From: Knoellia locipacati
GTDB taxonomy: Bacteria > Actinomycetota > Actinomycetes > Actinomycetales > Dermatophilaceae
Length of the DNA stretch: 35,372 nt
NCBI RefSeq assembly: GCF_007992835.1
Contig: NZ_BKBA01000010.1
Span: 1 to 35,372 of the forward strand
Reading direction: 5' to 3'
The stretch's first letter is position 1. Each line of letters starts with the position of its first letter. Under the pieces are notes generated by a model. It saw nothing but the letters and a program-made list of their open reading frames with translations, had not been told where the DNA came from and searched no databases. Shown here in pieces: positions 1 through 35,372 of this stretch. The translations under genes were made by a program, and so were the position numbers.

Positions 1-139
1 CCCCGAGCGCTTCGAGGCCGGCGGCGAGCTCGGCGCCGTTGGCCTGCCACAGCACGGATGGGAGCGCGGCGGCGGCCTCACGGGCTGCGTGCAGGCGTTG
101 CACGCATTCCGTGTAGGTCAGCTCCGTCGCTGTGTTCAT
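1..139 (-). CDS. N-terminal fragment of a protein, possibly DUF222/HNH-endonuclease family
   Basis: An open frame on the minus strand starts at ATG 139 and runs off the left edge of the window after 46 codons. The visible peptide starts MNTATELTYTECVQRLHAA and continues with an Ala-rich helix and an LWQANGAELAAGLEAL stretch. This resembles the start of the actinobacterial DUF222 proteins that carry an HNH nuclease at the C-terminus, but the diagnostic part lies outside the window, so the family is a guess. The start is supported by a TAGGTT hexamer (146-151) ending six bases before the ATG, which would give a leaderless transcript. A second in-frame-incompatible ATG at 143 is less likely. Confidence 0.42.
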   Translation of the reverse strand, partial: MNTATELTYTECVQRLHAAREAAAALPSVLWQANGAELAAGLEALG

Positions 140-382
140 GCATCGAACCTACGGGGCGGCACTGACAGTCGTGGGGCGGCGAAACAGGCTGTGGCGCAAC
201 CTTATTCGGTCCTGCGTATACCGTTGGTCACCAGTGTCACATCAGGCTCAGGTGTTGCGCTTGGGGTGGGAAAGTCACCCTCCAAAATGGATGAACATAC
301 ATCGCAGACCCTTCCTCGGCGGTGGGTGAGCGGCGTGCCCCGGAGGCCCCTTGGCACGGGATCAGATCGGCGAGTTGCGCGC
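140..382. other. Intergenic stretch, less GC-rich than its surroundings
   Basis: About 240 bases separate the start of the left-edge gene from the stop of the MFS gene. Between roughly 180 and 300 the sequence is richer in A and T than the rest of the window, as expected for a promoter region. A short hairpin, CGTGCC (334-339) with GGCACG (353-358), lies just past the MFS stop and could be a weak terminator. No gene was recognised here. Confidence 0.4.
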
Positions 383-1804
383 TCAGGTGCGGATCCGGCG
401 CCCAGCCACGACGACGAGCGTCGCGACCGCCGCCGTGCCCACCCACATCGCGACGAACGCCGGCACGTCCTCACCTGCCCGAGTGTGCAGCGCGGCGAAC
501 ACCGCACCCGTCGCCGCGATCCCGATGACCGACCCGAGGACGTCCGCCAGCTGCAACGAGGACGACGCGGACCCGTGGTCGGCCGGCCGCGTGAGCGACA
601 GGGCGAGCACCGACAGGCTCGCCGTCGCCATACCCATCCCCAGCCCCGCGACGGCCAGCGGCACCGCGACCAGCCACGGCCACCACCCCGCCCACGTCAC
701 GAGCACGACACCGGCCAGCCCGAGTGCCAGCGTCCCGCCGCCCACACTCACCAGCCGGTCACGTCGCCCGGCGAACGAGTCACGTCCCTGCACCCACGAC
801 CCGAGCGACCAGCCGATCGAGCCGATCGCCAGCAGCGACCCGGCCTCGGCCAGCGACAGCCCACGCTCACCGGTGAGCATGAGCGGGATGTAGGTGATCG
901 TCCCGAAAAACGCGCACGGCAGGAAGAACCGACTGAGCATCACCGACGGCAGACCACGCCGCATGGCGAAGGTCCCCGCCGGCAGCAGCCGCGGTGCGCA
1001 CAGCGCAAGGCCGACCAACCCGAGCAGACCAGCCACGACCTGAGGCGACCACGCCAGCTCCAGCTCGTGCGTACCCCACTGCATCACCCCGGCGGACACG
1101 GCGATCCCCAGCCCCAGCCAGGCGGCGCGCACGTGCGAGCGGTGGTCCCGGCTCGAGGGCTCGACCCCGGCATCGGCCGCCTGTATCTGTCCCCGCCGCA
1201 CGAGCAGCACCACGAGCGCCGCGGCGACGGGCACGACGACGATCCAGAACACCCAGCGCCACGACCACGTGGTCGTCACCCACCCGGCGAGCACCGGACC
1301 GATGAGCGACGGCAGGACCCACGCCGCACTGATGACACTGAAGACCCGCGGCCGGATCGACTCCGGATACGTGCGACCGATGACGACGAACCCCGCCACG
1401 AACGTCAGCCCTGCCCCGAGCCCCGCAACGGCACGTCCGGCCAGGAACACCGAGAACCCCTCAGACGCCCCGCAGATCCCACACCCCAGCGCGAACAGCA
1501 CCTGCCCGCTGAGCAGCGACGGCAGCGACCCCGAGCGGTCACACCACACCCCGGCGAGCACGATCCCCAGCAGCTGGGTCGTGAGCATGACCGAGAAGGC
1601 CAGACCGTAGGAACGCACCGCGTCCAGCTCGACGGCGACCTCGGGCATGGCCGTCGACACGGCCATCGACTCGAAGGCGATGACCGAGATGAGCGCGACG
1701 ATCGCGATCGTCAGCGCCGCGAACTCCGGCCCGAACAACCCTCCCGCACTCGGCTGCTCGTCCCTCGAACCCGTCTCCGCCGCGGTCACGTCCCCAGATG
1801 TCAC
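383..1804 (-). CDS. MFS transporter, multidrug-exporter-like
   Basis: This is a 473-residue integral membrane protein with about 12-14 hydrophobic segments. After a polar N-terminus of some 28 residues come the first helix (IAIVALISVIAFESMAVSTAMP) and the loop-2 to helix-3 signature around GVWCDRSGSLPSLL. The motif GRAVAGLGAGLTFVAGFVV follows. This is the pattern of proton-driven exporters in the DHA2-like part of the major facilitator superfamily; the substrate cannot be read from sequence. The start is GTG 1804. There is no Shine-Dalgarno sequence, but TAGCGT (1811-1816 on the complement) ends six bases upstream, so a leaderless transcript is likely. The gene lies 51 bases after the phosphodiesterase gene on the same strand. 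Confidence 0.88.
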   Translation of the reverse strand: MTSGDVTAAETGSRDEQPSAGGLFGPEFAALTIAIVALISVIAFESMAVSTAMPEVAVELDAVRSYGLAFSVMLTTQLLGIVLAGVWCDRSGSLPSLLSGQVLFALGCGICGASEGFSVFLAGRAVAGLGAGLTFVAGFVVIGRTYPESIRPRVFSVISAAWVLPSLIGPVLAGWVTTTWSWRWVFWIVVVPVAAALVVLLVRRGQIQAADAGVEPSSRDHRSHVRAAWLGLGIAVSAGVMQWGTHELELAWSPQVVAGLLGLVGLALCAPRLLPAGTFAMRRGLPSVMLSRFFLPCAFFGTITYIPLMLTGERGLSLAEAGSLLAIGSIGWSLGSWVQGRDSFAGRRDRLVSVGGGTLALGLAGVVLVTWAGWWPWLVAVPLAVAGLGMGMATASLSVLALSLTRPADHGSASSSLQLADVLGSVIGIAATGAVFAALHTRAGEDVPAFVAMWVGTAAVATLVVVAGRRIRT

Positions 1805-1810
1805 GCGGCC

Positions 1811-1816
1811 ACGCTA
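1811..1816 (-). promoter_or_regulatory. Candidate -10 box for a leaderless MFS transcript
   Basis: On the minus strand TAGCGT ends six bases before the GTG at 1804 and there is no purine-rich ribosome-binding site between them. A TAnnnT hexamer 6-8 bases before the initiation codon is the typical leaderless layout in actinobacteria. No convincing -35 box was seen. Confidence 0.4.
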
Positions 1817-1855
1817 CGCGAGCCGGCCCAGCACGCCGGCAGCCGCCCGAACGAC

Positions 1856-2671
1856 TCAGGCAGCCGGATCCAGCGGGTGCCCGCGCTCGGCGAGCACGTC
1901 ACGCAGCACGTCGATGTGGTCGGTGACGATGCCGTCGACACCCAGGTCGAGCAGCCGGTGCATCTCGGGTGCGTCCTCGTCGCTCCACGGGTGGAACCAC
2001 ACGTGCACCTGCTTGCCCAGCCGGTGGGCCACCCGCACGAGTCCCGGTGTCACGAGGGTCAGCTCACGACCCCGGATCCGGTGCGCCACCGGCACCTGCA
2101 GCACAGGGGCGGTCGTGTGGAGCCACCGGGACAACATCCCCGGTGCATAGCGCAGCAGACCCGTCCCGACCTGCCCGGCAGCCGTCGCGAGACCGGGACC
2201 CAGCGCACGACGCGCTGCCCGCACCCGACGCTCGCTGAACGACCCGATGCACACGCGGTCGATGGCGTCGTGGCGCCGGATCGTGTCGACCGTCGGCGCC
2301 AGCGCGGTGTCGGCCTTGATGTCGATGTTGAGCCGCGTGGTCGGGAACTCCTCGAGCAGCTCGGTGAGCAGCGGCACCGCGTCGGTGCCGTTGATCCGCG
2401 CCTCGCGCACCGCGGCATACGGCAGCTCGATGATCGCGCCCTCGACGTCGGTGACCCGGTCGAGGTGCGTGTCGTGGAAGGCGACGAGCTCACCGTCGGA
2501 CGTCGCGTGCACGTCCGTCTCGAGGTAGTGGTAGCCCATCGCGACGGCTTCGCGGAACGCGCGCATCGTGTTCTCGAGACCGACATTCGGTGCGTATGCC
2601 GCCCCGCCCCGGTGTGCCATCGCGATCGGTCCGCTGTGGTCGAAGTACGCGAAGTCGCCCGCACGTGCCAT
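1856..2671 (-). CDS. Glycerophosphodiester phosphodiesterase family protein
   Basis: The 271-residue protein belongs to the GDPD TIM-barrel family, which hydrolyses glycerophosphodiesters to glycerol 3-phosphate and an alcohol. The metal-binding and catalytic residues are visible: HRG at 20-22, ENT at 33-35, ETD at 51-53 (acidic pair) and FHD at 65-67. A second helical half ends near the HVWFHPW and GVDGIVTDHID motifs that close the barrel. Length matches the cytoplasmic enzymes and there is no signal peptide. The ATG at 2671 lies only three bases after the stop of the upstream alpha-glucosidase gene, so the two are likely translated from one mRNA. The frame holds two copies of the CGGCATAC octamer (2413 and 2594). 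Confidence 0.9.
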   Translation of the reverse strand: MARAGDFAYFDHSGPIAMAHRGGAAYAPNVGLENTMRAFREAVAMGYHYLETDVHATSDGELVAFHDTHLDRVTDVEGAIIELPYAAVREARINGTDAVPLLTELLEEFPTTRLNIDIKADTALAPTVDTIRRHDAIDRVCIGSFSERRVRAARRALGPGLATAAGQVGTGLLRYAPGMLSRWLHTTAPVLQVPVAHRIRGRELTLVTPGLVRVAHRLGKQVHVWFHPWSDEDAPEMHRLLDLGVDGIVTDHIDVLRDVLAERGHPLDPAA

Positions 2672-2674
2672 GGC

Positions 2675-4459
2675 TCAGAGCCTTGCCCACACGGCGACGT
2701 CGGTCGGCACCTGCCCGTCAGCACCCAGCGGCCCCGAGCTCAGGACGACCTCGGCGCCCGAGGGCAGCGCCACCGGCTCCGCACCGAGGTTGACGAGCAC
2801 GAGCATCCGCCGCCCCGCGTCGGAACCGGAGCCGGACGCGTTGACGACCGCCACCACGTCACCCCCCGAGAGGTCGTGCCACGCCGCCGAGCCCAGCCCG
2901 AGCCGGTCCGCGCGACGCACCGACAGCATCGACCGGTACAGCTCGAGCGTCGAGCCCTCGACGCCCTCCTGCTGGTCCACGGCATACGCGCCGTAGGCCT
3001 CCGGCTGCGGCAGCCAGGTCGCGTCCGACGGCCCGAACCCCAGGCTGGGGGCGTCGCGCACCCACGGCATCGGGACGCGGCACCCGTCGCGGCCGATCTC
3101 CTTGCCCTCGGTGCGGTGGAAGGTCGGGTCCTGGCGGAACTCGTCGGGCATGTCGGTCGACTCGGGGAGCCCGAGCTCCTCGCCCTGGTAGACGTAGGAG
3201 CTGCCCGGCAGGCCGAGCATGAGCATCGTCGCCGCGCGGGCGCGCTTGAGCCCCAGCTCGGCGTTCGGCTGCGCCTGGTCGGCGCCGATGCCGTTGGGGC
3301 GGGGGAGCGACTGGTCGAGGCCGAGCCGGGAGGCGTGCCGGACGACGTCGTGGTTGGACAGCACCCAGGTCGTCGGCGCGCCGACGTGGTCGTTCTCGCG
3401 GAACGACGTCGTGATGACCTCGCGCAGCCGCTCGGCGTCCCAGTGGGTGTCGAGGAAGTCGAAGTTGAACGCCTGGTGCATCTCGTCGCTGCGGACGTAG
3501 CGCGCCAGCCGGCTCTCGGGCTTGACCCACGCCTCGGCGCAGAGGATCCGCTCGGGCGCGGGCTGGGCGTCGAGGACGGAGCGCCAGCGTCGGTAGATGT
3601 CGTGCACGCCCTCCTGGTCCCACATCGGCGGGCGCGGCCCGTCGCCGGTCTCGTGGATCCGCGCGGACTCCTCCTCGCCCACGGGGAGGGCGGCCTCGGC
3701 GCTCGAGTCGGCGGCGTCGAGCATCTGCATCGGGCCGTGCCAGTCCGGCAGGCCCGCCTCCTTGACGAGACCGTGCGCGACGTCGACCCGGAAGCCGTCG
3801 ACCCCACGCGCACACCAGAACTCGAGGATCGAGGCGAACTCGTCGCCGACCTCGGGGTTGGTCCAGTCGTAGTCGGGCTGGGTCGTGTCGAAGATGTGGA
3901 GGTACCACTCGCCCGGCGTCCCGTCGGCCTCCGTGACCCGGGTCCAGCCCTCACCGCCGAAGACGGACGGCCAGTTGTTCGGCGGCTCCTCGCCGTTGGC
4001 CCCCTTGCCCTCGCGGAAGACGTAGCGGCCACGCTCGGCACTGCCCGGCCCTGCCGCCAGCGCCGCCTTGAACCACTCGTGCTCGCTCGACGAGTGGTTG
4101 GGCACGAGGTCGACGACGACCTTGAGGCCGAGGTCGTGCGCGGTCGAGATGAGCGCGTCGGCGTCGGGCAGCGACCCGAAGACCGGGTCGATGTCGCGGT
4201 AGTCCGCCACGTCGTAGCCGGCGTCGTGCATCGGCGAGACGTAGAACGGCGACAGCCAGATGGCGTCGACGCCGAGGTCGCGCAGGTAGGGCAGCCGCGC
4301 GGTGATGCCGGGCAGGTCACCGATGCCGTCGCCGTCGGAGTCGGCCCACGACCGCGGGTAGATCTGGTAGATCACCGCGTCGCGCCACCACGGCGCATCG
4401 GCCGGGTCGGCGTCGTGGAGGGGAGTCAGGGCAGTGGCGTCAGGGGTGCTCTGGGTCAC
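2675..4459 (-). CDS. aglA: GH13 alpha-glucosidase / oligo-1,6-glucosidase
   Basis: This is a 594-residue glycoside hydrolase of family 13 that should release glucose from the non-reducing end of alpha-linked oligosaccharides in the cytoplasm. The barrel starts at about residue 24 (WWRDAVIYQIYPRSW). The four conserved regions are present: DLVPNH (117-122), GFRVDVAH with nucleophile Asp226, ILCAEAW with acid/base Glu309, and LSNHD with Asp371. A small beta domain closes the C-terminus. I chose GTG 4459 because similarity begins soon after it; the open frame reaches back to 4570, but that extension reads through an intergenic palindrome. No strong ribosome-binding site is visible. The position next to glbO matches aglA in M. 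tuberculosis, from memory. One CGGCATAC copy lies at 2980. Confidence 0.88.
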   Translation of the reverse strand: MTQSTPDATALTPLHDADPADAPWWRDAVIYQIYPRSWADSDGDGIGDLPGITARLPYLRDLGVDAIWLSPFYVSPMHDAGYDVADYRDIDPVFGSLPDADALISTAHDLGLKVVVDLVPNHSSSEHEWFKAALAAGPGSAERGRYVFREGKGANGEEPPNNWPSVFGGEGWTRVTEADGTPGEWYLHIFDTTQPDYDWTNPEVGDEFASILEFWCARGVDGFRVDVAHGLVKEAGLPDWHGPMQMLDAADSSAEAALPVGEEESARIHETGDGPRPPMWDQEGVHDIYRRWRSVLDAQPAPERILCAEAWVKPESRLARYVRSDEMHQAFNFDFLDTHWDAERLREVITTSFRENDHVGAPTTWVLSNHDVVRHASRLGLDQSLPRPNGIGADQAQPNAELGLKRARAATMLMLGLPGSSYVYQGEELGLPESTDMPDEFRQDPTFHRTEGKEIGRDGCRVPMPWVRDAPSLGFGPSDATWLPQPEAYGAYAVDQQEGVEGSTLELYRSMLSVRRADRLGLGSAAWHDLSGGDVVAVVNASGSGSDAGRRMLVLVNLGAEPVALPSGAEVVLSSGPLGADGQVPTDVAVWARL

Positions 4460-4473
4460 CGACCCATCGTTGC

Positions 4474-4481
4474 GTATGCCG
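4474..4481. repeat. Intergenic copy of the GTATGCCG/CGGCATAC octamer
   Basis: This unpaired copy lies 14 bases upstream of the alpha-glucosidase start, reading GTATGCCG on the plus strand. It belongs to the dispersed octamer family described in the findings. Confidence 0.7.
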
Positions 4482-4523
4482 TCCGCCCCACCAACTCGCA
4501 GCCCCCACCTTCTCGTGCGGGTT

Positions 4524-4567
4524 GCGTCCGCGACGGTGGTCGCGAAGGTGACCATGGTTGCGGACGC
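4524..4567. repeat. Imperfect inverted repeat upstream of the alpha-glucosidase gene
   Basis: An 18-base arm at 4524-4541 and its partner at 4550-4567 match at 15 of 18 positions around an 8-base centre. The outer eight pairs, GCGTCCGC with GCGGACGC, are perfect. It could be an operator for the glucosidase gene or a second hairpin of a terminator. Confidence 0.5.
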
Positions 4568-4585
4568 CACCAGCCGGCACCGTCT

Positions 4586-4652
4586 GCGACTGGTTGCCCC
4601 GCTGGGACGCTCGTCGCTGCGCTCCTCCTGTCCCAGCGGGGCAACCAGTCGC
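4586..4652 (-). terminator. Long hairpin after glbO
   Basis: Arms at 4586-4607 and 4631-4652 are exact reverse complements over 22 bases, with one more pair at 4608/4630 and a loop of about 21 bases. The stem starts ten bases after the glbO stop codon. There is no T-tract, as is usual for actinobacterial terminators. The unusual length leaves open that it is a repeat element. Confidence 0.6.
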
Positions 4653-4661
4653 GCGGGTGGG

Positions 4662-5069
4662 TCAGAGGGTGGTGCGACCCTCGGGAGCGGGTCCGGCGTG
4701 CTCGTCGGTGTTGACGAGCATGTGGGCCGCCCGCAGGAAGTAGTCCTTCATCGCCTCCGCGTGGCCCTCGTCGAGGTCGAGGGTGTCCATCGCCGCGAGC
4801 ATGTGGCGCATCCACCGGTCGCGCATGTCGAGCGTCACCGGGTAGGGGGCGTGCCGCATCCGCAGCCGCGGGTGGCCGCGCTCCTGGGTGTAGGCGTTGG
4901 GCCCGCCGAAGTACTGCTCGAGGAACATCCGCAGCCGGCGCTCGGCGGGGCCGAGGTCCTCCTCGGGATAGAGCGCGCGCAGCGGCTCGTCCTGGGCGAC
5001 CCCGCGATAGAACTCGTGGACGAGCTTCTCGAACGTCGGTGCGCCCCCGACCTCGTCGTAGAAGCTCAC
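4662..5069 (-). CDS. glbO: Group II truncated haemoglobin (trHbO)
   Basis: This 135-residue haem protein closely follows the M. tuberculosis trHbO pattern. It begins SFYDEVGGAPTF and contains LRMFLEQYFGGP and HPRLRMRHAPY. Expected haem-pocket residues are present: Tyr21 (B10), Tyr34 (CD1), proximal His73 (F8) and Trp86 (G8). Family members bind oxygen and have roles in oxygen or peroxide chemistry at the membrane. The start is GTG 5069, which overlaps the mscS stop by four bases (GTGA). The frame is open further upstream, but that part is only mscS in another frame. It is the last gene of the pepN-mscS-glbO operon, followed by a 22-bp hairpin. Confidence 0.93.
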   Translation of the reverse strand: MSFYDEVGGAPTFEKLVHEFYRGVAQDEPLRALYPEEDLGPAERRLRMFLEQYFGGPNAYTQERGHPRLRMRHAPYPVTLDMRDRWMRHMLAAMDTLDLDEGHAEAMKDYFLRAAHMLVNTDEHAGPAPEGRTTL

Positions 5070-6010
5070 GGCTTGGCCCCCGTCGGCCCGAACCCGCCGT
5101 AGCCGAACGGCCCGACCGGCGGTGCCTTGATCCCGGCGCCGTCGATGGCCGACTTGAGCCGCTGGCGCAGCTCGCGCTGCACCTCGACCTTGGCGCCGGG
5201 CGAGGTCTCGGCGAGGACGCGGATCGTCATCGTCTGACCGGTGATGGACTCGACCCCGGCGACGGTCGGCTCGTCGAGCAGCCGTCCCTCCCACGTCGGG
5301 TCGGCGGCCATCCGCTCGCCGGCCTCGCGCAGCACTCCGGTGACCCGCGCGACGTCCTCGTCGTAGGCCACGGGGACGTCGACGATCGCGGTCGCCCGGT
5401 GCTGGCTGAGGTTGCCGATGCGCAGGACCTCGCCGTTGCGGACGTACCAGGTGACGCCGTCGGCGTCGCGCAGCCGGGTGACGCGCAGCGAGACCTCCTC
5501 GACGGTGCCGGTGGCCTCACCGGTGTCGATGACGTCGCCGACGCCGTACTGGTCCTCGAGGATCATGAAGATGCCCGACAGGAAGTCCTTGACGAGGCTC
5601 TGCGCGCCGAAGCCGAGCGCCACGCCACCCACACCCGCGGAGGCGAGGAGCGGGCCGAGCGGGATGCCGACGAGGTCCATGACGGTGAGCGTCGCGATGA
5701 GCCCGACGACGAACGTCACCATGCTGCGCAGCAGCGACCCGAGGGTCGCCATCCGCTGCTGGTGACGGGCCCGGGCCTGTCCCGTGGCCTGCGCCCAGAT
5801 CCGGCCGGCGCGCGAGCCGTCGACGTCGTCGTGGCGGGCGCCCGTGCGCTCGGTCATCGTCCGCACGACGCGGGCGATGAGCCGGTGCAGGAGCCACCGG
5901 ACGACGAACGCGAGGACGACCGTCAGCAGGATCCGGAGCCCGTCGGTGAGCAGCCAGTCCTGGATGCGCTCGGCGGTCAGGAAGGTCGTCTTGAGGTCGA
6001 GATCGGTCAT
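5066..6010 (-). CDS. MscS-family mechanosensitive ion channel
   Basis: The 314-residue membrane protein has three predicted helices at about 23-43, 92-112 and 117-136. They are followed by the pore-lining Gly/Ala-rich helix around GVGGVALGFGAQSLVKDF (126-143) and the MscS beta domain (about 150-203). A C-terminal alpha/beta domain ends in a short Gly/Pro-rich tail. Such channels release small solutes during hypo-osmotic shock. The charged loop between the first two helices (50-85) is long and Arg/His-rich. Its ATG at 6010 overlaps the pepN stop by four bases, and its stop overlaps the glbO start by four bases, so the three are translationally coupled. Confidence 0.92.
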   Translation of the reverse strand: MTDLDLKTTFLTAERIQDWLLTDGLRILLTVVLAFVVRWLLHRLIARVVRTMTERTGARHDDVDGSRAGRIWAQATGQARARHQQRMATLGSLLRSMVTFVVGLIATLTVMDLVGIPLGPLLASAGVGGVALGFGAQSLVKDFLSGIFMILEDQYGVGDVIDTGEATGTVEEVSLRVTRLRDADGVTWYVRNGEVLRIGNLSQHRATAIVDVPVAYDEDVARVTGVLREAGERMAADPTWEGRLLDEPTVAGVESITGQTMTIRVLAETSPGAKVEVQRELRQRLKSAIDGAGIKAPPVGPFGYGGFGPTGAKP

Positions 6011-8565
6011 CCCTGTGCGTCACGCTCCTGCGCGGCGAGGGCGCGGGTGACCGGGTCGCGGTTCTCGGAGACGAGGCGGCGCAGCGCGTCGGGGGCGTCC
6101 GGGTTGGCGTCGAGCCAGGCCTGGGTCGCGTCGCGCAGCTCCGCGCTGGCGAGGCCGCGCGGGTAGAAGCCGGCGACGATCGACTCGATGAGGGCCATCG
6201 AACCCTTGTCCTGCACCGTGCCGAGCACCTCGTGATAGCGCGCGACGAAGGGCTCGAGCGCCGCGACGTCGCCGAGGCGACCGAAGCCGAGGCCGTAGGC
6301 GTCGACGAGCGAGTTGGACAGCCCGTCCTCGGTGACGGCGGCCTTCCACGCCGCCTCCTTGGCCTGCGCCGTGGGGACAGAGGCGCGCGCCCGGGCGGCG
6401 CGCTCCTGACCGGTGGCGGTGGGGTCGCGGTCGAGCTCGGCCTCGATCTCGCCGTCCTGCAGGGCGTTCGCGCCCGCGAGACCGGTGAGCAGCGTCCAGC
6501 GCATGTCGGTGTCGAGGGCCAGCCCGTCGAGCGTCTCGGTCCCGTCGAGCAGACCCCGCAGGTATGCCGTGTCGTCACCGGTCGTCGTCATGCCGGCTGC
6601 CGCCGTGACGAGCTGGAGCTGGGCGTCGCTGCCGGGCTCGGCAGCCCGGGCGATCTCCCAGAGGCGGGCGAGCGTCGCGCGCCGCGTCTCGTCGCGGTTC
6701 TCGGGAGCGGTGTAGAGGTTGACCGCGGTCGCGAGCTGCGCGAACAGCGTGCGCAGCAGGGTCGAGTCGGTCTCGCCCGGCAGGACCTCGAGCACGAGCT
6801 CCGCGAACGTGCGCGAGCTCATCTCGGCGTCGCGCGTCATGTCCCACGCGGAGGCGAGGACGAGCGACTTGGGCAGCGAGCTCTCGAAGCCGCGGATGTG
6901 CTCGATGGCGGTCGACATCGAGCGCTCGTCGAGCCGGAGCTTGGCGTAGGTGAGGTCGTCGTCGTTGACGAGGACGAGGTCGGGCTGCGACCGGCCGATG
7001 AGCTCGGGGACCTCGGTCCGCTCGCCGGTGAGGTCGATCTCGAGGCGGCCGGTGCGCACGAGACGCGAGCCGGCAGCGCCACCCAGCTCGACGGCATACA
7101 GGCCGATCGCGAGGCGGTGGGGGCGGATCGTCTCGAAGCCCGTGGCGTAGGTCTGCTCGATGACGGCGCTGGAGATCCGGCCGCGGTCGTCGACCTCGAT
7201 GACGGGGCGCAGGGTGTTGACGCCGGCGGTCTCGAGCCACGCCTTGCTCCACGTGCGCAGGTCACGGCCCGACGTCGCCTCGAGCTCGTCGAGGAGGTCA
7301 TCGAGGGTGGTGTTGCTCCACTGGTGCTTGGCGAAGTAGGCGCGCAGCCCGTCACGGAACGGCTCGCGGCCGACGTAGGCGACGAGCTGCTTGAGGACGG
7401 AGGCGCCCTTGGCGTAGGTGATGCCGTCGAAGTTGACCTCGACGTCCTCGAGGTCGCGGATCGGCGCAACGATCGGGTGGGTCGAGGACAGCTGGTCCTG
7501 GCGGTAGGCCCAGTCCTTCTCGTGCGTGCCGAACGTCGTCCACGCCTCGGTCCACTCGGTGGCCTCGGCCTGGCACGTCGTCGACGCCCACTCGGCGAAG
7601 GACTCGTTGAGCCAGAGGTCGTTCCACCACTTCATCGTCACGAGGTTGCCGAACCACATGTGCGCGAGCTCGTGCAGCACCGTGAGGGCGCGGCGCTCGA
7701 CGATCGCGTCGGTGACCTTGGACCGGAAGACGTACATCTCGTTGAACGTCACGCAGCCGGCGTTCTCCATCGCACCCATGTTGTACTCGGGCGTGAAGAT
7801 CTGGTCGTACTTCTCGAACGGGTAGGGCTGGTCGAACTCGGCCTCGAAGAACTCGAACCCACGCTTGGTGAGGTCGAAGAGGTTGTCGGCGTCGAGGAAC
7901 TGCGTCAGCGACTTGCGGCAGAAGATGCCGAGCGGGATCTCGCCCTTGCGGCTCGTCAGGCTGTCGCGCACGACGTCGTAGGGGCCGGCGACGAGCGCGG
8001 TGATGTAGCTCGAGATCGGCTCGGTCGCAGAGAACACCCACGTCGAGATGCCGTCGCGGTCGGTCGCGGTCGGCTCGGGGGTGGGGGAGTTGGAGAGCAC
8101 CTGCCAGTGGCTCGGCGCCGTCACCGTGAAGCTGAACCGCGCCTTGAGGTCGGGCTGCTCGAACACGGGGTACATGCGGCGGCTGTCGGGCACCTCGAAC
8201 TGGCTGTAGAGGTAGACCTCGCCGTCGACGGGGTCGACGAACCGGTGCAGGCCCTCGCCGGTGTTCATGTAGCGGCCGGTGGCCTCGATCCGCAGCTCGT
8301 TGTGCGCGGCCAGTCCCGTGATGGCGATACGCGAACCGTCGTATGCCGTGTCCACCACGTCACCGTTGAGCGTCACCTTCTCGACGGACTCGCCGAGGAA
8401 GTCGACGAAGGTCGAGGCGCCCTCGGTCGCGGTGAAGGTGATGGTGCTCGTCGTCGCGAACGTCGTCTCGGACGTCGTGAGGTCGAGCTCGACGGCGTAC
8501 GCGTCGGTCGAGACGAGCGCTGCGCGCTCCTGCGCCTCGACGCGGGTCAGGTTCTTGCCGGGCAC
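6007..8565 (-). CDS. pepN: Aminopeptidase N (M1 family zinc metallopeptidase)
   Basis: This 852-residue cytoplasmic enzyme removes N-terminal residues from peptides. The M1 signatures are GAMEN (264-268), which binds the free N-terminus, and the zinc site HELAH (298-302) with the third ligand Glu321 in LNESFAEW. A C-terminal helical ERAP1-like domain fills the second half. I chose GTG 8565 because a perfect AGGAGG (8573-8578 on the complement) lies seven bases upstream and the family begins with a PGxNLTR motif there. The frame stays open to 8928, but that stretch crosses the divergent gene. First gene of the operon with mscS and glbO. It carries three CGGCATAC copies (6562, 7092, 8341). Confidence 0.95.
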   Translation of the reverse strand: MPGKNLTRVEAQERAALVSTDAYAVELDLTTSETTFATTSTITFTATEGASTFVDFLGESVEKVTLNGDVVDTAYDGSRIAITGLAAHNELRIEATGRYMNTGEGLHRFVDPVDGEVYLYSQFEVPDSRRMYPVFEQPDLKARFSFTVTAPSHWQVLSNSPTPEPTATDRDGISTWVFSATEPISSYITALVAGPYDVVRDSLTSRKGEIPLGIFCRKSLTQFLDADNLFDLTKRGFEFFEAEFDQPYPFEKYDQIFTPEYNMGAMENAGCVTFNEMYVFRSKVTDAIVERRALTVLHELAHMWFGNLVTMKWWNDLWLNESFAEWASTTCQAEATEWTEAWTTFGTHEKDWAYRQDQLSSTHPIVAPIRDLEDVEVNFDGITYAKGASVLKQLVAYVGREPFRDGLRAYFAKHQWSNTTLDDLLDELEATSGRDLRTWSKAWLETAGVNTLRPVIEVDDRGRISSAVIEQTYATGFETIRPHRLAIGLYAVELGGAAGSRLVRTGRLEIDLTGERTEVPELIGRSQPDLVLVNDDDLTYAKLRLDERSMSTAIEHIRGFESSLPKSLVLASAWDMTRDAEMSSRTFAELVLEVLPGETDSTLLRTLFAQLATAVNLYTAPENRDETRRATLARLWEIARAAEPGSDAQLQLVTAAAGMTTTGDDTAYLRGLLDGTETLDGLALDTDMRWTLLTGLAGANALQDGEIEAELDRDPTATGQERAARARASVPTAQAKEAAWKAAVTEDGLSNSLVDAYGLGFGRLGDVAALEPFVARYHEVLGTVQDKGSMALIESIVAGFYPRGLASAELRDATQAWLDANPDAPDALRRLVSENRDPVTRALAAQERDAQG

Positions 8566-8674
8566 GGGGGAGCCTCCTGGGTCTGCAGGGAAGGTCGGGC
8601 TGAAGTCGGTCCCGTCATCCTCGCACGCGGACTCGACGTCGTTGAGGGGGTCGGCGGGTGGCACGATGTGGGCC

Positions 8675-9289
8675 ATGACCGACGAGCAGCGCCACACCGC
8701 AGAGTTCTGGTTCGACCCCCTGTGCCCGTGGGCCTGGATGACCTCCCGGTGGATGGGTGAGGTCGAGCAGGTTCGTCCCGTGGACGTCACCTGGCACCCG
8801 TTCAGCCTCGCCGTGCTCAACGAGGGGCGTGACCTCCCGGACGAGTACCGCGAGCTCATGGACCGCGGCTGGGGCCCGGCCCGGGTCGTCACGGCGGCGC
8901 GCGAGCTGCACGGCCAGGACGTCGTCAAGCCGCTCTACGACGCCATCGGCACGGCGATCCACCCCGGTGGGGTCAAGGACTTCGACGAGGCGATCAAGGT
9001 CGGCCTCGACAAGGCCGGACTGCCCGCCGACCTCGCCCGCTTCGCGCACAGCGACGAGTACGACCCGCAGATGCGCGAGTCGACCAAGCAGGCCCTCGAC
9101 CTCGTCGGCGACGACGTGGGCACCCCCGTCATCTCCGTCGACGGCGTCGCCTTCTTCGGGCCCGTCGTCACCCCGGCGCCCAAGGGCGACGACGCCGGCC
9201 GCCTGTGGGACGGCTGCGTCCTCGTCGCCAACACCCCGGGCTTCTTCGAGCTCAAGCGCAGCCGCACCGCCGGCCCGCAGTTCGACTGA
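8675..9289 (+). CDS. DsbA-like thioredoxin-fold protein, Rv2466c family
   Basis: The 204-residue protein aligns, from memory, along its whole length with M. tuberculosis Rv2466c, a mycothiol-dependent oxidoreductase/nitroreductase. Shared stretches include FWFDPLCPW, the LNEGRDLPDEYRE region, GDDVGTP, VDGVAFFGPV and the C-terminal FFELKR..PQFD. The active-site motif here is Cys17-Pro-Trp-Ala20, so the second cysteine of the CPWC form is absent and the site is monothiol. ATG 8675 was chosen; an in-frame ATG at 8666 is possible. It diverges from pepN across about 109 bases and is followed after 61 bases by rpiB, the same neighbours as in M. tuberculosis. Confidence 0.88.
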   Translation: MTDEQRHTAEFWFDPLCPWAWMTSRWMGEVEQVRPVDVTWHPFSLAVLNEGRDLPDEYRELMDRGWGPARVVTAARELHGQDVVKPLYDAIGTAIHPGGVKDFDEAIKVGLDKAGLPADLARFAHSDEYDPQMRESTKQALDLVGDDVGTPVISVDGVAFFGPVVTPAPKGDDAGRLWDGCVLVANTPGFFELKRSRTAGPQFD

Positions 9290-9350
9290 GCCCCACCACC
9301 TCCTGAAATTTCCTCGACCAACGACGTTCGACCAGGGAGCACCACCAGAC

Positions 9351-9818
9351 ATGCGCGTACACATCGGCGGCGACCACGCGGCATACGACCTCCAGCAGGA
9401 CCTCATCGCGTTCCTCGAGGCCGAGGGCCACGAGGTGACCAACCACGGACCGTTCGAGCTCGACCCGGTCGACGACTACCCGGTGTTCGTGCTGCGTGCG
9501 GCCGAGGGCGTGGCGGCGGACGACGACTCGCTCGGCATCGTCCTCGGGGGCTCGGGCAACGGTGAGCAGATGGCCGCCAACAAGGTCGCCGGTGTGCGCG
9601 CCGCCCTCTGCTACAACGACGAGCTCGCCCGGCTGGCCCGCGAGCACAACGACGCCCGGGTCATCTCGATCGGGGGCCGGATGAACTCCGTCGCCGAGGC
9701 GCGCTCGATGGTGCGGACCTTCCTCGACACGCCCTTCTCCGGCGAGGAGCGCCACCAGCGCCGGATCGACATGGTCTCCGCCTACGAGAGCACCAAATCG
9801 CTGCCTGACCTGCAGTGA
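9351..9818 (+). CDS. rpiB: Ribose-5-phosphate isomerase B
   Basis: The 155-residue enzyme interconverts ribose 5-phosphate and ribulose 5-phosphate in the pentose phosphate pathway. It starts MRVHIGGDHAAY with the Asp8-His9 pair. It carries the loop GGSGNGEQMAANK, in which Glu72 occupies the catalytic base position typical of actinobacterial RpiB (other bacteria have Cys). ARVISIGGRM is the substrate phosphate-binding region. The ATG at 9351 has a GGGAG about 12 bases upstream. A CGGCATAC copy at 9379 encodes the Ala-Tyr at residues 10-12. Confidence 0.95.
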   Translation: MRVHIGGDHAAYDLQQDLIAFLEAEGHEVTNHGPFELDPVDDYPVFVLRAAEGVAADDDSLGIVLGGSGNGEQMAANKVAGVRAALCYNDELARLAREHNDARVISIGGRMNSVAEARSMVRTFLDTPFSGEERHQRRIDMVSAYESTKSLPDLQ

Positions 9819-9847
9819 TCCCCGGGGGCGCCGTTCGCGCAGACCTC

Positions 9848-9875
9848 TTGCGCACGGCCGGCCGTCGGTTACGCT
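9848..9875 (+). promoter_or_regulatory. Candidate promoter with palindrome, upstream of the phosphatase gene
   Basis: A possible -35 TTGCGC (9848-9853) and -10 TACGCT (9870-9875) are 16 bases apart. The spacer contains the perfect 12-base palindrome ACGGCCGGCCGT (9854-9865), which could be a regulator site. The assignment rests on motif likeness only. Confidence 0.38.
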
Positions 9876-9911
9876 TGCCCTGAGAAGTTCCCAGGACAGG
9901 AGTACCGACTG

Positions 9912-11018
9912 GTGGCTACGGACGTCACCGTCCTCGTCCGCCGACGACCACTGACGGTCGCTCGGCGATTTCGGGCATACGGCATCACGGGACCCCGTCG
10001 CGACTGGGTCGTGTTCGCCTCCTTCGCGGTGCTGTCGGTCGCTCTCATCGCGACGGTCTTCACCTTCCCGGGCCGTTTCCCCACGGTGACGATCGCGCCA
10101 CTCGTCCTGCTCAGCGGTCTGTACCTCCCCACGCGCCACCTCGTGGCGATCTACGTCTTCCTCGCGATCGGGCTGGCCCTCACCGTCCCCAAGCTCCCCA
10201 CGCCGGGCGGGACCAAGGCCGTCATGCTCATCGCCTTCTCGGCGCTCATGGTGATGATGGTCGTCGTCTCCGCCTCGCGGTTCCGGGTGGGGTCGGTCGG
10301 CTTCCACAGCGAGAACCTCCTCGTCGACCTGCGTGACCGCCTGGCCCGCTCCGCGACGCTCCCGGCGCTGCCGCAGGGCTGGACCGCCGAGTCCGCGGTG
10401 CTGTCGGCGCACGGCGAGGGGTTCTCCGGCGACTTCATGGTCATCGGCGACACCCTCGGCGGCCGCCACCTCGAGGTCGCCCTCGTCGACGTGAGCGGCA
10501 AGGGCCGTGAGGCGGGCACGCGCTCGCTGCTGCTGTCGGGAGCGCTCGGTGCCCTCCTCGGGGCCCTCAACCCGAGCGCGTTCCTCGTCGCCGCCAACAG
10601 CTACCTCGTGCGGCAGGGGTGGATCGAGGGTTTCGCCACCGCCGTCCACCTCGACCTCAACCTCGACACGGGCGACTACTCGATCGGCAACGCCGGCCAC
10701 CCCGCACCGGTGAGGTGGTCCAACGGCACGGGCAGCTGGCAGGTCCTCGAGGGCGGACGCGGTCCGGTGCTCGGCCTCGTCGACGGCGTGAGCTTCCCGC
10801 GCACTCGGGGCAACCTCGCCCCGGGCGATGCGCTGATGTTCTATTCGGACGGCATCATCGAGTCCCGCCGGCACGACCTCTCCGAGGGCACCGACCGCAT
10901 GCTCGGCGCTGCCGCCCAGGCCATGGTTCGCCGCGACTCCGTCGTCAATGCCGTTGTCTCGCAGGCCCGTTCGGGCGAGGCGGACGACCGCGCGGTCTTC
11001 GTCATCGCGCGTCGCTGA
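9912..11018 (+). CDS. Membrane-anchored SpoIIE-type PP2C serine phosphatase
   Basis: The 368-residue protein has a polar N-terminus (1-30), three to four membrane segments between about 32 and 120, and a C-terminal PPM/SpoIIE phosphatase domain (about 150-368). Metal-binding and family motifs are visible: GDF (173-175), DVSGKG (193-198), NAGHP (260-264), YSDGIIE (311-317) and EADDRAV (356-362). Such enzymes usually dephosphorylate anti-sigma antagonists of the SpoIIAA type and so control alternative sigma factors, but no partner gene lies nearby. The start is GTG 9912, about ten bases after AGGAG. There is no PAS, GAF or kinase domain; the membrane part probably takes the sensor role. Confidence 0.88.
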   Translation: MATDVTVLVRRRPLTVARRFRAYGITGPRRDWVVFASFAVLSVALIATVFTFPGRFPTVTIAPLVLLSGLYLPTRHLVAIYVFLAIGLALTVPKLPTPGGTKAVMLIAFSALMVMMVVVSASRFRVGSVGFHSENLLVDLRDRLARSATLPALPQGWTAESAVLSAHGEGFSGDFMVIGDTLGGRHLEVALVDVSGKGREAGTRSLLLSGALGALLGALNPSAFLVAANSYLVRQGWIEGFATAVHLDLNLDTGDYSIGNAGHPAPVRWSNGTGSWQVLEGGRGPVLGLVDGVSFPRTRGNLAPGDALMFYSDGIIESRRHDLSEGTDRMLGAAAQAMVRRDSVVNAVVSQARSGEADDRAVFVIARR

Positions 11019-11088
11019 CGCGCGGGCCAAGAGAGGGCGCGCCGGTCCTGCCGCCTGGCCGCGGCAGGGACGGTCCGCCCGACGGCGC

Positions 11089-11100
11089 TAACCTCAACCC
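11089..11100 (+). promoter_or_regulatory. Candidate -10 box for leaderless trmB mRNA
   Basis: TAACCT (11089-11094) ends six bases before the GTG at 11101, and no ribosome-binding sequence lies between. This is the standard leaderless spacing. Confidence 0.42.
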
Positions 11101-11787
11101 GTGTCCTCGTCGCGCTCCGCCCTCGACCACACCCCTCGACATGGGGTCCGGACGTTCACGCCCCGGTGGCGCACGTCACCGCTGACCGCCGAGCGGATGG
11201 AGCGCCTGCTCCCGCGCCACCAGGTCCCGCCGGAGGGGATGCTCGACGCACAGGCGTGGTTCGGGCGGACCGCTCCCGTCGTGCTCGAGATCGGCTCGGG
11301 CCACGGTGCGGCCGCGGTCGCCTACGCCGCCGCCCACCCCGACCACGACCTGCTGGCCGTCGAGGTGCACGTGCCCGGCGTGGCCCGGATGCTCGCCGCC
11401 GCGGAGCCGCTCGCGCTGACCAACCTCTGGGTGGAGCGGGGTGACGCGATGCCCCTGCTCACCGACCGTGTTCCCAGCGGCTCGCTCGCCGCCGTGCACC
11501 TCTTCTTCCCCGACCCGTGGCCGAAGGCCAAGCACGCGAAGCGCCGCTTCGTGCAGCAGCACACGCTGACCCTGCTCGCCGACCGGCTCGCGCCGGGCGG
11601 GGTGCTCCGGATCGCGACCGACCACGCCGTCTACGCCGCGCACGTGCGGGAGCAGGTCGCCCACCACGGCGGGTGGGACCTCGTCGAGGGCGAGCGGCCG
11701 GACTGGCGTCCTCGCGACGGCTTCGAGGCCAAGGGGCTGGCGGCTGGGCGCACGGTGGCCGAGTTCGCCCTGACCCGGTCCCGCTGA
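11101..11787 (+). CDS. trmB: tRNA (guanine-N7-)-methyltransferase
   Basis: The 228-residue SAM-dependent enzyme makes N7-methylguanosine at position 46 of tRNA. The SAM-binding loop is LEIGSGHG (62-69), followed by an acidic residue at the end of the second strand (LAVEVH, 86-90). The family signature is HLFFPDPWPKAKHAKRR (133-149). The C-terminus carries RIATDHAVYA and a GFEAKG tail that fit the TrmB fold. Expected length is 210-240 residues. It starts at GTG 11101, probably leaderless. A tRNA gene on the opposite strand follows at once, with a hairpin between them. Confidence 0.94.
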   Translation: MSSSRSALDHTPRHGVRTFTPRWRTSPLTAERMERLLPRHQVPPEGMLDAQAWFGRTAPVVLEIGSGHGAAAVAYAAAHPDHDLLAVEVHVPGVARMLAAAEPLALTNLWVERGDAMPLLTDRVPSGSLAAVHLFFPDPWPKAKHAKRRFVQQHTLTLLADRLAPGGVLRIATDHAVYAAHVREQVAHHGGWDLVEGERPDWRPRDGFEAKGLAAGRTVAEFALTRSR

Positions 11788-11790
11788 CCA

Positions 11791-11863
11791 CCGACGGTCG
11801 CCGTGCCGCAGACGACGGATGCCTGCGAGGCGCGTGGCGCGCGTCGCAGGCATCGACCGTCGG
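11791..11863. terminator. Nested hairpin between trmB and tRNA-Pro
   Basis: An inner 11-base stem pairs GATGCCTGCGA (11818-11828) with its exact complement (11844-11854). An outer 10-base pair, 11791-11800 with 11854-11863, surrounds it and touches the 3' end of the tRNA gene. It can terminate transcription of both converging units. There is no T-tract. Confidence 0.6.
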
Positions 11864-11933
11864 GGTAGCCAGATTCGAACTGGCGACCTTCCGCTCCCAA
11901 AGCGGACGCGCTACCAAGCTGCGCCATACCCCG
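11860..11933 (-). tRNA. tRNA-Pro (anticodon UGG)
   Basis: On the minus strand the 74 bases fold into a complete cloverleaf. The 7-bp acceptor pairs CGGGGTA with TACCCCG, the D arm has GCGC/GCGC, the anticodon stem is TCCGC/GCGGA with loop TTTGGGA, and the T arm is GCCAG/CTGGC with loop TTCGAAT. The anticodon is TGG. CCA is not encoded. Confidence 0.96.
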
Positions 11934-12059
11934 GACTCGCCTCGTACGGACCGTGATCAGGACACGAGGACTGTCGGCCGATTTCGGATCCCGCGGAGGC
12001 GGCCACTAGGCTAACCCCTGCTCCGAGCCGGACGGTCCAGGCCGTCCACGACGAGCGCT

Positions 12060-12133
12060 GCGGGTGTAGCTCAATGGTAGAGCTTCAGTCTTCCAAACTG
12101 ACTACGCGAGTTCGATTCTCGTCACCCGCTCCA
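12060..12133 (+). tRNA. tRNA-Gly (anticodon UCC)
   Basis: The acceptor GCGGGTG pairs with CACCCGC. The D arm is GCTC/GAGC, the anticodon stem TCAGT/ACTGA carries loop CTTCCAA, and the T arm carries TTCGATT. The anticodon is TCC. The discriminator T and an encoded CCA (12131-12133) close the gene. Confidence 0.96.
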
Positions 12134-12219
12134 CGCTTCACAGCCGGTCGGTGACCTTCGTCCCTGTCCGACGTCCGCCCCTCCGGGCGACGCTGGTCGC
12201 ACAGACCCAGGACGGCACC

Positions 12220-12609
12220 ATGGACACGACCCGCAGCCCCGCCCGCGACGGCGAGCACCGCAGTGCGCCCACCTACGCCGGGATCGCCGACGCGGCCTAC
12301 CGCCGCGCCTAGTGGTCGCTGGCGCTGTACCCGGTCTCCCTCGTCGTCGGTTTCGTCCTCGGCGAGGGACTGTTCTCGCTCCTCGGCGGCACCGAGCAGG
12401 GGGCGCCCGCCTGGACCGTGGTGCTCGCGGCCACGCCCGCCCTGCTCCTCATGGCCGTCCCCGGTGTGCTCGCGTGGCAGCAGGGTCGCCGGGCGGCCCG
12501 GTTCGGGCGCCGTGACGGGTGGGTCCCGGGGGTCGTGGGGCTCGTCGTCGCCCTCGGCGTCGTCGGGGTCAACGCACTCACCTTCGTCGTGGGCACCTTC
12601 CTGGGCTGA
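12220..12609 (+). pseudogene. Small membrane protein frame interrupted by an amber codon
   Basis: From ATG 12220 the frame reads 30 codons ending AYAGIADAAYRRA-like, then meets TAG at 12310-12312. It continues without another stop for about 98 codons to TGA 12607-12609. The downstream part has three clear hydrophobic segments starting WSLALYPVSLVVGFVLGEG, with a final helix VVGLVVALGVVGVNALTFVV. The joined product would be about 129 residues, with a soluble N-terminus and three membrane helices. The TAG could come from CAG (Gln) by one transition. No in-frame ATG, GTG or TTG directly follows the TAG; the first is GTG near 12418, inside the second helix. I did not recognise a family. It lies just after tRNA-Gly and before a strong hairpin. 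A base-call error is possible. Confidence 0.55.
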
Positions 12610-12629
12610 GGCGTCCCGCCCCGGACACG

Positions 12630-12666
12630 GGTATGCCGTCCGCGCGAGGTGCGCGGACGGCATACC
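12630..12666. terminator. 16-bp hairpin built from a head-to-head octamer pair
   Basis: Arms 12630-12645 and 12651-12666 are perfect reverse complements around a 5-base loop. The outer end of each arm is the octamer (GTATGCCG at 12631, CGGCATAC at 12658). It lies between converging genes, the interrupted membrane frame and the metalloprotease, and can serve both. Confidence 0.85.
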
Positions 12667-12684
12667 GGGCCGTGCGGGGGAGTC

Positions 12685-13629
12685 TCAGGCCCGGAAGGCG
12701 AGCCAGGCGTCGCTCATCCGCTCGGCCTGACCACGCGTGAACATGTTCATGCAGGAGTCCTGCGTGTAGTCCATGAAGTTGTGGATCGGGTCGAGCCCGG
12801 GTGCGGTGCAGGTGTCGGCGCCGACCGGGCAGTTGAACTGCGGCTGTGCCTCGCGGGGGGTGTCCGCGACGTAGTCGCCCGAGGCCGAGCAGCCGTGGGC
12901 GAAGGTGTGCTCGAGCATGAGCCAGTGGCCGACCTCGTGGGTGAGGGTGTCGCCGAGGGAGTACTTGCCCGCGGTGCCACCCGGCATCGACTCGTCGAGC
13001 ATGACGACGCCGTCGATGAAGTCACGGCCGTTGTTGTAGCCCTTGGGGAAGTAGGCCCAGCCGAGGAGGCCGTCGCCGATGTCCGCGACGTAGACGTTGA
13101 GCGTGCGCGAGTTGCCCTCGTAGAGAGCGGCCTTCATGTCGCGCTCGACCTTGCCGGGGGTCACGGTGTTCCAGACCGGGTTGACGGTGAAGGTCGTCTT
13201 CGTGAGGTTGAAGCGGAACGGGGTGTCGGACGCGTCGGCAGCCGTGGCGCCGGAGTAGGAGTCGTTGAGCACCTTCATCTGCGCGGCGATCATCGTGTTC
13301 ATGCGGGTCGTCGCGGCCGGGCTGAGCTGCTCCTTGGACACGACGTGGAAGATCGTCGGGATCTTCACCGAGCCGGAGGCCATGAGCGGGCGGTCCTTGA
13401 TGACGCCGTAGGCGTTGGCCTCGTTCTTGCTGTAGAGCTCGGGCTCCTTGGCGTCCTTCGCCGTGTCCCGCACGCGGGCGGCCGAGGTGGCTCCGGCGCC
13501 CGGGTCGCACGCGGCGACGGCGGGGGGCGGCGTGCCGGCCGCACTCACGCCGGCGGGGGCCGAGATCGCGAGGGTGGAGGCGGCGAGCGCCAGGACTCCG
13601 AGCGCGGGACGGATGAGACGTCGTGACAT
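12685..13629 (-). CDS. Secreted zinc metalloprotease, M43/pappalysin-like
   Basis: The 314-residue precursor begins with a signal peptide (two Arg at residues 3-4, hydrophobic core 9-27, cleavage probably after an Ala near 29-31). The catalytic zinc motif HEVGHWLMLEH (231-241) is an extended HEXXHxxxxxH of the metzincin type. A Met-turn is seen in NFMDY (Met286). Four cysteines (247, 267, 274, 293) around the active site fit the disulfides of ulilysin-like M43B enzymes. The usual Gly of HEXXHxxGxxH is Met here. It is exported and probably degrades extracellular protein. ATG 13629 follows GAGGAG by about seven bases. No neighbour shares its role. Confidence 0.9.
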   Translation of the reverse strand: MSRRLIRPALGVLALAASTLAISAPAGVSAAGTPPPAVAACDPGAGATSAARVRDTAKDAKEPELYSKNEANAYGVIKDRPLMASGSVKIPTIFHVVSKEQLSPAATTRMNTMIAAQMKVLNDSYSGATAADASDTPFRFNLTKTTFTVNPVWNTVTPGKVERDMKAALYEGNSRTLNVYVADIGDGLLGWAYFPKGYNNGRDFIDGVVMLDESMPGGTAGKYSLGDTLTHEVGHWLMLEHTFAHGCSASGDYVADTPREAQPQFNCPVGADTCTAPGLDPIHNFMDYTQDSCMNMFTRGQAERMSDAWLAFRA

Positions 13630-13720
13630 GGGGGTCTCCTCATGGGCTGCGGGCCGGGTCCGGCCACTCGCTGGAACGTACTCCGGCGCGGGCGCCTGCG
13701 GGGGGCGGACGCGACGGCGA

Positions 13721-13750
13721 TTCGGCGCCGGGTGCCATGGCCGTTAGCAT
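13721..13750 (+). promoter_or_regulatory. Candidate tig promoter
   Basis: TTCGGC (13721-13726) and TAGCAT (13745-13750) are 18 bases apart, about 150 bases before the tig start. The fit to -35 and -10 consensus is only moderate. Confidence 0.3.
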
Positions 13751-13848
13751 GGGGAGGAGTTTGATCTCGTTCGATGTGCCGTGCGCCTGTGCGCGCACGC
13801 CCGCGCCGTCCCGGCGATGGAGTCGCACACCGATCCGCGATCGCATCC

Positions 13849-13865
13849 GCGGGCCGCAGGCCCGC
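13849..13865 (+). promoter_or_regulatory. Hairpin in the tig leader
   Basis: GCGGGCC (13849-13855) pairs with GGCCCGC (13859-13865) around a 3-base loop, about 37 bases before the tig start codon. It would form in the leader RNA if transcription starts near 13757. Its role is unknown. Confidence 0.4.
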
Positions 13866-13902
13866 ACCGACCACTGATCCCAACACGTGTGGAGTGCCTG
13901 AA

Positions 13903-15258
13903 GTGAAGAGTGCCGTCGAGACCCTCAGCCCGACCCGGGTCAAGCTCATCGTGGAGGTGCCCTTCGACGAGCTGAAGCCCGACCTGGACAAGGCGTACCA
14001 GACGATCGGCAGCCAGATCCAGATCCCCGGCTTCCGCCAGGGCAAGGTCCCCGCGCGCATCATCGACCAGCGCGTCGGCCGTGGCGCCGTCGTGCAGGAG
14101 GCCGTCAACGAGGCCCTGCCGCGCTTCTTCGCCGAGGCTGTCGACGCCGAGGGCGTCAAGGCCATCGGCCAGCCCGAGGTCGACGTCACCGCCGTCCCGC
14201 TCGAGGACGGGCAGGACTTCGAGTTCACCGTCGAGACCGACGTGCGTCCCGAGATCGAGCTCCCCGAGCTCGAGGGCATCGCCGTCGAGGTCGACGAGGT
14301 CAAGGCCTCCGACGAGGACGTCGAGGAGCGGCTCACCGAGCTGCGCCAGCGCTTCGGCACCCTCTCGACCGTCGAGCGCGCCGTCGAGTCCGGCGACGTG
14401 CTCTCGATCGACCTCTCCGCCGTCATCGAGGGCGAGGAGATCGACAGCGTCGAGGGCGTCACCTACGAGGTCGGCTCCGGCAACATGCTCGAAGGCCTCG
14501 ACGACGCCGTCACCGGCGCCAAGGCCGGCGACACGGTGACCTTCACCGCCCCGCTCGCCGGTGGCGACAAGGAGGGCCAGGACGCCGAGTGCACCGTCAC
14601 CGTCCAGTCCGTCAAGGTCCGTGAGCTCCCCGAGCTCGACGACGACTTCGCCCAGCTCGCCTCGCAGTTCGACACCCTCGACGAGCTCCGCGAGGACGTC
14701 GTCAAGCAGGCCGAGCAGGCCAAGAAGTTCGAGCAGGGCGTCCAGGCCCGCGACAAGGTCCTCGAGCACCTCCTCGACTCGGTCGAGGTCCCCGTGCCCG
14801 ACGGCATCGTCGAGGCCGAGGTCAACAGCCACCTCGAGGGCGAGGACCGCCTCGAGGACGACACGCACCGCGCCGAGGTCGACGAGAGCACCCGCAAGGC
14901 GCTCAAGGGCCAGTTCCTCCTCGACGCCCTCGCCGAGAAGCTCGAGATCTCGGTCGAGCAGCCCGAGCTCATCGAGTACCTCATCATGAGCGCGCAGCAG
15001 TACGGCATGGACCCGAACCAGTTCGCCCAGGCGATCGACCAGCAGGGCCAGGTGCCCGCCATGGTCCAGGAGGTCGCGCGTCGCAAGGCGCTCGCGGCCG
15101 TCCTCGAGAAGGCCGTCGTCACCGACACGGCCGGCAACTCGATCGACCTCAACGAGCTCGTGCCCCAGGCCGAGACGGTCGACCCCGAGCTCGAGGCCGA
15201 CGACGACGAGGCCGCCGAGGTCGCCGAGGCCGAGACCGAGGAGACCGCGAAGGCCTGA
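13903..15258 (+). CDS. tig: Trigger factor, ribosome-associated chaperone and prolyl isomerase
   Basis: The 451-residue protein has the ribosome-docking loop GFRQGKVP at 43-50 in its N-terminal domain. An FKBP-type PPIase domain covers about 160-245 and a long helical C-terminal chaperone domain follows. The tail after about 430 is strongly acidic (DPELEADDDEAAEVAEAETE), as in many actinobacteria. It binds nascent chains at the exit tunnel of the ribosome. GTG 13903 is preceded by GGAG (13891-13894) at eight bases; the frame is open further upstream but without similarity. It sits a few kilobases before clpP1-clpP2, as is common in bacteria. Confidence 0.96.
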   Translation: MKSAVETLSPTRVKLIVEVPFDELKPDLDKAYQTIGSQIQIPGFRQGKVPARIIDQRVGRGAVVQEAVNEALPRFFAEAVDAEGVKAIGQPEVDVTAVPLEDGQDFEFTVETDVRPEIELPELEGIAVEVDEVKASDEDVEERLTELRQRFGTLSTVERAVESGDVLSIDLSAVIEGEEIDSVEGVTYEVGSGNMLEGLDDAVTGAKAGDTVTFTAPLAGGDKEGQDAECTVTVQSVKVRELPELDDDFAQLASQFDTLDELREDVVKQAEQAKKFEQGVQARDKVLEHLLDSVEVPVPDGIVEAEVNSHLEGEDRLEDDTHRAEVDESTRKALKGQFLLDALAEKLEISVEQPELIEYLIMSAQQYGMDPNQFAQAIDQQGQVPAMVQEVARRKALAAVLEKAVVTDTAGNSIDLNELVPQAETVDPELEADDDEAAEVAEAETEETAKA

Positions 15259-15277
15259 CGCCTTCGACGCAACCACG

Positions 15278-15321
15278 ACGTATGCCGTGTGCCCACCGAG
15301 AGGTGGGCACACGGCATACGT
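15278..15321. terminator. 20-bp hairpin after tig built from a head-to-head octamer pair
   Basis: Arms 15278-15297 and 15302-15321 are perfect complements around a GAGA tetraloop. GTATGCCG (15280) and CGGCATAC (15312) form the base of the stem. It begins 20 bases after the tig stop codon and is the strongest hairpin in the window. Confidence 0.88.
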
Positions 15322-15376
15322 GCTTCCCGGGGTCCGCAGGTTGCACTGCGCGCCGATCCGTGATGAGGGTGGGGGC

Positions 15377-15844
15377 ATGAGCGACGACAAGCAGATCACC
15401 GTGTCCCGCACGATCGATGCTCCGGCCAGCGAGGTGTTCGACGTGCTGAGCAACCCGCAGCGCCACCAGGAGCTCGACGGCTCGGGCTTCATCCGGTCCG
15501 TCGAGCAGGCCGACCGCATCCAGAAGGTCGGCGACGTGTTCACCATGAACATGTCCGGTCCCCACATGGGTGGCGACTACCAGACCGACAACCACGTCAC
15601 CGGCTACGACACCAACTCCCTGCTGGCGTGGCAGACCACGCCGGCCGGCACCGACCCGCTGGGCTGGGAGTGGGTCTGGCGCCTCGAGCAGCAGGGGCCG
15701 GACCAGACCCTGGTGACCCACACCTACGACTGGTCCAAGGTCACCGACAAGGACGTCCTCCAGAAGGTGTCCTTCCCGCTCGTGAGCGAGCACCAGCTCG
15801 AGGAGACGCTCGGCCGGCTCGCCGAGGCCTCGTCAGGCTCCTGA
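15377..15844 (+). CDS. SRPBCC (START/Bet v1-like) family protein
   Basis: The 155-residue protein begins with ITVSRTIDAPASEVFDVLSN, the first strand and helix of polyketide-cyclase/SRPBCC folds. It ends with a long helix (HQLEETLGRLAEA) that typically closes the ligand cavity. In between is a strand-rich part with GWEWVWRLE. The family binds hydrophobic ligands; the ligand here cannot be inferred. ATG 15377 follows a G-rich stretch (GAGGGTGGGGG). It is a single gene between the tig terminator and a short repeat region, converging with lacI. Confidence 0.85.
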   Translation: MSDDKQITVSRTIDAPASEVFDVLSNPQRHQELDGSGFIRSVEQADRIQKVGDVFTMNMSGPHMGGDYQTDNHVTGYDTNSLLAWQTTPAGTDPLGWEWVWRLEQQGPDQTLVTHTYDWSKVTDKDVLQKVSFPLVSEHQLEETLGRLAEASSGS

Positions 15845-15847
15845 GGC

Positions 15848-15900
15848 TCGCCGGGATCTCAGGGTCGCCGGGTTCCTCAGGGTCGCCGGGTTCCTCAGGC
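15848..15900. repeat. Three tandem copies of a 17-18 bp unit
   Basis: Units at 15848-15864 (17 bp), 15865-15882 and 15883-15900 (18 bp each) follow TCGCCGGGTTCCTCAGGG, the first with one base missing and one changed. The array is bracketed by two copies of TCAGGCTCCTGAGG at 15833-15846 and 15895-15908, each itself nearly palindromic. It fills the gap between two converging stop codons. Confidence 0.8.
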
Positions 15901-16971
15901 TCCTGAGGAGCCCGGCGCCCGGCCGGTCGAGTCCCCGACGCGCAACCGCACCTCGAACGGCGTGCTCGCCGGGGACTCGCCCGCCAGCGCGCGTCTGGTG
16001 AGGTCACCCAGGAGGCGCCCCTTGGCCTCGCCCGGCTGCTCGATCGTCGTGAGCCGGGTGTCGAGCCACGGCAGGTCGACGCCGTCGAAGCCCGTGACGG
16101 ACACGTCCGCGGGTACGGCCAGTCCCAGTGCCCGAGCGGCACGGACGACCCCGGCGGCGAGCAGGTCGGACTGGGCCACGATGCCCGTCGGCCGGTGCTC
16201 GGGGTCGACGTCGAGCAGCAGGCGTGCCGCGGCCTCGCCCTCCGCCACGTCGGGGTGTTCGGCCTCGACGACCGGGCTGCCGTGGGGCGCCAGGTCGAGG
16301 AAGCCGAGGGCGCGTTCGCGCGAGTCCGGGTAAGTCGCAGCCTCGAGGTCGTCGACGTCGAGGGTGTGCGTGGGGCGGGGCGCGCCCAGCGGCATCGTCA
16401 CGTGCGCCAGGCGGGTGTGACCGAGCTCGACGAGGTGCCGGGTCGCAGTGGCGGAGGCGCCGCGCTCGTCGATGACGACGTGGACGACCTCGTCGTGCAC
16501 CGGCGCTCCTGCGCCGACCATGGGGATGTGCCGCGCCGTGAGGTGGTCGACGATCGGGCTGTCGCTCCGTCCGCAGAGCGGGAAGATCGCGGCATCGACG
16601 GCATGGGCCGCCAGCGGGTTGTCGGGGGAGTCCGCGTGGTCGGCAAGGAGCAGCATGCTCGTCCCCATGGCGTCGAGCTCCTGGGCGAGGCCGTCGAGCA
16701 CGGCGAGGGCGAACGGGTCGCGGAAGGCGTGCAGCAGCCGGTCCTCGACGATCACTGCGACGGTCCCGGACCGGCCCTGGCGCAACGAGCTGGCGAGCGG
16801 GTCGGGCCCGGCGTAGCCGAGGTCGGATGCTGCGCCCCGGACCCGCTCGGCGGTGGCGTCGGCCACCGGTCCGCGGCCGCTGAAGACGAGCGACGCGGTG
16901 CTGATCGAGACGCCGGCCCGGTCGGCGACGTCGCGCAGCGTCACCTTGCGGGTTTGACGTGGGCGGCTCAT
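15895..16971 (-). CDS. LacI-family transcriptional regulator
   Basis: The 358-residue protein has the N-terminal LacI helix-turn-helix (VTLRDVADRAGVSISTASLV, 10-29) with the hinge region up to about 60. A periplasmic-binding-protein-like sensor domain follows (about 68-340), with VSVTGFDGVDLPWLD and TTIEQPGEAKGRLL near its end. It should bind an operator as a dimer and release it on binding a sugar or other small ligand. It diverges from an MFS transporter across 131 bases that contain a perfect palindrome, so it probably controls both. No ribosome-binding site precedes ATG 16971; a TAGTCT box seven bases upstream suggests a leaderless mRNA. Its last codons overlap the repeat at 15895-15908. 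Confidence 0.93.
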   Translation of the reverse strand: MSRPRQTRKVTLRDVADRAGVSISTASLVFSGRGPVADATAERVRGAASDLGYAGPDPLASSLRQGRSGTVAVIVEDRLLHAFRDPFALAVLDGLAQELDAMGTSMLLLADHADSPDNPLAAHAVDAAIFPLCGRSDSPIVDHLTARHIPMVGAGAPVHDEVVHVVIDERGASATATRHLVELGHTRLAHVTMPLGAPRPTHTLDVDDLEAATYPDSRERALGFLDLAPHGSPVVEAEHPDVAEGEAAARLLLDVDPEHRPTGIVAQSDLLAAGVVRAARALGLAVPADVSVTGFDGVDLPWLDTRLTTIEQPGEAKGRLLGDLTRRALAGESPASTPFEVRLRVGDSTGRAPGSSGA

Positions 16972-16978
16972 GGGAGAG

Positions 16979-16998
16979 AGACTATCGAATCGATTCGA
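16979..16998. promoter_or_regulatory. lacI operator and -10 box
   Basis: The perfect 14-base palindrome TCGAATCGATTCGA (16985-16998) has the centred CG of LacI-type operators. It directly adjoins a minus-strand TAGTCT (16979-16984) that ends seven bases before the lacI ATG. A regulator bound here would block lacI transcription and could act on the divergent MFS gene. Confidence 0.6.
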
Positions 16999-17102
16999 CT
17001 CGATCGACCTCGACCCCGAACCTCCTTCCCTCCGCGCCGTCAGCGTCGTGATCGCAGCACCGACGGCGCGGTGGCCCGGCCACAGCTCCTAGGACCCGCT
17101 CC

Positions 17103-18380
17103 ATGACCACCACCGCCCTGCCGCGCGAGCGCGTCGTCGCCGCCCGCACCGCCGTCTTCGTCGTCTTCGCCCTCGCAGGCATCGCCTTCGCCACGTGGGC
17201 GTCGCGGATCGCCGATGCCAAGGCCGGACTCGACCTCTCGGCAGGCCAGCTCGGTGCCACGCTCTTCGCGATGTCCGCGGGCTCGATGCTCGCCATGCCG
17301 TCGACGGGTCGCCTGGCCGAGAGGTTCGGCGTCGTGCCGACGATCCGTGTCGGCATGCTCATCGGGATCGTCGGCTTCGGGGTCGTCGGCGCCGGCGTCG
17401 ACCTCGCCGAGTCCCGCCTCGTCGTGGCCGGCGGACTGTTCCTCATCGGCTCCGGGGTGGGCGTGTGGGACGTCGCGATGAACCTCGAGGGCGCCTCGGT
17501 CGAGCGGCTCCTCGGCAAGACCGTCATGCCGCAGTTCCACGCCGCCTTCAGCGGTGGCACGGTCGTGTCCGCCCTCGTCGGGTCGGGGATGTCCTGGGCC
17601 TCGGTCCCGCTCCTGCCGCACCTGCTGGGGTCCGCGCTCATCGTCACCGCCGGTGGGTTCGTGGCCATGCGCGCCTTCCTCCCGCGTGAGGTCGAGGCCT
17701 CCGAGCACGAGAAGGACAAGGCGGCCGAGGCGGACGCGCGCGCCGAGGACGCCGCGGGCGCAGGGTCGACCGCCGCTCCGGCACGCTCGGCGTGGCTCGA
17801 GCCCCGCACCCTCCTCATCGGCCTCGTCGTGCTCGTCGCGGCGTTCACCGAGGGCACCGCCAACGACTGGCTCGCCGTCGCCTTCGTCGAGGGGCACGAC
17901 CTGCCCACCTGGGCCGGGGTGCTCGCCTTCGCGACGTTCCTGTCCTTCATGACCATCGGGCGCCTCCTCGGGACGCGCTGGCTCGACACCTACGGCCGCG
18001 TCCCCGTGCTGCGCGCGACGTTCGTGCTCGCGGTCCTCGGCTCGCTCCTCGTGATCTTCGGCAGCGACTGGATGGCCTTCGTCGGTGCCGCCGTGTGGGG
18101 TGTCGGCGTCTCGCTCGGGTTCCCCGTCGGGCTCAGCGCGAGTGCCGACGACGCCCGGCGCGCCCCGGCCCGCATGTCGGTCGTCGCGACCATCGGCTAC
18201 TTCGCCTTCATCGCCGGCCCGCCGGCCCTGGGCTTCCTCGGCGACCACGTCGGCGTGCTCCGGAGCCTGCTCGCGGTCGGCACCATGGCGCTGCTCGTCC
18301 AGCTCATCCTCGAGAGCGTGCGCGAGCCCTCCCGGGTGGCGACGACCTCGGAAGCCGAGCCGGTGCGCGGCCCGGTCTGA
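17103..18380 (+). CDS. MFS transporter, YbjJ/FucP-like
   Basis: The 425-residue protein has 12 predicted membrane segments in two six-helix halves, split by a charged loop rich in Glu, Lys and Ala (about 200-233). Helix 1 is VFVVFALAGIAFATWASRI and the second half includes FTEGTANDWLAVAF, a pattern of the YbjJ-like group. The substrate is not known; control by a LacI regulator suggests a sugar or related compound, but this is inference. ATG 17103 follows a weak AGGA. A single octamer copy lies immediately after the stop codon. Confidence 0.87.
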   Translation: MTTTALPRERVVAARTAVFVVFALAGIAFATWASRIADAKAGLDLSAGQLGATLFAMSAGSMLAMPSTGRLAERFGVVPTIRVGMLIGIVGFGVVGAGVDLAESRLVVAGGLFLIGSGVGVWDVAMNLEGASVERLLGKTVMPQFHAAFSGGTVVSALVGSGMSWASVPLLPHLLGSALIVTAGGFVAMRAFLPREVEASEHEKDKAAEADARAEDAAGAGSTAAPARSAWLEPRTLLIGLVVLVAAFTEGTANDWLAVAFVEGHDLPTWAGVLAFATFLSFMTIGRLLGTRWLDTYGRVPVLRATFVLAVLGSLLVIFGSDWMAFVGAAVWGVGVSLGFPVGLSASADDARRAPARMSVVATIGYFAFIAGPPALGFLGDHVGVLRSLLAVGTMALLVQLILESVREPSRVATTSEAEPVRGPV

Positions 18381-18381
18381 C

Positions 18382-18389
18382 CGGCATAC
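18382..18389. repeat. Intergenic copy of the CGGCATAC octamer
   Basis: It starts two bases after the MFS stop codon. With the following bases it forms a small CGGC-ATAC-GCCG hairpin, but it is not paired with a second octamer. Confidence 0.65.
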
Positions 18390-18414
18390 GCCGTCGGTCC
18401 GGGCATTGTGCTCA

Positions 18415-18467
18415 GGGCGAACATCGCCCGGGGGCGGGAGTGTCCCGGCGGACACGCGCGTTAGGGT
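18415..18467 (+). promoter_or_regulatory. clpP1P2 promoter region with two palindromes
   Basis: GGGCGA-ACA-TCGCCC (18415-18429) and GTGTCC-CGGC-GGACAC (18440-18455) are both perfect dyads. A likely -10, TAGGGT, lies at 18462-18467, and the second palindrome covers the expected -35 position. ClgR is the known activator of clp genes in actinobacteria; its reported site has CGC and GCG halves five bases apart, and here the order is GCG-N5-CGC, so the match is uncertain. Confidence 0.5.
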
Positions 18468-18509
18468 CAGCGAAAGGCACGACCCCACATCACGGCAGGA
18501 GCGACCAGC

Positions 18510-19133
18510 GTGAGCAGCAACGAGATCGTCGCAGCCGGTCCGGGCGACAAGCTCGGCCTCGACGACAGCATCTACAACCGCCTCCTCAAGGAGCGGATCA
18601 TCTTCCTCGGCTCCGAGGTGCGCGACGAGAACGCCAACGCGATCTGCGCGCAGATGCTCCTCCTCGCCGCCGAGGACTCCGACAAGGACATCTGGCTCTA
18701 CATCAACAGCCCCGGTGGCTCGGTGACCGCCGGCATGGCGATCTTCGACACCATGCAGTGGGTCCCCAACGACGTCGCCACGGTCGCGATGGGCATGGCC
18801 GCCTCGATGGGGCAGTTCCTGCTCTCCGCGGGCACCCCGGGCAAGCGCTACGCCACCCCGCACGCCCGCGTCATGATGCACCAGCCCTCGGGCGGCATCG
18901 GCGGCACCGCGTCCGACATCAAGATCCAGGCCGAGCAGCTGCTCCACATCAAGAAGCAGATGGCCGACCTCATCGCCGAGCACACCGGCCAGACGCCCGA
19001 GCAGATCGAGGCCGACTCCGACCGCGACCGCTGGTTCACGGCGAGCGAGGCCAAGGAGTACGGCTTCGTCGACCACGTGTTCTCGCGCGCCGACCAGGCC
19101 GGCAACACGTCCGACAACCCGGTCACCGACTGA
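18510..19133 (+). CDS. clpP1: ATP-dependent Clp protease proteolytic subunit 1
   Basis: The 207-residue serine peptidase subunit has the catalytic triad Ser99 (GMAASMGQ), His124 (MMHQP) and Asp173 (SDRDRW). The oligomerisation handle lies between the last two, and the INSPGG substrate-binding strand is at 65-70. ClpP1 and ClpP2 form a mixed double ring in actinobacteria and degrade proteins unfolded by ClpX or ClpC1. GTG 18510 is preceded by AGGAG at about eight bases. clpP2 starts 26 bases downstream, so the two are co-transcribed. Confidence 0.97.
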
Positions 19134-19159
19134 CCCGGCGACCAGGAGAGATACCAGAC

Positions 19160-19819
19160 ATGAACGCGAACTACCCGACCCGCACGAGCGGCCTCACGGT
19201 CCCCGGTCCGTCGAGCCGCTACATCCTGCCGCAGTTCGAGGAGCGCACCTCCTACGGCATGAAGCGGACCGACCCCTACACGAAGCTGTTCGAGGACCGC
19301 ATCATCTTCCTCGGCGTCCAGGTCGACGACGCGTCGGCCGACGACGTCATCGCGCAGCTCATCGTGCTCGAGTCGCAGGACCCCGACCGCGACATCCTCA
19401 TGTACATCAACAGCCCCGGTGGCTCGTTCACGGCCATGACGGCGATCTACGACACGATGCAGTACATCCGTCCCGACGTGCAGACGTTCGTCGTCGGCCA
19501 GGCGGCCTCGGCCGCCGCCGTCCTGCTCGGTGCCGGCGCCAAGGGCAAGCGCTACGCCCTGCCCAACGCCCGCGTGCTCATCCACCAGCCGGCGATCGAG
19601 GGCACGGGTGGCATGGCCTCCGACCTCGAGATCCACGCCAACGAGGTGCTGCGGATGCGCGAGTGGCTCGAGGACACCATCGCGCTGCACGCCGAGCGCG
19701 ACGTCGAGCTCGTCCGCAAGGACATCGAGCGCGACAAGATCCTCTCGGCCGCGGCCGCCAAGGAGTACGGCCTCATCGACGAGGTGCTCGTCTCCCGCAA
19801 GGCGGCTCTCGAGAGCTGA
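19160..19819 (+). CDS. clpP2: ATP-dependent Clp protease proteolytic subunit 2
   Basis: The 219-residue partner subunit has Ser117 (GQAASAAAV), His142 (LIHQP) and Asp192 (IERDK). It has a longer N-terminal extension (1-40) than ClpP1, which includes PSSRYILPQFEERT and is probably processed. The INSPGG strand is at 83-88. ATG 19160 follows AGGAGAG by about ten bases. Only ClpP2 of the mixed complex is reported to dock the ATPase in mycobacteria. A strong hairpin with an octamer pair follows, so clpX has its own promoter. Confidence 0.97.
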   Translation: MNANYPTRTSGLTVPGPSSRYILPQFEERTSYGMKRTDPYTKLFEDRIIFLGVQVDDASADDVIAQLIVLESQDPDRDILMYINSPGGSFTAMTAIYDTMQYIRPDVQTFVVGQAASAAAVLLGAGAKGKRYALPNARVLIHQPAIEGTGGMASDLEIHANEVLRMREWLEDTIALHAERDVELVRKDIERDKILSAAAAKEYGLIDEVLVSRKAALES

Positions 19820-19844
19820 CCCTCTCGGTCCACACGCACACCAT

Positions 19845-19878
19845 GTATGCCGTCCGCTCACCCGAGCGGACGGCATAC
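19845..19878. terminator. 15-bp hairpin after clpP2 built from a head-to-head octamer pair
   Basis: Arms 19845-19859 and 19864-19878 are perfect complements around ACCC. GTATGCCG opens the left arm and CGGCATAC closes the right. It starts 25 bases past the clpP2 stop. Confidence 0.85.
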
Positions 19879-19913
19879 CTGCGTTCTGGCTCCGTGACAC
19901 CCGGCCCGGCCCC

Positions 19914-19983
19914 GGTTGTCGGGCCCATCGTGCGTCGTCGGGCCCAGATGTGGCCCCGACGTCGCGAGATGGTGGCGACAACC
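19914..19983. repeat. Palindromic repeat, copy A, downstream of the AbiEi/nuclease gene
   Basis: The 70-base element has dyad symmetry: GGTTGTCG at the left end and CGACAACC at the right, with a second inner pair. It matches copy B (20998-21064) in the same orientation: about 23 of 28 bases in the left half and 21 of 25 in the right half, separated by 15-16 less conserved bases. Confidence 0.72.
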
Positions 19984-19995
19984 GCGTCCGGGTGC

Positions 19996-20940
19996 TCAGG
20001 CGCCCAGGTCGAACCACGCGCTGCGCCGCTCCGGGGTGATGCCGACCTGCGCGAGGATGGCGGCGAGGCGGTACTTCTGCACTGCCTCCGCCCACACCCA
20101 CCGAGCCACGCGGGCCTGCCTGCGCAGCCGGTCTTCGCGCTTCTTCTCGGCCCAGACGACGCGCTCGACGTCCTGCGCGCTGCCACCGGGCGGGACGCGG
20201 TACTTGAGCCGGCCGTCGAACTCCCCGGCGACTCCCTTCCAGCCGAAGTCGGTGTCCCCGATGTGCCCCAGGTCGTCGTGGAAGGCCACCTGGAGCTCCG
20301 GACGGGGGAGCCGGAGCACGAACATCTGCACGCGCGAGAGGCTCTCTCCGTGCGACATGCTCCGACCGTCGGCGAGCTCTGCCACGAGACCAGCCGCACC
20401 ACGTCCGTGACCGCGCGCGGGGATGGATGTCGCCTCGTCGAGCAGCTCGGCACGCGTGCAGAGGCCGTGGCGCAGCGCGTGGTCGGCGGCGGTGACGGCG
20501 TCGTGCAAGGTGCCGGTCCGGGCCAGGTCGACGACTGTGCGAGCCACGGAGGTCACGAGGAGACCGTCGACGTCAACGGGCTCGGCCTCGGTGCCGAGGA
20601 AGGGGCGCAGGACCGTGGCGCCGCTGACACCCCGGCGGGTGACGAGGTGGTGGACGTGGGTCGGCCACGGCGTGATGCGGGGGAGCCCCCAGAGTGCGGC
20701 GGCGGCCTCCCGGGCGAACACGAGCTCGCCGGGACCTCGACGCGTGAGCGCGGAGGCGTGCACGAGAGCGGCGTGCCGGTGGAGCGGGTCCATGGCCGCG
20801 AAGGCGTCCGCCCGGACCCAGACCCCGTGCCTCACCTGGTGCCACGCGCCACGGGTCGGCTCGATGCCGAGCCGCCGCAGGTCGGCCGCGAGGTGCAGGC
20901 ACGTGGGGTCGAAGGCCGGGTGGGCCGGTGGTCCGAGCAT
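19996..20940 (-). CDS. AbiEi-antitoxin-like / DUF559-type nuclease-fold protein
   Basis: This 314-residue protein has no certain function. The N-terminal part (about 15-45) is a winged-helix-like segment with VRHGVWVRADAF, as in AbiEi-type antitoxin and regulator domains. The middle (70-140) holds FAREAAAALWGLP and TSVARTVVDLAR, typical of that family. The C-terminal part (about 215-290) has D231, E240-x-D242 and K246 in TDFGWKGVAGEFDGRLKY, followed by EKKRED, a layout like the PD-(D/E)XK fold of DUF559 and Vsr proteins. It lies alone on the minus strand between clpP2 and clpX and is bracketed by two copies of a palindromic repeat. It may be a self-regulating nuclease gene or a selfish unit. 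No toxin partner is adjacent. Confidence 0.65.
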   Translation of the reverse strand: MLGPPAHPAFDPTCLHLAADLRRLGIEPTRGAWHQVRHGVWVRADAFAAMDPLHRHAALVHASALTRRGPGELVFAREAAAALWGLPRITPWPTHVHHLVTRRGVSGATVLRPFLGTEAEPVDVDGLLVTSVARTVVDLARTGTLHDAVTAADHALRHGLCTRAELLDEATSIPARGHGRGAAGLVAELADGRSMSHGESLSRVQMFVLRLPRPELQVAFHDDLGHIGDTDFGWKGVAGEFDGRLKYRVPPGGSAQDVERVVWAEKKREDRLRRQARVARWVWAEAVQKYRLAAILAQVGITPERRSAWFDLGA

Positions 20941-20997
20941 CGACCCAGCGTGGCAGCGATCGCCCCCGGCGCCGTTGCGTCATCCACAGGCAGTGGG

Positions 20998-21064
20998 CTG
21001 TCGGGGGCTTCCTGCGTCGTCGGGTGGAGATCATGAGGCGACGACGCGAGATGGCCCCGACAAC
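20998..21064. repeat. Palindromic repeat, copy B, upstream of the AbiEi/nuclease gene
   Basis: Outer arms TGTCGGGG (20999-21006) and CCCCGACA (21055-21062) and inner arms GCGTCGTCG (21014-21022) and CGACGACGC (21039-21047) are perfect pairs. It is a direct copy of the element at 19914-19983. It begins about 58 bases upstream of the gene start, so it could also be the operator. Confidence 0.75.
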
Positions 21065-21188
21065 GCCACGGTGGGTGGTGAGGTGAGCGTTCAACCATCA
21101 CTGGGGAGTGGCTTGCCGCCGCGCGTGGGCACCGTTCTGCCGAGAGCGGACAAGCGCGACTCACCCCGTGTCGGAGGCGTTGAATGGG

Positions 21189-21216
21189 TTGCGTCGACGC
21201 GCTCTCGAAGTAGTGT
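21189..21216 (+). promoter_or_regulatory. Candidate clpX promoter
   Basis: TTGCGT (21189-21194) and TAGTGT (21211-21216) are 16 bases apart, about 72 bases before the clpX start codon. Both fit loose actinobacterial consensus. Confidence 0.42.
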
Positions 21217-21288
21217 CGGTGACGTCGCAGCAGCCCGACCCCGGGTCGTGCCAGCGGCACCAGTCGTCAAGCGAAGGGACCGGACCCA

Positions 21289-22563
<1,275 letters not shown>

Positions 22564-22570
22564 GCCCGTC

Positions 22571-22635
22571 GTCCCCGCACGGGGACGCGGACCCGGACGG
22601 CGAACGGCCACCGGCACGACCGGCCGAGGTGCCGG
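22571..22635. terminator. Two hairpins after clpX
   Basis: GTCCCC-GCAC-GGGGAC (22571-22586) begins seven bases after the clpX stop. A second stem, CCGGCAC (22611-22617) with GTGCCGG (22629-22635), follows. They lie between clpX and the converging membrane-protein operon. Confidence 0.6.
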
Positions 22636-22723
22636 CCGTGTGCCCGGACCGCCGGCCTCACCGAGCGCGCGGTTCAGTGCTCCCGGCGCCGAGCCCGGAG
22701 CCTTGGCCTTCGGCGAGCGCGAC

Positions 22724-23257
22724 TCAGCGCTCGCGGCGCTGCACCGGAGCCTTCGCGAGCGAGAGCCAGAGCGCCAGTCCGAGGAGCGCGAGTGCCGCCA
22801 GCGCGGCATACGTCGCCACCGGGTCCCCGCCGGGACGGGACGCCGTCTGCGACACGAGCAGCGCCCACACCGGGACCGAGAGCCCGAGGACGGCCAGCCC
22901 ACGGCGCCCCCAGCGCTCGACGCTCGCACGGGGGACGGGCGCACTCTGCGGCAGCGTCGCCGCCAGTGCCGCCGCGAGGTGGATCGTCAGCAGCCCGCAC
23001 GCCATGACGAGGGTGAGCACCCAGTCGCGCATCCCGTCGGGGACCGTGTTGCTCATGAGCCAGTGGAGACCGTGCAGGGTGATGAGCAGCGCCGTGATCC
23101 GCGACCCCGGGTCGAGGACGACGAAGGGCGTGAGGGCGGTGAGCAGGAGTGCGGCGACCACCGAGCCGAGCGGGCCCACCGTCACCGTGAGGATGGCGAG
23201 CCCGACCGACACGACCGCGATGACGGCACGCAGGACGTTCTGCGAGCGCGACCTCAT
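22724..23257 (-). CDS. Small integral membrane protein of the MoxR-DUF58 operon
   Basis: The 177-residue protein has about four to five hydrophobic helices (near 9-50, 75-95 and 115-170) and a basic N-terminus (MRSRSQNVLR). I recognise no family. Its ATG at 23257 overlaps the stop of the DUF58 gene by four bases (ATGA), so it is the last gene of a coupled operon and probably works with the DUF58/MoxR pair at the membrane. The frame stays open upstream inside the DUF58 gene but without a credible start. A CGGCATAC copy at 22802 encodes Tyr-Ala. Confidence 0.8.
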   Translation of the reverse strand: MRSRSQNVLRAVIAVVSVGLAILTVTVGPLGSVVAALLLTALTPFVVLDPGSRITALLITLHGLHWLMSNTVPDGMRDWVLTLVMACGLLTIHLAAALAATLPQSAPVPRASVERWGRRGLAVLGLSVPVWALLVSQTASRPGGDPVATYAALAALALLGLALWLSLAKAPVQRRER

Positions 23258-24693
23258 CGGGTCACGACCCTGGGTGAGCGTCGCTGGCGGGCGATGTCGC
23301 GCATGACGAGGTCGAGGGTGCCGGGGCCGACCCACGGAACGATGGGTACGCCGCTGAGCCGGGTCCGCGACACCTCACGCGAGCGCTCGAGGAGCCGAAG
23401 CCTCCAGGCGAGGCGGGCCGTGGCCGACGCCGAGCGCTCCGGGACCAGCCCGGCGAGCTGCTCGTCGGTGAGGTCCCCGGTGGCCATGGTGCGCGGAAGC
23501 GTGTCGACGACGATCGTCGAGGTGCCGCGACGGGCCAGCTGAGCGGCGTGCGCGAGCACCTGGACCGAGACCGCCGGGGTGAGGAACACGACGAGGGTGC
23601 CGGCCGAGACGGGGTGCTGGAGCTGCCCGCGCAGCCGCTTCTCGTCGACGACGCCGCCGTCGGCGACCCGCACCCGGGCGAGGACGTCGAGGATGCGGCG
23701 CAGCTGGTTGGTGCCGAGTCCGGGAGCCAGACGGGGACTCTGGTGTGCCCCGAGCACCTGCACCCCCACACGGTCCCCGGCGCGCAGGTAGTGCTCCGCG
23801 ACGGCCGCGGCGGCACGGACGCCGTTGTCGAGGCTGCTGCCCTCGCCCTCGAAGCCGGTGCTGCGGCCGAGGTCCTGCATGGCGTCGACGAGCAGGAGGA
23901 TCTCGCTGTCCTCGTCGGCGTACGTCGTCGTGACGTGGAGCTCACCGGTGCGCACCGAGACCGGCCAGTGGATGCGACGGAGGCGGTCACCGAAGCGGAA
24001 GGCGCGCACGTCCGCGAGCTCGCTGCCGTCGCCCTGGTGCCGCGAGCGGCTCCGCCCGACGAGCCCGTCGGGGTCCGGAGCAGGGCTGCGGGCCGAGAAC
24101 GCCTCGGGCAGCGGGACGGTCGGCACGAGGGGCGCGTGGACGGGCCCCGGCTCCCACACGTGCGCGCCGAACGCACTGCCCACGGCGCAGGTGGCCGGGC
24201 CGAGACGCCGCAGCCCCCACCGCATGCTCTGGCAGAAGACGTCGAGCCGCACGGGCCCACCCCGCACGTCACCCACGGTCACCGCCTGGCTCGTCGGGGT
24301 GTAGCGCGTGAACTCGGTCTCGGTGACCGCGAGCCCGACGTCCTCGACCCCCGGCCCGGGCTCGACGGAGGCGGTCCACGCCGTCGTCTGGCCCTCGCGC
24401 AGGACCGAGTGGCGCAGCCAGGCGTGCACGACCGGTGACACGGTGGGGCGTCGTACGTGCGCCCAGACGGCGACGACGGCGAGCGGCGTGCCCAGCGCGA
24501 CGGCGTCGGGGCGACGCATCACCGCACCGATGCCGAGGAGCAGCAGGCTCACCACGATGGCGCGGGTGTGCGCTGGCGTGGGACGCCAGCGCGCCGAGAG
24601 GGCGGTGCCCCCGGGCACCTCCGCCACGGCGGTGCCGCCGGCCGGGGAGTCGCCGGCCACGGAGTCGCCGGCCACGGAGTCGGTGTCGCTCAC
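23254..24693 (-). CDS. DUF58 domain-containing protein
   Basis: The 479-residue protein has two membrane segments at about 44-80, an extracytoplasmic-like strand-rich part, and the DUF58 signature DVRAFRFGDRLRRIHW (228-243). A von Willebrand A-like domain follows, with ILLLVDAMQD starting at 265. DUF58 proteins are partners of MoxR ATPases in assembly or maturation of envelope or metal-binding complexes. GTG 24693 overlaps the MoxR stop by four bases. The N-terminus is a repeat of five-residue units (DSVAG, DSVAG, DSPAG) encoded by near-identical 15-base tandem repeats, probably disordered. The downstream gene overlaps its stop. Confidence 0.88.
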   Translation of the reverse strand: MSDTDSVAGDSVAGDSPAGGTAVAEVPGGTALSARWRPTPAHTRAIVVSLLLLGIGAVMRRPDAVALGTPLAVVAVWAHVRRPTVSPVVHAWLRHSVLREGQTTAWTASVEPGPGVEDVGLAVTETEFTRYTPTSQAVTVGDVRGGPVRLDVFCQSMRWGLRRLGPATCAVGSAFGAHVWEPGPVHAPLVPTVPLPEAFSARSPAPDPDGLVGRSRSRHQGDGSELADVRAFRFGDRLRRIHWPVSVRTGELHVTTTYADEDSEILLLVDAMQDLGRSTGFEGEGSSLDNGVRAAAAVAEHYLRAGDRVGVQVLGAHQSPRLAPGLGTNQLRRILDVLARVRVADGGVVDEKRLRGQLQHPVSAGTLVVFLTPAVSVQVLAHAAQLARRGTSTIVVDTLPRTMATGDLTDEQLAGLVPERSASATARLAWRLRLLERSREVSRTRLSGVPIVPWVGPGTLDLVMRDIARQRRSPRVVTR

Positions 24694-25685
24694 GGCCCCT
24701 CGTACCCGGTGCGCCTCTCGCCCTCGGTCGGCGAGGGCGTCGGCACCGACGACAGGATCGCGCTGATGACGCTCTCGGCGGTGACGTCGTTGATCCACAG
24801 CTCCGGCCGCACCGTGACGCGGTGGTCCAGCGCGGCGTGCGCGACGGCCTTGACGTCCTCGGGGGTGACGTAGTCGCGGCCGCGGACCACGGCATACGCG
24901 CGGCTGGCGAGCATGAGCGCGAGCGAGCCGCGCGGAGAGGCCCCCAGGACGAGACTCGCGTGCGAGCGGGTCGCGGCGGCGAGCCGCACGCAGTAGCGGC
25001 CCACGCTCTCGTCGACGGTGACCGTCTCGACGGCCCGCTGCATCGCGACGAACCCGGGGGCGTCGGTGATCGCCGGGACGGTCTGCGCCTCCTGTCGGCG
25101 GTCGATGCGGCGGCGCAGGACCTCCCACTCGTCGGCCGCGCCGGGGTAGCCGAACGAGACCCGCAGCAGGAACCGGTCGAGCTGCGCCTCGGGGAGGGGA
25201 TAGGTGCCTTCGTACTCGACCGGGTTGGCCGTCGCGAGGACGTGGAAGGGGCGATCGAGGGTGAACGTCTCGCCCTCGACGGTGATCTGCCCCTCCTGCA
25301 TCGCCTCGAGCAGCGCGGCCTGCGTCTTGGGAGGGGTGCGGTTGATCTCGTCGGCGAGCAGCAGCTGCGTGAACAGCGGCCCGCGGCGGAAGACGAACTC
25401 GTGCGTGCGCTGGTCGTAGATGAACGCGCCAGTGAGGTCGCTGGGCAGCAGGTCGGGCGTGAACTGCGCCCGGGCGAAGTCGATGCCGAGCGCCTGCGCG
25501 AACGACCGCGCCGCGAGCGTCTTGCCGAGGCCGGGGAAGTCCTCCATGAGGACGTGACCGCCGGAGAGCAGACCCGCGAGGACGAGCTCGAGGCTCTCGC
25601 GCTTGCCGACGACGGCCCGCTCGACGGCCGACAGGATCTGGGCGGAGAGGTCGGCGACCTCACGCAGGGTGGGGGTGTCGCTCAC
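24690..25685 (-). CDS. MoxR-family AAA+ ATPase
   Basis: The 331-residue cytoplasmic ATPase has Walker A FPGLGKT (50-56), Walker B LLLADEIN (108-115) and sensor 1 at ATANPVEYEGTYPLPEAQLD (about 150-169, the typical MoxR stretch). A C-terminal lid with SPRGSLALMLASRAYA follows. MoxR proteins act as chaperone-like ATPases together with von Willebrand A proteins, here the downstream DUF58 protein. GTG 25685 adjoins the stop of the previous gene. A CGGCATAC copy at 24890 encodes Tyr-Ala in the lid. Confidence 0.93.
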   Translation of the reverse strand: MSDTPTLREVADLSAQILSAVERAVVGKRESLELVLAGLLSGGHVLMEDFPGLGKTLAARSFAQALGIDFARAQFTPDLLPSDLTGAFIYDQRTHEFVFRRGPLFTQLLLADEINRTPPKTQAALLEAMQEGQITVEGETFTLDRPFHVLATANPVEYEGTYPLPEAQLDRFLLRVSFGYPGAADEWEVLRRRIDRRQEAQTVPAITDAPGFVAMQRAVETVTVDESVGRYCVRLAAATRSHASLVLGASPRGSLALMLASRAYAVVRGRDYVTPEDVKAVAHAALDHRVTVRPELWINDVTAESVISAILSSVPTPSPTEGERRTGYEGP

Positions 25686-26183
25686 TCAGTGCTCCTCGAG
25701 GGTGGTGATGAACGATGCGAGCTCGTCGGTGGTCACCGGGCGAGGTGTCGCGGAGGTCAGGTATGCCGTGAGCGCAGGTCCCAGCGCGGCTCGCGTGGCG
25801 TCGTCGGTCGGGGTGGGTGCCAGCCGCTGCGCGGTGAGGCTGGCCTCGGCGGCGGAGCGCACGAGCTCGCGGACGTCGGCCCGCGCCGCCTCGTCGCCGG
25901 TGAGCGCTGCGTCGATGGTGCGCGAGAGCGAGGTGACCCGTCGGTCGCTGCCACGGACGCGTTCGGGTGTGCCGCCGCTCGTCGTCCACTCGACCTCCCG
26001 GTGCGAGCGCAGCAGCCAGATCGCCAGCGCGGCGACGACGAGCAGGAGGCCCGTGGAGGCGAGGAGGAGCAGGGGTCGCTCGAGGACGGGGACCAGGCTC
26101 ACCGCGAGGCCGAGCACGGCGGCGACCGCGACGGCGGTCGCGATCTCGTTGCCGCGCACGAGGTCGGCAAGGCGCTGACTCAT
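25686..26183 (-). CDS. Small membrane protein of the MoxR-DUF58 operon
   Basis: The 165-residue protein has two membrane segments (about 14-33 and 37-58), then a basic stretch and a C-terminal helical cytoplasmic part of about 100 residues. I recognise no named family. The ATG at 26183 overlaps the stop of the DUF4129 gene by four bases, and its stop touches the MoxR start. Comparable small proteins occur between DUF4129 and MoxR genes in other actinobacteria, from memory. One CGGCATAC copy at 25761 encodes Ala-Tyr. Confidence 0.8.
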   Translation of the reverse strand: MSQRLADLVRGNEIATAVAVAAVLGLAVSLVPVLERPLLLLASTGLLLVVAALAIWLLRSHREVEWTTSGGTPERVRGSDRRVTSLSRTIDAALTGDEAARADVRELVRSAAEASLTAQRLAPTPTDDATRAALGPALTAYLTSATPRPVTTDELASFITTLEEH

Positions 26184-26881
26184 CGCCGGGTCCCGCCCAT
26201 GGCCTGCAGGGGGCGGGTGAGCTCCTCGCGCACCGTGCGCAGGGCCTCGCGGGCGGCACCCCGGTGCGCCTCGCCGATCGGGTGGACGGAGAAGCGGGCC
26301 TCACGGTAGAGCGCGGCGAGACGCTGGATGGACGGCCGGTCGACGTCGTAGCCCTCGAGCACCGCCGCGACGAGCTCGGTGGGTGTGCGCGCGAGGTCGT
26401 CGTCGATGCCGACCTCGAGGGCCGTCCGCTCGAGGGCGAGCCACGCGTTGATCACCGCCTCGCTCGAGGTGCCGCGGTCGAGCTCGGCCTCGCTCGCCCG
26501 GACGCCGGCGAGGAGCACGTCGGGCAGCACCGGCGCCTCGACGTCGTCCTTCGGGGTCACGGTGTCGCGGCGGAGGCGGCGCAGGACCGCCCGTGCCACG
26601 AGCAGCGCGACGACGAGGACGACGACGACGAGGAGGACCCGCAGGGTCCACGCCACGATCGACGCGATGAGCTCGTTGTCCTCGACACTCCTGACCCGGT
26701 CGGCGCCGGGGGTGCGCGCGTCACCGGTGTCGGGCTCGACGAGCTCCCCGAACTCGTTGTCGGTCGGTGGGCTCAGCCCCGGCGTCGTGAAGGCGGCGAT
26801 CGGGCCCGCCACCGACACCCAGGCAGCGAGCAGCAGCGCGGCCGCGGTGCCTGCCGTCCATGCCCATTCGCGTCGCCCCAT
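26180..26881 (-). CDS. DUF4129 domain-containing membrane protein
   Basis: The 233-residue protein has an N-terminal membrane segment (about 8-30), an extracytoplasmic loop, a second membrane segment (72-97), and a C-terminal cytoplasmic DUF4129 domain. That domain is recognised by AVINAWLALERTALEVGI, RTPTELVAAVL and the closing LAALYREARFSVHPIGEAH. DUF4129 domains usually accompany MoxR, DUF58 and transglutaminase-like proteins. ATG 26881 was chosen because the first membrane helix follows it. There is no ribosome-binding site at normal distance; TAGGCT ends eight bases upstream, so the operon mRNA may begin at or near the ATG. First gene of a five-gene operon. Confidence 0.85.
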   Translation of the reverse strand: MGRREWAWTAGTAAALLLAAWVSVAGPIAAFTTPGLSPPTDNEFGELVEPDTGDARTPGADRVRSVEDNELIASIVAWTLRVLLVVVVLVVALLVARAVLRRLRRDTVTPKDDVEAPVLPDVLLAGVRASEAELDRGTSSEAVINAWLALERTALEVGIDDDLARTPTELVAAVLEGYDVDRPSIQRLAALYREARFSVHPIGEAHRGAAREALRTVREELTRPLQAMGGTRR

Positions 26882-27049
26882 GTGACGTGAGCCTATGCCT
26901 CCGGGTCGCGTCCGGGACGGAGAATCCCCGCCGTCGGGGACGTGACCGGGGCCGGTGCCGAGCCGCGGGCGCACCCGCATGTGACGTGCCGGGGACACGC
27001 CGGAGAAGGGGGCTGGCGGAGTGGGGGCGGGAGCGGCGAGGATGGCGTC

Positions 27050-27739
27050 GTGGCCACCCCCTACCGACTTCGCGCCGGTGACACCGGCCCGGTCCAGCAG
27101 TCGCCGGTGACGTGCGGGTCGGCCTGCCTCACCGTCGCCCGGATGCTCGTCGACCCCGCCTTCGCGAGCTGGGTGCGGACCGGCAGCCCCAACCCGCCGG
27201 GGTCACCGGCGGGGGCGACCGAGGGTGAGCGGTTCGCGGCCTACGAGCGTGTCGTCATGCGACGCACCAACGGTCTGTTCGCGGGCCCGAGCCGGGTCAA
27301 CCTGCCTTGGCCGCGCGCCCTGGGAACTCCGCCGTGGGGAGCCAAGCGCGAGCTCGAGTACGGCGCGGCGACGACCGGCACGCTCTACGACGTGGACGCC
27401 CTCCGCCCCCTGTCGGGGGCCAGCCTGCGCACCGCCTTCGAGCGCCTCCTCGACGTCGTCGCGGAGGGTGAGCCGGGGCTGCTCTACGTCGGGAGCACGA
27501 CGCTGCCCCGCCACGTCGTGCTCGTCCTGCCCGGCGACGGGGACCGCATCCTCGACGTCTACGACCCCGGCACCGGACGCGTGGGGCACCTCCGGCGCGA
27601 CACGCTCGTCGAGCACCGCCTCGGCCTCAGCGGCTGGGACGTGCCGTGGTTCGTCGTGCAGCCGACCGGGCACCGTCGCATCCGCTCGTGGGCGACCGAG
27701 CGGTCGATGGGCGGCGTGCGGGCCCCGTCGAACGCCTGA
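27050..27739 (+). CDS. Papain-fold / C39-like putative cysteine peptidase
   Basis: The 229-residue protein has QQSPVTCGSACL (16-27), which puts a Gln five to six residues before Cys22, then His155 in LPRHVVLVLPG and Asp172 in DVYDPGTG. This Gln-Cys-His-Asp order is that of papain-like and C39-like cysteine peptidases and transglutaminases. No signal peptide is seen. The start GTG 27050 has GAGG about nine bases upstream. It diverges from the DUF4129-MoxR-DUF58 operon across 168 bases; MoxR loci often include a transglutaminase-fold gene, and this may be the local one. Catalytic activity is inference. Confidence 0.55.
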   Translation: MATPYRLRAGDTGPVQQSPVTCGSACLTVARMLVDPAFASWVRTGSPNPPGSPAGATEGERFAAYERVVMRRTNGLFAGPSRVNLPWPRALGTPPWGAKRELEYGAATTGTLYDVDALRPLSGASLRTAFERLLDVVAEGEPGLLYVGSTTLPRHVVLVLPGDGDRILDVYDPGTGRVGHLRRDTLVEHRLGLSGWDVPWFVVQPTGHRRIRSWATERSMGGVRAPSNA

Positions 27740-27792
27740 CCCTCCCGGGGCGCGGCAGAGCGAAGGCGAGGAGCAGCCTCGGGCCGGTCAGG
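27735..27792. terminator. Weak hairpin between converging genes
   Basis: CCTGACC (27735-27741) pairs with GGTCAGG (27786-27792), enclosing a second small stem, CGAGG (27767-27771) with CCTCG (27777-27781). It overlaps the stop codon of the peptidase-like gene and lies before the valS stop. Confidence 0.4.
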
Positions 27793-27813
27793 GCGTCGTC
27801 GGTGTCCCCGAGG

Positions 27814-30465
27814 TCACTGCTGGGGCTTGGGCTTCTCCACCGGGATGAGCTCGACGTCGCTCGCGCCCCAGGCGTCGGCCGGGACGAGGTCGAGCGAGCC
27901 GGTGATCTTGCCCGCGGCGCGCAGGTCGTCCTCGCCCGCGCGGACGTGTGCGAGCAGGTGCTCGGGACCGCCGAGGGTGATCCGTGCGACCTCGGCCCGC
28001 ATCGACAGCTTGGCCTCGGACTTGCTCTTGCGGACCGTCGCGAGGGCCGAGCCGACGGCACCGAGCATGCCGGGGTCGACGCCGTCGTCGGCGGCGGCGA
28101 CCTCGTCGGACGTCGGCCACGACGTCACGTGGACGGAGCCGTCGTGCCACCACGACCACGCCTCCTCGGTGACGTAGGGCAGGAACGGCGCGAGCAGCCG
28201 GAGCACGACGTCGAGCGCGATCCGCAGCGTCGCGCGGGCGGACGCCGCCTCGGCGTCACCCTGCGAGCCGTAGGCGCGGTCCTTGACGAGCTCGAGGTAG
28301 TCGTCGCAGAACGTCCAGAAGAACGTCTCGGTGACCTCGAGCGAGCGGGTGTAGTCCCACGACTCGAAACCGGCGGTGGCCTTCTCGACGACCTCGCGCA
28401 GACCGGCGAGCAGCGCCCGGTCGAGCGGGTTGGTCACCTGCGCGGCCAGGTCGCCGTCCACCTCACCGAACGAGAGCGCGAACTTCGAGGCGTTGAGGAC
28501 CTTGATCGCCAGGCGGCGGCCGACCTTCATCTGGCCCACGTCGTAGGCGGCGTCGGTGCCGAGGCGACCCGAGGCCGCCCAGTAGCGCACGGCGTCGGCG
28601 GAGTGCTCGCGCAGGACGTCCTCGGGCGTGACGACGTTGCCCTTGGACTTGCTCATCTTCTTGCGGTCGGGGTCGAGGATCCAGCCGCTGATCGCCGCGT
28701 TGGTCCACGGCACCGTGCCGTGCTCGAAGTAGGCGCGCACGACCGTCGCGAAGAGCCAGGTGCGGATGATGTCGTGGCCCTGCGGACGCACGTCCATCGG
28801 GAAGACCTTGTCGAAGACGGGGTCGGTCGTCACCGAGCCGGACTCGTCGACGCTGCGCCAGCCCGCGGCGATCTGCGGCGAGAGCGACGAGGTCGCCCAG
28901 GTGTCGAGCACGTCGGGGTCGCCGGTGAAACCGCCGGCCTGGCCGCGCTGCGACTCGTCGTAGCCCTGGGGCGCCTGCGACACGGGGTCGATCGGCAGCG
29001 ACTCCTCGGTCGGCACGATGGGGGAGTCCCACACCGGCTCGCCGTCGGCGTCGAGGGGGTACCAGACCGGGATCGGCACACCGAAGAAGCGCTGGCGCGA
29101 CACGAGCCAGTCGCCGTTGAGGCCGGCCACCCAGTTGGCGTAGCGGGCCTGCATGAACGACGGGTGGAAGTCGATGGACTGGCCCTGCCCGATGAGCTTG
29201 CCGTTGAGGTCGGCGTCGCGGCCGCCGTTGCGGATGTACCACTGGCGCGAGGTGACGATCTCGAGCGGCTTCTCGCCACGCTCGTAGAAGTTGGCTTTGC
29301 GCTGGGTCGCCTTGGGCTCGCCGTCGAGGTCCCCGGTCTCGCGCAGCGCGGCGACGACGAGCTCGCGTGCCGAGTGCACGGTCTTGCCGGCGAGCTCGCC
29401 GAACAGCTCGGCGCCCGGTCCGCCGGCGATCCACTCCGGCGTCTCGGCCTGGATCCGTCCCTGGCGGGTGATGACCGACCGGGTCGGCAGCTGGAGCTCG
29501 CGCCACCAGATGACGTCGGTGAGGTCACCGAAGGTGCAGCACATGGCGATACCGGCGCCCTTGTCCATCTCGGCCATCGGGTGCGCCACCACTGGCACCT
29601 CGACCCCGAACAACGGTGACGTGACCGTGGAGCCGAACAGGCCGGCATACCGCTCGTCGTCCGGGTGGGCGATGAGAGCGACGACCGACGGGATGAGCTC
29701 GGGACGCGTCGTCTCGATGTGGATGGGTCCGTCGGCGCCGTGGAACGCGACGCGGTGGTAGGCGCCGGGGTAGTCGCGCGCCTCGAGCTCGGCCTGGGCG
29801 ACGGCCGTCTGGAAGGTGACGTCCCACAGCCCGGGGGCCTCGGCCTGGTAGGCCTCGCCGCGGGCGAGGTTGCGCAGGAACGCCTGCTGCGCCGTCGCGC
29901 GGGAGTGGTCGTCGATGGTGCGGTAGGAGATGTCCCAGTCGAAGGACTGGCCGAGCCGGCGGAAGAGCGACTCGAACGCCTTCTCGTCCTCGACGGTCAG
30001 CTCGTCGCAGAGCTCGATGAAGTTCTGGCGCGAGATCGGCATCGCGTCGCCCGCGCGCAGGCTCTTGGCGTCGCCCCGGTGCGGCGGCTCGAACGTCGGG
30101 TCGTGGGGCAGCGAGGCGTCGCCGCGCACGCCGTAGTAGTTCTGGACGCGCTTCTCGGTGGGCAGGCCGTTGTCGTCCCAGCCGATCGGGTAGAAGACGT
30201 TGAAGCCGGCCATCCGCTTGTAGCGCGCCATGCAGTCGGTGTGCGTGTACGAGAACACGTGACCCATGTGCAGGCTGCCCGACGCGGTCGGCGGGGGAGT
30301 GTCGATCGAGAAGACCGCCGAGCGCGGCCCGGCGAGCGCCGCGTCACGGTCGAACGTGTAGGTCTGCTGCTCCGCCCATACCTGTCCCCACTTGTCCTCG
30401 AGGCCGTCCAGCGAGGGGCGCTCCGGAATCGTGGCAGCGCGAGACGAGGTGAGGTCAGCAGACAT
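27814..30465 (-). CDS. valS: Valine--tRNA ligase
   Basis: The 883-residue class I synthetase charges tRNA-Val. It has the HIGH-type motif SGSLHMGH (62-69), WDDNGLPTEKRVQNYYG near 97-113 and the KMSKS motif at 603-607. The editing domain lies in between (around ETTRPELIPSVVALIAHPDD) and an anticodon-binding domain follows. The GLPTE/NYYGVRGD form is the one found in many actinobacteria and archaea rather than the E. coli form. The tail ends at EKPKPQQ, without the long coiled coil of E. coli ValS. ATG 30465 is preceded by GGGAG. One CGGCATAC copy at 29643 encodes Tyr-Ala. Confidence 0.96.
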   Translation of the reverse strand: MSADLTSSRAATIPERPSLDGLEDKWGQVWAEQQTYTFDRDAALAGPRSAVFSIDTPPPTASGSLHMGHVFSYTHTDCMARYKRMAGFNVFYPIGWDDNGLPTEKRVQNYYGVRGDASLPHDPTFEPPHRGDAKSLRAGDAMPISRQNFIELCDELTVEDEKAFESLFRRLGQSFDWDISYRTIDDHSRATAQQAFLRNLARGEAYQAEAPGLWDVTFQTAVAQAELEARDYPGAYHRVAFHGADGPIHIETTRPELIPSVVALIAHPDDERYAGLFGSTVTSPLFGVEVPVVAHPMAEMDKGAGIAMCCTFGDLTDVIWWRELQLPTRSVITRQGRIQAETPEWIAGGPGAELFGELAGKTVHSARELVVAALRETGDLDGEPKATQRKANFYERGEKPLEIVTSRQWYIRNGGRDADLNGKLIGQGQSIDFHPSFMQARYANWVAGLNGDWLVSRQRFFGVPIPVWYPLDADGEPVWDSPIVPTEESLPIDPVSQAPQGYDESQRGQAGGFTGDPDVLDTWATSSLSPQIAAGWRSVDESGSVTTDPVFDKVFPMDVRPQGHDIIRTWLFATVVRAYFEHGTVPWTNAAISGWILDPDRKKMSKSKGNVVTPEDVLREHSADAVRYWAASGRLGTDAAYDVGQMKVGRRLAIKVLNASKFALSFGEVDGDLAAQVTNPLDRALLAGLREVVEKATAGFESWDYTRSLEVTETFFWTFCDDYLELVKDRAYGSQGDAEAASARATLRIALDVVLRLLAPFLPYVTEEAWSWWHDGSVHVTSWPTSDEVAAADDGVDPGMLGAVGSALATVRKSKSEAKLSMRAEVARITLGGPEHLLAHVRAGEDDLRAAGKITGSLDLVPADAWGASDVELIPVEKPKPQQ

Positions 30466-30520
30466 GAGCGGAATTCTCCCAGAACCTCACCTGTGCTCCC
30501 AACCGGGTTCCTCGGCCGCG

Positions 30521-30528
30521 GTATGCCG
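30521..30528. repeat. Intergenic copy of the GTATGCCG octamer upstream of valS
   Basis: This unpaired copy lies in the 134-base gap between the mycP stop and the valS start. It is flanked by CCGCG and GGCC, which allow a weak GGCCG/CGGCC hairpin. Confidence 0.65.
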
Positions 30529-30599
30529 GCCCACCCAGAGCGTGGGACCCGCGCCCCCCGACCGCTGCCCGTGCGCCGTCGCGCGTGAGCGCGGACGTC

Positions 30600-31811
30600 T
30601 CAGGACCGTTGCGGTTGGCGCAGCATCCGGGCCATGCCGAGCCCGAGGACGGCCGCGCCGACACCGAGGAGGAGCCAGAGGACGGCGTTGCGGTCGGGTG
30701 CTCGCGGGTCCGGCGCCGGGGTGAGGTCGATGGTCGACACCGCGGGTGGGGGCGTCGGCCGGGCCACGCCACCGGGTGCCACCGGGCCGGCGACGGTGTC
30801 GTCGAGGACGGCGGTCATCGCCTCGTAGGGCTGGACGACCCCCCAGCCGGCGGCGTCGTTGCGCACGGTCCGGGACCCGCGGGACGCGGTCGCCTCGAGC
30901 CGGTGGGCGATGACGGCGGCCGAGGCCTGGGGGAACTTCTGTCGCAGGAGCGCCGCGGCCCCGGCGACGTAGGCGGTGGCATAGCTGCTCGACTGCTGCT
31001 CCTGCGAGAAGACGCAGTCGCCCCACGAGCGGAACGTGGAGATGACGTTGTCGCCCGGGGCCGACAGGTCGACCTGGGGCCCGCGGATGGAGTTGGCGGT
31101 GACGACGTCGGCGCCGTTGGTGGCGGCGACCCCGATCACTCCCGGGTAGGCGGCGGGGTAGCGCAGCCCGTCCTTGGCGTCGGCCGCCTGCTCGCGGTTG
31201 CCCCCGGACGCGACGACGATGACACCGGCCTTGACGGCGGCAGCGACGGCGCCGCGGACGTCGGCGCGGTTCGCGGTCGTCGAGAGGGAGAGGTTGATGA
31301 CGTCGGCGCCGGCGGCCACCGCGTAGGCGATGCCCGGCGCCAGGTTGGCCGAGCGCTGCTGCTCCTCGTCGCCGCCGTCCTGCCCGCCCGTGATCTTGAC
31401 GGGGAGGATCGTCGCCGCGGGGGCGATGCCGACCACGCCGGACTTCTCGCCGATGTCGCGCGCGGCGATGACGCCCGCGATCGCCGTGCCGTGACCGGAC
31501 TCGTCGGTCGTGGCGGCGCCACCGACGAAGCTCTTGCCGGGCAGGACCGAACCCCGGGGGAAGTGGATGTTGTTGGCGGCGACCCCGGAGTCGACGACGG
31601 CCACGACCACGCCGGTGCCGGTGGACAGCGACCACGCGGTCGGGGCGCCGAGCCGGGCGACGGCCGGCGGCGCCTGCTGGACGAACCGGGTGACGCCCTC
31701 GGTGCACTCACGGGCCTCGGCCCGCGCCGACGGCGCAGCGACGGGTGCGACGAGGCTGCTCGCGACGAGGGCCAGCGCCCCCGTGGCGGTCACGACGCGG
31801 TGGTGCCTCAC
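30600..31811 (-). CDS. mycP: Mycosin, subtilisin-like serine protease of type VII secretion
   Basis: The 403-residue precursor has a signal peptide (hydrophobic 8-28), a subtilase domain with Asp74 (VVAVVDSG), His107 (SGHGTA) and Ser276, and oxyanion Asn205 (ASGGN). A Pro-rich linker (about 345-375) and a C-terminal membrane helix (about 378-398) follow. Mycosins are membrane-anchored in the periplasm and stabilise ESX membrane complexes. The serine motif is SSSYATAYVAG, while most subtilases have GTS before the alanine-rich helix; the Ser is kept but Gly-Thr is replaced by Ser-Ser. GTG 31811 overlaps the eccB stop by four bases. Confidence 0.93.
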   Translation of the reverse strand: MRHHRVVTATGALALVASSLVAPVAAPSARAEARECTEGVTRFVQQAPPAVARLGAPTAWSLSTGTGVVVAVVDSGVAANNIHFPRGSVLPGKSFVGGAATTDESGHGTAIAGVIAARDIGEKSGVVGIAPAATILPVKITGGQDGGDEEQQRSANLAPGIAYAVAAGADVINLSLSTTANRADVRGAVAAAVKAGVIVVASGGNREQAADAKDGLRYPAAYPGVIGVAATNGADVVTANSIRGPQVDLSAPGDNVISTFRSWGDCVFSQEQQSSSYATAYVAGAAALLRQKFPQASAAVIAHRLEATASRGSRTVRNDAAGWGVVQPYEAMTAVLDDTVAGPVAPGGVARPTPPPAVSTIDLTPAPDPRAPDRNAVLWLLLGVGAAVLGLGMARMLRQPQRS

Positions 31812-33148
31812 GACGCGGCGGCCACGGTGGTCTGGGCGGCCTCGACACTGAGCTCGGGTCCGGTGCGGAAGAGCTCGGACCAGGCCTGGGGCACGGGCGC
31901 GACGTCCTCGGGTCGGTAGCCGAGCCGCTGCAGCAGGTCGGGGGTCGAGCCGTCGATGGCGTAGGACGTGCCGGTCTGGTCGATGGCGAGCAGCGGTCCG
32001 GCGCTCAGCGACCCGGCACCCACGGCGCGGACCAGGGCCCCGGTGCCGAGGTCGACGGTCGTCTTGGTCCCGCTCGCCTGGGGGCGCACCGACGTCGACG
32101 TGGAGAGGTCGACCTTGGGCTGGTTGCCGCGCGACGTCGTGAGCGCGGCGCAGGGGGCCTCTGCGACGGGTGAGGGCAGGGACGTCGGCCACGCCGGGGG
32201 AGCCACGCGCTGCGGGCCAACCTTGAGCTGGGTGACCTGGGCCGGGGTGACCGGGAGGTCCTCGGTCGTGCTGCCCGAGCCGATCCGGTAGAGGGCGTGC
32301 GCCAGGTCGGGCAGCGGCTCGAGCTCACCGGCGGAGTTGACGAGGTAGCGACGTGCGGCCTGTCCGCTGTTGGCGACGGCGAGCACGGAGCCGACGGTGG
32401 CGCCGGGCGGGAGGCCGGGTGCGGGCTTGCCGAAGGTGGGCAGGCGCAGCGGCTCGAGGGCCGGGCCGAGCGCGAAGAGGTTGGTCCACACGGCCGGGGC
32501 GGCCTGCGGGGGCCTGCCGTCGAGACCGAGGGCGAGCGTCACGGCGGAGAGGTTGGCCGCCGCGACGGGGTAGCGCATCCCGCCGGCGATGACGAAGGTC
32601 TCCTTGCCGGTGGTGACCACGCTCGCCTCGTCGACCGCGGGAGCGCTCTTGGCCGAGGCGCCGACGGCGGTCGTCACCCCACCCTCGGTGCCGAGGCACG
32701 ACACCCAGCCGCTGTTGGTCAGGGCGTCGGGGGGCGTGAGCGAGTCGGGCGCGCCGAGGATGCCGATGGTGGAGCCACGTTTCTGCTTGGCCAGCTTGTC
32801 GTCGGCGACGGTGATGACCTCGAAGCTGTTGGCCGGGATGAGCAGCCGGGCGCTCGTCGTGTTGAGGACGGGGTGCAGCGTCTCCTTGATGGAGATGTAG
32901 CGCGCGCCGCTGGTCTTGGCGATGACGAGCTTGTTGTCGCCCCAGTTCTGCGGCAGCGACCCCTTGAGCCACCCGAAGGCCATGCTGCCGATGACGAGGA
33001 CGACGGTGAGCGCGAGACCGCCGATGACGGCCTTCATGGGTCGGTGCGGCTCGACCTCGCGGCCGCCGGGGCTGCCGCTGACGAAGGCCGTGGTGAGTCG
33101 GCGCTTGCTGAACGACTGGGCCTCGACGAGGTCCTTCTTGGTGGCCAT
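31808..33148 (-). CDS. eccB: Type VII secretion protein EccB
   Basis: The 446-residue protein starts MATKKDLVEAQSFSKRRL, the conserved EccB N-terminus. One membrane helix (39-59) follows and then a large periplasmic domain. That domain contains the repeated hexapeptide-like segments and GWVSCLGTEGGVT expected of EccB, including a Cys pair (in SCLG and in EAPCAAL). EccB is a structural part of the ESX core complex. ATG 33148 lies seven bases after the eccD stop. The frame is open further upstream, but that would run through eccD. Confidence 0.94.
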   Translation of the reverse strand: MATKKDLVEAQSFSKRRLTTAFVSGSPGGREVEPHRPMKAVIGGLALTVVLVIGSMAFGWLKGSLPQNWGDNKLVIAKTSGARYISIKETLHPVLNTTSARLLIPANSFEVITVADDKLAKQKRGSTIGILGAPDSLTPPDALTNSGWVSCLGTEGGVTTAVGASAKSAPAVDEASVVTTGKETFVIAGGMRYPVAAANLSAVTLALGLDGRPPQAAPAVWTNLFALGPALEPLRLPTFGKPAPGLPPGATVGSVLAVANSGQAARRYLVNSAGELEPLPDLAHALYRIGSGSTTEDLPVTPAQVTQLKVGPQRVAPPAWPTSLPSPVAEAPCAALTTSRGNQPKVDLSTSTSVRPQASGTKTTVDLGTGALVRAVGAGSLSAGPLLAIDQTGTSYAIDGSTPDLLQRLGYRPEDVAPVPQAWSELFRTGPELSVEAAQTTVAAAS

Positions 33149-33155
33149 CGGGCGC

Positions 33156-34487
33156 TCAGAGGAGACCGACGGCGAAGGCCGCCAGCGGGAAGAGGGCGAC
33201 GAGGGCGACGCCCTCGATGGCGTCGGCGACCCGGCCGAGCTGGACCCGCGTGCGGGGCAGGACGAGCGCCAGGGCCACGACGACCGCGGCGGCGCCCGCG
33301 AGCCCCAGGGCCAGGAGTGGGCGCCAGTCGGGGTGGGTCTGGGCGGCCGAGACGGACGCGACGGCGAGCCCGGTGATGCCACCGATCATCGCGATGAGCA
33401 CCGTGACCCGGGTGCGGCTGTGCCGGGTGCGAAGCAGCGTGGCGACGAAGCCGACGAAGGTGAGCATCGCGCCCGCGGCGCCGGCCGCGACGAGCTGCGG
33501 GGTGCAGAGGATCATCACCGCGGCGCTCGCGACACCCAGCGCGACGATGAGCTCGTGGCCGGCAGCCACCTGCCGGCGCACCTCGTCGCGCTCGACCTCG
33601 GGGACGTCCTCGAAGATCTCGAGGTCGGTCTTGGGCGGGTGCGTCGTGAGCCGACTGGTGGAGATGCCCACCCACGGCAGGACGTTGCCGACGAGGGCCG
33701 CGACGATGAACGTCGCGGCGGCGACGGTGGTGAGGCTCCAGCCGACGTAGTGGCTCAGCGCGCCGAGGGCGATCATCGCGATGCCGACGGCGGCAGTCGC
33801 AGCGACGAGGAGCTGGTGGCGCGTGACGGCCACGGCACCGAGGACACCGACGACGGCGACTCCGGCGCCGGCATACAGCAGGCCCTCGCCCCAGAGCGCG
33901 GCGTCCGGGACGGAGGCGAAACCCGAGACACCGGCATACACGACCGCGGTGAGCGCGAGCGCGACCGCAGCGGCGGGCTGCTTGCGCACGTGCGCGAGGA
34001 CGGCGGCGGCGCCCACGAGGAGCAGGGCGCAGACGCCCGAGAGGGCGGCGATGAGGATGCCGCTGTCACGTGCGGTGAACAACGCGTATGCCGCGGCGAG
34101 GAAGAGGACGACCGACGCACCGACCGCGGTGCCCGCGCTGTTGGCCGCGGTCCACGGGGTGAACTGGGTCTCGACGAGGTCCGCGACCGCCTCGACCACG
34201 TCGTCGTAGACCTTGTCGCCATCGGCTCGGTTGGGCTCGAGGGCCAGGACCGAGCCGTCCTCGATGCCCTGTGCCGCAAGGCTTCTGTCGCTCTCGACGG
34301 GTGAGCCGTCGGCGCGCAGCAGTCGGTAGCCGAGGCTGGCGGAGTGGGGTTCGAGCACCCCCAGCTCGCGGGCGAGGTCCGGGATGATCTCGGCGACCGG
34401 GATCGACCCGGGGATGCCGAGGTCGGCGCGTCGGGTCCCCGACGACACGGACAGCCGAACGAGCGACGCAGCCGTGCTCTGGCTCAC
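33156..34487 (-). CDS. eccD: Type VII secretion integral membrane protein EccD
   Basis: The 443-residue protein has an N-terminal ubiquitin-like domain (about 1-95, RLSVSSGTRRADLGIP to SVLALEPN), a short cytoplasmic link (DGDKVYDDVVEAVAD) and eleven or so hydrophobic helices. EccD forms the membrane vestibule of the ESX complex. I chose GTG 34487 because GGGGAGG lies eight bases upstream; an upstream ATG at 34511 would place that ribosome-binding site inside the gene. It is the first of the minus-strand genes eccD-eccB-mycP. It holds three copies of CGGCATAC (33869, 33932, 34086), the densest cluster in a gene. Confidence 0.93.
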   Translation of the reverse strand: MSQSTAASLVRLSVSSGTRRADLGIPGSIPVAEIIPDLARELGVLEPHSASLGYRLLRADGSPVESDRSLAAQGIEDGSVLALEPNRADGDKVYDDVVEAVADLVETQFTPWTAANSAGTAVGASVVLFLAAAYALFTARDSGILIAALSGVCALLLVGAAAVLAHVRKQPAAAVALALTAVVYAGVSGFASVPDAALWGEGLLYAGAGVAVVGVLGAVAVTRHQLLVAATAAVGIAMIALGALSHYVGWSLTTVAAATFIVAALVGNVLPWVGISTSRLTTHPPKTDLEIFEDVPEVERDEVRRQVAAGHELIVALGVASAAVMILCTPQLVAAGAAGAMLTFVGFVATLLRTRHSRTRVTVLIAMIGGITGLAVASVSAAQTHPDWRPLLALGLAGAAAVVVALALVLPRTRVQLGRVADAIEGVALVALFPLAAFAVGLL

Positions 34488-34557
34488 GAGTGATCCTCCC
34501 CGATGGTGCATGACTTCTGGACCCCGCGCCACGGCGCCGGACGACCCGAGCATAGAC

Positions 34558-34601
34558 GGGGAGTTCTCCCCATTGGCCGAGGGCATTCGCCACCGTATGG
34601 T
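34558..34601 (+). promoter_or_regulatory. Candidate esx promoter with adjoining palindrome
   Basis: TTGGCC (34573-34578) and TATGGT (34596-34601) are 17 bases apart and fit a housekeeping promoter for the two esx genes. The perfect palindrome GGGGAGTTCTCCCC (34558-34571) ends one base before the -35 box and may be a regulator site for both divergent units. Confidence 0.5.
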
Positions 34602-34639
34602 CTTCCCTGTCAGGACTTCGGGGGATCGACCAAGGCCGG

Positions 34640-34690
34640 GGTCCAACCACCATGAGTGGTCGGTAGGACCACCGCCAGGTCCCTGGGACC
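34640..34690 (+). promoter_or_regulatory. Structured leader of the esx mRNA
   Basis: Two hairpins are possible between the promoter and the ribosome-binding site. GGTCC (34640-34644) pairs with GGACC (34666-34670) around an inner ACCAC/GTGGT stem, and GGTCCC-T-GGGACC (34678-34690) is a tight dyad just before the purine-rich site. They may affect mRNA stability or translation. Confidence 0.4.
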
Positions 34691-34710
34691 AGGAAGAGAA
34701 GGGAAGTGAC

Positions 34711-35031
34711 ATGGGAAGCCAGAACATCAAGGTCGGCGCAGGAGCCATCGGCAAGAGCGCCCAGATCGTGGATCAGGCACGGACGGACCTCAAGCAGAAG
34801 CTCAACACGCTGCAGGGGCAGATGGAGCAGGTGAAGGCGCACTGGGAGGGTGCCGGCGCCGGGGCGTTCCAGAACGTGCAGGTCGCGTGGACGACGCAGG
34901 CGAAGGACCTGGTCGACATCCTCGACCACTTCCGCGAGAACCTCACCAGCAACGACAAGCAGTACACGTCCGACGACCAGATGTCGTCCGACCTGCTCAG
35001 CAAGTACAGCTCGCAGATGGGGGGCAAGTGA
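34711..35031 (+). CDS. WXG100-family ESX substrate, first gene of the pair
   Basis: The 106-residue helical-hairpin protein has Trp45-Glu-Gly47 in the turn, the WXG motif, and a C-terminal YxxxD secretion signal (Tyr85 to Asp89). Family members fold as antiparallel dimers and are exported by the ESX machine. The N-terminus MGSQNIKVGAG is nearly the same as that of the next gene. ATG 34711 follows GAAGGGAAG by about four bases. The stop overlaps the next ATG by one base (TGATG), so the two are coupled. Which is EsxA-like and which EsxB-like cannot be settled; the longer tail here fits EsxB. Confidence 0.92.
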   Translation: MGSQNIKVGAGAIGKSAQIVDQARTDLKQKLNTLQGQMEQVKAHWEGAGAGAFQNVQVAWTTQAKDLVDILDHFRENLTSNDKQYTSDDQMSSDLLSKYSSQMGGK

Positions 35032-35324
35032 TGGGTGGCCAGAACATCAAGGTCGGCAGTGGCGGCCTCGACACGCTGATCGGCGACATGGTCAAGGGCG
35101 TCAACGACCTCAAGACCAAGGTCTCCGACATGGAGAGCGACCTCCGTCCGCACATGGGCGAGTGGGAAGCCGGCGCCAAGGGCGCCTTCGAAGAGGTCAA
35201 GAAGAAGTGGGGCACCGAGGTCCAGGACCTCAACGAGCTCCTTCTCGACATCAAGAAGGCCGTCGAGCAGTCCAAGGAGGCCTACCTCGCCGGTGAGCTC
35301 CGCAACAAGAACAGCTGGTCCTGA
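35031..35324 (+). CDS. WXG100-like ESX substrate, second gene of the pair
   Basis: The 97-residue protein is the likely dimer partner of the preceding one. Its turn reads Trp45-Glu-Ala47-Gly48, so the glycine of the WXG motif is shifted by one. A YxxxE element (Tyr85 to Glu89) occupies exactly the same position as YxxxD in the first protein. The N-terminus MGGQNIKVGSGG matches its neighbour. Both proteins thus have Trp45 and Tyr85 in the same register, which suggests duplication. The start overlaps the preceding stop by one base. Confidence 0.9.
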   Translation: MGGQNIKVGSGGLDTLIGDMVKGVNDLKTKVSDMESDLRPHMGEWEAGAKGAFEEVKKKWGTEVQDLNELLLDIKKAVEQSKEAYLAGELRNKNSWS

Positions 35325-35339
35325 CCACCAGGTCATGAC

Positions 35340-35372
35340 GTGACCGTTCGTGCCGGCACCCCGACGCGGGGT
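35340..35372 (+). CDS. Possible start of the next ESX-locus gene
   Basis: A GTG at 35340, fifteen bases after the esx stop, opens a frame of eleven codons to the window edge (VTVRAGTPTRG). The position suggests another secretion gene, but the sequence is too short to identify and the upstream AGGT is a weak ribosome-binding site. Confidence 0.3.
   Translation, partial: MTVRAGTPTRG

Follow-up and report, generated by a model that had tools for sequence, protein, structure and literature searches.

A dispersed octamer with lineage-specific variants in Knoellia and related actinobacteria probably works like a DNA uptake sequence

Introduction

The DNA uptake sequences (DUS) of the Neisseriaceae form eight dialects, which are congruent with the core-genome tree (Frye and others, PMC3630211; this paper is cited here from excerpts). 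According to the same excerpts, inverted pairs are found in all DUS-dialect genomes and are suggestive of terminators, and all eight dialects share a CTG core (PMC3630211). Here, we describe the octamer CGGCATAC, which was noticed in a stretch of 35,372 nucleotides from Knoellia locipacati (contig NZ_BKBA01000010.1; hereafter the window, meaning this whole stretch). Compared with the Neisseriaceae DUS as excerpted (PMC3630211), it is likewise a short non-palindromic word with thousands of copies, many of them inside genes; it has several dialects in one family, which follow phylogeny; and it forms inverted pairs linked to terminators, which are here terminator-like by predicted folds. Unlike the CTG-sharing dialects of the excerpts (PMC3630211), CGGCATAC and the Janibacter word CCCCCTTCG are without an obvious common core. 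The letters of the word and its Gram-positive actinobacterial host also differ from the Neisseriaceae DUS in this comparison, which is based on sequence alone. No ComP-like receptor was found among five proteins in three genera, and the presumed pilus is of the Tad/Flp type, unlike the type IVa pilus of the Neisseriaceae.

The USS of the Pasteurellaceae, which has a longer flanking signal, resembles CGGCATAC as a short, dense, family-bound word with subtypes; it differs in its letters and in its Gram-negative host. Its receptor was long unknown (PMC12616744, from an excerpt) and its uptake preference has been measured (PMC7811141, from an excerpt). Transformation of Micrococcus luteus requires the tad genes and comEC (PMC4322843, from an excerpt), and Knoellia resembles this species in its actinobacterial comEA, comEC and tad clusters; the terms 'uptake sequence' and 'sequence-specific' occur 0 times each in the Micrococcus luteus paper (PMC4322843). 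In the open-access literature that we found, uptake sequences are described only for two Gram-negative families, and a search of open-access full texts (subscription journals and preprints lie outside its scope) gave no earlier report of an actinobacterial uptake sequence among the matches listed.

It has long been asked why uptake sequences evolve, whether by kin recognition or as a by-product of biased uptake, and only two origins are available for comparison. An additional origin in actinobacteria, apparently independent of these two, would, if true, provide many new natural comparisons, with words that differ even within a genus. From the genomic patterns described below we consider it likely that CGGCATAC serves as a DNA uptake sequence, with dialects, in a Tad/Flp-ComEA-ComEC route. 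Functional membership of the DUS class needs an uptake preference and a receptor; therefore 'works like a DUS' is here a stronger claim than 'is a DUS'.

Occurrence of the octamer in the window and in the genome

An earlier sequence-only reading had listed 23 copies of CGGCATAC in the window. All of them are present, 13 on the + and 10 on the - strand (Table 1), and their positions were given correctly except for one copy that had been placed at 22802 and really starts at 22804. Dinucleotide shuffling gives an expectation of 0.30 copies, with none of 100 shuffles reaching 23, and an order-3 Markov model expects 1.2. Nearly every CATAC had been said to belong to the octamer, and 23 of the 29 CATAC in the window do so.

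Table 1. Positions of CGGCATAC in the window; single copies unless an inverted pair is named
Location	Position	Strand	Remarks
GDPD-family gene (antisense)	2413..2420	+	
Intergenic	2594..2601	-	
Coding (antisense)	2980..2987	+	
Intergenic	4474..4481	-	
M1 aminopeptidase gene (sense)	6562..6569	-	
M1 aminopeptidase gene (antisense)	7092..7099	+	
M1 aminopeptidase gene (sense)	8341..8348	-	
Coding (sense)	9379..9386	+	exact in 5/5 aligned Knoellia-clade loci
Inverted pair, hairpin between genes called convergent	12631..12665	12631 -, 12658 +	-41.6 kcal/mol, z -5.35; both arms exact in 7/7 Knoellia-clade loci
Inverted pair, 20-bp hairpin just 3' of tig	15280..15319	15280 -, 15312 +	-44 kcal/mol, z -8.3; both arms exact in 7/7 Knoellia-clade loci
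Directly 3' of gene end	18382..18389	+	
Inverted pair, hairpin 3' of + strand gene	19845..19878	19845 -, 19871 +	-33.1 kcal/mol, z -6.21; arms exact in 7/7 and 5/6 aligned Knoellia-clade loci
Coding (antisense)	22804..22811	+	least conserved, 2/5 aligned Knoellia-clade loci
MoxR-type AAA_3 gene (antisense)	24890..24897	+	
Coding (sense)	25761..25768	-	
Long gene 27814-30465 (antisense)	29643..29650	+	
Intergenic	30521..30528	-	
eccD gene (antisense)	33869..33876	+	
eccD gene (antisense)	33932..33939	+	
eccD gene (sense)	34086..34093	-	

A count across the whole genome (19 contigs, 3,587,375 bp) revealed 2,535 copies, about one per 1.4 kb, against 99 copies (50 + and 49 -) of the reversed word that served as control, which excludes an enrichment confined to the window. 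The copies are divided into 1,269 on the + and 1,266 on the - strand, in agreement with the proposed lack of strand bias; these equal totals come from unordered contigs, and within the window both orientations alternate. The reverse complement of CGGCATAC is GTATGCCG, and the word is thus non-palindromic. Among other over-represented octamers, HIP1 of cyanobacteria is palindromic, whereas Chi and KOPS are strand-skewed; CGGCATAC is unlike the former in being no palindrome and unlike the latter two in its equal totals on both strands of the unordered contigs. The copies are evenly spread, with gaps that have a mean of 1,324 and a CV of 0.89 in a sample that counts 10 kb of contig C14 twice.

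In 430,060 bases comprising the window and further stretches of its own genome, 301 copies were found where the order-3 model expects 13.8. The proposed fuller form ACGGCATAC occurs 162 times in the same bases (2.2 expected), so that an A precedes 162 of the 301 copies. A comparison with a Markov model of order 6 had also been suggested; this model expects 283 copies, a figure which, read literally, speaks against enrichment, whereas the reversed-word control speaks for it. The expectations of order 5 (205 copies) and order 6 lie near the observed number because nearly all 6- and 7-mers of the motif come from copies of the motif; a model of this kind is blind to so dominant a word, and we therefore relied on the reversed-word control and not on the order-6 model. 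This control and the counts of one-mismatch words are the better tests. Four of the 24 one-mismatch words exceed 1.6 times their order-3 expectation in the 430-kb sample, namely CGGCCTAC (44 vs 22.8 expected), CGGCATCC (76 vs 46.1), CGGCATAG (12 vs 4.9) and CGGTATAC (3 vs 0.6).

That most one-mismatch words are near or below background would also be seen if the word were the target of a methyltransferase or the product of a repair process converting near-matches (HIP1-like or Vsr-like), and a short fixed word with lineage-specific variants fits such a process. However, the word is non-palindromic, and repair bias gives a poor account of inverted pairs in hairpin stems and of the wholly different word in Janibacter, which makes modification or repair a quite unlikely explanation.

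The octamer is found inside Illumina adapters, but no copy of an 18-base stretch of adapter is present in the sample, and a sequencing-adapter origin was rejected. Among the matches listed for the letters of CGGCATAC in open-access papers, several are adapter or primer sequences, and the octamer may be named in a further paper.

Placement of the copies

The placement of the octamer was analysed in 895,264 bases of its own genome (25%), which hold 623 copies (311 + and 312 -). Gene calls, some of them wrong, were made with a simple custom codon-position scorer and not with a standard gene finder. By these calls, 438 copies are wholly coding, 171 are intergenic and 14 lie at gene boundaries, and the density of CGGCATAC is 1.56 per kb between genes versus 0.575 per kb elsewhere. 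Coding copies mostly encode Ala-Tyr or Tyr-Ala (169 and 198, respectively), and all six frame and strand settings are present. The word contains 34 of the 47 ATA codons of the sample (72%) and 198 of its 398 TAT codons (50%). It overrides codon preference.

An origin of the word by chance or from the codon usage of a GC-rich genome has nothing of weight in its favour; the one-mismatch word CGGCATCC is indeed codon-driven in Knoellia and is not the word of this genus, with 118 of 155 copies in one frame and 8% intergenic (in the sample counting 10 kb of contig C14 twice). CGGCATAC, however, occupies every frame and strand setting, is denser between genes and makes use of two rare codons, ATA and TAT, and relatives of similar GC content have no copy in 20-kb loci. 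We regard chance and codon usage as refuted by the genome count against the control, the family distribution and the placement, and their probability as practically negligible.

Neighbouring copies at a distance of up to 60 bp form 37 pairs in the 895,264 bases. The order GTATGCCG...CGGCATAC is found in 24 of the 37 (21 intergenic) and the opposite order in 11 (5 intergenic), while 2 pairs run in the same direction. For the three pairs of the window, folding energies of -33 to -44 kcal/mol were predicted (z from -5.4 to -8.3). Such strong hairpins from inverted pairs are what a recurring element for transcription termination or RNA processing would show; most copies, however, lie within genes, in both the sense and the antisense orientation, and no more than 37 such pairs are formed among 623 copies, so that a termination element is a very improbable reading of the word.

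The gene at 13903-15258 was named by eye as trigger factor (Tig), and relatives of its product include those of Knoellia flava (95%) and K. sinensis (92%), which places the host in Knoellia. The hairpins 3' of tig were read in 52 of 56 loci. Both arms are complete as GTATGCCG/CGGCATAC in 9 of the 52, in Knoellia and its kin, whereas 4 of the 8 Janibacter loci among them have both arms complete as CGAAGGGGG/CCCCCTTCG in the corresponding position. In the remaining 39 of 52 neither arm pair is complete, and other stems or partial or weak arms are found; some of these 39 loci carry the octamer elsewhere. The gene upstream of the hairpin at 19845..19878 was named by eye as ClpP-like.

Bins of 2 kb with low GC content contain 1 site in 8 bins, compared with 617 sites in the 438 other bins. 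Two low-GC stretches of 6-8 kb each hold 7 of the 8 low-GC bins, so the depletion rests on two islands. Their GC content suggests that these islands are foreign DNA, nearly free of the word.

Conservation and distribution among relatives

Conservation in relatives, a check put forward together with the original observation, is high within the Knoellia clade. Alignments to seven Knoellia-clade genomes showed window copies to be exact in 67 of 71 cases, whereas the share of exact matches is 29-45% for other 8-mers and 6-27% for flanking 8-mers. In seven other word-bearing loci 15 of 22 alignments are exact, versus 0 of 20 in seven Phycicoccus-clade loci and 0 of 20 in eight Janibacter loci.

For the comparison of genomes, a word was taken to occur in bulk at ≥300 copies and ≥2.4 times the control, thresholds that were set by eye. 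Family f1 of our sample, which is probably broader than the Intrasporangiaceae (the family of Knoellia by NCBI), has CGGCATAC in bulk in 110 of 186 genomes and 31 of 53 genera; with stricter limits of ≥400 copies and 5 times the control, 99 of the 186 genomes remain. All nine genomes searched from the genus Knoellia contain between 1,971 and 3,277 copies. Outside the family, none of 362 sampled genomes from 19 families of the same order has the word in bulk, each having at most 180 copies.

Named loci, mostly of about 21 kb, were compared as well. The octamer is present in those of Knoellia, Pedococcus, Terrabacter, Terracoccus, Humibacillus xanthopallidus, Arsenicicoccus, Flexivirga, Leekyejoonella, Metallococcus, 3 of 4 Intrasporangium and others. 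No octamer was found in the loci of Janibacter except strain HTCC2649, in seven Phycicoccus-clade loci, or in those of Dermacoccus, Luteipulveratus, Allobranchiibius, I. flavum and some others. Janibacter sp. HTCC2649, which carries the octamer, is an exception only by its name, as it falls in the Knoellia clade on the Tig tree.

Other words in the family

De novo word counts in relatives without CGGCATAC pointed to other words, of which the second to fourth were tested in 184 of the 186 f1 genomes. CCCCCTTCG reaches 797-1,939 copies in 19 of these 184 genomes and does not exceed 80 in the remaining 165. Every genome of g27 (16 genomes) and of g35 (3 genomes) carries it, and these two groups are presumably Janibacter; in keeping with this, it is present in 8 of the 9 Janibacter-named loci of the tree if HTCC2649 is not counted, J. 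massiliensis being the one without it. CGGCATCC has 2,099-4,480 copies in 7 of the 184 genomes (g15, g9 and g51) and up to 1,336 in the other 177. CGKCGTAC has 1,387-6,893 copies in about 11 of the 184, belonging to g34, g3, g6, g7, one species of g32 and two species of g5; the lowest of them, G004, is borderline, within the range of the other genomes (up to 1,611). CCGCATAC was counted at 511-1,204 copies in 4 of the 30 genomes tested (g13) and at no more than 433 in the other 26. None of the tested words was detected in 39 of the 186 f1 genomes; this figure is an upper limit, as the second to fourth words were tested in 184 genomes and CCGCATAC in only 30.

The alternative words were graded by their spread over frames and their intergenic shares. 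CGGCATCC in g15 and g51 is spread over frames with 32-34% intergenic copies, and CCCCCTTCG is 29% intergenic; both are therefore firm as words of other members of the family. CGKCGTAC, with 25% intergenic copies in g34 and 2% (1 of 48) in g3, is likely to be a real word in the former, and we are less sure of it in the latter. CCGCATCG in g31, with 2% intergenic (1 of 47), is a lead only. Of 20 stretches fetched from other families, 16 with a length of at least 10 kb were searched for words specific to those families, and nothing clear was seen except CGGCATCCG in f19, which is ambiguous because codon usage also favours it.

Words also vary at a finer scale. Two genomes of g15 have both CGGCATAC and CGGCATCC; in g32, two genomes have CGGCATAC and one has CGKCGTAC. 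The base before the octamer is G in Pedococcus and the loci grouped with it (48 of 65) and A in Knoellia, and several members, Flexivirga, Metallococcus and Arsenicicoccus among them, are relaxed at the third base. The Tig tree has 66 rows (the window and 65 of 80 Tig loci, with 15 omitted, some for shortness), and on it the four word labels need 13 changes, compared with a mean of 30.6 after shuffling; the words tested as labels were CGGCATAC, CGNCATAC and CCCCCTTCG, and 'none' includes genomes with other words. The label of the relaxed form CGNCATAC clusters weakly (5 changes vs 6.8 shuffled). L084, labelled 'none' on this tree, has 28 CGKCGTAC in 21 kb.

The genome-wide spread at about one site in 1.4 kb, the lack of strand skew in the totals and the conservation of sites among Knoellia would equally suit selection for binding sites of a chromosome-organising or nucleoid-associated protein, and scarcity in islands of atypical DNA would likewise follow. 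Such a role appears unlikely to us, as the word varies between genera and within them (g32), no tested word is found in the 39 genomes mentioned above although an essential organiser should not vanish so often, and a preference for inverted hairpin pairs is unexpected for a protein that binds duplex DNA. The sequence-only reading had offered an uptake-like, a methylation and a chromosome-organising motif as three options. The uptake-like option is supported by the dialects, the terminator-like inverted pairs, the islands nearly free of the word, the lack of strand bias and the competence genes of the Micrococcus luteus type, while the other two options explain the turnover of dialects less well.

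A proposed uptake mechanism

If CGGCATAC works like a DUS, cells of the family would acquire free DNA in a manner similar to Micrococcus luteus, as their gene content suggests. Tad/Flp pili would bring DNA to the cell, and ComEA and ComEC would then import it. Some surface DNA-binding protein presumably prefers DNA with the species' own word, so that tagged DNA from kin would be imported and recombined more often and the word would spread and be kept along the chromosome. Copies would settle in codon frames that the encoded proteins tolerate and most densely between genes, often as terminator-like hairpins. Drift of the receptor's preference could gradually rewrite a genome to a new dialect, and such rewriting may have given rise to the different words seen in Janibacter and other genera. 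Where sequence-specific uptake is lost, copies would decay; this may have happened in the Phycicoccus clade, which lacks the word, and decay is suggested there because the clade sits among word-bearing relatives.

With somewhat less confidence than in an uptake function as such, we favour the view that this is a Gram-positive uptake-sequence system with Tad/Flp and ComEA/ComEC, several dialects, among them the unrelated CCCCCTTCG of Janibacter, and an origin independent of the Neisseriaceae and Pasteurellaceae. Such a system, if true, would imply that a new class of receptors, on Tad/Flp pili or ComEA, recognises DNA by its sequence, and adding the right word to DNA could be a practical route to transform soil bacteria of this family in the laboratory.

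Competence genes and receptor candidates

ComEC is found in 179 and ComEA in 180 of 184 family genomes, and the TadE-like protein of the Tad locus (TIGR03816) in 181 of the 184, with 169 over the curated cut-off. These genes are no rarer in the 39 of 186 genomes in which no word was detected, and carrying them therefore does not predict the word. Since ComEC, ComEA and the Tad marker are all near-universal in the family, having or lacking one of them was rejected as a switch for the word; the likely import route is therefore common to word-bearing and word-free members, and it is the specificity that would vary. A search for a receptor by divergence in three genera, which mix words or lack them, showed Flp, TadE, TadE-like protein, ComEA and ComEC to diverge together, with none standing out; the TadA match in this comparison is clearly non-orthologous in L168, L169, L171, L172 and L174.

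The genome of the window itself contains comEA, comEC and Tad genes, whose presence had been proposed as a check. Its comEA, with SLBB and helix-hairpin-helix domains, adjoins comEC. Three matches to the T2SSE secretion ATPase family are over the cut-off, and on contig C8 one of them is accompanied by a TIGR03816 TadE-like gene. By eye, the neighbours of this match resemble CpaE, TadB/C, Flp and TadE. One of the two low-GC stretches cuts a third tadA-like gene.

The word and its counterparts in related genomes

The word of Knoellia, CGGCATAC or ACGGCATAC depending on the strand, is scarce in single members of two related genera. Genome G008 of genus g4 holds 37 copies and genome G113 of genus g41 holds 50, as against hundreds to thousands in the other members of both genera. 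These low counts are possibly natural losses of the word. In g15, a genus of the same family that is itself marked by CGGCATCC, two genomes (G036 and G037) carry approximately 1,200 copies of CGGCATAC alongside 2,100-2,200 copies of CGGCATCC. Such a genome may be midway through switching dialects, or its receptor may have become less strict.

Searches of whole genomes of genera g27 and g35, presumably Janibacter (e.g. G056 and G092), revealed CCCCCTTCG as a genome-wide word distinct from the Knoellia octamer. CCCCCTTCG was likewise seen in Janibacter loci (L055, L057-L059, L063, L064, L070 and L078), and inverted pairs of it were found in Janibacter hairpins. Among 40 genomes of f19, another family of the order, six held 1,110-2,375 copies of CGGCATCCG and the remaining 34 held 7-909; CGGCATCCG may be an uptake-like word of a second family or may reflect codon usage. 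The f19 genomes concerned include G461, G574 and G548, with loci L248-L250.

A common sequencing adapter, as given in the Illumina adapter strings printed in papers, contains ACGGCATAC, so real reads of word-bearing genomes could be clipped by careless trimming.

Other features of the Knoellia locipacati genome

The two short ORFs that follow the type VII secretion genes in the window appeared WXG100-like when judged by eye. Two low-GC stretches were seen elsewhere in the genome.

Coordinates of secretion genes and low-GC stretches in K. locipacati
Feature	Location	Own contig	Remarks
eccB and eccD, type VII secretion genes, with two short ORFs after them	window 31808-35324		
Low-GC stretch interrupting third tadA-like gene	L130 ~10530-16500	C14 ~20530-26500	stretch without the word
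Second low-GC stretch	L245 12000-20000	C4	58-60% GC; one word copy in 8 kb
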